From: Mesostigma viride
Lineage: Eukaryota; Streptophyta; Mesostigmatophyceae; Mesostigmatales; Mesostigmataceae
Direction of reading: 5' to 3'
Assembly (NCBI GenBank): GCA_009746045.1
Contig: RPFO01000156.1
Span: forward strand, 321,278-385,277
Length of the DNA: 64,000 nt
Made by a program: the position numbers and the translations under genes. The notes below the pieces were generated by a model. That model did no database searches, had not been told where the DNA came from, and saw only the letters and a program-made list of their open reading frames with translations. Position 1 is the first letter of the stretch. Each line of letters opens with the position of its first letter. Shown one piece after another: positions 1-64,000 of the stretch.

Positions 1-478
<478 letters not shown>

Positions 479-484
479 TTCTCT

Positions 485-765
485 GCTTAGGCGTTGGAGC
501 ACACGCATGCACTGGAGGAAGGGGGTGATGAAAACCCAGACCAACTGTCGCACCCACGGTCCCCTCCACCTTCACCAAGCGTAAGGCCAAGCGTGCCATG
601 GGGGTAGGGTAGCTGACGCAAGTCACCAACGTCAGGGTGCTCACCAGGCTGGTGGATGAGAAGATGGGGGGCAGGCCCCTGTCAGATGCAGAGAAGAAGA
701 AAAGGAAAAGGATGCAGGGCCGTGAGAACGTGCCCCCGGGTGTGGCATTAGCCACTATATAGCTA
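485..765 (+). pseudogene. Possible broken 3' exon remnant
   Basis: I do not recognise a family. After the acceptor-like TTAG at 487-490, one frame reads Ala-Leu-Glu-His... to a TAG at 605-607. Another frame gives a Lys/Arg-rich stretch (KRKAKRAMG, ~577-603), an in-frame stop, then LTQVTNVRVLTRLVDEKMGG and a basic patch (AEKKKRKRMQGRENVPPG) ending in TAG near 760. The basic character and lack of repeats suggest former coding sequence. The in-frame stop and missing upstream part leave it unproven. Confidence 0.2.
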
Positions 766-783
766 GCTAGCTGGCTAGAGCTT

Positions 784-1690
784 TGTTATTAATGCATTGT
801 ACTATAGGCATGTGCCCCCAAGTATGCCTTCCTGCATTGTAAATATGATGCATAATGTAATGATGTGTTGTTTGGAACCTTCTGTACACCAAGGTGGAAT
901 GATTGCCATGAAACCCTTGGAAGAACATAGAAAGCTGCTTTTTCTGTGGTATTTATGCTAGCATCTGTCACCAATTTGTTATCCAACCAGCCTGAAGCTT
1001 TGTGGGCAGGCTGCATGGGATGTGTTTCGAACATGTGCCAAGTTCCAGGTCCAACTGAGTTCATTTGATGTCATTATATATGCACATGTGTGATGAAACC
1101 CTTGAAAACCATGAAAAACTGCATTTTTGTGGTATTTATGCTAGCATTTGTCACCAGTTTGTCATCCAACCAGCCTGAAGCTTTGTGGGCAGGCTGCATG
1201 GGATGTGTTTCGAACATGTGCCAAGTCCCAGGTCCAACTGAGTTCATTTGATGTCATTATATATGCAAATGTGTGATGAAACCCTTGGAAAACCCTGAAA
1301 AACTGCATTTTTGTGGTGTTTATGCTAGCATCTGTCACCAATTTGTCATCCAACCAGCCTGAAACTTTGTGGGCATGCTGCATGGGATGTGTTTAGAACA
1401 TATGCAAAGTTCCACGCCCAACTGAGTTCATTTGGTGTCATTATATATGCATATGTGTGATGAAACCCTTGGAAAACCCTGAAAAACTGCATTTTGGGGG
1501 TATTTATGCTAGCATCTGTCACCATTTTGTGATCCAACCAGCCTGAAACTTTGTGGGCATGCTGCATGGGATGTGTTTATAACATGTGCAAAGTTCCAGG
1601 CCCAACTGAGTTCATTTGATGTCATTATATACGCATACATGCCAGAAAGTGCTGAAAATTCGGTATTTTTATGCTAGCAAATGTCACCAT
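784..1690. repeat. Satellite array, ~183-bp unit, five copies
   Basis: Five head-to-tail copies can be phased on the word TATGCTAGCA (starts near 954, 1137, 1321, 1505 and 1670), giving periods of 183, 183, 184 and 165 bp. Each unit contains GATGAAACCCTTGGAAAACC, ACCAGCCTGAAGCTTTGTGG and TTCATTTGATGTCATTATAT. Copies differ by scattered substitutions, and the last is shortened and more diverged. The open frames seen on the minus strand are products of the repeat. Confidence 0.92.
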
Positions 1691-2583
1691 GTTACCATGC
1701 TGCCGACTCCCAAAAAATTATTTGACCACATGCCACCATAAGATATCTGATTAGGCACCTTGGTGCCAAATTTGAGGCCAAACTAATCATTAGCCTATCC
1801 TAGAATAATTTTCAGGGTGGAAAAATGGCTTTTTGGAATGATGTGCTCATAACCTTCACATTTGGGCACCAAATTCGGCTCTGACTATCACAATCGCCTC
1901 GTCTTTCTAAGACGCACACGCCGATATAGTTTTCCGAAGCTATTACACAATATATGATGAGCAAACGCTCCTCGACGCAACGCAGCCTGGCGGCTGTGCT
2001 AGGCCATGAAAATACGTCTGCAGCTCCGGCTGCAGCCATTAATTCGCCCTCAGGTCCGGCAGGCAGCGGTGACACTAGTCGCGCACTGGTACGTGGTCGC
2101 CCCGCCCCCTCCCGGGCTTCATGCCTCGCCTTCAGCCTCCGCCTGAGCCTAAACGCAGCCGCCCAACAGAACCTAGCTGGTCTGAGCACGACTTTGACGT
2201 TGACGGGTTATTTTCCACCTTCGACGTCCACAGACCCGGCTATTTTGACTGGCCACACATCCGGATCCTGGAGCTTTTGTTTTATGGGTCGTACGTACGC
2301 CTCCCTTCTTGACCTGTGCCAGCGCCTCCAACGCCATAAAGTTCTGGTTCCGCAGCCAAACTGACAGCCAGTTTAAGTCAGCACCGCGCACCTGACCTGT
2401 CTGGTTGGTCGCGACCGCGCCTTCAGCTCGCCGCCCTCTTTTCCATCCTTCAGCGCTGTTAATTCCGCGGACCTCTGGAAACCCACCCCCTTGACCGAAT
2501 CCACCCTCGATCCTCCTCCACCTCCACGACGCCCTCTCACAGCGCGTGACGCCCCTAGCTGCAGATGTGGCATGCAGCTGTGG

Positions 2584-3925
2584 CAGTGATGATTCATACG
2601 CCGTATTATACGCCGTATGAAGCGTATTATACGCGATACGCACGCGGCGCGTATGAAAATGGGGTACTTTCATACGCAAACGCGTATTTTTGCGTATTTT
2701 TGCGTATTTTCGCGTATTTTTTGGCATATTGTTGGCTTACGAGGTGGGTGCATTTGCTTGCCTAGACTGCGGCGCGCCGACCTGTAGTAGGAACAAATAA
2801 TTGCGTGATGAGCTAGCTAGTGTATAGTGCACTAAAGCTAAAAGCGCGTTCATTGTGACTTGTGAAGGCGGGAAGGTGAAGGCGGAAGATTCATCATCAA
2901 GAGGGTGATAAGCAACAGTATATTTGGAAATAAACGTACACCTATTTATCTGGATCAAGAAGGTGATAAGGTGTGCCAGCAACGTCGTGGTCGTCTGGCA
3001 CCTAGATCGTAGCATATCGACATCCAGGCATGGCTGACACGTGAGTCAATGGAACACGATGATGATGTGCGGCCCGATGAAGAAGAGGCCACATCCGAAA
3101 CTGTCTGGACATACATTAGCAAAGAGCGCATCCTCAAGAATCGGCAGCAGACAAATAACTACTACATGGATGATGGAGTACTCCGTTACAGGCTGCTGGT
3201 CGAGCAGGCGGAGAAGGAAAGCAATACCAGGAAGAGGAAGGCGACTAGTGACGCCAAGAAGCAGGCTGATGTGCGGGCGGCACTTAAAGACAGGCTTGCA
3301 GACGTTGTAGAAACCGACGCCTCTAACTGGGTGTCCCCTCATGCCAGCAACACCTCGGGGCGCGCTGCTGGGGCGGCTGGGCCAAGCGGATCATCAAAGG
3401 GCCAATCCACCGACGGTAATTTGCCTGCACCTTATGGGCTCAGCAAAGAGCAGCTGGACGAGGAGCTGTGCGAGGCATTCATTTGCGCCTTTCAATGCCA
3501 TCGACGCCCTTCAATGTCATCGACACCTCGGGGCAATGTATAGTGCATGCATATCTTGAGTTCTACAAATTTATTATCCTTTCCAGTGAGTTGTGCATTG
3601 ATACTGGTATTGATACTTAGTTGCATGTTGTCTCGATTTTGAAGAGAAACTATCAAGTTAGACCGTTAGAAACTAAGCTTGTATTTAGGTAGTGGTGGCA
3701 ATGCCAAAGGTCATGCTATATATGTCATGTATAGGCAAAAGGTATGGAAAAACACCAGCAGACTATGCTTGGTTGCTCAGAATGTTGAAAACCCCTCAAA
3801 ATCATGCCAAAAAAGGGGTTTTCAACGGTTAGCGTACGATCAGCGTATAATACATTATACACCGCGTATTATACATTATACACCTGGGGCCGCGTACGAC
3901 GCGTATCGCGTATGAATCATCACTG
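2584..3925. mobile_element. hAT-type DNA transposon, 1,342 bp, 8-bp TSD
   Basis: The ends are inverted: CAGTGATGATTCATACG at 2584-2600 against CGTATGAATCATCACTG at 3909-3925. Subterminal regions on both sides are rich in CGTAT/ATACG words in both orientations. The flanks are a perfect 8-bp duplication, AGCTGTGG (2576-2583 and 3926-3933). A related copy of the host repeat near 10,710-10,730 carries the site only once (CCGCTGTGG), which is a paralogous empty site. An 8-bp duplication and CAG-type termini fit the hAT superfamily. No DDE transposase or BED finger is recognisable, so this is probably non-autonomous. Confidence 0.85.
3049..3543 (+). CDS. Hypothetical protein inside the hAT element
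   Basis: An open frame of 164 codons from ATG to TAG, centred in the hAT-type element. The product is hydrophilic: an acidic N-terminus (EHDDDVRPDEEEATSE), a central Lys/Arg/Ala-rich segment with helical potential (about residues 45-85), a Ser/Gly/Ala linker, and ...YGLSKEQLDEELCEAFICAF near the end. I recognise no catalytic motif, BED finger or hAT dimerisation domain. It may be a remnant of a transposase N-terminal region or a captured fragment. A frame this long in a composition-biased element could also be chance, although its residue composition looks protein-like. Confidence 0.4.
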   Translation: MEHDDDVRPDEEEATSETVWTYISKERILKNRQQTNNYYMDDGVLRYRLLVEQAEKESNTRKRKATSDAKKQADVRAALKDRLADVVETDASNWVSPHASNTSGRAAGAAGPSGSSKGQSTDGNLPAPYGLSKEQLDEELCEAFICAFQCHRRPSMSSTPRGNV

Positions 3926-5606
3926 AGCTGTGGGCCCCACGCTGGCTGCTGAGCTCCCCACCATCCCCACCGCCACCGCCACCCGCTCCTCGCCTCCGCC
4001 CCCCCCCCCCCTCCGCCTCCGACTCCATCACCGCCCAGCTCCGCGCGACATCGACCAGCGCCTCAAGGACAATGCCATCGCCATCGATGATCACCCATGG
4101 ATGATGCTTTCAGAATTTAGCCAAGCCATGCCTATAATGGGACCTCCCATGGATGTTGCATTAAGAATTTAGCCATGCTATGCCCTATGCAGAGAGATGC
4201 TCTCTGTTGAGTAGCCATGCCCTAGCTCTTGTATAGCTATGATGATCTTCCCCCACATGACAGGCTCCCCCTTATAGCTGCATGGGCATAGCTTGATATA
4301 GATCATGGGGGTGCAGGTGCCCTGGCGGCACCTATAGAGCAAGGGTAGTTTACATTCCCACCCTTAATTGCAGGAAGTAGCCGGCTAGAATGTATTATAA
4401 AAGCCATATGCCCCTTCTCAGGGATATGTGCTACATGTACTCCCCACGGAGTTATGTTCCTAATTTTAATTAATAAAAATCGCCATCGAGGTCCTGCAAA
4501 ACACCGCAGGCCTCACCGCCCAGGCGGTGAAGGACATTGCCGCCAAGCCAGCCTCAGCTGGACTGGCTGGCGATGCTCCTCAGGAGGGATGCTCCTCAGT
4601 CCCGGCATCCCGACCTGGGCGGACATGCGGCTTAATAAGCATCATGCACACCACCTCCACCACCTCCGCCGTCGCAGCACAGCTCCAGCAGCAGACGCTC
4701 GACCTCCGCGAGGAGGTTCAGCTCGCGCCAAGCTCAGCCTCAACGTCATCGTCAAGCACTTGAATCGACATGGAGGAAGGTGAGAATTCCGAGAAGCAGT
4801 TGCACGTTTGTTTGAGAGAGAAACTCTTGGTCGCATGGGCCTTACTGGTGAGATCGAGCTGGTCGCCCACCGCCTTCCCCGCGCGCGGGGTAAGGCAGGG
4901 GCGCCCCCGCTCCTAATCACCTTTAAGAACCCGGCAGAGAAAAATTCTTTTCTCCGAGACGCCGCAAGCGCCGCTCGAGAAGACTCACTTCACCCTTGAC
5001 GACGACTTGACCCTGGCGCAGCAACAACGGCGACGGGAGCTATGGCCGACCTACCTCCAGCTCCGGCAGACCAAGGCGGAGCAGCCGGCCGGTGTACTGG
5101 AAGGGGGCGACCATCTACGTCGGCCACAAGCCCTGGCATGCGACCCCCGCGGCCCCAGTGACTCCAGACGCCCCAGCTTAGGGCCGGGAATACAGTAGTA
5201 GTGTAGAATAGATAGCCTGTGGCCATGTACATGTACGCGCCTCCTACAGGCACTATACCAGCTGATTCAAGAGCATTATTTAGCCATGTACATGTGCATG
5301 TGCTATGATGTGCCACACTCCAGATGATGCCTAGCTTTATCTAGTTATGCTGTGCCCATGCAGAGACTCTGCTCTCTGCATGCTGAGATGCCACGCTCTA
5401 GCTCTTGTATATCCATGCTGATCTCCCCCCCCCCATGACATGCAGGCTCCCCTTAGTTGGGTTGAGCTTGATAGCTCTGGTGGTGCAGGTGCCCTTGGTG
5501 CATCTAGAGCAAGGGTTGCTTACATTCCCACCCTTGCAGGATCGAAGTAGCTTAGAATGTATGCATTAAAAGCCATATCGGCCCCTTCTCTGGGATATGT
5601 GCTACA

Positions 5607-7560
5607 AGTTGAACGAAAATGGCTGACGGCGGTATGGCTGACGGCGGAGTTCAGATCTTTTGCGTCTGAGCCCCAAATTCGGTCAGACCACTTGCATTCG
5701 ATGCGCCTTTCTAAGACGCACTTGCCAGTATAAACGGTTACGGCTGCCACGCAGTATAGACAAAGTTACGCACGTGACCAGCTATGACGACTCCCAAAGC
5801 AAAACGAGGGCTGGAAAAGGAGCTGGCACAGCTTCCCAGCGCCCAGCCCAACCCTCTCGCCCTCGCCATTGTTCAGCCGACAGGCTTACCCGCCAAACCC
5901 TCGCCAAGCGCCTCGCCTGAGCCCAAGAAACCCTGCCACGATCGAAAATGGAGCGAGTTCCTCCCCGGCGACCGACGATTCTCCCTCACCGAGTGGCAAG
6001 AGTTGTCGCCGCAGGAATGCATTGAGGTTCTCCAGTTCCTCGAACAGGAGCGGAAGCTCTTCGTGCCCAGGAAGGGGGCGGCTATCGACTACAATGGAGA
6101 CATGTCCTGGCTCTATGCTTTGAACGAAGTACAACAACAACGCCTGATTATCCTGACCAGCCAATTCCAGATCCGCCTCGGCGACATCACCAGAACGCTC
6201 CGCACCCCAGCCCCCGCACAGCCGGCAGCCCCATCGGCTTCCTCCCTCGGCAAGGATGACATCCGCGCAGTGCTGGAGGAGCACGTGACCTGGCCGCTGG
6301 CCGAGCAGCTGACATCGCTGAACACCACGCTCAACACGGTCGAGGCCCGGGTCTCCAACGTGGAAACCAAGGTCGTCCACAAGCTACAACCCCAGTTCAC
6401 GGCGCTACACACCACGGCGCAGGCTTCGGAAACGCATGCTGCACTTGTCTCTCGCCTTAACCAGGTGGAGGGCAAGTGTGGCGTGCTCCTGAAGAAGCTT
6501 GAGGCCATCACCGCCCACACCGAGGCCCTGGCCACACAGGTCCCCAAGATAGCGGAGCAGACGGCCACCATTGCATCCCAGCCACCCCGGCAGGATGCTG
6601 GCGACCTCCCGCCGCTCTCCTACGCGGACCTGCTGCGGTCAGCGACCGCCTCCACCACCGACGCCATCGCCACAAAGCTCCAGGAGCTGGAGGACCACCG
6701 CCAGGCCCAGCAACGGGAGGTCACCGATCGCGCTCGCCGCGAGTGCCGAGTGGTGCTACGTCGCTTCCCCCAGAAGCCAGGTGAGACGTCAACCTCTCTT
6801 GCTGACGAGCTCAAGAACCAGCTTCTTACCCTCATGGGCCTGGTAGGTGAGGTAGAACTGCGTGGGTGCCACCGCCTTCCCCACTCACGGGACAAGGCGG
6901 CCCCCCCACCAGTCCTACTCACCTTCCCCTCCCCTGAGGATAAGCAGCGGTTCCTCTCTCGTCGCAAGCGGTTGCACGACCTCACCTGGACGCTGGATGA
7001 CGACCTCACCCCCGCTCAGCAACAGCAGCGACGCGACCTGTGGCCGGAATACCTCCGCCATAAGCAGGACCCCCAGAAGCCCAAGGTGTACTGGAGGGGC
7101 GGGGACCTGATGATCAACCACAAGATGTGGACGCCCCCAGCGGGCTAGAATAGCAATAGCCCTAGCTTGTAACCATTGGCGTCACTGCCGCTAAGGCAGC
7201 CATGCCTAGCTGTGCCAACACACCTAGTCACGTGCCGCCAACGCACGGTACACAACCAGCCATAGCCTTAGCCTAGTCCTAGTACAGCCATGCTACGCCC
7301 TGGCTATGTTCAGATTACTTGCCCACGCTCCTTGCATGCTATGATATGCTCACATGGGTCTTATTGCACCCACAGTTTGCCGGATCGTTAGCCTGTCCTT
7401 TTCGCTAGCCGCGCCCGATTGCAGCTGTGGCATGCCTTTGGCATGAAGGAGACTGGGGGTCTCTGCCCTTTCTCCTGTAGTGCACACACAGGGATTAAAA
7501 GCACTTCGGTGCTCCGTGACTCCCCAACGGGAGCACGAGTTTAATTAATTAATTAATTAA
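5607..7560 (+). mobile_element. Full-length family A ORF1-only non-LTR element
   Basis: About 1.95 kb flanked by TGTGCTACA (5598-5606 / 7561-7569). In order: a leader with two ATGGCTGACGGCGG words and the 5' hairpin GCGCCTTTCTAAGACGC (5703-5719); one intact 454-codon ORF1 (5784-7148); a ~390-bp 3' UTR; a hairpin with a UUCG tetraloop, AGCAC-TTCG-GTGCT (7500-7513); a second hairpin CTCCC-CAAC-GGGAG (7520-7533); and a (TTAA)n tail (7541-7560). There is no reverse transcriptase or endonuclease between ORF1 and the tail. This layout resembles the ORF1-only 'half-L1' (HAL1) elements of mammals, which borrow another element's reverse transcriptase. Confidence 0.85.
5784..7148 (+). CDS. L1-ORF1-like RNA-binding protein of element A
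   Basis: An intact 454-residue frame. Residues ~1-145 are a Pro/Ala-rich leader and a globular-looking part (KWSEFLPGDRRFSLTEWQEL, LFVPRKGAAIDYNGDMSWLY). Residues ~155-265 are heptad-rich and should form a coiled coil (LNTTLNTVEARVSNVETKVV). Residues ~318-400 look like the RRM of L1-type ORF1p: a CRVVLRRFPQ strand, a helix, a GEVELRGCHRLPHSRDK loop, a PPPVLLTFPSPEDKQRFL strand and helix. The last ~55 residues form a C-terminal domain (LDDDLTPAQQQQRRDLWPEY, KVYWRGGDLMINHKMW). Coiled coil, RRM and CTD in that order is the arrangement of ORF1p, an RNA chaperone that trimerises and coats LINE RNA. The same C-terminal motif recurs in at least six broken copies in this window. The start is the first ATG after the conserved leader hairpin. 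Confidence 0.8.
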   Translation: MTTPKAKRGLEKELAQLPSAQPNPLALAIVQPTGLPAKPSPSASPEPKKPCHDRKWSEFLPGDRRFSLTEWQELSPQECIEVLQFLEQERKLFVPRKGAAIDYNGDMSWLYALNEVQQQRLIILTSQFQIRLGDITRTLRTPAPAQPAAPSASSLGKDDIRAVLEEHVTWPLAEQLTSLNTTLNTVEARVSNVETKVVHKLQPQFTALHTTAQASETHAALVSRLNQVEGKCGVLLKKLEAITAHTEALATQVPKIAEQTATIASQPPRQDAGDLPPLSYADLLRSATASTTDAIATKLQELEDHRQAQQREVTDRARRECRVVLRRFPQKPGETSTSLADELKNQLLTLMGLVGEVELRGCHRLPHSRDKAAPPPVLLTFPSPEDKQRFLSRRKRLHDLTWTLDDDLTPAQQQQRRDLWPEYLRHKQDPQKPKVYWRGGDLMINHKMWTPPAG

Positions 7561-7620
7561 TGTGCTACATATACTCCCAACGGAGTTATGTTCCTAACTA
7601 ATCAATCAATTAATTAATGC

Positions 7621-8800
7621 GTGTAGACCACGTGCTAGGACATCTTTAACGAGCGCAGAGAGGGCGGCGATGGCCCTGGTCACCGCCTGTCCGACCTGAT
7701 TTATGCGGATGCTACCACTCTCATCGAGAGCCCCGAGCACATAATCATGCAGACCTGGCTGGACTGTCTGGGAGCCCTTGGAGGCGCGGGCGCAGTAGGG
7801 TTGCATGGAGGTTAGTGTCAAATTAACTGAGGCGATGGACCGTGCATGATTGGGGCTACCAGTCACCCGCCGCTGCGCCGCGGCTGCTATAGACGGCCGG
7901 GTCTGAGGTCCCGTTCCATGATTGCTTCAAACTGCTGGGGAGCATGCTCCCTGACATCCGCTGCCATCGGCCTGGCCTGGGCTAGGCTTCGTTCGCTCAA
8001 CACCTACTGGCGCTCAAAGGACCTGGGCGAGCACCGCAAAACGGCATGCTCTTCAAGGTCCTCGTCCTCACGGTGCTTACGTATGGCGCCGAGGCATGGA
8101 CACTCACGGACACACCATGGCCGCCAATTAAGCTAGACAGCACGGTCAGTTTACAGGATGCTCCAACAGGTCCTGAATGTAGGGTTTTCCACGCGTAGGT
8201 CATTAGAGTCTTAATTGTATCAGGGTATGCCTCGCATTTCGGACGAGAGCGATTATAGGCAGCGTAGGATAGCGTTTCATCGGTAGGACATCTTGCTCGC
8301 ACCACTTCAGGTAGATACCGCCCTTGGTCTGGCCGGCCCCCTGCGGCTTGGCCAACCAGGGCGGCACATCCCGGCTGACCTGGCCTGGCCCCCGCAAGGA
8401 CATGCCTAGAAAGCTAGGGAAACCTGCCATGAACTCATCAGTACACAAGATGTACATCCAGATGTTGCTGCCCGACCTCATGGTCTCAGCTCACTTTGGA
8501 CAACGCATTCACTCGATCCCTCTCTCTTCTTTGGACTGCTATGCAGAACAATTAGAAGAGGTGGCAGAAGATTGTCCAGGCTCACACGGCAGCCCCTGTG
8601 GCCGGGCAAGCCCCCTTCCTCCCGAGCGAAAGGGGCCCTTTGCTGAGTAGTGTAGTTAGGATTTTCTCTCGACTAGATAGCTTAGACTGTTAGCTTAGTT
8701 CGATTACGCGGCTTCACCCACCTCCATCCACCCATCCAGCAAGGAATATGTGCTACTTGATCTTCCAACGGAGTCATGATATAATTTAATTTAATTTTTA
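7621..8800 (+). mobile_element. LINE-2 reverse-transcriptase remnant with 3' end
   Basis: Frameshifted coding remnant of a YADD-type non-LTR retrotransposon. Around 7,690-7,730 a frame reads LSDLIYADATTLIES, the catalytic YADD box with a mutated last Asp. Around 7,915-8,110 come a FKLLGSML block and ...LFKVLVLTVLTYGAEAWTLTDT, the usual thumb-region signature (LTYGAE.W). Around 8,160-8,300 are VLNVGFSTR and VGHLARTTSG pieces matching the element at 54,985-56,500. The 3' UTR (8,510-8,745) matches 59,578-59,820 closely. It ends in GATCTTCCAACGGAGTC (8759-8775, a variant of the CAAC hairpin) and a (TTTAA)n tail. Not functional. Confidence 0.75.
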
Positions 8801-9230
8801 ATGCTCCCTGACACCGCCGACAATGTGGACACCCGCATAATGGGCCCGGGCCATGCTCCGCTCGCTCAAAATACACATACTGGCAGTCGAAGGACCCGGG
8901 CCAGGACTGCAAGCGCGTGCTCTTCAAGGTCCAGGTCCTCACCACGCTCACCTATAATAATACGGCGCGCGCCGAGGCATGGACACTCACGTACGTACGG
9001 ACATGCAAGCTGGTCATGCACCCCGGCCGCTGAACTGTAAGCCGTGCCGGCCGGCGTTGTGCGGCACGGTTTACAGAATGCTCCGATCGCAGGTCCTGAA
9101 ATATATGTAGGGTTTTCCACGCATTGGTCGTTAGAGTCTTTGTACTATAAGGGTATGCCCTGTATTACGGATGAGATTAGGCAGCGTACCAAACCGCTCC
9201 TATGCTATTACGAGCCACGAGCCACGAGGT
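8801..9230 (+). mobile_element. Second LINE-2 remnant (thumb/C-terminal region)
   Basis: Parallel to 7,930-8,240: CTCCCTGACACCGCCGACAA, then GGCCCGGGCCATGCTCCGCT, GTGCTCTTCAAGGTCCAGG and a CTCACCTATAATAA/TACGGCG segment (LTYGAEAWTLT) split by small insertions. A frame reading VGFSTHWSLESLYYKGMPCI follows (9,108-9,170). Both ends are broken, no tail is visible, and the B leader starts immediately after it. A decayed, non-coding fragment. Confidence 0.65.
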
Positions 9231-9916
9231 AGCCATGGCTGACGGCGGAGCTCATAACTTTCACGTTTGGGCACCAAATTTGGCTGTGAATATCACAATC
9301 GCTTCGTCTTTCTAAGACGCACATGCTGATATAATTTTCCGAAGATGTTACGCAGTATATACGCCCTGCGGCTGCACTAACTAAGCCCTGAAAATACGTC
9401 TGCAGCTCCGGCTGCAGCTTCGCCCTCAGGTCCGGAAGGCAGCGGTGACACTAGTCGAGCACTGACCAGCCAGTGGTCGCCCAGACCCTAGCTCCGGCCG
9501 GGCTTGCCTCGCCCTCTGCATCGCCTGAGCCCAGTGGGCTTGAAGCGCAGCCGCGCAGCTGAACCCAGCTGGTAGCTGAGCGCGTCTTTGACGTTGACAG
9601 GTTATTTTCCACCTGTGACGTCCTCAGGCCAGGCTTTTTCGCCATGCCCCCCATCAAGATATACGGGAGCTCGTGTTTTATTATGTATGGGTCGCACACC
9701 TCGGGGAGCTCGTGTTTTATTATGTATGGGTCGCACACCTGGCTCCTGGCCCTGTGCCTGCATGTGCCTCCGCGACCATACCCATTTTTTCCGCAACGGA
9801 GCTGACGGCCGGTATTCCCACCGCGCACCTTCAGGAACACCTGCCCGGCTGGTCTCGCCCCCCCCTTCAGCTCGCCGCTCTCGTTACCATCCGCGCTCTG
9901 CCGAGGACCTCCTGCA

Positions 9917-10168
9917 AGTTATTATAAATAGTGACGAAACCTTTTTGCCACTCGGGCAATTAGGTCCGTTACTATTTATCCGGCGAAAACCACTCGCCGG
10001 TATCTATCTATTCCGTTTAAGTTCACGTGAACTACACGCGGAATTGCATGATACCGGTCGGCGAGTGGTTTTCGCCGGATAAATAGTAACGGACCTAATT
10101 GCCCGAGTGGCAAAAAGGTTCCGTCACAGGCGTCACTATTTATAATACTGATAACTAAAACGTCGTAG
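9917..10168. repeat. Long palindromic element (MITE-like or organellar), copy 1
   Basis: Two inverted arms of ~85-100 bp. The left arm holds ATAAATAGTGACG, TTTTTGCCACTCGGGCAATT, AGGTCCGTTACTATTTATCC and GGCGAAAACCACTCGCCGG (9,924-10,000). The same words return in reverse complement at 10,049-10,158. The short spacer contains TTCACGTGAAC. The arms pair almost perfectly, so RNA or single-stranded DNA from here would form a long hairpin. No open frame of note. It looks like a MITE, but long clean palindromes are also typical of repeat-invaded organelle genomes of volvocine algae. Confidence 0.8.
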
Positions 10169-10370
10169 TGTGGGGGCCGATAGTCTATCGTACCGCTGAT
10201 GCCTACTGCAGTATCGAATCTCGTCTTAACCGGATATTCCAACCGGGCATTTTTTCCCTTCAATCTGGCGCTTTCGTTTGGCCTTCTGGTATCAATTCCT
10301 TCCGGTATTTGGAAATAACCCGTGTCATGCACCACAGGGATTCGAACCGGCCCGACTTACGAGGTCTTAG
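10169..10370. other. Single-copy spacer with a tRNA-like scrap, possible organelle DNA
   Basis: Sequence between two palindromes, less GC-rich than its surroundings. On the minus strand it holds CTCGTAA (an anticodon-loop shape with anticodon CGT) and, 9 bases on, GGTTCGAATCCC, the T-loop/B-box consensus. The putative T stem does not pair and the 5' half is replaced by the palindrome, so no tRNA is called. A minus-strand frame (MVHDTGYFQIPEGIDTRRPN...) covers most of the spacer but is not recognised. A mitochondrial or plastid transfer carrying its own palindromic repeats is one explanation. Confidence 0.3.
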
Positions 10371-10583
10371 TTATTATTATAAATAGTGACGGAACCTTTT
10401 TGCCACTCGGGCAATTAGGTCCGTTACTATTTATCCGGCGAAAACCACTCGCCGGCCTCAATTCCACGTGTAGCAGTCACGTGAACTTAACGCGGAATAG
10501 ATAGCGACGAGTGGTTTTCGCCGGATAAATAGTAACGGATAAATAGTGACGGAACCTTTTTGCCACTCGGGCAATTATAATAA
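10371..10583. repeat. Long palindromic element, copy 2 (rearranged)
   Basis: The left arm (10,371-10,455) is nearly identical to the left arm at 9,917-10,000. The right arm (10,507-10,545) has the AACCACTCG/CGGCGAAAA complement and ATAAATAGTAACGG. It then repeats ATAAATAGTGACGGAACC and TGCCACTCGGGCAATT in direct rather than inverted orientation before ATTATAATAACT. The spacer shares CCACGTGTAG and CACGTGAACTT with copy 1. A local inversion or template switch would explain the switched arm. Confidence 0.75.
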
Positions 10584-11076
10584 CTCTGCACCCCGCCCCC
10601 TTTCAAGACCGAATCCACCTTCCTCGATCCTCCACCATGCAATTCAAGACTGAGCCATCGCACAGCACGTGACTCCCCTCGCGCTGCAGTCTGCACATCT
10701 GATGTGGCCGCTGTGGTTTGCACGCTAGCTGGCTGCCGAGCTCCCCGCCATCTCCACCGCCACCTCCTCGCCTCCACCCCCCCCACACACCGCCTCCACC
10801 GATCGACTCCATCACCGCCCATCTCGATCCGCCGCGACATCGACAAGCGCCTCCAGGACAACGCCATCGCCATCGATACTGGGGGCGGACGTCATCTGCG
10901 TCGACCACACTGCATGACAATTAAAGCCCTGGCAGGCGACCCGGCTGCATGCATGCCGCCCCATGCAGCAAACCCAGCGCCTGGCTGGAATATATATCAA
11001 GGAGACAACCAGCGCCGGTAGTGTAGAATATTAGTAAGGCTTAACCGACGTACATGTGGCCCACGCCCATATATGT

Positions 11077-14000
11077 TAAAAATATAATTACTTACAGCAG
11101 AGTGAAATCACTCAAACCAAAGCAAACGCCCAGCTATAAACCTATATACAGAGCCATGTCAAAGCTCTATACTACGATAAGACCAATGGAAACGCCTAAC
11201 GGGAGGAACCTAATAGCCCTGCTGCGCCGCAAAATCAGCCCGCGTACGGCGGAGCATGATGTCAGCCATGGCCCGAGTCAGCGCCACCGACAAGCGCTGA
11301 CGCCAATATGACGTCCAGGTCCGCGCCGACCATGGGGCCCGCTGGCCCTCCAGGTCCAGCCGGTCCTCCCGGAGCCGGCAACACTCCTTGAAGAAGGCGG
11401 AGGTCAGGGGCCCCATGGCCCCAAACTCCTCCAGGACAAAGGGCACCACACGATGGTGCCCGACGTCGCCGTAGGCCAGGAGCTTGGCCCGCTCCGCCCG
11501 GTCCGCCGTGTAACCTGCCGTGAGGGAGGCCCCAGCCACGTGGCTAAGAGCCAAGGGCCGCGCCACCGAAACGTCAATAAGCAGATGCCGGCCACCCCCC
11601 TCAAAGTCCAGCACCACGATGTCAGGCCGGTGGTTGGGGGAATAGAAGGCAGCGCCATCCGCATCCTCGGACCGGATGTTCGCGTGGGGGAAAACCGACC
11701 GAATCATGGCGAGCACCACCGTCAGGAGGACAGTGTGCAAATACAAATACCAATTCTGATTCTGTTGGCCCCCCATGCAGGCAAGGTAGTGAGTCCCCGT
11801 GGGATCCAGCGGCTGCCCACAGCTACCACAAGGCCGCCCGGCCGGAACAAGAGGCTGCGGGGCAAATAGCTGGTGCCGGAGCGCCACCGAGTAGTGGCTG
11901 GGAGCCAAGGCGAATGGGGGGGCCATGGGAAGAGCACGAAGGTACGCCGAGCCCACACTCCGCAAGGAAAGCGAGAACAGCCACGCACGTCCCTGGGCGT
12001 TGAGGTCCGCGAAAAGAGCAATCCAATCAGCCGTGTGCAGAATACCCGCGTAGGTTTTCTGGTGTTTATCGATGACGCGAGCAGGGAATGCGGCGGGAGA
12101 TTGAACGGAGGCGACCGAGGGAGTGCCGCGAGGGAGGTGGCGCTGTACCGCCTGAGCGGCACGGACGGGAGAACAGGCCTGCTGGATCTCAGCATAGGCC
12201 TCCTGGATGGCGGTGACGAAGGGCAAAGGGCTGCTGGGGTCCAGGAGGTCAGGCGCTGCCGTTGCCAAAAGGGGCAGGAGCCGGCAGCTTTCCGCCCACG
12301 ACTGAGCGACGGAGCCCAAAAAGGCTGCTGGGGCCAGCCGGGCGGCACGAGTCAGACCGCAGCCACCCATCCGTGCAGGCAGGGAGGCAATGCGAATAGC
12401 ATGTGGCGGGAGGTCGGGGCCCGGGACCAGCTGCGCCAAGGCCGACTGGATGCGTTCGTCGTGGCCCTCGGCGGCCAGCCGGACCTGAGACGGAAGAGCG
12501 CCCCGGAGCCAGTGAACGACGCGAGGGTGAGCGCAAAACCACAGAAGCAGACCCTTGGTCTGCGAATCATGAAGGCGCGCAATCAAGGGCAGTACCTCAG
12601 TGCGTGCCTCGAGGGCGGCCCGCAGAGCATCGATGACAAACGCGGGGTCGCCAACCGGAACGCCGAGGACATCCAACCCATGGAGGCGCTCGTCCCGGCC
12701 CAAGAGCTGGGGCGGAAAGCCGGAGCAATCACCTTGGGGCGAGTACACCGCGCACTTGGCAAGGGTCAACTGGAGGTTGATGTCGGCCACCGCGGTCTGC
12801 AGTGCCAGCAGAGCCGCGGTGGTGTCCGGCACAGGGCCCAGAAGGTAGATATCATCCAAGTAGGCCTGAATAGCGACCGCCGGGTGGGCAGCATGGACCG
12901 CTTGGAGGCAACCCTGGAGGGGGGCGGCAAAGTACAGGGGTCCCAGGGGGTCCCCTTGCTGGGTGCCCGACCGCGACAGCAGGCCGCCGCGAGTGCCGTC
13001 CTCCATGATGTGAACCAGTTGGCCGGGCTGGCCGTAGCACACGGCTGTCCAAGCGTACAAGTCCTCGAAGGACTCCATGACGGCCGCAAACATGCTGGCG
13101 CGGGACAGACTGTTGAACGCGTTGTGGCAGTCGACCTTGACGACAGCGTGGGTGGGGTGGGCCTCGAGGTAGGCCTGCACCGAATGGATGAGGATATCCG
13201 CCCCGCCTGGAGTCGTCACCCCCAGCTGGGCCGCCACCGAGGTCTCACCCGCTGCGAGGGGCGGGCAGAAAAAGGCACGGAGCTCGGGCGCCTTTTGGCG
13301 GCAGATCACTTTGCCCACGAGCTTGCGGAGCACCTCACCGCAGGCGATCGGGCGCACCTTGCCCTCGGGGGGGGCAAGACACCCTTGAGCAGAGCGAGGA
13401 GGCGAGCGCCCGCTAACCACTCGCGCGCAGCGGGAGGAACGCGACCAGCCGCCAGGTCAATGAGGGTGTCAAAGAGAATGTCCTCGCCCCCATGCCCCAC
13501 CAGGACCTCCAAGTGCTCGTAGCGCCAGCCCGACGGCCCGGTAGAGGAAGCCCGCGGGACCGCACGCATCACCTCCAGGAAGCAGTCGCGGTCCAGCCGG
13601 AGGGGGGCCGGCAGGGGGTCCGGCACGGGCAGCTGGAATCCGGGCTCCGCAGGGTGAAGAGCCTCCAAGGCCGCCAGGGTAGCCGCATTGGCGGGGGCGA
13701 GCTTGGCCATTTCCAAGCGGGTCATGGCCCGGCTGAGCTGCCCCTCCGTCGCGGACGAGGCGGATGACGTCGGCGGCCACCCGCTCGAAGTTGACCTCCC
13801 CCGACAGCCGGGCCGTGCGCGGGGGCGGCACGCCAAACAGCCCCTCCCAGTCCCCCTGCAGAAAGCGTCGGCAACGGGCAATAACCGCACCCTGGAGGCC
13901 GCGCACACCACGCCCAAGAGGGGTGAGGAGCAGGCGGGGGGTCACCATGTGCAGTTTAAAGCCCAGCGGGTCGTCCGGAGCGGCGTGCATGCGCCGGAGA

Positions 14001-14093
14001 GAAACGATTGCACATTGCGCGAAAAGGCTACGCGCGCGGTGGGGGAGGTCGGTCAGGGTAGACGTCGGGTTGATGGCGCATGCATCCCAGGGA
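11077..14093 (-). mobile_element. LINE-1: restriction-like-endonuclease non-LTR retrotransposon, 5'-truncated
   Basis: About 3.0 kb on the minus strand, flanked by ATATATGT (11069-11076 and 14094-14101) and inserted in a B 3' UTR; the B-type 3' UTR at ~62,420-62,460 shows the uninterrupted site. The reading frame is already open at the 5' junction (PWDACAINPTSTLTD), so the copy is truncated within the coding region. The 3' UTR contains the short inverted repeat GAGTG-ATTT-CACTC and ends ...AATTATATTTTTAA. This 3' end has no CAAC hairpin, so the family is separate from A, B and LINE-2. Confidence 0.88.
11210..14092 (-). pseudogene. LINE-1 polyprotein: reverse transcriptase + CCHC + restriction-like endonuclease
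   Basis: A continuous coding sequence with two frameshifts: one near 13,748 in a GGAGGGG run, one at 13,367-13,383 in a C8 run on the coding strand. In order: N-terminal part (FLQGDWEGLFG); RT start (GPSGWRYEHLEVLVG); RT2 (KVRPIACGEVLRKLVG); motif A (VVKVDCHNAFNSLSR, catalytic Asp); motif B (SRSGTQQGDPLGPLYF); motif C (AYLDDIYLLG, so YLDD instead of the usual YADD); a GLDVLGVPVG grip; thumb; a zinc knuckle CGSCGQPLDPTGTHYLAC; then RPDIVVLDFE...LLIDVSV, the PD-(D/E)XK type endonuclease of R2/NeSL-like elements. Domain order fits early-branching, often site-selective non-LTR elements. The 736-codon 3' part is intact. Both shifts lie in homopolymers, so sequencing error is possible. Confidence 0.88.
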
Positions 14094-14270
14094 ATATATG
14101 TGCATGTACAATATTATACGCCTATGATGGGATCCACACCAGATGATGTTTTAGCGTTAGCCGTGCATGCATGCTGCATGGGCAAATGAGTCCTTTGCCC
14201 TGTGCCGGCCCATGCACTGATGCAGAGCTAGAGTCACTCTCTGCTGAGATGTCATGCCCTAGCCATTGCC

Positions 14271-15271
14271 TATATAGGACATCGGGCCATCCCATAGTCA
14301 CTGCAACGCCCATGCACAGGGTAGAACGTAGCCAGCATGCCTATTATAGGAGGGGGGACATCCAGCCAAAACAGCACACTCACTCGTGTGTCCGGCGCGG
14401 CACCTCCGGACGTGGAGCGGACTCCAAAAACGGGAAAAAATGTGTCCGGCGGCAGAATTTTTGCGAGGGAGTGTACCCCAGTCGAAATTTTTAGGGCGGC
14501 GCGAGGAAAAATTTTGTGGAGCTAACTCCTCCCGCCGGTCCGGCGCCTGGTTTTAGGAAAGGAGTGCGCTCTGGTGATCCCGCTAGCTCGGTCAGGCGTT
14601 TGATTTTCGCAGGAGTCCGCTTTGGCCCTGCTGTACTTATACAACTTACGCTGAGAACTTACCAAGTATTGGTTGATTCTAGTAGGAAGACGTATCAACT
14701 TTCAGGCAGGCGTCAGGTTGTTGTTGTTGATTCTGACACCGGACCTGGCGTCAGGCAATAGGCATCGAATTTCCGCCGGCTTGACGTCATTCGATCTTGA
14801 GTTGCAGACCACCGTTGCATTAACAACCAGCCTGAAGCCGGAGCACTGCAGTACAAAATGTTTAATCATCATTAATATTCTTCTACTTGGAGAATATGCT
14901 AATACTATCGCTTACTAAGAGCTTCTACTAAGAGATTCTACAAAAAGTGGCACGTGTCGTACAAGCCACGTAGCACGTAGCACACTCCCAAATCGATCCG
15001 GCACAGCCTTTTGGCTGACAGAGCGCACTCAGCCATTTTTCACTTTGGCTGGCGCCGGGCGGCGCGGTAGGCCAAACTCTGGAGTACGCTCATGTACGAT
15101 TTTAGGGGGGGATGTCCCCCCTCCTCCTATTATATAGCCGAACCTGGCAGTAGCGCTAGCCAACAAACATCAGCCAGCCTAGCTATGCGCCTCGACTATG
15201 TAGCGCACTGCTTGACGCTAGTCAAGTACATGTTTGTAGTATAGCTCATGTCTCCATAGCAATTGATGCAA
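14271..15271 (+). mobile_element. Family A 3'-UTR fragment hosting a DNA transposon
   Basis: GGGCCATCCCATAGTCACTG ... GCACAGGGTAGAACGTAGCC at ~14,283-14,334 matches the A-type 3' UTR at 17,745-17,795. After the insertion at 14,349-15,127 the match resumes (TAGCCAAC, CAGCCTAGCTATGCGCCTC, GTCTCCATAGCAAT) until about 15,271, where an A copy in the opposite orientation begins. No coding sequence. Confidence 0.65.
14349..15127. mobile_element. TIR DNA element, 779 bp, 7-bp TSD
   Basis: Left end GGAGGGGGGACATCC (14349-14363). The right end in reverse complement is GGAGGAGGGGGACATCC (15111-15127). It is flanked by TATTATA (14342-14348 and 15128-15134). The A-type 3' UTR at about 17,790-17,830 is the uninterrupted paralogous site. 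The interior (GGCACCTCCGGACGTGGAGC, CGAAATTTTTAGGGCGGCG, CGTCAGGTTGTTGTTGTTGA) has no long open frame. A 7-bp duplication is uncommon and does not point clearly to one superfamily; no transposase is encoded. Confidence 0.75.
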
Positions 15272-15469
15272 CTAATTAATTAAACTCGCGCTCCCGTCGG
15301 GGAGTCACGGAGCACCGGAGTGCTTTTAATCCCTGCATGTATGTGCACAACATGAAGAAAGGACAGAGACCCCGCCTTTCTCCTTCATGCCATGCAGAGG
15401 CATGCCACAGCAGTGAATCGGACACGATAGACGATCCGGCAAGTTCTGTCGGTGCAATTTAAGACCCAT
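15272..15469 (-). mobile_element. Family A 3' end, minus strand
   Basis: Reading on the minus strand: GGACAGA-type 3' UTR with a CTTCATG...CATGCC segment, the hairpin AGCAC-TCCG-GTGCT (loop changed from TTCG), then CTCCC-CGAC-GGGAG (15291-15304, loop changed from CAAC, stem intact), then TTAATTAATTAG (15272-15283). It is inserted in the plus-strand A fragment to its left. A 5'-truncated copy. Confidence 0.8.
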
Positions 15470-15720
15470 GAATTAATTAATTAATAAATTAATTAATAAG
15501 CACGTGACTGCGTCACGTGGGTGCCAATACAGAGTAAAGGAACCTTCGACCCGGGTAGGCCTACATACACAGCGAGAAGGAGGGAGGGCGCCCTATAGCT
15601 TCTCTCACTGCCGCAAGTGGGCAGGCCGTGCAGAGCGCTCTCTCCACCACAGCAATAAATCGACCCATGTGAGCATATCATAACCATGACTGGAGCATGG
15701 GCAAGTAATCCAGATGATCG
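15470..15720 (-). mobile_element. Short dispersed repeat family C, minus copy
   Basis: On the minus strand it reads GCAGTGAGAGAAGCTATAGG, GCGCCCTCCCTCCTTCTCG, GAAGGTTCCTTTACTCTG, then CCCACGTGACGCAGTCACGT (stem GTGAC, loop GCA) and a long (TTAA)n tail (15470-15501). The same body recurs at about 18,385-18,490 and 37,640-37,735, the latter inside an intron. No open frame. A SINE or a truncated LINE 3' end are both possible; no clear RNA polymerase III box was seen. Confidence 0.65.
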
Positions 15721-16690
15721 TAGTCAGGACGTAGTGCTCATGGCTGTACAAGCTAGGGCTAAGCTAAGGCTATGGCTGGTTGTGTAGGTCGGGCATTAGC
15801 GGTGCACGTGACTAGGTATGGTGGCACGGCTAGGCAAACATAATTCTAGGCATGGCTGCCATGGCCGGGCAGCCTGACTACCAATGATTACAAGCTATTC
15901 TAGCCAGCGCAGGGGGCCTCCACATCTTGCATGGTTGATCATCAGGTCCCCGCCCCTCCAGTACACCTTGGGCTCAACGATCTGGGGCCGGGTCGATCCT
16001 GCTTGTTGCGGCCGGGGAATTCAGGCCATGCGGCAGGTCGCGTCGCTGCTGCTGCTGAGCGGGGTCACTGAGGTCGTCGTCCAGCGTCCAGGTGAGCTAG
16101 TTGTGTAACCTCTTGCGACGAGAGAGGAACCGCTGCTTGTCCTCGATCAGGGGAGGGGAAGGTGAGCAGGACTGGTGGGGGAGCCGCCATGCATGTCCCG
16201 ACTCCGTGAGTGGGGAAGGCGGTGGCACCCGCGCAGTTCTACCTCACCTACCAGGCCCATGAGGGTAAGAAGCTGCATGGTCCTTGAGCTCTACTAGTCG
16301 TCCGGCAAGGGTGGTTGACGTCTCACCTGGCTTCTGGGGGAAGCGACGCAGGCACGCAGCACCATGCACGTACTCGGCACTCGCGAGCGGCGAGCGCGGT
16401 CGGTGGCCTCCCGTTGTTTGCAATGCATGATGCTAACACGGGACGCCGGTATTGCCCCCACAGGGGATGCGCATGTGCACATGCCCCACATCGTTGAGTT
16501 ATAGACGGGCCCGATTGAGCACGTGGCTTTCAATCATCAATATGACTCTATAACGAGGTGACGACATAGTCTCCTAGCTCACCCGCACGACAAAGCCGCT
16601 CTGGCGCATGACGATCCTTACCAGCCACTTTCATATCAACGGAAGCAGCCCTCTTTTGCTGTGCTACGCAACCAATCGACCCTGATCGAT
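15721..16690 (-). pseudogene. Family A ORF1 C-terminal remnant (minus) and flanks
   Basis: On the minus strand, 15,884-16,290 carries in broken frames the ORF1 C-terminal block: LVGEVELR-CHRLPHS near 16,270-16,200, then the strand before the CTD, a ...GRWTT... version of the WTLDDDLTPAQQQQ segment near 16,100, and a YWRGGDLMINHKMW-like end near 15,960-15,930. 15,721-15,883 is A-type 3' UTR. 16,291-16,690 holds more ORF1-derived scraps (ACVASPRSQVRRQP) and sequence with no recognisable content. Confidence 0.6.
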
Positions 16691-17697
16691 GCATGCAGGC
16701 CGTATACCGGCCCTCGCGCCAGTACTTGCCTCACCCGCTCCCTCCTCCCTCAGCAAGGATGACATTCGTGCAGTGAGTGCTGGAGAAGCACGTTCACGAC
16801 CTGGCCGCTGGCTGAGAAGCTGACATTCGCTGACCATCTCGCTCAACACGGTGGAAGCCCGGGTCTCCAATCCCGGGTCTCCAACATTTGCGGAAACCAC
16901 GTCGCCCACAAGCTTCAACGTTCACGGCGCTGCAGACCGTGGCGCAGGCTTCTGAGGCGCATGCTGCACTTAATTCTCGCCTAAACCAGGTGCAGGGGGA
17001 AAGTGCGGCCTGCTCGTCCGAAGAAGCTCGACGCAATATGCACCGCCCAAACCGAGGCCCTGGCCGTGCAGGTCCCAGAGATTGCAGCGCCGCCCAGCCC
17101 ACCCGGCCGGCAGATGGCAGCCTCTCGCAGCACTCCTACGCGGACATACTGCGGTCAGCGGCCACCTTGACCACGGATGCCATCGCCACCAAGCTGCAGG
17201 ATCATGGAAGCCCAACGCCAAGCCGACGCGCGCGAGGACACAGACCGCCCACGCCGCCAATTTGCCGGCCGAGTGGTGCTGCGTCGTTTCGAGCAGCAGC
17301 CAGGGGCCGAGACGGTCAAGTATCTTGAGGCCGAGCTCAGGAGGCGATTAGTCCCCTTATACCCAAGTGGAACTCGTAGGTAAATTACGTGGGCAACGCC
17401 TTCCCCACTCACGGGACATGGCGGCACCCCCAACAGTCCTGCTCACCTTCCGTTCCATTGAGGATAAGCAGCTGTTCCTCTTGTACGTGCCGCAAGAAGC
17501 TGCACGACCTCTCCTGGACTCTGGACGACGACCTGACCCCCGCTCAGCAGCAGCAGCGACGCGACCTGTGGATGGAGTGTACCTCCGCGCCACGAGCAAG
17601 ACCACAAGAAGCCCAAGGGGACGCAACCTGTGGCTGGAGGGGCGGGGACCTGATCGTCAACAACCGGCCAGCTGTGGAAGCCCCCCACAGGCTAGAC
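16691..17697 (+). pseudogene. Family A ORF1 remnant, plus strand
   Basis: Decayed ORF1 in several frames. 16,720-17,060 is the coiled-coil region (SKDDIR.V...HVTTWPLAEKLT, FTALQTVAQASEAHAALNSR). 17,125-17,250 has SYADILRSAATLTTDAIATK and a REDTDRPRRQF segment. 17,260-17,340 is the first RRM strand (VVLRRFEQQPGAE). 17,395-17,490 reads RQRLPHSRDMAAPPTVLLTF. 17,505-17,690 holds the CTD (SWTLDDDLTPAQQQQRRDLW, WRGGDLIVNN). Compared with the intact A protein it has at least four frameshifts and a short duplication (CCCGGGTCTCCAA, 16,859-16,883). It ends in TAG near 17,697. Confidence 0.75.
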
Positions 17698-18225
17698 TAG
17701 CCATAATGTAGTAACACCCATGTTTGGGTGCCGCAACCTGTCCAGACATCGCCATCCCACAGTGCAATGCCAATGCAGGGTAGAACGTAGCCATGCGTGC
17801 CTAAAGCCAAACCAGTAGCCAACAGCTAGACACCCGTCATGTACAGCCTAGCTATGCGCCTCACCTAGCACTGCTTGTTTGCGCTCACGTCTCCATAGCA
17901 ATGCAATGCTTGCACACGAACCATATTGCACCCACAGGGGATGCCCCGGATTGTTTAGCTAGACAGGTCCGATTGAGCACCCTGAGGCATTAATTAATTA
18001 ATTAATTAATTAAACACGTGCTCCCGTTGGGGAGTCACGGAGCACCGAAGTGCTTTTAATCCCTGTGCGTGCACTATGTGTGTGTGCATGCACCCTGTGG
18101 CATGAGGCCGGGAAGGGGGGGGCTCTGCCCCCCTACCCGGTGTGCACGCGAGTTCAGGGACTAAAAGCGCTTAGGTGCTCCGTGACTCCCCAACGGGAGC
18201 ACGTGTTTAGTTAATTGATTAATTA
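17698..18225. mobile_element. A 3' UTR followed by a fold-back pair of A 3' ends
   Basis: 17,698-17,985 is the plus-strand A 3' UTR of the ORF1 remnant just upstream. At 17,988-18,075 an A 3' end runs on the minus strand (tail, CTCCC-GTTG-GGGAG at 18021-18034, AGCACCGAAGTGCT). After a ~65-bp spacer with GGCCGGGAAGGGGGGGGC/CTGCCCCCCTACCCGG, an A 3' end runs on the plus strand (AGCGCTTAGGTGCT, CTCCC-CAAC-GGGAG at 18186-18199, tail to ~18,225). The two halves form an inverted repeat of ~85 bp. One 3' UTR with two inward-pointing 5' ends suggests twin priming or two independent insertions. Confidence 0.7.
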
Positions 18226-18500
18226 CTAAGTTGTACCAGATACCAAGATTTAGGTTGGCAAGCACGTGATGGCATAAAATCAGTGCGTGATTCAAAATTG
18301 CTTGCACTTCAGCCTATGCCTTGACCTCACCTCACCTTTATAGCGTCTGCTTTTCGTCAGCCTGCACGTGGCCTGCCTACTTGGGGCAGTGAGAGAAGCT
18401 AGGGCGCCCTCCCTCCTCCTCGTTTTGATTAGGGGTTGAAGGTTCCTTTATTGGTATGCCCACTTGACGGCGGTGACGCAGTCGATGTGATAATAATTTG
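18226..18500 (+). mobile_element. Short dispersed repeat family C, plus copy
   Basis: The body GGCAGTGAGAGAAGCTAGGG, GCGCCCTCCCTCCTCCTCG, GGGGTTGAAGGTTCCTTTAT (18,385-18,452) is shared with 15,470-15,720 and 37,640-37,735. The terminal GTGACGCAGTCGATGTGAT is a worn version of the GTGAC-GCA-GTCAC hairpin. 18,240-18,380 upstream (GCAAGCACGTGATGGCATAA, CACCTTTATAGCGTCTGCTT) may be its unique 5' part. Between 18,500 and the SOUL stop at 18,763 I see no gene; that stretch is presumably SOUL 3' UTR and downstream sequence. Confidence 0.6.
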
Positions 18501-18762
18501 ATCATGCACTGGGCATGCTTTGATCGCTGTGATATGCCATGCTTGCGCTCTCCCATGATTCTTCTTGTGGTCAAGCCTGGGTACACCTGTACCAAGGTAG
18601 AAGAATTACTCGTGCATGGACAGCTGACCAGTCATCTAGATAGACCAATGTGGGCTTTGATCACGTATATGCTGCCCACCGTGCCCCTAAACTGATCATT
18701 ACTGTTGACCTTCTCAACATCAGCTACCCTAGAAATTCCGAAACTAGCAAAAGTAAACTCTT

Positions 18763-21700
18763 CTAAATATCTGCCACTGTGCCCTCCCCGTCCCCTTCCT
18801 GCACGTTCACCCACACCTCCTGTGCACGGTTCAGGATCTGGAACGGGCTGGAGTACCCAGCAAACACCACGGTGGCGTTGTCATACTTGATGCCATCCTG
18901 CTTGAGGGCCCTGTGGGGGGGCAGGGGGGAGCATCCCAATCCGCACACATTGATAACTGATTGCTCATCTCGCTTGGTGCATGCATGCAACAAGTCGCAT
19001 CAGGTCATGTCAAGCACCTCCGCAAGCATGCACATACCAAGGTGTCAACGACCAACGTAGTGCGCTTTGAAAACGATTGGCGAAAGCGGCCATGAGGTGC
19101 TTACTAAAGCAAGAGCAAAAGTTGCTGCCGCCATAGAATCCAGCAAGTATGCATCTGCCCTGTCAAACGCAGCAATGGCTAACAAGTACTACATGCGAAG
19201 CAGCCATGCTTCACCAACAAGTTCTTATTAACCCGTGCACGGTGGCGTACCTGCCACGCAATACATCTACCCATGCGAGAAGGCCCAATCCTGCCTGATA
19301 TGGCAATCTTACTTACTCGCTCAAGCAAATTCCCTTCCTACCTCACATAGCCGTCCTCGCACTCCACATATAGGAGACACCGTCTTTTCTACCTCACATA
19401 GCCATCCTCACACTCCACATATAGGAGATCTAGTCTTTCCTACCACTCAAGGCATCATGACTCACTCCAGCAGTTTCCTCTTCCGCCTCTCATGACCATC
19501 CTCTCTTACTAACACAAATAGACCCTTAGCCCTCCTTATTCCAATACTAATAAATAATGCTAGTTACTCCAGCAGTTTCCTCTTCTGCCTCTCGTGGCCA
19601 TCCTCCTGACTCCTCCTGTCTTGGCCCTCCTTATTCCTACAATAATATATGTATACTACTATATCTATTGCTACTTACTCCAGCAGTTTCCTCTTCTGCC
19701 GCTCATGGCCATCCTCTTACTCCCACATATAGGGCTTAGCCTTCCTTATCCCTACAGTTATTTGATTGCTACTCACTCCAGCAGGTTCCTCTTCTGCCGC
19801 TCATGGCCATCCTCTTACTCCCACATATAGGGCTTAGCCTTCCTTATCCCTACAGTTATTTGATTGCTACTCACTCCAGCAGGTTCCTCTTCTGCCGCTC
19901 ATGGCCATCCTCTTACTCCCACATATAGGGCTTAGCCTTCCTTATCCCTACAGTTATTTGATTGCTACTCACTCCAGCAGGTTCCTCTTCTGCCTCTCGT
20001 AGCCATCCAGGTCGGGGAAACCGCCAAAGGGGCCGTACACCGCACGCGTGATGCACTCCTCGCGCTCGATTTTAACCTGTGGACATTAAAGCAAGCAAGG
20101 AAGGATGACCTAAATTTAGAACAAAGCCAAAAACAGCATCCACCGCAGAGAACATGGCGCACTGAGAGAACATATGGCGCACTCCTCCCACTCGATAGAA
20201 CTTTCGCAAACCAACCTCAACGAATCACGATAAATGGAAGGTGGGGGATAAAGCCTCGGGAGGTGGGGGTGTAATTAAAGGGATAAAATTATTATAATTA
20301 TCGCTGAGCGTTTTGTTAATTACACCCCCACCTGCCGAGGCTTTACCCCCCACTTTCCAGGGACTTAGAAGTGTGCAAACGATTGGGATGTAATACGTGC
20401 GTATGGTAGGAACTAACAAGCACAAGCCGACTGTGTGAGCACGTCCATGCAGTTTCCTTTGTGGAACAACGCACCAGTGCCTAGAGCGCAAGAAAAATCC
20501 AGGTATCTGAATTTAGCTACTGTAGACACCAGGCAGTGGTATCGTGGTATCATGGGCAGCTGCATTGAAGGCAAGTACCCTTGCAGGTAAAGCTGAGCGC
20601 ATTTCTACCCTGCGCTGGGCTAACAAAAGCAACTTTTCAATCTAATATGATGATGACTAATACGGATGGATAACCTAACTCCGACAGATCTCCCACAGTA
20701 CCCAAACACGCAGGAAGGATCCCAACAGGAAGGATGGATGCAACCCAGGAGCCCCTGCCGACGCCAAAGCAAAACCGTTGCATGGCTCTAGATATAAACA
20801 GAAATAGATATACCATGCACGCGATGCTGGTGCAAAACCGTTGCATGGCTCGGGATATAAACAGAAATAGATATACCATGCACGTGACGCTGGTGCAAAA
20901 CCGTTGCATGGCTCGGGATATAAACAGAAATAGATATACCTTGCACGCGACGCTAAAGCAGAAACGGAAAGCAAAAAGGGAAAGCAAAAAGGCAAGGCAA
21001 CAGGGAAAGCAAAAAGAGAAAGCAAAAAAGGGAAAGCAAAAAAGGGAAAGCAAAAAAGGGAAAGCAAAAAAGGGAAAGTAAAAAAGGGAAAGCAAAAAAG
21101 GGAAAGCAAAAAAGGGAAAGCAAAAAAGGAAGCAAAAAAGGGAAAGCAAAAAAGGAAGCAAAAAAGGGAAAGCAAAAAGAGAAAGCAAAAAGGGAGTCGT
21201 AGGTATGTCTTGGGTGGGTGCATATGTTGCTGGGTGTGCAACCTTTGGGTGTTACAACCTTTTTTTAGTGGGGGGGGCTGACAGGGAGGCATCGGCGGAG
21301 GCGCATCGGTGGGGGGGGTGGACAGGTTTGAGGGTGTGGATGGGGATGGCTTGGGTGAAGATTGATCACTACTGCTCGTGAACTGGGGGGGGGGGGGGGG
21401 GGGGGGGGCGGGCAAGGCACCGCGAAATTAAGCCTATAAATAGTTGTCTCATTGATATTGTAATACACCAATTGAAAAAGCGCTATAAAAATAGCTCTGC
21501 AGCGTGGCACCAAGCCAGGCCATCTACAGTGCAATCAGCCTTGCGCAGATGCACATGGACGAGCATAAACTTTTTATATAGGCGAGCCACGGCACCAGGC
21601 TATGCTCTTTCCTTATGCCATGCCAGCTCCTTGCTAATGGCAATCCAGTGCATTTAGCGCTTTAACAGACGGTAAAATACAGGGAACCCAAAGCAATGCC

Positions 21701-23067
21701 CCCCCCACATTCACGGCCACGATCATGCCCTGCACACAAGCAACCCAGGTCGCAGTCACCCCCCCCCCCCCCCCCCCCCCCGCAGCCATCAATGTCAACA
21801 TCATCACCAGTCACCCATCATCACCCCTGGATGCCCCCATCCATGCATTTCAACCCGCGCATCTCTTGCGGGTTTGTTTTGTCCCCATCCCGCTAACCTG
21901 CATAGTGCTATCAGCCGTGAGGATGTGGACTAGCATTATCAACCCTCAAAACCAAAACTATAAATCTACACCCGTCCCTGCCTTGCTTGGGATCATAAGA
22001 GGAAATTAAAAAAAATAAATTAGAACAGCTGTCATCACTGCAAAGCAAATACAAGAAGCTGTCATTACTCCAGGAGAAGACCTCAACCCACGGCTCCCCC
22101 CACGTTGGGATTATCGCAACCCTCATCCCTGACGTGTCACCCCCAGTCCACAATCCATAATTAAAACCCGCACCCGTACCCACCTTGGGGTCATCCGGCT
22201 CTGGAACGTCCTCCAGGTCATGGTAGCGGGCGGGCACGAAGAAGGAGACCTTCCAGCCGCTGCAGCGTGGGACGGGCGAGATCCTCACGGGCGCCGTCAT
22301 GGGGATCTGGGGCGCCACGTAGCCACGGCAGCCAGGAGGGCCAGAGGGACAGCTGGCGACATCAGTTGGGAGATGACTCACACGCAATATTTGGTGAAAT
22401 CGAGCACTTCCCAGCTGCTAAAATATCTAGCACGACGTGGTTCGTTATTTACAACCCCATAAGGCAGACGGACACTGCCGCCCACTGTGAAGTGAGCGGG
22501 GAACCCACCTTTTCGTATTTGGAGTTCATCCCGCTGATGTAGTTGAAGCACCGGGAAAACCCGATCTTCCGCGCCTCGTCGAACGTGGAATCGTGCACGA
22601 TTGTGGATGCCCACATCTGCGAAGAATGGACAACGTACATTGTTGAAAAAAATTAAGGCGGACATGAACCACAAAGCAGATATTCGGATGCAGATGTATC
22701 TGTCGTGAAGTGCGCTGGTCGTAGGGTGCGAGGCGGCAGGCAGACCATCCAATTTAACCGCAAGGTCACGTAAACCTATACCTTCATCGTCCCCGGCCTG
22801 GAACCGAGCTCAAATTCATAAAAATCAAATTCAATCGACAGGCTAACAGACCAACAATTAATAGCATGCTGTAGGCACTAAATGACACTCTACCTCGCCG
22901 GCGTGGTAGGTCCGCAGCTCGTATTCCTCCTTCCTCTCCTTCACTTCGCACGAAGGCGTCTCAACAGAAGTTCTTGGCCCACAAGAGCTCGCCCTTACAG
23001 CAGAATTGCAAGCCCATGCCAACAGCACACAAACTAATAGACTCCGCATGAGTGCAATGGACGCCAT
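18763..23067 (-). CDS. Secreted SOUL haem-binding family protein, 5 exons
   Basis: SOUL proteins bind haem or tetrapyrroles and are common in algae and plants. Rebuilt exons (minus strand): 23067-22894, 22616-22509, 22306-22184, 20076-19973, 18910-18763; 218 residues, all joints in frame (phases 0, 0, 0, 2) with GT-AG borders. Residues 1-27 are a hydrophobic signal peptide (LMRSLLVCVLLAWACNSAVR). The SOUL domain follows: KEEYELRTY in exon 1, FDEARKIGFSRCFNYISGMN in exon 2, IPMTAPVRI and VSFFVPARY in exon 3, RAVYGPFGGF in exon 4, VVFAGYSSPF and EVWV in exon 5. Length and motif order are those of a complete single-domain protein. The signal peptide implies secretion, vacuole or plastid entry. 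Intron 3 is 2.1 kb of simple repeats. Intron 4 contains a tandem array copying the exon 4 donor. The haem ligand cannot be named from sequence. Confidence 0.9.
19330..19990. repeat. 98-bp minisatellite copying the SOUL exon 4 end and donor
   Basis: ACTCCAGCAG occurs at 19,677, 19,775, 19,873 and 19,971, exactly 98 bp apart, with older variants near 19,566 and 19,463 and scraps at ~19,340 and ~19,390. The rightmost copy is the true exon 4 edge (exon ends at 19,973; intron GTGAGT reads leftward). Each unit carries about 36 bp of exon sequence (AGGAACCTGCTGGA on the coding strand) plus GTGAGTAGCAATCAAATAA of the intron. Neighbouring units are nearly identical, so the expansion is recent. Confidence 0.93.
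20760..21460. repeat. Intronic repeats in SOUL intron 3: 63-bp x3, purine array, poly-G
   Basis: 20,768-20,960 holds three copies of a 63-bp unit (CAAAACCGTTGCATGGCTC, ATAAACAGAAATAGATATAC; starts near 20,770, 20,833 and 20,896). 20,961-21,195 is a purine-rich array of AAAGCAAAAAAGGG-type units. A run of more than 20 G lies at about 21,387-21,408, and a C-run at ~21,761-21,781. The purine array creates Phe/Leu-rich artificial frames on the minus strand. 20,077-20,760 and 21,410-22,180 otherwise look like ordinary intron, except for the inverted segment GAGGTGGGGGTGTAATTA / TAATTACACCCCCACCT near 20,259-20,333. Confidence 0.88.
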
Positions 23068-23900
23068 ATTCTGACACCGTGATCCAGAAACGTGCAAATT
23101 CGCGGATGGCGGGTGACAAAAACTCCACCCAGTCAAACGGGGTGTTCTGTTTCGGGGGCGCACTTTCGCGGATGCATCTGTGTGTTCATAGTTGCATGGG
23201 ATCAACGTCACAGAGACCGCAGCGATGGAGAACCGTGAAATTTCGGGTTTCTGCAGTCTGGATTCATCAGTCATTCTCTCCGCTATCCACGTATACCGCA
23301 GCCACGTGTTCTTAATTAGTTCTTACTGCGGGTCTGTAATTCTGTATGGCTTGATTGGCTTCCGCTACGGTAGGAGCTTCCATAGGCGGGGCACAGGAAT
23401 GCCAGGGCCGCACCGCCCGCACGACGTGACGCACCCGGCACAACCCGCAAGTTTTTCGCCAAGTTTCTCGCATGTAGGAGTGGCCGCATGGCTATTGGCT
23501 GGGCCATGGAAATGAGAGATCAAAACATTCACAGATCAAAACATTTTTTTAAATTTAAGAACATTCCTGACACAAGGAAGTAAATATTCAAGGAACTTAC
23601 TACCGTTTTTTTCGGGAACTAAACCCCACGTGCACAGTAACTTGTTCAGTAAGTACGGCATCGGCGATTCAGGTCAATAGTTGCCCGCATTAGCAGGGGC
23701 GTATCCCCAGGTCGAAGTTGACCCTCCCAACGGGCTGATGGTGTGCCGAAACTTGCAAGAGGCCGCCAGCCCCCGTTCCCCTGGCCCACATCGCGTTCGG
23801 CGGCGCTTCCAATAAAGTGGACATGCCCGCCCTGGTTATGTCCTCTTTAGCGTGCTAAGCCAAGGACGTGAAGTGGCTGTATTCAGGGCAGCCATACAGG
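23068..23900. promoter_or_regulatory. Divergent promoter region, SOUL (minus) / RPS14 (plus)
   Basis: 833 bp separate the two start codons, which point away from each other, so both promoters and 5' leaders must lie here. The SOUL side contains the hydrophilic leader before 23,067. The RPS14 side is moderately AT-rich around 23,520-23,600 (CAAAACATTTTTTTAAATTT) before GC-rich sequence. I see no TATA box at a convincing distance and no conserved motif I can name. No repeats of the window's transposon families occur here. Confidence 0.5.
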
Positions 23901-27433
<3,533 letters not shown>

Positions 27434-29229
27434 TCGCACTCCAGCTTCCCTGCAGCGGTGCTGCATGGATGCATGGTTGGCGGTTTCTTGTCATTTGATT
27501 GTTTGTTTATAAACATTTCTGCCCATGTCTGGGGGACAACATGGTGAAATAGGCTTGTAGTGAGTACCTGCTTTGCCCTCTTCCTAATAATATTATATGC
27601 CGACAATGGTTAATGAAGGCAATTGTCCGAAACAGTAATGTGTGGACAACGAGATGGGTACCACCTTCACATTCACGTCGTGAATAAGCCAGTGGCCTTT
27701 CCTGAGCCTCCATTAGTTTGTGGACTCATAATTAGCAAGGATGGTGTCCCTGTTGCCAACGGAAAAGACCACAGTTCTCAACCATGGAATAAATAGCATG
27801 GCACTAATTTTGCATGCCCATCCATCATCATGTGGAGGGCCCATGGCAAGTTTGATATGACGTGAGATAACTCAGTACTAGGGTTGTGCCCCTGGTTTCC
27901 GAATCGACAAGAACCGCGTACTCCTGATTTGCTGAAGGGGTGAGTACCGGGACTGGGAGTACCGGAGATTTTAGAATCTAGTGGGTACTGGTACAGGGAG
28001 CTTACCGGTCGATTATTGTAAACAGTTGGAGCGCGGGAGCACTCAAAAGTCCGCGATGACTGGTACGAGTATCAATTTTATTAAAGTGAGACAACTATCG
28101 ATCGATAGGACTCATGTGGCGGTCCAACGTCCTATGAGGACTAGAACAGTACATGTATGGAGGAGCAAAGATCGATCACAGAAGCTAGCCGCGCGGCGCG
28201 CGCTGTCCATGCAAGGAAGACCTGCATGGACGCGTGTCATCTTGATCGAACAATGGCCAAGAACAAGGTGCCAGAGCTATATTCGTTAGCGCCATATGCC
28301 ATGTTTCCCAACATCCAATGAAGAACTGCACACGGTGCACTCAAGGCGAAAATTGGAGGACATCACTTTCAAATGTGTAGCGGGAACCAACAGCCCGCGT
28401 ATGCCAGAAAACATCATGTAATGTAGCGACGGTGTGGACAACGAATCCATGAATGCACTTTGCCAATCTCGGAACGGCCGCAAAGGAGATCTCTGGCATC
28501 ACAGGATTCAGATGCGCTGAGATACTACGCGATCCAGCCGGTCCCAGACCTGTTGGTAGAGCTTGTGCCAAGGGGCAGCACCGAACAGATGTGGGTGACA
28601 TTGAAAAAAACACCGGACTTGAAGGCATAATGTCTCGGTCATATTTTTGATATAGTCTTGACCAACAAACGATGCAAGAGTTCAACAAGAGTCATGATGA
28701 AATCGACACGATAAGCCAACAAAGACGGGAAAAATGATGCAACTGACTAAGAACAACACCATATTTTGCTGTATGGGAAAGGAGACTGTTAATATCGGGG
28801 TAGCGAATAAAAGGAATTTGCTGGTATTTAGGATCCTTGCGCTTATCATAGACAGCCGTACACTCTATCAAGGAGACAACCAGCGCAGGCCAGAAATCGG
28901 GAGAATCCGGACCATGGTAGCTCTATATATACGTTTTGCAAGAGTTTAAGTGTCTCATTGATAACAATGAGATTTGAAATCTCGACGTCGAATACATGAA
29001 TCCTCATGGTGTAATTAATGGATTAATAAAATTATAAATCAGTCACGCATGTCCAGTGTATACAGTCCTCATTGTGTCAGACACCGGCACTGCCAGCCTC
29101 AGTGCCAGCATTACTGACTAGGCTTTGCGAGGGCGACCACTCCTCATACACGGTCAGTCTACCTAAGCTTACAAGTAAGCAAGCACCTTTTTACCATGCG
29201 AGGGCGTGTCACCTAGTTCAAGTACCTAA
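27434..29229. other. Convergent intergenic region with LINE-2 remnant
   Basis: Space between the RPS14 stop and the CEP162-like stop. 27,434-28,030 is unremarkable, presumably including RPS14 3' UTR. About 28,030-28,930 is a decayed retroelement on the minus strand: 28,870-28,915 contains AGCGCAGGCCAGAAATCGGG, which matches the RT fragment near 56,000 (SPVFWPAL) and the plus-strand piece at 56,470-56,520; 28,480-28,640 includes a frame with CFFQCHPHLF...VWDRLD that could be a zinc-knuckle region. No gene is called. Confidence 0.55.
29169..29173 (-). terminator. Candidate TGTAA polyadenylation signal for CEP162-like gene
   Basis: TTACA on the plus strand, so TGTAA on the coding strand, 57 nt beyond the stop codon at 29,230. 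TGTAA is the usual poly(A) signal of chlorophyte algae. A five-base word arises often by chance, and I did not find an equally well-placed copy for the other three genes. Confidence 0.3.
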
Positions 29230-32200
29230 TCAACTGCCGCCAGCTGTCACCGTATCCCGTTGCAGCGCCACGGCGGCCGCCAGAATCGTGTCGAGCTCCC
29301 TCTGGAATGCACGTATCTGTGCGTCCTTGTCCCCCATCTCACGCCCGTACTGCTCCCGCAGGGTCGCCACGTCGCGCTGATATTGCTCCCGTAGCATGGC
29401 CACCTCCAGCCGGCACACGCGCTGCGTCTCGTCCACCACGTGCGCCCACTCGGCCTCACGGGCGCGCTTGGAGGCTTCCATGTCGGCCACGCGGCGCTCC
29501 AGCGCGCGGTACTGTGGAAAGAATCAGGTTGTTGGTCAGAATCAAACAGGTCGGTCAGTGGTGATACTAGTAGTATAATTGGTCACAATCGGCGTGCGGT
29601 ACTGTGGTTCCAAAGGCGGGGTTGCCCAGTAGGGCTCTGGAAATAGGCTTGTTGATTAGGGATTTGAATTAGGGTTGATGATAAGGGCCATGAAATAGGG
29701 TTGTGAAGACGGGGTCAGCTGATGGAGTCCGTGCCACCGGCCCGGTGAAGTAGTGCGTAGCACTGGTGAGGTGAGACAATGTTTACCATGAATGAACCAA
29801 TTAACGCGTACCATGTCCTTAGTCCTAACTATGCACACGTACCATATTCTTACTCCTACATAACCAATGTGCACCATGTTGTTACCCCTAACTAACGAAC
29901 ATCTACCATGCCTTGAAATATCCAGCACTTACCATCTCGTGACTAGTAAAACAAACCAGTGTTTACCAGCTTTTACTAACCATACCTAAAATTAACTGTC
30001 ACGTACCAGCTCCCAACTAACCACGTCTGTAATCAACTATCACATACACCCCCCCCTTGAGGTTTGAGAAGGGGGTCTGACCGCTCCAGGGCTGCAATCT
30101 TGAACCTGAAATCCAATCCAGGACTGGCAAAATTAAACATCAAAGTGGGGCGTTTGAAGACGCTAGACGGGTGAATTTGCAGTACACGTGTATGTGTAAG
30201 TATTACTATAATCCCTCCCCCCGGCGCGTCCCTGCACGCCTGCCAGAGCGAGCTGTTTCGGGGCTGAACAACACACCACTAGGCTGTGTGATGTAAATGG
30301 GCTTTTATACTATCCTGCTCACGCTTTCCCCTGGGTGCACATACTCCCCCTCACGTGCCACTGACCGCTACTTCGCAGCCTTTGCCTACTAGTGGTGCCT
30401 ACTTTAAGATCTTCTTGCCCAAAACCAGCTCTGCGATCTTAAAACAAGAAACTCCAAAATCCAGGGTCTTAAGATCTTAAACCTGGGCTTCTTAACCGGG
30501 TGTACCAGCTCCTAACTCACCATATCTTAAATCAACCATCACGTTACAGCTTCTAACTAACCACGTCTGTAATTAACTAACACGTACCAGCTCCTCACTA
30601 ACCATGTCTTCAATCGACTATGCCCGTACCATGTCCACCGAGGGCGGCACCCGCACCAGGCGCAGCTGCTCCCTGGCATCCGCAAGCTCCGCGGTGACGA
30701 TCGCCAGCTGCGCCAGCAGGCCCTTCTCCCGCTGCACCAGCGCCCTCTCGGCCTCCAACGCGCGCTCCAGTTTGGCCCGCAGCGCCTCCGCCTCGGCCAC
30801 CGCTTGGGCCAGCGCATGGGCTGATACAGCACCCGGCCCGGACGAGTCGGTGCCCATGCCGGCTCCGCCATAAGACCCTGCTCCATAGCTGCCTGCTCTT
30901 CCCCCATAAGACCCTGCAGCTCCCCCATTTGTGCCAGTCAAAGTAGCATTTACAGATGGCACAGTCGCGCTACCACCATTCCCTCCTCCCCCTCCTCCTC
31001 CTCCCCCTCCTCCTTGTCCCTCTCCTCCTCCTCCTGCTCCTCCTGCTGTGCCCAGCCTCCCCGCTCCTCCACCCGCCACCTGGCCCTGCCCCATCCCCGC
31101 GAGCGCCACTTTCAGCCGGCACTCGTCGCGCACCGCCTCCATCGCCGCCGCGTGCTCTGCTTTCAGCCGCCCCACGCCCTCCAGCGCGTCGCCGTACATG
31201 CGCTGCAGCATGTCGCGCGCAAGCTCCGCCTCCGCCACGCGGCGCATCAGCTCCGCCACACTGGCATCCTTGATGGTATCATTCAACATTGGTTGCTGGT
31301 GGCCTCGCAAAGCATCGTTCATCATAGGTTGCTGGTGGCCATGCAAAGCCGAAGAAGACGGGGCATTGCCGGTTGCGTCGTGCCGGGTGGCAGCCGTGGC
31401 AGTCTCCAGCAGCGGACGGTGACCATCCATCCCCTGTGTGGCACGCTCACCCACCCCTGTGTCTCTCTGGGACGCTCCAGGCCGGGACGTGGCCATGCTG
31501 GCCGCCTTGCTGGCACCATTAAGACTGCCATTGGCATTGTTGTTGCTATTGCTGCCACTTGCGGCAGCCACCTCCAGCACCGCGACCCGCTGCTTGAGCG
31601 CCGCGAACGCCGCCTCCCTCATCGCCAGCTGGTCCTCCAGGTGCCGTGACCGCGCCTGCTCGTGCGCCAGGGACCGTGCCAGGTGGCTGGGCCCCCAGGT
31701 GCTGCCCGACGGCTGCTGCTGACTGCCGTCACGGCCGCCCCCGGGAACCTCCCGTGTGGGGGGGCTGTCCCGGGAGGACAATGGCGGGGAGTCTGGGGGT
31801 GGGGGTGCCAGCGGGGGTGGAGATGTCGTGCGGGCACCCTGGCTACTGGTATGTTCCGGTCGAATGCTCGAGCTGTTAGCGTTGCCTGTGGTTGGCGCGG
31901 TGACAGCTGGCAGGGGTGTGGGGGGAAGAGGCAGCAAATTTGGTTACGAGCAAGTGTGTGTTGTGCTTGAGGGCGCGTGTGTTTCAGGGCGCGAGAACCG
32001 ATGGGACCGAGGGGCATGAACGAATGGCGTAGAGTGGCATGAAGGAATAGCGAAAAAAGCGGGGCCGGGCAAAAGGGGCAAGGCCGATATGCGAAGGATC
32101 CAAACCACCATTTCCCCTCCCCAACGTGGGACCGTAGGGGGTCTCCATGCCTTGTGAGGTACACGTGGATGCGTAGTGAGTGGTTTGGGTGCGTGAATAC

Positions 32201-35200
32201 AAACAAGTGCTTAATAATTCACGGTCATCACTGAAAAAGTACGATAAATCAACAAGTGGGTGGCGCATACAAGAACTTAGTCAATTACATCATCTTTCTT
32301 CCCTCCCTTCCACCTCTCCAGGCAGCCAGGGGAGCGGGTATGGCACTACCATTAAAGAGTGCAGCCCGACATTCAGGAAGCGAGAATTAGCATGTCTTAG
32401 TTCCTACACTAATTAGCATGTTTTGGTTCTTATACTAAATAGCCTGTTTTGGTTTCTAGGCCACCTGGATGTTCTGGAGCCTGGAAATGTAACATTCATG
32501 TAACATTCTTAGCTGCTCCCACAGGCGATCATCCATGCAGACCGAGCAAGCGAACAAGTTCTGGGCTTCTTTTCTGTCTCGACCGACAAGCGGCCGCCTT
32601 TCCGAAGCAACACTCCCTGTGTTCATTCCGCACCCACCTGCCCCCGTCGCCTCCTCCATCAACAGCTCTGCCGCCATCGAAGCCATTCCTTCATCCGTCA
32701 CCGAGACGTCCGCGCCGATCCCCCTCGCTGCCTCCCCCATGGCCATCCCGCCATCACCCACCCTAGGTGCCACAGCGCCCGGTGTCCCATCGGGCCCTCC
32801 CTTTCCATGGCCACATGGTGATGCCACTTCTGGCACAGCTGGCAGGTGGCCTTCCTGTGCCCCTGGGTCCTTTGGTCCAGCCACCTCCTTGAGCGCGGAC
32901 AGCAGGCTCTTCTTAGACTTACGTTTGCGGTCCATCGCAGCCGTGCTGGCTGCCTGCGCGCTATAGGTGGACCCAGCGGGCGCACCGCCGGTCAAGCCCA
33001 GCTGCTTGGACAAGGCGTCTGCACGACCCGTGGCCTCCCGCAGCTTCTTTGTGTAGAAATCGCGCAGGTCCTCCACCTGGCCACGACAGAGAGGGGGCAA
33101 CAGGGATTGCCAAGAGCACATGCTGCCTTGTTATGCTATTTAATGGTTGCCATGTGCATGTTGCCAAAAGAGAGTTCACCGAGTGCAATCAGCCGATTGA
33201 ATCGTTAAATAAAGCAGCCACAGCCGGCCCAAAGCCCATTTTATTGTTGAAAGCGAAATGGATATTCCTGCGTAGGCAAGTTTGCGTCGCATGTCCGTCC
33301 ACGGCCGACATCGTCTGCTTCGTCTGCTACAACCACGTAATTGCATGAAGTAATTATTATCAAGTTCTCATACAACTGTCCCGACGTCGAAGCATGTCAA
33401 GTTGTCGAATAATGGTTTAGTTTGGCTGTCTAGTAAAGTCAGGATATAACGCCAAGCATTTCTCCTGCAACGACCAAAACCTTGCATCAAACTGTAATCA
33501 CCTCCTAGAAAGAGAAAGAAAAACATCTACCCTCCACAGCCCGCCAGCTTCTCTAACTAACAAGCTAACTTTGGCTGCCGCCTCCAAATTCTCATGCTCT
33601 GCCAACTACCTGCCTCGCTGCTGTGATCACGACCTTGCATGGCATACTATAACTAGCTCCCAACTCCACTTTTCTCCGCACCCTACCTGCTTCTCCAGCT
33701 CCTTGACGCGCCGCGCGGTGGGCTTCTCCTGGTTGACCACGGTGCCGGATGACAGTCGCGCGATGTGCGCCTCGTACTGCCGCTTCATGCGCTCGCTCTC
33801 CTGCTGCAGGCCACGCAGCACCTGGGGGGGGGGCGGAAGGGGCGGGGGAGGGTGGGTGGCAGGGTGAGAGAGGTTGGCTGCGTGAGGTGAGGTGGGGGGT
33901 GGGATGAGAGGTGGATAATACGGTTCATTAATCAATCAATTGAGCAACTAATTAGCCACGCAGTCCCGTCAGGGAGCCGCGGGGCATGATGTGGTTGGTT
34001 AGTCACCTTGCACAGATTGAGGTACATAATGTGGTTGAATAGACAGTATGGATGGGTCAGGCATAGACCCACCATCTACCTACATCTCCACAAATGGCAT
34101 TGGCTGTCCCATCAAGCAGTCATGCACGTACCCATCCCTGCAAGCACAGCAACATCCCTAGATGCTCCTGCATGATTATGATCTCCATTAACTCGATCCA
34201 TCAACTGGCAGTCACCAGTCTGATGCATCCTTCTTTGCTCATGGGACCCATCCAACCCCATCCAACTTTACCTCCCAGCTACCACATGGGCCACCCAACT
34301 GCATACCTTCCCCCCCCCCCCCCCCTGTCTTTGTCTCCTTGTTCACGGGTGCCGGAGCTCTCTACATCTAGCCAGCATTGGTGTTACAAGGCACGCTGAT
34401 AAGATGGGGATCACTCACCCGCATGGCCTCGTCCTCCTTCAACTGCAGACGGTGCTGCAACTCGTCCACCTGCTCCTGCAACTGCCGCACGAGGGCGGAT
34501 TCCTCTGCGGTCGGCTTGGCGGCTTGGATGAGCGCGGCCACGCGCGCGGTGCTCGGGTCCCTGCGCTGGAGCGCGTCTTGCAGCTTGCGCACCTGGGGCG
34601 CGCAGGTGGAATACAAATTGCACGGCGTTTGGGAGAATACGGAGCGCACACAGACGGCAAGGGGAGGATTAGATGACAAGATCTTCAAAGAGCGTGCCCA
34701 GGTGGCATGAACACCGCATCTGGATGATTAGGTGGGAAGATTTTCTACAAAGTGCGCCCGGGTGGCACAAGTACGGCACATGGAGGACTGGTCGAGGAAA
34801 AAAATGTTGAGTGTGCACAGGGCCACAGGGGGCGTAGGGGCAAGGAAACTAGCGAGAAGAAGATTAGAAGGTGCGCCCAGGTGGCATGATGGAGCAGGCA
34901 AGGGAACCGTTCTTGAGTGACGAAGGAGGGGAGCCTCCTGCAGCTTGTGCACCGAGCCTTTCTTCTTGCCGATCTTGGCCGGGCCCGTGGCATGTGGCGG
35001 TAGACAAGTGGAAGATTGGTGAGTGAGAAAGGAGGGGGTAGGATAGTATAGTTTACAGAAGCATGTCGAAGTGGTGGGCTGACCGAGAAATAGTATTGTT
35101 GTCAGAAATAGTATCTTTACCCACCTGCTGCTACAGACCAGCGGCATCCCATGCAACATCATAGAAGCACAAATTGCCAGAAGCATACTGGAAGTGTGTT

Positions 35201-38200
35201 ATATCATAGCATACTGGAAACGTGGTATCATGTAGCATACTGGAAGCGTATTATAGTATAGCATACTGGAAGCATATTCTACTGGAGGCATACTGCAAAC
35301 ATGTTGGAGTGCTAGTGTTTGACTTGAACAAAACTGTTCCCACCTGCTGCCCCAGCTATCAAAGCACACACATACCAAAGGCACTTATTTACTATTAGTA
35401 CCCAATTGGACAACAGCATCCCCACCTGCTGCTCCAGCTCATGTATGCGCGCCTGCGCCGCCTTGGAGGACATGGCTGCCTTGCGTGCCGCGCGGCCATC
35501 GGCCAGTAGCGCCTCCAGCTTGTGGATGCGGTCCGCCTGCAGACACGAGGCCAGAGGCGATGGCGAGTAGGATTTGTTGTGGTGAGGGGAGTGCGCACTG
35601 GTGACGGGTGAGTCGAGTATGACGTGGCTGCGAGGGTATGCACTGGTGACGAGGGTGCAGGGTGCAGCATAAACGCCAACCAGGCTTAGCAAAACGGTGT
35701 ATCAACTACCTGGTTCATTTTCCATGCGGCAGCCAGCAACTGACGCTGGTGCCAGCACATGCCCGCGATGACAGGCACGGGCACCGAATAGTGCGTGCTC
35801 ATGTAGGACATAATCTCTTGATGCAAAAAGCAGGGAACACAACGATGTCCACACCATTTTACCCTGCACACAATTTCGCCCTCCACACCACTTGATGCGT
35901 GACGCCATTTTACCCTCCATCTACACCCCAGCAATTACCGCCTTAGTTCGATCTCCACGCAACAACGACTGCATTTTCTTTCTTCATGCTTCAATCCAAC
36001 AACTCTTTCGATTTTAGCCTTCAGGATGCATGGCCCCCGTCGCTGTGCGATCGCCCTCTGCCCATTTGCTGTGTCCAATTCCCCAACCATGCATTCCCCT
36101 TCACACGGTGCTGGAGTACATCTAATTTAAGTATAAGCATAATGTTGGCCACACTCCGGCACTGCTTCTCCAGGTGCCAACATCACTGTGTCACTACCAG
36201 TCACAATCAGTCATAGTCAGTCAGAATCAGTCACAATCAGTCACAACCAGTCACAATCAGTCACAGTCACTCACTACCAGTAACAATCAGTCACAATCAG
36301 TCACTACCAGTCACTTTGCCCACATCGCAACATTTCCTATCCCTCACCTGGTGCTGCAGCAATGCATCATTGGCAGTGAGCAGCTCTTGGTTTTCCGCGT
36401 ACCACTCGAGCTTGGCCTGGGCACGCGGCAGGTTTCCAAGATATGAGAGAGGGAAATACATGGGTGAAAACAATTAGAAATACGATATTAGGTTACTTAA
36501 ACACAAGACTTCAGCCTAGGCTGGGCACGCGGCAAGTTTCCACGATAGGAGGGAAGGAAACACATGGGTGAAACAATGATAAATACGAGAATAGGTTACT
36601 TAAACACAACACTTCAGCTCGGGCTTCGCACGCACTTGCCAGTGATGGAGGGAAACGGCCCTTTGGTTGACAGAGTATATGCCGTAGTGGATAATAAGAA
36701 GGAAAGAGAACTTGCAGGTATCTACAGTGTACATGGCATCTTTATGTATAGTACACACGAGTGACGGCGGGCCTGGGAGGCTTAAACTTGCCAGTCAAGG
36801 GCGGGAGAGAACGGTGATCGACTGTCTCAGTGAATGGGAAACGAGAGTTATGCGAGTTGCCACAAGGGCGAGGCCCGCAGCACCAGTTTCCACACCATGA
36901 TTTCCAAACGTGTGTGAAAGCCACGTGAGAATCCTTCACATGCGCATAGAAGCGCATCCTGCCCAACGCAGGATATGACCGAGGCATTGCTGTTCAAGCT
37001 AGAATGTGGATAAACACGTGCGTGCATGCGAAAGGACCCAACCAGGCACCTGCGTAAAACTAGAAAGTCGACATAAGTGCAAAATACATTGCTACACAAT
37101 AACCTCATACAATAACCAAGATAATAACAACTGAATACAGTGATCACATCATGGCCACGCTTAGCAAGGCTGGCCCCATATCTCCAGGGCATCGGGGTCC
37201 TACCCATGATTCGTATGGGATCCCAAAGCTATGCTATCACACCCACCAGCATGTCGGCCCTCTCCTGTGCCGACTCAGCCCGCACGCGCGCCAACTCCTG
37301 CTGAAGCTCATGCACGGTGGCATCCTCTGCCGCCACCTGGCCAGGGTCCATCCCACCCAGCCTTTGCTCCAGCTGCTTGGCGTGCGCCCGGCTGCGGTCG
37401 AGCTCCTGCTTGAGGTCGGCCTCGCGTGCGGCTGCCAGCTCTTGAGCACTCTCCAGCCGGGACTGGGGGCAGTGATGGGGTGGGCAGGTATGTGGGTGGG
37501 GAGGCAAGGGCTCGGCCAGGTAAGGGGGTGGGCAGGTAGGGGTCACTCTTTGCGTTCTTCCGCACGTTCAAAGGCGCATGTACTATGGCTGTGGAGACCA
37601 CCCAACTCCGAGCATGTCGACTGCCCCATGGTAGGATTGCTTGGAAGGACAGGGCACCCTCCCTCCTTGTTGTGTATAGGGGTTGAAGGTTCCTTTATTG
37701 GTACCCATGTGACACAGTCGTGTGCTTTTAGTTAATGGTAGGCGCAAACCACCCAGTCTACTATGGCGTTTGCACGGCAACCGTAACGTACAGCTCCAGC
37801 AGCTTGCGCCTACCTACATCAACGTTGATCCCATTGGTTCATTAACAGCATCCACGGACATTCTACTCACCCTATGCAAAGCAACAGCATCGAAACCTGC
37901 AGGCCTGGCCGCAGCTGTAGAGTGGTGCTGCTTGTGCCTAGTTACTATGTCCATTTGCTTCAACAATATGCTACAAGCCCAGCCAATAACCCATGTACCT
38001 GCAAGCCCAGCAGCGGCACCCGTGTGGCCCTGCGTATGTTTACCCAAACACCCCGTCGCTCGACCACTACATCGCTATTCAAATACCAGTAGTACTGCTA
38101 TACTCTACCACATGTACCACCATATCCATTTCACGATTCAAATACTAGTAGTACTTCTGTAGTCTACCACATGCGCACCTGCAGGTCCAGCAGCTGGGCC

Positions 38201-41200
38201 AGCGTGGCGCTGCTGGCCTCCCTCTGGTGGCGCTCGTCGAGGCTGCGCTGAAGGTCCACTGCCAGTCGCGCATTCTCCTCGGCCATGCGCGCCTCACGCT
38301 CCTTGGAGCGGGCCTCCGCCTCGCGCATGCGCGCCAGCAGGCGCTCGTTCTCTTTCTGGTGGGTGGGGGTGTATTTGGCCCATGGTGAGGGTAGGGCGCA
38401 GCAACGGACCATTTGCTTAGGGGTTGTGTACAGTGCATGTAAGGTACCCTTGCTCACCGGCGCTTGTTCTCCTGCTGATGGGTGGGCGGGCGTCTGGCCC
38501 ATGGATAGGGTAGGGCGCAGCGGGACCTCTCCTGATCTAAGTACGGAGCTGAATACCATGAATAGGGGGCGCAGCGGGACCTCTCCTGATCTAAGTACGG
38601 AGCTGAATACCATGAATAGGGGGCGCAGCGGGACCTCTCCTGATCTAAGTACGGAGCTGAATACCATGAATAGGGGGCGCAGCGGGACCTCTCCTGATCT
38701 AAGTACGGAGCTGAATACCATGAATAGGTCGCGCATACAATGCAGCAAGACGCCTATGCCCTCACCCGGAGACCGGTGAGCTGCGCTCCTCCCACAAGGT
38801 TTTCACATGAAATGGGCAGCGGCACAGTCTCAATTAGGCGGCATGTATTCAGCGGCACTTCTTCAATTAGGAAAGATGGCGCGAGCGAGTAAGCAATCAT
38901 CCAAGATCCTCACCTGGAAGCCGGTGAGCAGCGTCTCTTGCTCCAGGATGGTGCGCCGCACCTGCTGCATCTCATCCAGGCTCAGGTTGGCCTGGTGTCA
39001 GCGACATCATGAATGGCAACGGCATATGGGAAGGGTGATGGCCACCGAGGAAGTGGGGCGAAGGGAGAGAGGTGAGTGGCGTCAGTGACCAGAGCGCGGT
39101 CGGGCGACCAACATCACGGTGATCATGGTGGTGAGGAGGCATGAGAAAGTGGACAGGGCTGTCCATGGGGAGAGCTAGTAGGACAGCTACATGGTCTGTG
39201 TAGGTGCGTTCTTGCGTATATAGTTATTAATCAATCATCTGCTGCCATGCGGCAAATCAGACACCTTAGAACTCCTGTGCGAAAACCCTGTGTAAGATTA
39301 TAAGATGGAGTGTGGTGGGAGGGTGTTATTGCTTGCGCGCACTATCCTAGCTTATGGTGGATGAGCTTATTATCCTTGCCCAGCCCCATCGACTCGCAAG
39401 AGATCCGACTCTGGCTATCTGTTGTGACGTGTGGCACCCTTCTCCATTCACCCATTCACCCATGACCTCACTCATGACCGCAACCCCACCTTCTCGCCAC
39501 CAGCGGCCGCGATCTTCTTGGCCGGGTCCGCGCTGAGGAGATCCTGTACAGAGCGCGGCATAAGGTATAGGGCAGGGATGGCCAGTAGGCGGTTAGGGTT
39601 CGCACCGAGGATGCCCAGTGCAGACAACAGCGTAAGGAAGCCAGAGGGGGTCATTGGGGTAGCCAAGTAAGGGAGGGTGACTGGTGAGGAAGGAGGAGAC
39701 TGGTGCTCAGACCACAGGAAAGGCAGGCAGAGAACAATGTATCAGGCGGGCGTGAATAATGCGCAGGGGAAAGTGATGGATGATGCGCAGGGGAAAGTGA
39801 TGGATGATGCGCAGGGGAAAGTGATGGATAATGTGCAGGGGAGAGTGATGGATAATGCGCAGGGGACAAGGACTAGGGCAGGCATGGACAGCAGGTGCTT
39901 GCCGTCGGGTGGTCAAGAGCAGGGGGGGCTAAATGTAAGCCAGCTTGCATGGGTCAAGGTCAGGGTATTCGGTGATAGAAATGCACACACGGAAAGAAGT
40001 ATTAAGTAAAGTAGGTAAGTGGTGAGTGGCGTAGTAAGTATCAAGAAAAAAGTATAGTGACGCAAATTCGTGTATATCAAGGCATGCGTATAAGAGGGTT
40101 TCAATCACCACCGACAGGCAATCGAGCAAGTTACACGCACTGCTGAAAGCCAAGAGAGCGTGTCTCACCTGGTACTGCATCTCCAGGTTGTACTTCTCCT
40201 TCTGCAGGGACCGAAGCTTCTCCTCGTAGGCCTGCAAAGGTGCCAAGGGGAACCGCAAGGTACAGACGCCAGTGGAAGACACAGCAGGTTGCAACAAGAG
40301 GTAATGATGAAGGCAAGTCAGCATCAAGGGCACAGGGGCGCGAGAAACCGTGCGAACTTGCACCGGGTGCACCTACGAATCACTGCTCGGTGGATCAATG
40401 CAAGTGCAAACCCGCGTGTGCCATCACCAACGTAGTACGATGTTACTGCAGTCGTGAAACCCATCTCGACCAGTTAGCAATGATTGTCAAAGAAAAATAC
40501 ATTACACTGTAAGGCCACCAAAGCACAGTTTGGAGGTGCCTCAGCATCCCTGATTTCTAGTCACCCAAACTTTTCAAGCCGTTTCCCGCTGGCTGTTGAG
40601 GAACACCATAACTGCCGTAGTGTACTAGAGCCCGGGCATGCAGGTAAGTATCAAATAGTATTGTTGATTGGTCTCCTAATGCGTGCACTCGCTGCTACAG
40701 AAGATGCTGCACGTATATCCATGGTGCTAACTGTTGCAAGTATACTCATATGTGTTATCACAAGATATTAGCATCAACCCACCTTGTACCGCTTGGCACT
40801 GCCTATTGAAGCGAACTGCCTATCAGTACAGTAAAGTAAAACCCGTGCAGCCCAGAGTTGCAGGTACACTGGCAAGACTTGATCCTCATCATTTCTCCTC
40901 CGCCCACCTCCTTGGGCCGCTGTGCGCTGGCTGTTACCGACGACTGACAGAGTATATTAGTAAGCTTTAAACGGAGTCAGATGACACCTCAGCCATACCC
41001 ACCTCTTTCAGCCATTGTGCAATCGCTGTTGCAGAAGACTTTTAATGTATATTACAAATTCCTTAAACATATTAAATTCTCATCAAACCCACCTCCTTGA
41101 GCCGCTTGGCGCTGGCGGCCGCTTCCTTGCGGCTCTCCCCCAGCTGTCTCTGCGCCTCCTTGCGCAGGGTGGTTTCTTCTGCCAGCCGCTCCCGCAGGCT

Positions 41201-44200
41201 GGCCACCTCCTTCTGCAGCTGCTCGTTGTGCACTGAGGTGGCCTTCTGGACCGCCTTTAGCTCGGCATGCGCACTCATTGCCACCACCTGGGGCAAGAAT
41301 AGAGGTACAAGTACGGCATGCGTGGATTATAAGTGCGCACTCATGGCTACCACCTGGGGCAAGGTTAGCGGTACAAGCACGGCGTAGCTGAAGGCTCGGT
41401 GCGCGCTCGTAGCCACTGCCCGGGGAAGGAAGCCTATAACTACATGGCCAGAGGGTGATGAGCATGCAATGGGGGCTCATGGCCACCATCTGCAGCGAGA
41501 ATAGAGGTACAAGTACGGCATCGATAGAGTATAAGTGCGCGCTCATGCCCACCATATGTCGAAGGAATTATATAAATTGCATGGCCAGAGAGTGATGAGT
41601 ATGCAATGGCAACTCATGGCAACCACCTACGACAAGGGCATACTGTCAACCATGATACGTGAGTGTCAACCACGATGCATGAGTGTCAACCACGATACGT
41701 GAGTGTCAACCACGATACGTGAGTGTCAACCACAATACGTGAGTGTCAACCACGATAGGTGAGTGCCAACCACGATACGTGAGTGCCGATAAGTTACAGC
41801 ATGATTGCGTGATCATTGCCGCCTCCTGGTCAGAGACTAAGCAGTCACCGGATACGTGGCGGATGAAACCATAAGAAAGGGCCACCGCGTATGTATTATA
41901 TAAGGGCCACCACAGTGGCCGCGATGGGGCATTATTAGCCGTACTGTTTCCTTGGCAGAAGACGGAAAAATAGTGGGCTCGCATAGCCACCCGCTGGTCA
42001 AACACACAGTTATGAACACAGCCAGGATGAGCTGTGTTTGGGCATACAAGGCCACCATGTGGGCAGACAAGGATTGCAACAACAGATATGGAAGTTTGAA
42101 TGGCAGTTTGTATGGTGGGACGATGAAGTACTTGGTGTCCGGCTGCCTCAGGGGCACACATCTAATGAACCCACATAGCGGGGCAGGGGAACAGGCTTCC
42201 CTATTGCAACTGCGGTTGCAAAGACACACGTATCCTATAACCCACCTGCTGCTGCAGGAAATGGAACTGGTGACTCAATTCCTCGTTACTAATGCCGACG
42301 CCGCCACCGCTGGCCCGTCCGCGCGCGCCCACGCCTGTCTTTGGAGGCGCAACCGCTGGGCCCCCCTGCTGGTGGGGCTGTTCCCCCCACGCCAGCCTGG
42401 CACCCGCGTGCTGTCCAGGTGGCGGGCCCCAACCAGCCGTTCCCCTGCCCATCCCTTGCCCCACTGCCAGGTGGCGGGCCAGACCCATCCCCCCCACTGC
42501 CTTGGACGGTGTCCCCGCAGGGCTAACTCTACCCCCGCCACCCCCCCCTACTCCTCGGCTCCCAGTGGAGGATCCGGGCCCTTGTGTCGTGGATGCAGGG
42601 GAAGATGCCTCGGGGGGTGGGCGGGCAGCAAACACGCCGCCCCCGCCCCCCCGCCGTAGGTCCAAATCGGCGTCAAGGGAGAGCAGTAAGGAGAGCGGGC
42701 GAGGGACGGGGGTGGGAGTATCCAGAGAATCCACTTCTGCCACCTTCACCCCTCCCGCGGCCACCGCTGCTGCAGAGCTTCCAGCGCCAGTGTTACCCCC
42801 CCCCCTTGCCCCTGTCGCGTCAGTCACCGGGATGCCGCCACCTGGCATGTGCTGCGGCACACCAGAAGAAGCGTGAGCCCCCAAGGCAGGACCATGGCTC
42901 CCACCACCGTCTGCCCCATGGCTGGCCCCGACCCATCCAGGATGGGGAGGTGGCGTAGCCAGGTTTGCCGTGGCCCCAGGCCCGTCCTGTGTGGCTGCAA
43001 TCGTGGCAGCAGATGACGCCCTCGGTGTCCCCTTTGGGGACTCGTGCATGCCTCTACCCATGGGTGACTCGTGACCCGCTCGACCGGTGGGCGAATCATG
43101 GCCACTTCTCACGGGTGTTGATGGTGACGACGGCGGCAGGCTGGGCAAGGGGTACGCCCTTGCTGGGCCTCCGATCCCGGTGGAGCTGCCCAGGGCGTCG
43201 TCCTCCTCGGTATCCCTGGCGCCCACGTCCCCATGGTGCCTGGGGGACGCCGCGGTGCCGGGCCCCGGGCGGACGGGAAGGGGCGCACCGATCTCCGCGG
43301 GTTGGGCTGCTGCTGCTGCTGGTAGCAGCTGGTTTGTGGATGCGGTGCTGAGGCGGCTGGGGGCGGTGCTCTCGGCAACACTGCTGTGGGACATGCCGGA
43401 TCTGGTGAGGCATGGGTTCATAGGGTCATAGGGTCATAGGTTCATCGGGTCATAGGGTCATAGGGTCATAGGGTCATATGGACATAGGGTCACAGGGTCA
43501 TAAGGTCATCGGGTCATAGGTTCATAGGTTCATAGGTTCATCGGGTCATAGGGTCATAGGGTCATAGGGTCACAGGGTCATAGGGTCATAGGGTCATAGG
43601 GTCATAGGGTAATGGGGTCATCGGGTCATGGGGTGGATAGATATGAGCAAGTTTCAACACAGGAGCAACGGGGACAAAGGGTGGGGTGGACGCGTGGCGT
43701 AGTCAGCACAAACGTAGTCGGGATGTAAATGCAGACAGGCGGTGCCAGCTGAGGCTACGTCTCCCCCACCTACACTGTCCATGTCAATTTGTGTGTGTGG
43801 CACTGATGGCGTAGCGAGCAAAGTTGGGATGGACGGTGTAGAGCGTTGCTCCACTTTGCTGCTCCAAGTCGGCTGCAGCGTACCCACATAGCTACTGCTC
43901 CTTGTACTCCACCCAACTCTGCTACTGCTCCCTGCAACCACCCATCCCTGCTGCTACCCACAACCACACACCTCTGCTGCTGTTGCCCGCAACCACCCAC
44001 CCCTGCTGCTACACGCAACCACCCACCTCGCCTGCTCTCGCTTGCGCTGCTCCATGTCGGCGAAGAACTGCCGCTTGGCCGCCTCCTCGGATTCACTGTC
44101 TGTGTCCAGGTTGAGCTCCTCTAGGGACGCCAGGGGGCGCCCAGGGGGGCCCTTGCCTGCGGACGAGTAGGCGGTGGAGGACTGCGACGTCTCCAGGGGG

Positions 44201-47200
44201 GTGGATGGCGCGTGGGGGGAAGCGGGACCTGGCGTGGATGCCCAAATGCATTCAATGTTGCATGGAAGGTGAATGGGCAGAATGAATAAGTCAAACTAAA
44301 CAGTCACCAATTACACGGACAGAGCAGCGACGTCAGTAATAGCCGTTATCCCAAGGTAGAGAGGAAGACAGGGACAGGACAAAAGTCAACAGGGGCCTAA
44401 CAAGAACGAGGGTACCAATAACGCCACGCAGTCTACGCGCTTTTCATTAACACGAACGCATACCTGGAATCCAATTAATGCTATCACAAATGGTGCTGAA
44501 CCCTTTACACGTTTCCTGACAAAGCAAGGACCTCAGTCATGAGCACCTTAGTGGAGACACCGCATCTAACGAACGTGACGTGGCCAGCATCAAGTGCTTA
44601 TATGCCCTACCACTGAGGGTACCACGCCACCTTTAGATACTCATGGCCACAAGGACTACAGCTGGGAGGTACGCAACCTAATAACCGGACCTGACCGGCA
44701 TTCTCATGGTCATAGCAGCCTAATTAATACACCACCCCTTCTAACTTGGTGTGATCAACTTATCAGAGTGCATTCACTGGCAAGCTGGGTAAATATGGCC
44801 GGCTTGAATCGACACACTTGCCTAGGTATGCCAGCCCGGTGGCAGGCCTTTTGTTCACAACAAAAGTACACTCGAGAATAGGACACAGACATGGGTTGCA
44901 TGATCGATTGCATACCGGGTGACGCCGTGGCGCCATCCTTTGCCCGCCCTGTAGGGGTAGATCCTGCGGCCTCTGGGACCCTGGCGCTTGCAGACATAAC
45001 CGTGCCCCCAGCCGTTGATGCTGTCCCTGGTAAACCACTCGGTGCGCTCTTCTCCTTGGCAGTTGCGGGCGTTGCAGCTGCTGTGGGCGCCCGCTGCAGG
45101 CTGGGTTTCTCGTCTGGGGTCGGTGGCTGCGCGGACAGCACATCGTCACCAGCACCCGTGGATGGTTGATAATCAAGATTATAAATGATAATGACGATAG
45201 TAGTCGTGGTAAACATTTAATAGCAATAACAGTATATAGCTAATAATAATAACGGCAGAATGCATTACCCCCACTGGTCGGCCATGACCACCCCTGTGCT
45301 AAACGACGGCCAAGTCAGTATGGCCATGTGCGCCACCATGTGGTTTGGTTTGATACTCTAAGCAAAAAGAGATGTGCAGATAGCCATGACGGTAAACGAC
45401 ATGCACGGAGGGGAGAACAGAGACAGAGAGAAAGAGAGAGAGGGGGGGGGGAGGAGGAGGGGGGGGAGTCAATCTCATACACACCTACGCGGTCACGCAA
45501 ACACTCACAGTATACTGTGGAGACAGCAAGTATTTCTGGGCAAAAGCGGAGTAGTCTACGTATCACGTCATCACCCAGGCCACCCAGGGAAAGGGCCCTG
45601 CATCGGAAGCACTATACAGGGGATGCTGCACCATATGCAGACTAATTTGGGCAACAACAAACCAACGCCTTACCTATGAAGTAGCACGGGAGTGGTCCAC
45701 AGTGTAAGCCGCAGGGAAATCAACGGAGTGACTAAAAGAGTCATGACTATATAGAGTGACCCATAGAGTGACCTACCGGTGGCGGCTGCGGCGTCGTCAG
45801 CGGAGGCTGCTGCGCTTGTACTCCCGATGCCCTTCGCGGTTCCTCCTCATCATCATCACCATCTTCCGCCTCAAATTCGTCCCCACTGCCGCCATACGCC
45901 CCCTTGTCCACCGTCCTGTCCCCCTCGAGTCCCCTTAGTATGCCCTTGCCCAGTGCGCCGGGGCTCTCGTCATCACTCGCCCCTGCATCCGAGTCATCGC
46001 TAATGTCAGCAGGTTTCCTGGCCGGCACCGCTGCCGGCTTCTTGGCACCGGTGGCCGGCGTGGAGATGGACAACCCTGGCTTGGTGGGCGCGGTGCCGGA
46101 TGCCAGTTTACGAGCGGATGTGCCTGTGTCCCCAGGGGCGGATTGTTTGCTAGCAGAGGCAGCTGCGGCCTTTGCACTGGCAGCCGCAGCCGCACGAGGG
46201 GGACCCGTGCGCCCACCCACCTGCGACAAACTATCCTCCTCATCCATTCCATCATCCTCTCCCTCGTCTTCCTCTAGGTACCTCCCCTTGCTGGCCTTGC
46301 TGGCAGTATTAGTCTTGCTGGCAAATGCCTCCTCTTCCTCATCGTCCGTGATCGTCAGCTCACTCAGCGCGCTCATCTCACTACCAGAGGGCGTGGGAGG
46401 CTCTGGTTCCTTGGGTTTGGTCAGCTCGGCGATCCGGCGCGCGGCGACCACGGCTGGTGGTGGTGATGGTAATGGGGGGGAGCAGGGGGGGGGGGGAGGG
46501 GAGGGGGCACCGGGGGGTGACAAGAGGGGGAAGGTGGGGTTGACAAGTAGTAGTAGGGGACATGGTTCAGGAGGGGAGGAAGGATCAGATAGGAAGGGGG
46601 GCCAAACAGGGGGGGGATGATGAGAGAAGATAATGGGTGGGTGGGTGCGGGAAGGGGGAAGAGGAAGAAGGGGAAAGAGGAGGGAGAAGGCGACGGAACA
46701 GGGGGGGAGGGGGGGAGATCAGTTATCCGAGTATAGCCGAGGCCTTGTCTGTCCCTGTCTCCCCACACACGCATGGTTAGCCATAAATCTCACCACCTTT
46801 GACGGCCCTTTCACTTGTCCAGACACAGCCACAAAACACAGCCCCCCTTGGGCCCACAACGATAACCCCTCGCCTGCCTTGTGGAGTAGACTTGGCTTCA
46901 ACTACCCCACTGTTTGGTTTTTCATTCGGCCCGTACCTAGCCACGACCACAGCGCTCACCGTTTGTAGCATCGGCCAATATCTAGCCGTGGCCACAACCA
47001 CTTTGCCATATAACCACCACCACGGTGCCAACCTGCAACAGCCTCAGCCTTAACCTAGCCACAACCACGGCACAACAATAGAACCACGACAGGCCGACCT
47101 TCGCCAACCTCACCCCTTAGCTAGCCACAACCACCGCACCAGGTCTACCCCACCTGTGGCAACCTCGCCCCTTAACCAGCCACAACCCCCGCACCAGGTC

Positions 47201-49212
47201 CACCCCTCCTGTGGCAACCTCGCCCCTTAACCAGCCACAACCACCGCGCCAGGTCCACCGCACCTTCCGCAACCTCGCCCCCTAGCTAGCCACAACCACC
47301 GCGCCAGGTCCACCGCAGCTTCAGCAACCTCGCCCCTTAACTAGCCACAACCACCGCACCAGGTCTACCCCTCCTGTGGCAACCTCGCCCCTTAACCAGC
47401 CACAACCACCGAGCCAGGTCCACCGCAGCTTCGGCAACATCGCCCCTTAACCAGCCATAACCACCGCGCCAGGTCCACCGCACCTTCGGCAACCTCGCCC
47501 CTTAACCAGCCACAACCCCCGCACCAGGTCTACCCCTCCTGTGGCAACCTCGCCCCTTAACTAGCCACAACCACCGCGCCAGGTCCACCGCAGCTTCGGC
47601 AACCTCGCCCCTTAGCTAGCCACAACCACCGCGCCAGGTCCACCGCACCTGTGGCAACCTCGCCCCTTAACCAGCCACAACCCCCGCACCAGGTCTACCC
47701 CTCCTGTGGCAACCTCGCCCCTTAACTAGCCACAACCCACCGCACCTTCGGCAACCTCGCCCCTTAACCAGCCACAACCACCGCACCAGGTCTACCCCTC
47801 CTGTGGCAACCTCGCCCCTTAACTAGCCACAACCACCGCGCCAGGTCCACCGCAGCTTCAGCAATGTCGCCCCTTAGCTAGCCACAACCACCGCGCCAGG
47901 TCCACCGCAGCTTCGGCAACCTCGCCCCTTAACTAGCCACAACCACTGCGCCAGGTCCACCGCACCTTCGGCAACGTCGCCCCTTAGCTAGCCACAACCA
48001 CCCCACCAGGTCAACCCCTCCTGTGGCAACCTCGCCCCTTAACTAGCCACAACCACCGCGCCAGGTCCACCGCACCTGTGGCAACCTCGCCCCTTAGCTA
48101 GCCACAACCCCCGCACCAGGTCTACCCCTCCTGTGGCAACCTCGCCCCTTAACTAGCCACAACCACCGCGCCAGGTCCACCGCAGCTTCGGCAGCCTCGC
48201 CCCTTAGCTAGCCACAACCACCGCGCCAGGTCTACTGCAGCTTCGGCAACCTCGCCCCTTAGCTAGCCACAACCACCGCGCCAGGTCCACCGCACCTGTG
48301 GCAACCTCGCCTCTTAGCTAGCCACAACCACCGTGCCAGGTCTACTGCACCTTTGGCGGCCTCAGCCATCTTCATGGTGCGCGCGGCCACCGTGTTCTTG
48401 ACCACGAAGTCGTCCGCGTCGAAGTCCCCGGACGACAGAAGCGACGAGTCGCGCCCGAACTCGGTTGAGTCACCCAGCGACATTGAGTCACTGTCCGAGT
48501 CCAGTGTTCGCGACTTGGATTTTTTTGTCGATGCCTTGCCCACGCCAGTTTTGCCCCCAGCGCCCACCCGTGCGCCGGCTTGCCCATAACCCCCAGAGTT
48601 GCTCGGTTGGGCATAGCTCGTGACGTACCGGCCCGCGTCCTTCGCCCCACCGTAGCCCTGTTGCAAGGAACCCGTGATGGGGCCGCGGGTACCGGTACCG
48701 GCCCGCAAGGGGGAGCTGAACGCCACGGCGGCCGTGTGGGTCATGACCGCCGTGGAAATGCCACCTCGCAGGGGGGAATCCCCTGTAAAAGGGCCGCTTT
48801 TCTCGGGATACCCTGCCGGGGACCGGGGCGAGGCTGACGAACCGTACGCCGACCCTGGGCCCACGCGGGGCGAGCCTACCAACCCTGTGGATCCGTAAGC
48901 GCTCCCGGGACCCGCGCGGGGGGATCCTACCAACCCTGCTGCGGATCCGTAAGCTGACCCGGGACCGGCGCGAGGCGACGACGCCTTGGTAGCCACGGAA
49001 AGCGAGCTGGTTCCCGGGCCTGCTCGAGGTGACGAAACCTTGCTGGCCATTGAACCGAAAGCTGCCCCTGCCCCTGCTCGTGGGGAGGCCACTCGAGCTG
49101 ATAAAGAGCCGCGGCCTCGAGGAGACAAGTCCGTATCTGAATCCGATGCCTGCAAAAATTCCTCGAATTCCGACATTTTCCCAGCCTTCGAAGCGTCCTT
49201 GCGTGGAGGCAT
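29230..49212 (-). CDS. CEP162: CEP162-like centriole/transition-zone coiled-coil protein, 18 exons
   Basis: CEP162 binds axonemal microtubules at the centriole distal end and promotes transition-zone assembly. Rebuilt exons, minus strand: 49212-48351, 46453-45777, 45126-44916, 44228-44027, 43401-42246, 41287-41093, 40231-40169, 39543-39490, 38991-38914, 38355-38179, 37462-37247, 36416-36348, 35536-35426, 34592-34419, 33821-33687, 33076-32638, 31906-30630, 29511-29230. All borders are GT-AG, all joints in frame; 2,125 residues. Residues 1-1,035 are disordered: SEFEEFLQASDSDTD at the start, a SPRAGPGSAYGS repeat, acidic patches, SLEELNLDTDSESE. Coiled coil dominates afterwards: LEQETLLTGFQ-KENERLLARM, WYAENQELL, ARIHELEQQ-VRKLQDALQR, VAALIQAAK. 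The C-terminus has RAFQRELDTIL. These blocks in this order match CEP162 as I remember the family. Exon 17 carries a poly-Gly/Ser insert. A further small exon cannot be excluded. Many introns reiterate their own splice junctions. Confidence 0.8.
29596..30620. repeat. Intron 17 repeats copying the exon 17 donor and exon 18 acceptor
   Basis: The exon 17 edge is GACATG|GTACGG on the coding strand. Variants of GGTACGTG preceded by CATG or CTG recur across ~29,805-30,045 and 30,500-30,600 (plus strand: GCGTACCATGTCCTT, CGTACCATATTCTT, CGTACCAGCTCC and others), roughly every 30 bp, with TAGTTAGGAGCTG-type spacers. Near 29,598-29,616 GGCGTGCGGTACTGTGGTTC duplicates the exon 18 acceptor (GCGCGCGGTACTGTGGAAA, 29,502-29,520). 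30,060-30,500 between them is ordinary intron with a short AAGATCTTAA cluster. Confidence 0.8.
36186..36660. repeat. Repeats flanking CEP162-like exon 12
   Basis: 36,186-36,320 is a CAGTCACAAT/CAGTCACTAC array of ~10-bp units just beyond the exon 12 donor. On the other side, the exon 12 acceptor with its edge (plus strand CTTGGCCTGGGCACGCGGCA, 36,411-36,430) is copied near 36,518-36,545 (CTAGGCTGGGCACGCGGCAA) and, more worn, near 36,619-36,645 (CGGGCTTCGCACGCACTTGC). Each copy is followed by the same GGGAAAYACATGGGTGAAA intron segment, giving a ~100-bp period. Confidence 0.8.
37640..37740 (+). mobile_element. Family C repeat inside CEP162-like intron 10
   Basis: GGCACCCTCCCTCCTTGTTG, GGGGTTGAAGGTTCCTTTAT and TGGTACCCATGTGACACAGT match the C bodies at 18,385-18,490 and 15,500-15,620. 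It ends GTGACACAGTCGTGTGCTTT TAGTTAATGG, antisense to the host gene. It shows that this family reaches genic introns outside the transposon clusters. Confidence 0.65.
38395..38735. repeat. Intron 9 repeats: 54-bp x4 and an exon 10 acceptor copy
   Basis: GCGGGACCTCTCCTGATCTA recurs at about 38,519, 38,573, 38,627 and 38,681, an exact 54-bp period, with TACGGAGCTGAATACCATGA in each unit. The block starts with 38,459-38,518 (GGCGCTTGTTCTCCTGCTGA, TGGGTGGGCGGGCGTCTGGC), a copy of the exon 10 acceptor region (38,341-38,400: GGCGCTCGTTCTCTTTCTGG, TGGGTGGGGGTGTATTTGGC). The 54-bp unit is a multiple of three and open in one frame, so it can look like coding repeats. Confidence 0.9.
40560..41035. repeat. 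Degenerate copies of the exon 6 donor in intron 6
   Basis: The true edge on the plus strand is CCCACCTCCTTGAGCCGCTT GGCGCTGGC (41,089-41,117). Copies: CCCACCTCTTTCAGCCATTG (~41,009), CCCACCTCCTTGGGCCGCTG TGCGCTGGCTG (~40,902), CCCACCTTGTACCGCTTGGC (~40,779), and a weaker TTCAAGCCGTTTCCCGCTGG near 40,575. Each strong copy keeps GTGGG at the donor position and is followed by related intron sequence (AGAAGATG/CGACTGAC, TATATTA), spacing about 107-123 bp. Confidence 0.8.
41288..42060. repeat. Copies of the exon 6 acceptor, then a 20-bp array, in intron 5
   Basis: The true acceptor on the coding strand is TTGCCCCAG|GTGGTGGCAA TGAGTGCGC (exon starts 41,287). Copies on the plus strand: ~41,335-41,368 (GCACTCATGGCTACCACCTG), ~41,400-41,430, ~41,474-41,505 (GCTCATGGCCACCATCTGCA), ~41,537-41,570 and ~41,608-41,640, about 70 bp apart, decaying with distance; weaker ones near 41,815 and 41,985. 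Between 41,640 and 41,790 lies a separate 20-bp array (ACGTGAGTGTCAACCACGAT), seven units. Confidence 0.82.
43405..44026. repeat. Intron 4: TCATAGGG array and exon 4 donor repeats
   Basis: 43,420-43,640 is an 8-bp TCATAGGG microsatellite with TTCATAGG and TCATCGGG variants. At the other end, next to the exon 4 donor (plus strand ACCCACCTCGCCTGC, 44,021-44,035), similar ACCACCC...CTGCTGCT blocks recur at ~43,926, ~43,960 and ~43,992 (unit about 30 bp: CAACCACCCACCCCTGCTGC). Each retains a GGTGGGTGGTT-type donor on the coding strand. Confidence 0.8.
44229..47029. other. Other sequence of introns 2, 3 and distal intron 1
   Basis: 44,229-44,915 (intron 3) and 45,127-45,776 (intron 2) show no gene-like content apart from a purine-rich GAGAGAAAGAGAG/GGGGAGGAGGAGG tract at 45,418-45,468. 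46,454-46,720 is a G-rich purine tract (intron 1, acceptor side; pyrimidine-rich on the coding strand). 46,720-47,029 grades into the minisatellite, with isolated older unit fragments (CCTAGCCACGACCAC, TCTAGCCGTGGCC). No transposon of the local families was recognised here. Confidence 0.6.
47030..48350. repeat. About 56-bp minisatellite of ~24 units copying the exon 1 donor
   Basis: Unit on the plus strand: CTAGCCACAACCACCGCGCC, AGGTCCACCGCACCTTCGGC, AACCTCGCCCCTTAA. It fills about 1.3 kb of the 1.9-kb intron 1. On the coding strand each unit reads GGCGAGGTTGCCGAAG|GTGCGG, while the true junction is GGCTGAGGCCGCCAAAG|GTGCAG at 48,351. So the unit starts with a copy of the last ~17 nt of exon 1 and its donor. 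Units vary (GCACC/GCAGC, CCC/CAC) in interspersed patterns, as expected for recombination-driven turnover. Confidence 0.95.
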
Positions 49213-50707
49213 ATTGCTTCTTATTTTCTAACCACAAATTTTCTTACACCTCACCACGCACGAATCAAAAACTGGAATCGATTTCAGTTGCCCGAGAAAT
49301 CGTGTGGTACTGCTGGCTCCCCCTACATTGGCAACTGGCGCCGTGGCACGTGAGATACTGAAACGTAACCAAAAAGTGTTGATTATTGCGATTTCATCAT
49401 TGTCCCACTAACTGCTTATCCGCTCCCAATAATTTGCCAGCCAGCCATCGCTAGATCTCCAGCATCACCGGTCGAGCAGGAATCTGGATTATCCTTGTCC
49501 ATAATAAGAATACTGAGAAGAAGCGAACCGCAAATCGAAAGCGTTCACATAATGTTCCTTATGTTCCAGGAAGTGGCCAGCTTCGGCAAAACTCCATGCC
49601 GTATACGGCGTTTTTCCGCGTAGGTATGTACCTCATACCTGATGAAGAATTACTGTCCTTGAAATTCCCGCCAGTTGTGGAAGGTACCCGCCCGCCTACA
49701 GCACGTGGCCTGTGGCATTTGCAAGTGGCCAGTGCGCTGGCGGGAAATGGCCGAGGCCTCGACCGTTCCCTAAGCCAGCGTTCACACGAACGTTCACAAC
49801 TCCGTTCACAAAGATCGCTCAGCCTGAACGGATCCGGCGAACAGGCCGGCGAACAGACGCGACGAAACGGTTCACACGGCCGTTCCCAAACCCGTTCGCA
49901 CACCCGTTCGCACACCTTGTTCCCCCGGACCTGTGAGTTCAGCCGCTGAGTTACAGCCAAAAGTCGTTAAGTTAGCGAACACGAAGTTTTAAGCCGCGCG
50001 CTTCACGCGGCTTCCGCTCGCCCCCAACTTACCAGCCCGCGCTCAGCCCGTAGGCTGTCGTAGGCTCGTATAATACGCTGTCGCCTGTCGGTACTCGGTA
50101 CTCGCTACTCGGTATAGTTGCTGCGGCGTGAAGCGCGCGGGCGTAATACTGCAGGTTTCCAGGTCCCCCGGATGGGGTCACACACCTGCACCGTACGAGC
50201 CCGCTGTAGTACAACAGCGGGTCGCTGCGTGGGAACTGGTAAGGATGGCGGGGTCACACAACTATACCGTACATGTGATAACACGGCGGGCTACGGCGGG
50301 TAGCTGCGTACCTGCCGTGGGCAGGATGGGTCCCGACAGACAGCAGTGGACCTTGGCGTGGCATACTGTACTGTAGAGTTGTTGTTGTTGTTGTTGTTGT
50401 GGCCCACGCCGCATACTGTACAGTTGCCAACGTGGCACGGTCCGAGTTCCAACTTCCAACGTTTCAAGTTTTAAGGTGCAACGGTGACGTGAGCTTTTTG
50501 TCTCGAATATATTTCGAGCTCTGAAGGCACACCAGTGTTCACACTACGTTGGTCTCTGCTCGATAACTGTACAAGGCAGGGGAGAAGGCTGCCAATTCGG
50601 AGCGGCAAAAGTCGGTTCGGAAACGTCGACATCTCCCAGATAGACCGTAGAATTTAGCAGCTTCGCATCTTTCAGTTTTGTAATCTACAAAGCATAGGTA
50701 TTGAGAA
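49213..50707. promoter_or_regulatory. Divergent promoter region of the CEP162-like and CFAP36-like genes
   Basis: 1,495 bp between two outward-facing start codons. 49,213-49,560 is AT-richer and probably holds the CEP162-like leader. 49,780-49,925 has repeated CGTTCACA/CCGTTCGCACA words of ~10-12 bp. 50,030-50,110 contains TCGGTACTCGGTACTCGCTA. 50,376-50,400 is (GTT)n. 50,480-50,700 precedes the plus-strand start. I found no convincing TATA box, and no motif that I would defend as an RFX-type X-box. Confidence 0.45.
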
Positions 50708-52996
50708 ATGTTGGCGGAGGGACAAGACGCCCCAGGCCCTGTGCAGGACACCATACTCAGTGCAACTCTTCAATTTTTGAAGTCGCCGCCCTTTGTCGGT
50801 GCTGTACATAAATTCGTCGTGGAGCACTGCATGACTTTTGACTCTGATGAGAACAAGCTTGCATACACAAAGCTGCATCAGGTGAGCTGGCGACATTTTC
50901 ACGGATTCTTGCAATCTTGGGTTAGTTGACGCGATGTGTCGCAGAAAGTATACACGTACTATCATATGGACACGGTTTGATTTATTATGTTAGTAACAAC
51001 CCACGGAGCGTGTGGGGAAGCGGGGGAGAGTGTGCTCGGTTATTGCTAGCCTTGTGCCAGAAGAGCTGCCATTGCGTCAACCCTGGCTTTCAATTGCGTG
51101 CCGGCACATGCTTTTAGCACCCACGTCCACAGACAAACGGCTGTCTTTGTGGCTCTCGCCTCTAGTTGGCCATCTTGTTTCTTTGGTGTCCTTGTCAGCT
51201 GTGACATCGCAACGCTGGCAAATATTCTAAACATAGCCATACACAAAGTTGAAGGCACGCTTTGAATGAAGCCTTCTTCTTGCATCCAAGCGTGTAGTGC
51301 ACATTTCCACGGTAGCAATCCTCATTGTGCACGAGGTGTGTGCGGATGGTACAACCAGATGAGATGTGTGCGGATGGTACAACCAGATGAGGTGTGTGCG
51401 GATGGGACGCAGAAAGGAACGCATATGGCGCGCTTGCGTGTCCGTGCCAAGTATGTCAAGATGCCTGTACGAGAAGTCAAATGAGATAATGTGTGAGATG
51501 GCACAAAGGACATCAATCACCACACACGACGTTATACTAGCTGCTCTATGTGTTCTTGTATGCGTCTCTAGTGTGATGCTAAGGACTCTATAAGTAGTCT
51601 ATATTTTTTCCACGTAAGAAACTCCAGCGTGAGTGTGGGTGCGATATCTTCACCCTTGTCCCATACCCATGTTTGATGGTAGGTACCAAGCAATTCTATT
51701 AATGGGGTAAGCTCAGCTCACGCGATCCACCTGACGTCATGAACCGTTGACTGACCAAACATGCTGCGTTTGTGCGATAACGCACATCCAGTGCCCCGCA
51801 GTCACTATCCCTGACAACCTATACTGTACCCCCTGTGTATAAACCCCCTAATTCATTAATCACCCCCTAATTATTTGGGTGCACATGACTCTTTCAACAC
51901 CGTCTTTGATGATTTACCCCCGATGACAAGTCCTCTTGGCTCTTTGTTGTACTCTCTATGCCACAGCCCCCTGCATGCCCTACCCACGATGCCTGACCCC
52001 CTACATGCCCCCCTATCCTCTGTGTGGCACATCCTCTGTGTGTAACTGTCCGCCATATTTGAGCGCCCAGGACTTGGACAGCATCGCGTTTGATGATCTA
52101 CCTCCCCATACCGCACCCTCAATGCCACATCCGTTCGTGTGCAATCCCCCCATATACCTCTGTGTGCGCAGACTTTTTGAACGTCGTGTTTGATGGTCTA
52201 CCCTTTCATCCTGTACCCTTGAGGATTTATGCTCACGTGACGTGCGGGTTGGTTAATGAATGAATCCCATACCTACCGTGCCCTCCCTTCTATGCCACTC
52301 TTTCTTCCCCCCATATACCCCACATCCACAATAATCTGCCCGTATACTACTGCATGCGCAGGACTTTGTCAACATCGTGTTTGACTTGATTGAGAAGTTT
52401 CTGGACAGCAGCGGCGTACCCTTTGAGCAGTTTGCGGCCGCCTGCGAGCACGGGGTGGAGCACGGGGGGGGCGACGCGTTTGTCTTCCAGCAGATTATTG
52501 CCGTTGACGACTTCTCACGTATGTGCCATCGATAATAAACAATAAGTTCCTGTAACGTGTAAAGGGCCTTCACGGGAGCATTGCCTGACAACCTCTCTCA
52601 TAAGTGCAACAAATAACAACTACTCGGTTCCTCCCCCTCTCCCCCCAGCCCCCCACACCGTTTATCCCCAGCCAACTTCCCTCTTGCTGCTTTCCAAGCC
52701 TGGATGTATGCCACTTACTACACCCCTGCTATAGACCAATGTTTCCCTGCTTCATGTGCTGTAGATCCCTGGTGTACGCATTGCTGTCCTCGTAAACTTC
52801 CCCTTTGGTCTTGTTTGAGCTGTGGCAGCAAGTGGTCTTCTGCGTTTTGTAATAAATGTCTGTCATTTGAAGCCCTCCGCCCCAGATATCAGGGACATGA
52901 TGCCCATTTATGCAGGCACATATTCTGAATGTATACTCCCGCTCCGCCGTCACTCACGCATGCACACATGCACTCATGCCCCCCCCCCCCCCCCCC

Positions 52997-53054
<58 letters not shown>

Positions 53055-53282
53055 ACCAACACCAACACCATCACACCAGATTTTAAGGACATGATGCGCC
53101 GCATGTATGAGCGCATGAAGCACTGCCCGATGCACGCGCAGAAGCGCATCCAGGAGATGGCCACGACGGGCCAGGCCAAGACACCCAACAGCCCCACCGC
53201 GGCGTCTGGGTGCCCCGTGCCCGCGCAGGGTCTGCCCAGGCCAGGGTCCCGCATGGAGCGCCCGGCTTCACGCCTGGCATGA
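50708..53282 (+). CDS. CFAP36: BART-domain protein, CFAP36/CCDC104-like, 3 exons
   Basis: CFAP36 is a ciliary protein whose BART domain binds ARL3-type GTPases, which release lipidated cargo into cilia. Exons: 50708-50881, 52362-52518, 53080-53282; phases 0 and 1; 177 residues. The BART domain covers about residues 14-125: QFLKSPPFVGAVHKFVVEHC, FDSDENKLAYTKLHQ, DFVNIVFDLIEKFLDSSG, PFEQFAAACEHG, QQIIAVDDFS-H-FKDMMRR. ENKL.YT..H, EQF..AC and DDF..FK.MM favour CFAP36 over ARL2BP, which shares the fold. The C-terminal tail (~45 residues, Pro/Ser-rich) is much shorter than the coiled-coil tail of animal CFAP36. The start is the first in-frame ATG. Intron 1 contains three copies of the exon 2 acceptor region, intron 2 one of exon 3. 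It lies head-to-head with the CEP162-like gene. Confidence 0.8.
51330..52200. repeat. Intron 1 repeats: 27-bp x3 and exon 2 acceptor copies
   Basis: 51,339-51,410 holds three copies of a ~27-bp unit (GTGTGCGGATGGTACAACCA GATGAG). The exon 2 edge (TGCGCAG|GACTTTGTCA ACATCGTGTTTGACTTG) is echoed at ~51,885-51,915 (GACTCTTTCAACACCGTCTT TGATGATTTACC), ~52,059-52,101 (GCCCAGGACTTGGACAGCAT CGCGTTTGATGATCTACC) and ~52,164-52,203 (GTGCGCAGACTTTTTGAACG TCGTGTTTGATGGTCTACC). The last two keep a CAG acceptor. TGATGRTYTACC is shared among the copies but not the exon, so the copies derive from each other. Confidence 0.85.
52870..53060. repeat. Intron 2: exon 3 acceptor copy, poly-C and (CA)n
   Basis: 52,882-52,916 (CCCAGATATCAGGGACATGA TGCCCATTTATGC) parallels the exon 3 start (ACCAGATTTTAAGGACATGA TGCGCCGCATGTATG, 53,075-53,109), including a CAG acceptor. 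Between them are an 18-C run (52,980-52,996) and a (CA)n microsatellite (about 53,001-53,053) ending 26 bp before the true acceptor. Confidence 0.85.
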
Positions 53283-54365
53283 GGGTCCCTGCTGTGGCAC
53301 GTGTCGGAAGGGGCTGCACTGGCATGAACAATAAGCGTCCCCCCCCACTTGGTGTGACAGGATCAGAAACAGGAACCTCCCCACTTGTGCATGAAAGAGA
53401 AAGAGTTTTTTTCGTTTCTCGTGAGGAATCTCTTGGCACTCAAGATAGAAAGGCACCATGCCGCTTGGTGTGCAAAAGAGAGGGGCATTTCTTTTTTTGG
53501 CATGTCCTCTCTCGGCGGTGAGAGGGGCTGCTCATTGGTGGGCCAGGCCAGGATGACTCGTAACCCTTTGCCAGGAGGGCCCGGGCACTACAGTGGCTAT
53601 TCTACTGTGGCTCGGGGGGGTTGCCAGGCAGGCTATAACTGGTGGCCAGCTTCCTGCTCTGTGCCTGTTTCGGCGGTGTCAATGAATCAACCAGAGGGCC
53701 ACAGGAGGGAGCTGCCTGTCTTGCTGCCTGTATTAAAAGAGACAATACCAGGGTATGTATGTACCCTGGTGTTGACTCCTTGAGACACGGATGGCCCTGT
53801 GGTGTGTCATCGTAGGACGAGGGACTTCTATCGATGGCCATTTTCGACTGCTTTGTCCTTCTTTGACGGCAAGAAATGCTTGGCGGAACACGGGCCCTAG
53901 GTTGTACACCGTGGCAGAGCCACGTGTGGATTTTTAGTGAACCCTTAGAACGCCACTACCTGTGCCCGCATGTTATCTCCTTGTTAAGCGATGCCGCGAT
54001 CTTGTTTACGTCAGAATGAGCGCGCTTGCACATGCTCATGGATGTGCTCGCAAAGTTTCTGGCTTGCTCTTCCATGTTGTTGTGACTTCCTTGTTGCGCG
54101 CTTGATCGAGCAGCGACTACCATGCACTACTTCATAGGAAAATGCTGTAGTCCTTGGATTTCTCTCTTGATGAAACAATCTTGGCGTGCTGCAAACTTAC
54201 TCCCATGCACATGCAATTCAAAAAATTCTGTGGACCTGCATGCAAAACATGCAGCCCATCACGCTTATCTATGTGCATGCATTACGTACCGCATTCCTGA
54301 TTCCCTAGCGCATGTACGTATGTACACATGGTGATGCATGTGCTGGCACACGTCATGCATGTGAT
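53283..54365. other. Downstream of the CFAP36-like gene; no gene seen
   Basis: Presumably 3' UTR followed by intergenic DNA. 53,385-53,470 and 53,485-53,520 have near-parallel phrases (GTGCATGAAAGAGAAAGAG, GTGCAAAAGAGAGGGGCATT) suggesting an old duplication. No reading frame with family resemblance, no RNA gene and no local transposon family were recognised up to 54,365. Confidence 0.5.
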
Positions 54366-54505
54366 GCAGGTATTAATTCATTAGTTAATTTACACATATA
54401 AAAGATATATTTGAACATATATCTCCGTGGGGAGCACATGTAATGCATATCCTTGAGAAGGGGTGTATGTTTTTTCATACATTCTGGGCTACAACATGCA
54501 GGTGA
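54366..54505 (-). mobile_element. Family B 3' end, minus strand, 5'-truncated
   Basis: On the minus strand: CCAGAATGTATGAAAAAACA, CCCCTTCTCAAGGATATGCA TTACATGT, the hairpin CTCC-CCAC-GGAG (54423-54434), then ATATATGTTCAAATATATC and a TTAACTAATGAATTAAT tail (54,368-54,384). It matches the B 3' ends at 4,380-4,478 and 59,490-59,577. The 5' end is cut near 54,505. 54,506-54,980 downstream shows nothing recognisable. Confidence 0.7.
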
Positions 54506-54984
54506 GCTAGGGAATGTAAATTACTGCCACCTGCCTGCTCATGCATACCTGCATGTATTGATCATAGTACCATTTCGTTGTCCACATCGTCGCGACGTCG
54601 CTGCAGCAACACGATGTTTTCTGGCATACACGGGCTTTTAGTTCCCGCCGCACATTTGAAAGTGCTGTCCTCCGGATTTTTGCCTTTGCACCGTGTGCAG
54701 TTCTTGGACGTTTGGAATCATGGCATGGCTAACGTAATGACTGACTAGCTAGACCTTTTCAGTGGTTTCCCATTTGTGGGTATTTCCTCGTAAATGGTGG
54801 AAGAGCGATCGCAGCAATGGTGCTTACCCCTAGACACTCCCGGCCAGAGGCTCGAAACACACGCCCTGATCAAGCAAGCTGTTTCCGGCCCCACCGTCTA
54901 GGTCATCTAGTCGCTCTACACGTAAGCCCTGAAATATTTATAAGCCCTGAAATTATGGCTGGAGCCAAAAGTTCAATGCACAAT

Positions 54985-56500
54985 TAATTAATTAATTAGA
55001 CTCGTGCTCCCGTTGGGGAGTCACGGAGCATTAACCCCGATGGATGGATGGATGGATGGATGGATGGGTGCAAACAGTCCTACCGGTCTAATCTATCTAC
55101 ATCAGCTACCTACGACATCTATCTAACAGCATTCTAACTACAACATCTATCTAGACAGCCTCACGCTGCCCTAGGGGAGCTGTCTCAGTGGCGTGCCTCC
55201 CGCGGGTTTGCACACGCGGGCGCTTCCCCACAGGGGGGGGCTCGTTGTCCTCTATGTATGACCTGGGCCCACTTGGCCTTGTCCATCATCTTCGTCCAAA
55301 TCACGGCGAGGCCTAGGCCCCCCATGTCCTCTACTAGCTATTCTTTAAAAGGTGCGGGCCTTGCGCGTCTAACATCACTGGGCCCGGCCCACGTCAGGAG
55401 GTGCCGGCCAGGCTGAGCTGGTCGCAGTCCTGCGGGGGGGCCACGCGAGGTGTCTATACCTGGTTGGTGCGAGCTAAGTGCCCTACTAGCTGCAGGCGCC
55501 GCTGCTTAATGGTGCTGGTGATATATTGCATGCCCTGGTACAGGTCCTCATTGCGGACATGAGCAGCATATCCTACTCTGAAAATGGAACGCAGCATGTT
55601 GGTGACCGCGCCGTCCAGCTTGCGGGCCAGGTCGGCGGTGAGGTCGCCCAGTGTCCTCGAAGAGGGTGGTGTCGTCTGCGTAGATGATGTCTGCCAGCCG
55701 AATCTCCGTGTCCGCTCCGCCATGCCAGTATTTGTTAGAAACCTGCACCCCTGGTTCCCCGCCTACCCACGATGCGGGCAAATCGCTTGCGCGCCTGAAT
55801 CATTATGTATTCGACCACAATAATGGACAGGTAGGGCGACAGCACGCAGCCCTGCCACACACCCTTCTGTAAAGAGCATGCATGGTGGCGTGGTCCCGTA
55901 AGAAGTGCGCACCGAAGTGGTGGACCCTTCATACAGGTTGCGGATGACAGCAATAAGGGGGCGGGGGATCCGGCGGAACAACTTGAGGATGTCCCAAAGC
56001 GCAGGCCAGAAAACCGGCGAATCCAAGGCTTTGATGAAGTCCACCAGCACAAGGTGCAAAGGGGATCGATCGACTCACCAGGCTGAAGGCGTTGCAGTTC
56101 CTCCACCAGTCGGCGAGTAGCGAAGAACGCCTGTACTGTGTTGCAACCTGAACGGAAGCCGTGCTGAGTCTCGCTGAGGTGACCGTCCAGGGCCGTGCGC
56201 AGGCGGTTCAGGATGAGCCGCATAATAAGCTTGATTTAGGGGGGCACTTTGAATGCACAGTTGCACACCCCTCTGTAGTTGCCGGGGTCGGCAGGCGACC
56301 CCTTGTTCTTATTTGTACAGCATCGATCGTGCGAAAACTGTGTTGCCAGGCCGCTAGGGAGGTGGTTGCGTCAATCAACAAGGCTACACATTTCCATCAC
56401 CATTCATGCATATCCATCATGCTGAACGACTTGAGCACGCGGACAAGATAACAGCAGGCTTGAGCTACCATGGTCCGGATTCTCCCGATTTCTGGCCTGC
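54985..56500 (-). mobile_element. LINE-2 copy, minus strand, with an A-type 3' tail
   Basis: From right to left: RT start near 56,290-56,220 (NYRGVQL...), the RT core to 55,670, the C-terminal region to 55,450, a 3' UTR with ACATCTATCTA words, a (TCCA)n tract (55,041-55,067), then GCTCCGTGACTCCCCAACGG and the hairpin CTCCC-CAAC-GGGAG (55007-55020) with a (TTAA)n tail (54,983-54,998). If the RT sequence and tail belong to one element, this directly links the CAAC hairpin to a reverse-transcriptase-bearing family. An A fragment abutting by chance at ~55,034 is the alternative. Confidence 0.65.
55454..56290 (-). pseudogene. LINE-2 reverse transcriptase, frameshifted
   Basis: A YADD-type non-LTR reverse transcriptase broken into three frames. 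Visible: MRLILNRLRTALDGHLSETQ-HGFRSGCNTVQAFF (RT1-RT2); LVLVDFIKALDSPVFWPALW (motif A, catalytic Asp in VDF.KALDS); ATTSVRTSYGTTPPC; KGVWQGCVLSPYLSIIVVEY (motif B); RLADIIYADDTTLFED (motif C, both Asp present); and a C-terminal block NMLRSIFRVGYAAHVRNEDL ... RRLQLVGHLART, typical of APE-type LINEs. Part of the thumb between YADD and the C-terminal block is missing. No endonuclease domain is preserved upstream. The catalytic residues are intact but the protein cannot be made from this copy. Confidence 0.78.
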
Positions 56501-57560
56501 GCTGGTTGTCTCCTTGATACACCATTTATCGGCAGCTATAGCATCTATTATAGAAGCCATGCATGCATGCGCACATGTCTAACTAAATGCGTGTGCCGGA
56601 TGTGCACATACTATATATATGCATGTTCGATGTATGTACGACCCCGCATCCATGCATGATCGATGCATGCAATTAAGCTTCTATTATAACTGGGCGGTCA
56701 GCATGCATTATTGTGTTTCAAGTTGTAGATATCAACTTATGCGTTCAGTATGTGAAGTACTCATATATTCAAAGCACGACGTAGAAATTAAGTAAATTTC
56801 AATTCACTTTTTCAACTTGAAAAGTACGTTGATAGGAGGCTTCCACACATGCATGATGTTGTGCCCCATGATAACTCTTAACTTCATCATTAACTGCTGG
56901 CCCAGCCGACGTACCATGCATGCCCCTCCCACCCAAACCTGGGCGGACAGGCTGAAGCACCACACCACCTCCGCCACGTACCTCCACGTACCATCACGGC
57001 ACAGCTCAAGCAACAAACGCATGCACGACCTCCGCGAGGAGGCCGACATCACCACGCGCAGCCATAATGTCATCACGTCAAGCACTTCGACCAGCCGGCA
57101 GGTACGTGAGGACTCCGAGTCTCTGGCCATAGCCGGCGTTTAAGCGCGACATTAATTAATTATATAATTAAACTCGTGCTCCCGTTGGGGAGTCACGGAG
57201 CACCGAAGTGCTTTTAATCCAGGGCTGTGTGTGCACTACAGGAGAAAGGGCAGAGACCCCCAGTCTCCTTCATGCCAAAGGCATGCCACAGCGCTGCAAT
57301 CGGGCGCGGCTAGCTAAAAGGACAGGCTAACGATCCGGCAAACTGTGGGTGCAATAAGACCCATGTGAGCATATCATAGCAAGGAGCGTGGGCAAGTTTA
57401 AGCGCGACATTCTTACCCCCATGCAACTCACTGGTGAGCTCCGGATGTCGCGCGGCTGTCCGCCTTCCCCGCGCGCGGGGTAAGGCTCGGGACCGGTCGG
57501 CCCCCTTGCTCCCGCACATTTTATTACATGGCACATAAGCCGTTGTTTAGACGGGACGGA
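56501..57560 (+). pseudogene. Family B ORF1 remnant, interrupted by an A element
   Basis: 56,501-56,790 is repeat debris with GCATGCATG words and no gene. 56,880-57,130 encodes in broken frames the B ORF1 middle (HTTSATYLHVPSRHSSSNKR-MHDLREEAD), parallel to HTTSTTSAVAAQLQQQTLDL at 4,640-4,720. 57,396-57,500 continues with the C-terminal half (LTGELRMSRGCPPSPRAG), parallel to GEIELVAHRLPRARG. The A insertion at 57,154-57,395 separates them. Confidence 0.6.
57154..57395 (-). mobile_element. 5'-truncated family A insertion with perfect 16-bp TSD
   Basis: GTTTAAGCGCGACATT occurs at 57138-57153 and again at 57396-57411. Between them, on the minus strand, is the last 242 bp of an A element: TTGCCCACGCTCCTTGCTAT, GTCTTATTGCACCCACAGTT, CCCTTTCTCCTGTAGTGCAC, AGCAC-TTCG-GTGCT, CTCCC-CAAC-GGGAG (57179-57192) and a TTAATTATATAATTAATT tail. 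Truncated 5' end, tail and target duplication are the marks of target-primed reverse transcription. Confidence 0.93.
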
Positions 57561-58197
57561 GGTCCCTATCCGTGAACTCATCGCTTCAAACTGCTGGGGA
57601 GCTAGCCTGCTCCCCGCCACCGGCGCCGACAATGTGGACATCCCGCATCAGCCTGGCCTGGGCTAGCTAGGCTCGGTTCGCTCAAAACCTACTGCCAGGC
57701 ACTCGAAGGCCGGACCTGGGCGAGCACCGCAAGCAAATGCTCTTCAAGGTCGAGGACTCGTCCTCACGGTGCTTACGTATGGCGCCCTAGGCCGACATGC
57801 ATGGATCGCCCTCACGGACACACTGGCCGCCAGCTAGGCTGGACGGCACGGTTTACATGATGCTTCGACAGGTCCTGAATGTAGGGTTTTCCTTACATAG
57901 GTCAGAGTCTTTGTATCAGGGTATGCCTTGCATTTCGGACGATCTGATTACGGGCAGCGTAGGATAGCATTTGTAGGACATCTTGCTCGCACCAGTCAGG
58001 TAGACACTGCCCTTGGTCTGGCCGGTCCCCAGCGGCTTGCCGCCAACCAGGGCGGCATATATGACCTGGCCTGGCCCCAATTAGGACATTCCTAGAAAGT
58101 TGGGTAAATCTGCCACGAGCTACACACAGCTGTTGCTGGCCGACCTATAGCTAGTGGTCCCAGCTAAGTTTGAACACCGCATTCACTCCCTCCTATA
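57561..58197 (+). mobile_element. LINE-2 remnant, plus strand
   Basis: It parallels 7,910-8,515: TTCAAACTGCTGGGGAGCTA, GCCTGGCCTGGGCTAGCTAG, GAGCACCGCAAGCAAATGCT CTTCAAGGTC, CTCACGGTGCTTACGTATGG (LTVLTYGA), CGACAGGTCCTGAATGTAGG GTTTTCC, GGACATCTTGCTCGCACC, GCCCTTGGTCTGGCCGG. Frames are broken by small indels. It stops in ATTCACTCCCTCC (58,181-58,193), where B ORF1 sequence begins; its natural 3' end is missing. Confidence 0.7.
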
Positions 58198-59577
58198 AGT
58201 CAGTCTTCTCATCTTCAAGAGCCCGGCGGACAAGCTTTCGATTCTCAGACGCCGCAAGCGGCTTGAGAAGACCTCCTTCACCTTGGACGACGACTTGACC
58301 CTGGCGCAGCAACAACGGCGGGCAACGGGAGCTATGGCCGGCCGACCTACCTCCAGCTCCGGCAGACCAATTAAGGCGGGGCAGCCGGTGTACTGGAAGG
58401 GGGGGGCCATCGATCTACGTCGGCCACACTACTCCGCTGGCACGCGACCCCCGCGACACCGGCCCGCGGCTCCAGCGACTCCAGACGCCCCAGCTTAGAG
58501 GAATACAGCAGTAGTAGTGTAGAATAGTTAGACCGTGGCGCCTAATTGTACATGCACGCCTACTACAGGCACTATACCAGTTGACTCATGGACATTACCT
58601 AGCCATGTCCATATGTGTGCCCATGATGCGCCACACCCCAGATGATGCCTAGCTGTATCTATTTAGTAGTTATGCTGTGCCCGGCCACGCATGGAGAGCC
58701 ACTCTCTGCTGAGACGCCATGCCCTAGGTAGCTTCTGTATAGCCATGCTGATCTTCCCCCCTCCGGATCTGTCGGTGCCCCTACTAGTAGTCTAGGTGCC
58801 TGAATATACAGCGGTGGGGTGGTCCCACGCGGAATGGGGTAGATTTTTGCAAGAAAAAAACGCTAGTTTCAATCGTCCGAAAAACGGACATTGCGCCGAA
58901 ATTCTTGCCGAAAAATTTGCAGCCGAGCGAATTTTCCGCCGGCCGGAAAGGGTCTCTCTGCAGCTAGACCCTTCGCAAATCGTGCGAAATCGCGCAAAAT
59001 TTGCTGAAATTGACCAAAACCAGGCCAAAAAAGTGTAAAATCATGCGAAATCTTGAAAATTTTGCTGAAATTGACCAAAAACCGACCAAAAAAGTGCAAA
59101 TTCATGCAAAAAAGTTCGATTGTAAAAAAATTACGACATGTAAAAAATGCGTGAATTCATGCGAAAATTTTCAAAGGGTCTCTCTGCAGCTAGACCCCGT
59201 TCGTGTAAAATTATGCCAAATCCTGTGAAATCGTGTGAAATTGTGTGAAATTGTGCGAAAATCGTGCGAAAATCACGCGAAATTGTGCAAAATTTTGCGG
59301 GCGTTCTCAAATCGCCAGAAAAAATTTCGAAACGGAAAGTCGAAAACAGCGTTTTTTTCTTGCAAAATGCGCGAAAAACTACCCCATTCGGCGTGGGACC
59401 ACCCGGTGGGCAGGTGCACTTTGTGCACCCAGAGTACATAGGTGGCAGTTTACATTCCCCCGTGGTGGACCTGCAGGAAGTAGCTAAGAATGTATTAAAA
59501 GCCATAGGCCCCTTATCAGGGCTATGTGCTACATGTACTCCCAATGGAGTTATGTTCCTAAATAATTATTTAATTAA
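58198..59577 (+). mobile_element. Family B 3' half, interrupted by a DNA element
   Basis: 58,205-58,500: ORF1 C-terminal end in shifted frames (KSPADK, RRKRLEKTSFTLDDDLTLAQ, PVYWKG, PATPDAPA and TAG at 58,496). 58,500-58,811 and 59,410-59,520: B 3' UTR (CATGATGCGCCACACCCCAG, CTCTCTGCTGAGACGCCATG, TTTACATTCCCCCGTGG). 59,521-59,577: GTGCTACATG, hairpin ACTCC-CAAT-GGAGT (59537-59550) and tail. The DNA element at 58,818-59,403 splits the 3' UTR. Confidence 0.75.
58818..59403. mobile_element. TIR DNA element, 586 bp, 6-bp TSD
   Basis: GGTGGTCCCACGCGGAATGG GGTAG (58818-58842) against its inverted partner CTACCCCATTCGGCGTGGGA CCACC (59379-59403). A second inverted stretch follows: TGCAAGAAAAAAACGCTAGT at the left, CAGCGTTTTTTTCTTGCA at the right. 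The flanks are CGGTGG (58812-58817 and 59404-59409), and the undisturbed B 3' UTR near 62,637-62,650 supports the empty site. The AT-rich interior repeats AAATTGACCAAAA, CGTGCGAAAT and GGGTCTCTCTGCAGCTAGAC (58,949 and 59,176). No transposase; a non-autonomous element. Confidence 0.8.
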
Positions 59578-59882
59578 TTCACTCCCTCTCTCTTAATTGC
59601 TTGGACTGCTATGCAGAACAATTAGAAGAGATGGCAGACGATTGTTCAGGCTCACATGCACGCCAGCCAGCCCCTGTGCATTGGCAAGCCCCCTGAGTCC
59701 CCCCAAGAGGAAGGGGCGCTGTGCTGAGTAGAATAGGTAGGGTTTTCTAGACTAGATTAGCTTAGAGTTGAACAATAACTAGTTCGGTTTCACGGCTTCG
59801 CCTCCATCCATCCAGCAAGGAATATGTGCTACACATGATCTCCCAACGGAGTCATGTTATAATTTAATTTAATTTAATTTAA
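59578..59882 (+). mobile_element. LINE-2 3' UTR, 5'-truncated
   Basis: Matches 8,512-8,798 along its length: ACTCCCTCTCTC, TTGGACTGCTATGCAGAACA ATTAGAAGAG, GGCAAGCCCCC, GTGCTGAGTAG, GGTTTTCTAGACTAGATTAG CTTAGA. It ends with AAGGAATATGTGCTACACAT, the hairpin CTCC-CAAC-GGAG (59840-59851) and four TTTAA units. A recent-looking 3' end with no coding part. Confidence 0.78.
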
Positions 59883-60890
59883 AGCTGTTGTTTACGCCGC
59901 AAGAAGCTCTCGAGGACTTCCTACACGCCATGCTGGACGACGGCTTGACCCTGGCGCAGCAATGAACGGCGACGGGAGCTACGGCCGACCTACCTCCAGC
60001 TCCGGCAGATCACAGGGGGAAGCCATATATATAGTGGTCACTACCTTGCCTGCGCATCCATGGGGGCCAACAGAATCAGAATTGGTATTTGTATTTGCAC
60101 ACTGTCCTCCTGACGGTGGTGCTCGCCATGGTTCGGTCGGTTTTCCCCCACGCGAACATCCGGTCCGAGGATGCGGATGGCGCTGCCTTCTATTCCCGGC
60201 CAACCACCGGCCTGACATCGTGGTGCTGGACTTTGAGGGGGTGGCCGGCATCTGCTTATTGACGTTTCGTTGGCGCGGCCCTTGGCTCTTAGCCACGTGG
60301 CTGGGGCCTCCCTCACGGCAGGTTACACGGCGGACCGGGCGGAGCGGGCCAAGCTCCTGGCCTACGGCGACGTCGGGCACCATCGTGTGGTGCCCTTTGT
60401 CCTGGAGGAGTTTGGGGCCATGGGGCCCCTGACCTCCGCCTTCTTCAAGGAGTGTTGCCGGCTCCGGGAGGACCGGCTGGACCTGGAGGGCCAGCGGGCC
60501 CCATGGTCGGCGCGGACCTGGACGTCATATTGGCGCGTCAGCGCTTGTCGGTGGCGCTGACTCGGGCCATGGCTGACGTCATGCTCCGCCGTACACGGGC
60601 TGATTTTGCGGTGCAGCAGGGCTATTAGGTTCCTCCCGTTAGGCGTTTCCATTGGTCTTATCGTCGTATAGCGCTTTGACATGGCTCTGTATATAGGTTT
60701 ATAGCTGGGCGTGTGCTTTGGTTTGAGTGATTTCACTCTGCTGTAAGTAATTATATTTTTATAATATATATAGTGGACCTCGGGCCGGGGGCCCGCGGTC
60801 ATCCACGCCAACCACAAGCCCTGGTAGGCGCCCCCTAGTGCCCCCCAGCGACCCCGGCTTAGCGGGGGATATATAGCAATAGCGGAGATA
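59883..60890 (+). mobile_element. Family B ORF1 end, interrupted by LINE-1
   Basis: 59,890-60,024: CGCCGCAAGAAGCTCTCGAG, GGCTTGACCCTGGCGCAGCA (B ORF1 C-terminal domain, broken frames). LINE-1 occupies 60,038-60,763. 60,777-60,870 continues the B ORF1 end (CGGTCATCCACGCCAACCAC AAGCCCTGG, equivalent to the IYVGHKPW segment) and its stop region. Around 60,885 the sequence changes to family A 3' UTR. Confidence 0.7.
60038..60763 (+). mobile_element. LINE-1 3' end (endonuclease region), perfect 13-bp TSD
   Basis: ATATATATAGTGG flanks both sides (60025-60037 and 60764-60776). The 726-bp body is the 3' part of the element at 11,077-14,093, very similar in sequence: part of the zinc-knuckle downstream region, the endonuclease block (PDIVVLDFEG, LLIDVS, split by a frameshift near 60,235), ALSHVAGASLTAGYTADRAE, FVLEEFGAMGPLTSAFFKEC, and the 3' UTR with GAGTG-ATTT-CACTC, ending AATTATATTTTTATA. 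A 5'-truncated, non-functional insertion. Confidence 0.93.
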
Positions 60891-62145
60891 GTCAGCTTGC
60901 ACAGCCATGCTACGTCTTCGCTATGATCAGATTACTTGCCCACGCTCCTTGTTATGCCATTGGTAGTCACTGCAGCTATGGCAGCCACTGGCGAATGCAC
61001 TGGCGAATTAATTAATTAGAAACATAACTCCGTTGGGAGTACATGTAGCACATATCCCTGAGCAGGGGCATATGGCTTTTAATACATTCTGGGCTACTTC
61101 CTGCAAGGGTGGGAATGTAAGCGACCCTTGCTCTAGGTGCACCAGGGCACCTGCACCCTCATTTAATCTTCACACTATGCCCAGCTAAGGGGGAGTATGT
61201 TATGTGGGGGAAGATCATCATAACTATACACGAGCTAGGACATGGCTTCTCGGCAGAGAGCATCTCTCTGCATGGCATAGCATGGCTAAATTCTTAATGC
61301 AACATCCATGGGGCCGGTCCCATTATAGGCATGGCTTGGCTAAATTCTGAAGGCAACATCCATGGGGTCCCATTATAGGCATGGCTTGGCTAAATTCTGT
61401 AGGCAACATCCATGGGGGCCATTATGGGCGCACATGCGCTGGGGCCGCGTGGTAGGGCTAAGCCTTACTAATCTACACTACTGCTATATGTCCTAGACTG
61501 CATGGGTTTGCTGAGGTGGCAGGGGGTGCCTGCCAGGGCTTGTGGTCAACGTGGATGACGTCCCCCCTCCAGTATACCGGTTTCCCCCCTGCGCTCTGCC
61601 GTATCTGGAGGTAGGTCGGCCATAGCTCGCGTCGCTGTTGTTGCTGGGCCAGGGTCAGGTCGTCGTCCAGCATGAAGTGAGTCCCCGAGAGCTTCTTGCG
61701 GCCTTGAAGAAACAACAGCTTGTCCGCCATGTACTTAAAGGTGAGGAGCACGGGTGCCGGGCCAGCCTTACCCCGCGCGCGGGGGAGGCGAACAGCCGAC
61801 ATGTCCAGCTCACCAGTAATGCGCATGGGGGCAAAAATGTTGCGCCTAAATGGCCGCAAGTTCTAAGAGTCGTCGAGTCCTCACCTGCCGGCTGGTCGAA
61901 GTGCTTGACTATGACGTTGTGGCTGCGCTGGGTGCGGTCGGCCTCCTCGCGGAGCTCGAGGGCACTGGCGAATGCACTGGCTATAGTGCCGAATGCAGCT
62001 GTGGCATGCCTTAATTAGGCATGAAGGAGACTGGGGGTCTCTGCCCTTTCTCCTGTTGTGCACACTCATGCAGGAATTAAAAGCACTTCGGTGCTCCGTG
62101 ACTCCCCAACGGGAGCACGAGTTTAAATAATTAATTAGTTAATTG
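60891..62145 (+). mobile_element. Family A 3' UTR interrupted by a minus-strand B copy
   Basis: 60,895-60,985 and 61,982-62,145 together make one A 3' end: CTTCGCTATGATCAGATTAC TTGCCCACGC, then GCCGAATGCAGCTGTGGCAT, GAAGGAGACTGGGGGTCTCT, AGCAC-TTCG-GTGCT, CTCCC-CAAC-GGGAG (62102-62115) and tail. The B copy sits between perfect 19-bp duplications CACTGGCGAATGCACTGGC (60986-61004 and 61963-61981). The target contains an internal ACTGGCGAATGC / CACTGGC repeat. Confidence 0.85.
61005..61962 (-). mobile_element. 5'-truncated family B insertion, 958 bp, 19-bp TSD
   Basis: On the minus strand: the ORF1 region from LREEADRTQRSHNVIVKHFD (61,955-61,890) through ...ITGELDMSAVRLPRARGKAG, PVLLTFKYMADKLLFLQ, HFMLDDDLTLAQQQQRRELW, PVYWRGDVIHVDHKPWQAPP to a stop, then the whole B 3' UTR, hairpin ACTCC-CAAC-GGAGT (61027-61040) and tail AATTAATTAATTC. 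The 3' UTR contains a ~62-bp tandem duplication (GCATGGCTTGGCTAAATTCT, 61,330-61,410). The 128-codon C-terminal frame (61,473-61,859) is uninterrupted from an internal ATG, but the protein's N-terminal half is absent. Confidence 0.88.
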
Positions 62146-62830
62146 TTATGCCATGCTCACATGGGTCTTATTGCACCCACAGATTGCCGGATCGTTAGCG
62201 TGTCCGTTTAGCTAGTGTGCCCGAATGCAGCTGTGGCATGCATTAGGCATCAAGGAGACTGGGGCCGTCTCTGCCCTTTCTCCTGTTGTGCACACACAGG
62301 GATTGAAAGCACTTCGGTGCTCCTGTACTCCCCAACGGGAGCACATGTTTAATTAATTAATACATACGGGAGCACAAATTAATTAATTAATAATGGAGAC
62401 TAGCTAGTCAGGCTTAGCTTAGCACGTGGCCCACGCCTGCGCGCATGTGCGCCTATGATGGGACTTCCCACGGACGATGCATTCAGAATTTAGCTTAGCG
62501 TTCCCTATGCATGCAGATCATCATGGCGTCTCAGCAGAGCTACTCTCTGCTGAGACTCCATGCTCTAGTTGTTTTATAGCCATACGTGATGATCTTCCGT
62601 ATACCCTATATGTCCGCACCTTAGCTGCTGGAATACATAGTGGTGCAGGCGCCCTTTGTGCGCACCCAGAGCACCTGTGTAGTTTACACCCTACCCCTGC
62701 AGGAAGTATAGCCCAAATGTATTAATTATATAAAAGCCTTCTCAGGGATATGTGCTACATGTGCTCCCAACGGAGATTAGTTAATAGACACGTGACTGCG
62801 TCACGGAGATATGTTCCAAGTTAATAATTT
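62146..62830 (+). mobile_element. Tandem A and B 3' ends with a family C micro-insertion
   Basis: 62,146-62,375: A 3' UTR (TGCTCACATGGGTCTTATTG, CACTTCGGTGCTCC, CTCCC-CAAC-GGGAG at 62328-62341) with a doubled tail in which CGGGAGCACA is repeated. 62,376-62,763: B 3' UTR (GTGGCCCACGCCTGCGCGCA, CTCTCTGCTGAGACTCCATG). 62,764-62,775: hairpin CTCC-CAAC-GGAG. The tail is split by ATTAGTTAATAGACACGTGA CTGCGTC, the last ~27 bp of family C in reverse, flanked by ACGGAG on both sides (62770-62775 and 62803-62808); ATATGTTCCAAGTTAATAA then completes the B end. Confidence 0.72.
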
Positions 62831-63122
62831 TATTTTCATCATTAATTAATTCCATAATATAGATCAATAATACTACCACCAAACGCGCATAAATATCAAT
62901 CATCACACATAAATAAGAAAAATCTCTGTTACTCCATACTTGAAAGAATAAACAAGAATAGGGGACATCCACACTTGAAAGAACAAGGAGACAAAAATTG
63001 CTTGGACAGAATCCAGAATCTGGTCTCCTTCCCCCAGGACCTTGCTGTGGGGACATGATAATTGCCAGCTCATCTGCAGCTTCTGGACATCATCTGTCTT
63101 TACATTATCAATCATGATCTTG
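62831..63122. other. AT-rich stretch, nothing recognised
   Basis: AT-rich DNA (ATAAATAAGAAAAATCTCTG and similar) with two near-copies of CACTTGAAAGAA (62,936-62,950 and 62,970-62,985), each followed by an AACAAG-type segment. No gene, hairpin or known local repeat beyond 62,830. It may be the 3' flank of the doubtful minus-strand gene that follows. Confidence 0.4.
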
Positions 63123-63962
63123 TCAGCCACGTGCGCCCGGTGGCCAGTGCCGTCTCGTCTGCCACATCCCCCAGATGCATCCATGCGGGGGCATGATCGG
63201 CCGGCTGAGATGCTGAAGTAGGTTACGATGACAACGGCTCACGCTCAAATACCAGTTGAAGTGTTTTTTCCCTTCTCCTGACCTTTCCGATACCGAATTT
63301 CTCTTGGAGCACAGGGACCGGAAGGATGACCTGAGCGTAGGCACAGCATCGTCACAAGACAAGCGACAATTCCTCATCAGATCATTGACCGCTTCCACAT
63401 CATAAACTGAACGGCTATTCTATTCCACCGACACTGTGATGGATACCCCCTGTTCATCAACAAGGCACATGACGTAGACGAACTCGACAGCAATAGGCCT
63501 CACTACTACTAGGGGTAAAGCTTGCATGGCCAGTCGACGGCAAACCAAGCTTGCTTCGGTGTGAAACAACAGAGATATATCGGCCGCAAACCACGGGTGG
63601 CCGCGTGGACGACACCTAGCAGCAGCAACGCTTCCAGGGGGTGACCCCAAGGGTTTGGCGTCACTTGGCACACAAAAAAAAGTGAAGGCCATGGCCAGAT
63701 GGGCCACAGGAGGTTCGTGGCAAGACGACACGCGATAGAACCAGCTTGCATCATTACCTGCAGCCTGCCCCGCCCCTTGGTAAACGTCACGGTGAGGCAT
63801 TGCCCAAGGATCTCCACATCTGCCAGGTCGGCACTGCCCTCCTGCCCAGCACAGAAAGGGATGTCCAGAAGCAGATGGAAAAAGAGAGAAAGGCCCCACA
63901 TGAGGCCAGGGGTGATGGTGACATGTGCCACGCCGATGCCACAATGTCTTGTTGCAATACAA
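63123..63962 (-). pseudogene. Doubtful partial gene or retroelement remnant at the window edge
   Basis: No family recognised. On the minus strand one frame is open from the right edge to 63,420 (stop) and then again from 63,419 to 63,123, with a single TAG between: ...VVVRPIAVEFVYVMCLVDEQ, stop, NSRSVYDVEAVNDLMRNCRL-SCDDAVPTLRSS. A different frame has a plausible exon bounded by TTTCTGTGCTGGGCAG| and |GTAATG (about 63,760-63,848): DLADVEILGQCLTVTFTKGR. So this may be an intron-containing gene continuing past the window or a decayed one. I cannot choose between them from this sequence. Confidence 0.22.
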
Positions 63963-64000
63963 GGCAATGGGAATGTGGAGGGCAGATGCTAATGCCGACG

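Follow-up and report, generated by a model that had tools for sequence, protein, structure and literature searches.

Exon-edge copies and tandem repeats in introns of the streptophyte alga Mesostigma viride

Genes in the window

The sequence analysed here (hereafter the window) is a 64,000-nucleotide stretch of nuclear DNA from the streptophyte alga Mesostigma viride, a deep-branching member of the land-plant lineage. The nuclear assembly of M. viride NIES-296 totals 441.8 Mb and was built from PacBio reads at 113-fold depth, polished with Illumina reads and combined with optical maps, and repetitive elements make up 30.1% of its intron space (PMC6947507).

Four genes were modelled in the window. 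The minus strand carries a SOUL gene (23067-18763; five exons, four introns; Pfam SOUL) and a gene of 18 exons and 17 introns (49212-29230), for which we keep the name given by a first-pass annotation, CEP162-like, as a provisional label; no Pfam family reached the cut-off in the one coiled-coil stretch of it that was scanned. The plus strand carries RPS14 (uS11; 24045..27433; Pfam Ribosomal_S11), modelled with five exons and with its first exon or exons missing from the model, and a CFAP36-like gene (50708-53282; three exons, two introns; Pfam ARL2_Bind_BART). All 23 introns of the SOUL, CEP162-like and CFAP36-like models are bounded by GT and AG, and the frames are open once the exons are joined. 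For two of the models, SOUL and CFAP36-like, the spliced product matches an annotated M. viride protein (jgi/Mesvir1) from end to end at 100% identity, which confirms these two models.

Copies of exon edges inside introns

The first-pass annotation had listed fourteen junctions in the SOUL, CEP162-like and CFAP36-like genes at which an exon edge and its splice site are copied into the adjoining intron. We assessed every junction of these genes with a strict test, in which a 50-bp junction window (40 exon and 10 intron bases) was compared between its own intron and 22 foreign introns, and also with the remaining 22 donors or acceptors, according to its type. The test was passed by 8/23 donors and 6/23 acceptors (14/46 junctions), so the exon-edge copies are real. 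Ten of the fourteen listed junctions pass, two more are plain tandem arrays, one is weak and one is unconfirmed.

The two clearest cases are donor arrays on the minus strand, both of which start within the exon. At SOUL exon 4 (19335..20008), a strict pass, a unit of ~98 bp consisting of 36 bp of exon end, the donor and the intron start occurs in ~7 copies that decay with distance. Its first and second decoys equal the real donor over 22 bp upstream and over 187 and 89 bp downstream, respectively. At CEP162-like exon 1 (47042..48367), a minisatellite of 55-bp units, of which 23 starts were located, includes the exon end (~17 bp) and donor in its first unit. This donor fails the strict test narrowly, as does the CEP162-like exon 12 acceptor (36404..36633, minus strand; 104-bp tandem unit with ~13 bp of exon), yet both lie at clear tandem arrays (TRF 47097-48357 and 36417-36633, respectively).

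The other listed CEP162-like junctions, all on the minus strand, vary in form. The donors that pass are those of exon 4, with an array at 43891..44061; exon 6, with four degenerate copies of 24 bp of exon plus donor (40550..41116); and exon 13, with one copy at 35320..35440 and a weaker second one near 35125. The acceptors that pass are those of exon 6 (41267..41637; a unit of ~66 bp with ~20 bp of exon in each), exon 10 (one copy, 38338..38487), exon 14 (34560..34956; a single distant copy of the exon start) and exon 18, the last by one point only. In the CFAP36-like gene on the plus strand, the acceptors of exon 2 (51880..52390; three copies upstream) and exon 3 (52880..53115; one copy) pass as well.

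Four strict passes were absent from the first list: the CEP162-like donors of exon 9 (a copy at 38760..38937) and exon 10 (copies at 37890..38213), both on the minus strand, and the CFAP36-like donors of exon 1, by one point, and exon 2 (one copy, 52496..52622, plus strand). Two listed donors fared worse. At CEP162-like exon 17 (30502..30637, minus strand), the match fails the strict test, being equalled by 5/22 foreign introns, and is weak: its 41-bp array begins 21 bp inside the intron, and the exon share is only ~8 bp. The copy at the SOUL exon 3 donor is unconfirmed, as it is equalled by 4/22 foreign introns and 12/22 other junctions.

Windows drawn from deeper in the exons recur less often, as the first-pass annotation would have it. 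With a chance level of ~1 in 23 for beating all foreign introns, 40-bp exon windows that touch the junction do so in 12/46 cases, those moved 20 bp deeper in 1/44 and those 40-400 bp deep in 8/176, while reverse-complement junction windows do so in 4/46. It is extremely unlikely that the pattern arises from similarity by chance, from repeats in coding sequence or from errors of assembly. The coiled-coil exons are repetitive and short matches are common, but the foreign-intron, reverse-complement and exon-internal controls argue against such an origin, as do the read depth and polishing of the published assembly (PMC6947507) and the recurrence of the pattern at other loci (see below).

RPS14 is the gene without such copies: 0/8 of its junctions are matched in its own introns, and its intron-interior matches are at ~1%. 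Direct repeats are almost absent from its introns of 1488 and 1133 bp (23600-27500), in contrast to those of its three neighbours. This hints that genes may differ from one another as much as sites do, which, coming from one gene, we offer as a lead. A tie between the scarcity of repeats in RPS14 and its expression level would be a guess from that one gene.

Copy similarity falls with distance from the junction (pooled P 0.0002 over seven arrays, with the exon 1 array limited to 15 copies). The earlier statement that copies degenerate with distance is thus right overall, but three of the seven arrays show no trend, and the same decay is seen among intron-interior repeats (11/15 negative). We make no claims from gapped global copy-to-copy identities, because shuffled sequence scores nearly as high in such alignments.

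Duplication throughout the introns

The first-pass annotation had also held that it is the junction that is repeated in every case. This does not survive a survey of the intron interiors. Direct repeats within 400 bp at a score of at least 15 occur in 255/894 intron windows of the three genes, versus 150/1420 intergenic, 39/324 coding and 3/192 RPS14 gene windows, and an inverted-repeat control finds them in 10/894 intron windows. Of the windows taken from intron interiors, 152/424 outscore every foreign intron, a rate at least as high as the 12/46 of exon windows at the junction. After merging, 15/24 arrays extend less than 6 bp into an exon and 9/24 reach the exon edge. When copies are sought on either side of a point, the profile is 0.24-0.26 at the junction and 0.13-0.27 through the intron, approximately level to +250 bp, and falls to zero from 40 bp inward in exons. 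The recurrence of intron interiors, together with this level either-side profile, rules out the junction as the sole target.

Tandem arrays reported by TRF, with units of 2-184 bp, are spread throughout the window. Those wholly within coding exons have periods divisible by three: 51, 36 and 15, the last with a second TRF entry of period 3. They include two coding minisatellites in the CEP162-like gene, one in exon 1 (48842-48978, period 51 bp) and one in exon 17 (31278-31349, period 36 bp).

The junction may still be favoured without being the sole target. Uniform placement would put 4.4 of the 24 arrays at an exon edge, versus the 9 observed (P 0.011), or 6.1 if a 1.4-fold detection boost is allowed (P 0.085). 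Restricting the exon overhang to 20-60 bp lowers the expectation to 1.0-3.0 (P ~0.001 or less), or 1.4-4.2 with the same boost (P 0.013 or less). These figures are only suggestive of a real excess of arrays at exon edges, the allowed overhang being our own choice. A boost of this kind is expected from simulation: when only the exon copy is conserved, the junction gains a detection advantage of 1.24-1.53-fold.

A one-sided comparison, in which copies are sought only on the intron side of a point, is fairer because the exon cannot then serve as the second copy. In the window, and excluding four junctions whose introns are too short for interior controls, junctions exceed interior points at score 14 (16/42, P 0.001) and score 16 (12/42, P 0.009), with no significant excess at score 18 (7/42, P 0.32).

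Kinesin introns elsewhere in the genome

We located kinesin motor domains in the genome (129 matches) and retrieved the stretches around them. Wherever two Pfam matches abutted or nearly did so, we called the splice sites between them; such pairs were present in 27 stretches and lacking in seven further ones. The calls were made with a homology-anchored splice caller that was exact in 81/81 trials on the window genes, which were also its training set. A general gene finder was dropped, as it had 20/27 introns exact. Of 44 calls, we retained 32 (at 22 loci); before counting, we discarded four that came from a duplicate contig and eight whose score was low or whose length was wrong.

The exon-edge copies recur in this sample. 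The strict test is passed by 17/64 kinesin junctions (13/32 donors, 4/32 acceptors), and exon-internal windows reach score 14 in 2/128 cases. At score 18, 14/64 kinesin junctions have a copy versus 12.1% of interior points (P 0.006). The weak-score excess in the window could be read as a detection advantage, but the kinesin donors show an excess at scores 18-20 as well, and we report it as unexplained.

When the window and the kinesins are pooled, donors stand approximately twofold above interior points at scores 14-20, while acceptors are at most 1.7-fold above them and show no excess at score 18. The one-sided donor profile peaks at the junction (17/54 at score 16, 14/54 at score 20) and drops to 0.06-0.20 across +60 to +300 bp, reaching its baseline by ~+60 to +100 bp. 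The acceptor profile is flat at score 20 (5/54) and rises slightly near the junction at score 16. The P values given in this section derive from repeated looks at a single sample of modest size. Donors at score 18 number 15/53 versus 12.6% of interior points, a ratio of 2.25 (bootstrap 95% 1.48-4.24 over 25 loci), which gives P 0.0008 if no exon advantage is assumed, 0.045 if exon conservation confers a 1.5-fold advantage and 0.33 if it confers a twofold one. At scores 16-18, the donor excess is thus above the simulated 1.24-1.53-fold advantage of a conserved exon copy. Acceptors show no excess at score 18 (5/53 versus 12.7%) or at score 24 (1/53 versus 10.2%). Strict passes divide into 21/55 donors and 10/55 acceptors (P 0.033).

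The idea of a process that duplicates DNA at splice junctions, put forward in the first-pass annotation, is thus borne out in part: donors exceed intron interiors, but the interiors themselves duplicate heavily and the acceptors do not stand out at strong scores. One explanation is that duplication is aimed at donor sites, for example by breakage or template switching at a structure formed co-transcriptionally at the exon end. The junction peak in the donor profile, the absence of such a peak for acceptors at score 20, the pooled ratio, the split in strict passes and the nine arrays at exon edges all point this way. Against it, the peak comes mainly from the kinesin sample, whose donors alone give 11/32 at score 18, whereas window donors alone show no significant excess at that score (4/21 versus 13%). 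The signal also weakens at score 24, where the pooled donor excess is not significant (8/53 versus 10.2%, P 0.16), part of it is a detection advantage, and intron interiors duplicate too. On balance, we consider aimed duplication possible but rather doubtful. In a more specific version, which strikes us as unlikely, the exon end acts as a seed: a donor-directed duplication process, linked to transcription or splicing, would repeatedly place the final 10-45 bp of the exon, together with the donor, in the intron. If true, introns would expand outward from the 5' side, and the donor/acceptor asymmetry would be a record of the spliceosome's choice between identical sites.

Repeated splice sites within introns are also reminiscent of introners or of transposable elements that bear splice sites. 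The copies described here are tandem, however, and those that pass the strict test fit their own junction better than any other. Searches of the genome with DNA of the SOUL exon 4 stretch and the CEP162-like intron 5-exon 6 stretch found the home locus only and no second haplotype, at the sensitivity of the search tool. An origin in introner-like or other mobile elements is therefore highly improbable.

Condition of the copied splice sites

If the copies were kept as decoys, their splice dinucleotides should be intact more often than their surroundings. We masked the splice dinucleotide in the search and compared its intact rate with that of other dinucleotides in the same arrays. In the window, 23/47 copies have an intact splice dinucleotide versus 22.8 expected, or 16/26 versus 12.6 without the exon 1 array. 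The kinesin copies, found at a higher score cut-off, give 20/28 versus 17.5, and the two sets together 43/75 versus 40.3. The first-pass annotation saw these introns as built out of decoy splice sites, and a rate this close to background does not agree with decoys that are maintained.

Individual arrays differ. At SOUL exon 4, GT is kept in 5/6 copies, and agreement between copies is higher in the exon-derived parts (0.931) than in the intron-derived parts (0.687); for the three distal copies, the values are 0.924 and 0.56. The intron part of this unit includes AT-rich stretches that vary in length. Better conservation of the exon part is not what simple tandem decay would predict. In the CEP162-like exon 1 array, the two parts agree equally well (0.891 exon-derived, 0.888 intron-derived), and GT is kept in 8/22 copies.

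Decoys retained by selection, either for regulated splicing or as buffers, would fit the SOUL exon 4 array, with its better-kept exon part and mostly intact GTs. The background rate of intact dinucleotides and the frequent loss of GT in the exon 1 array count against this explanation, as does the sequence past the real SOUL exon 4 donor, where the frame runs straight into a stop codon and splicing from the next donor would yield a truncated protein. We therefore regard selected decoys as very unlikely. In the two annotated proteins available for comparison (SOUL and CFAP36-like), the outermost splice sites are the ones used.

Relation to known systems

The first-pass annotation knew of no described system of this kind, but one has been published. 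In amphioxus, 'mirage' minisatellites are tandem duplications, minisatellite-like, across 5' or 3' exon-intron boundaries, reported in Adh3, the globin genes BflGb6 and BflGb9, and TnC (PMC3087553; PMC3902484). Their units are 10-72 and 150-160 bp long, splice signals are present in many but not all units, and regular splicing has been reported (PMC3087553; PMC3902484). Imperfect splice-site repeats are described alongside the TnC mirages in amphioxus PGBD5 (PMC3902484).

The M. viride arrays resemble mirages in several ways: tandem units span the exon-intron boundary, both boundary types are duplicated in the window and in the kinesins, and many but not all copies carry AG or GT. They are unlike mirages in their host, a streptophyte alga and not a lancelet, in which 14/46 and 17/64 junctions pass a strict test. 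They also differ in that the donor excess was measured against intron interiors and in that decayed copies lie beside young arrays. Length polymorphism is reported for the amphioxus mirages. The one duplicate contig pair compared in M. viride, identical at 3792/3794 columns, shows no array difference. Separately, contigs C887 and C1641 hold two apparent copies of one TCP1 gene, with an intron of ~0.9 kb in one and ~4.1 kb in the other, as judged from match coordinates only.

We think that the M. viride repeats are probably mirage-type minisatellites, a kind already published for amphioxus, and that what is new is the algal host. The main text of one M. viride genome paper contains neither 'tandem repeat' nor 'minisatellite' nor any word in 'splic-', and describes no exon-edge repeats (PMC6947507); in the available text of the other, 'intron' does not appear and exon-edge repeats are not described (PMC7027972). 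Among the matches listed, comprising open-licence titles and abstract openings, none describes exon-edge repeats in a green-algal nuclear genome.

Other systems are neighbours of this structure. In Chlamydomonas and Volvox, tandem-repeat density is highest in introns among the regions compared, and repeats are more frequent near intron-exon junctions, with dinucleotide GT/AC motifs stressed (PMC3887541). The M. viride repeats are likewise dense in introns, but the structure is not the same: the passages on these repeats describe none that combine an exon edge with its splice site, and 'Mesostigma' is absent from the main text of that study (PMC3887541). In the potato RdRp gene and vertebrate ATP2A1, splice signals have been copied by short tandem duplication, with a new intron arising from a duplicated exonic AGGT or, in potato, from a duplicated intron-exon stretch (PMC4974935). 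The M. viride copies, unlike these, lie inside existing introns of the gene models and point to no new intron. Ordinary intronic minisatellites or VNTRs differ too, in that the M. viride arrays take in exon edges and are denser in the introns of three genes than in intergenic DNA.

A model of intron growth

The reading that we favour, and consider likely to be correct, is that serial short tandem duplication proceeds neutrally in these genes, that units straddling a junction are tolerated and that a donor excess is left over. The repeat density suggests that introns grow by such duplication anywhere in their DNA, with copies mostly tens of bases to ~200 bp apart, and replication slippage or unequal exchange would be a plausible origin. 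Whenever a unit happened to straddle a junction, the intron would receive a duplicate of the exon edge together with the splice site. Duplications inside exons would be removed by selection unless in frame. If splicing keeps the outermost site, as it does in the two annotated proteins, junction copies would be tolerated and would then drift, their splice dinucleotides decaying along with their surroundings.

The exonic copy, by comparison, would remain under purifying selection, so that old exon-edge copies could still be identified once the intron portion of the unit had lost its similarity, to the extent estimated by our simulation. The junction would look like the repeated element because its exonic reference copy is conserved. 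As for the donor excess, donors may be duplicated more often or may be more tolerant of duplication, since a donor decoy sits downstream of a site that has already been recognised. A decoy acceptor, lying upstream, would be encountered before the real site and hence be selected against. The remaining donor excess could instead be mutational.

The M. viride repeats extend a curiosity of a few lancelet genes to many loci of a deep-branching alga in the land-plant lineage, and they offer a route of intron lengthening that can be counted. That an excess is seen at donors and not at acceptors provides a prediction by which selection imposed by splicing on duplications can be tested. At SOUL exon 4, nature has set up an experiment of its own: three donors in tandem, with exon ends at 19973, 19875 and 19777, are identical from -22 to at least +89, and the annotated protein uses the first. 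It therefore allows a direct test of position versus sequence in splice-site choice.

Other repeats in the window

Several further repeats were observed. The window begins with long GAGG and TGCG simple repeats, followed by a 184-bp unit present four times (1-375 and 908-1635). A 748-aa open frame on the minus strand (11210-13456) has an RVT_1 domain and probably belongs to a non-LTR retrotransposon. A second RT-like frame lies at 55735-56235, with kindred fragments at ~60-61 kb, as judged by eye from the ORF list. Finally, SOUL intron 3 contains a 44-bp inverted repeat (20235-20278 and 20316-20359, 93% match), possibly a small inverted-repeat element.
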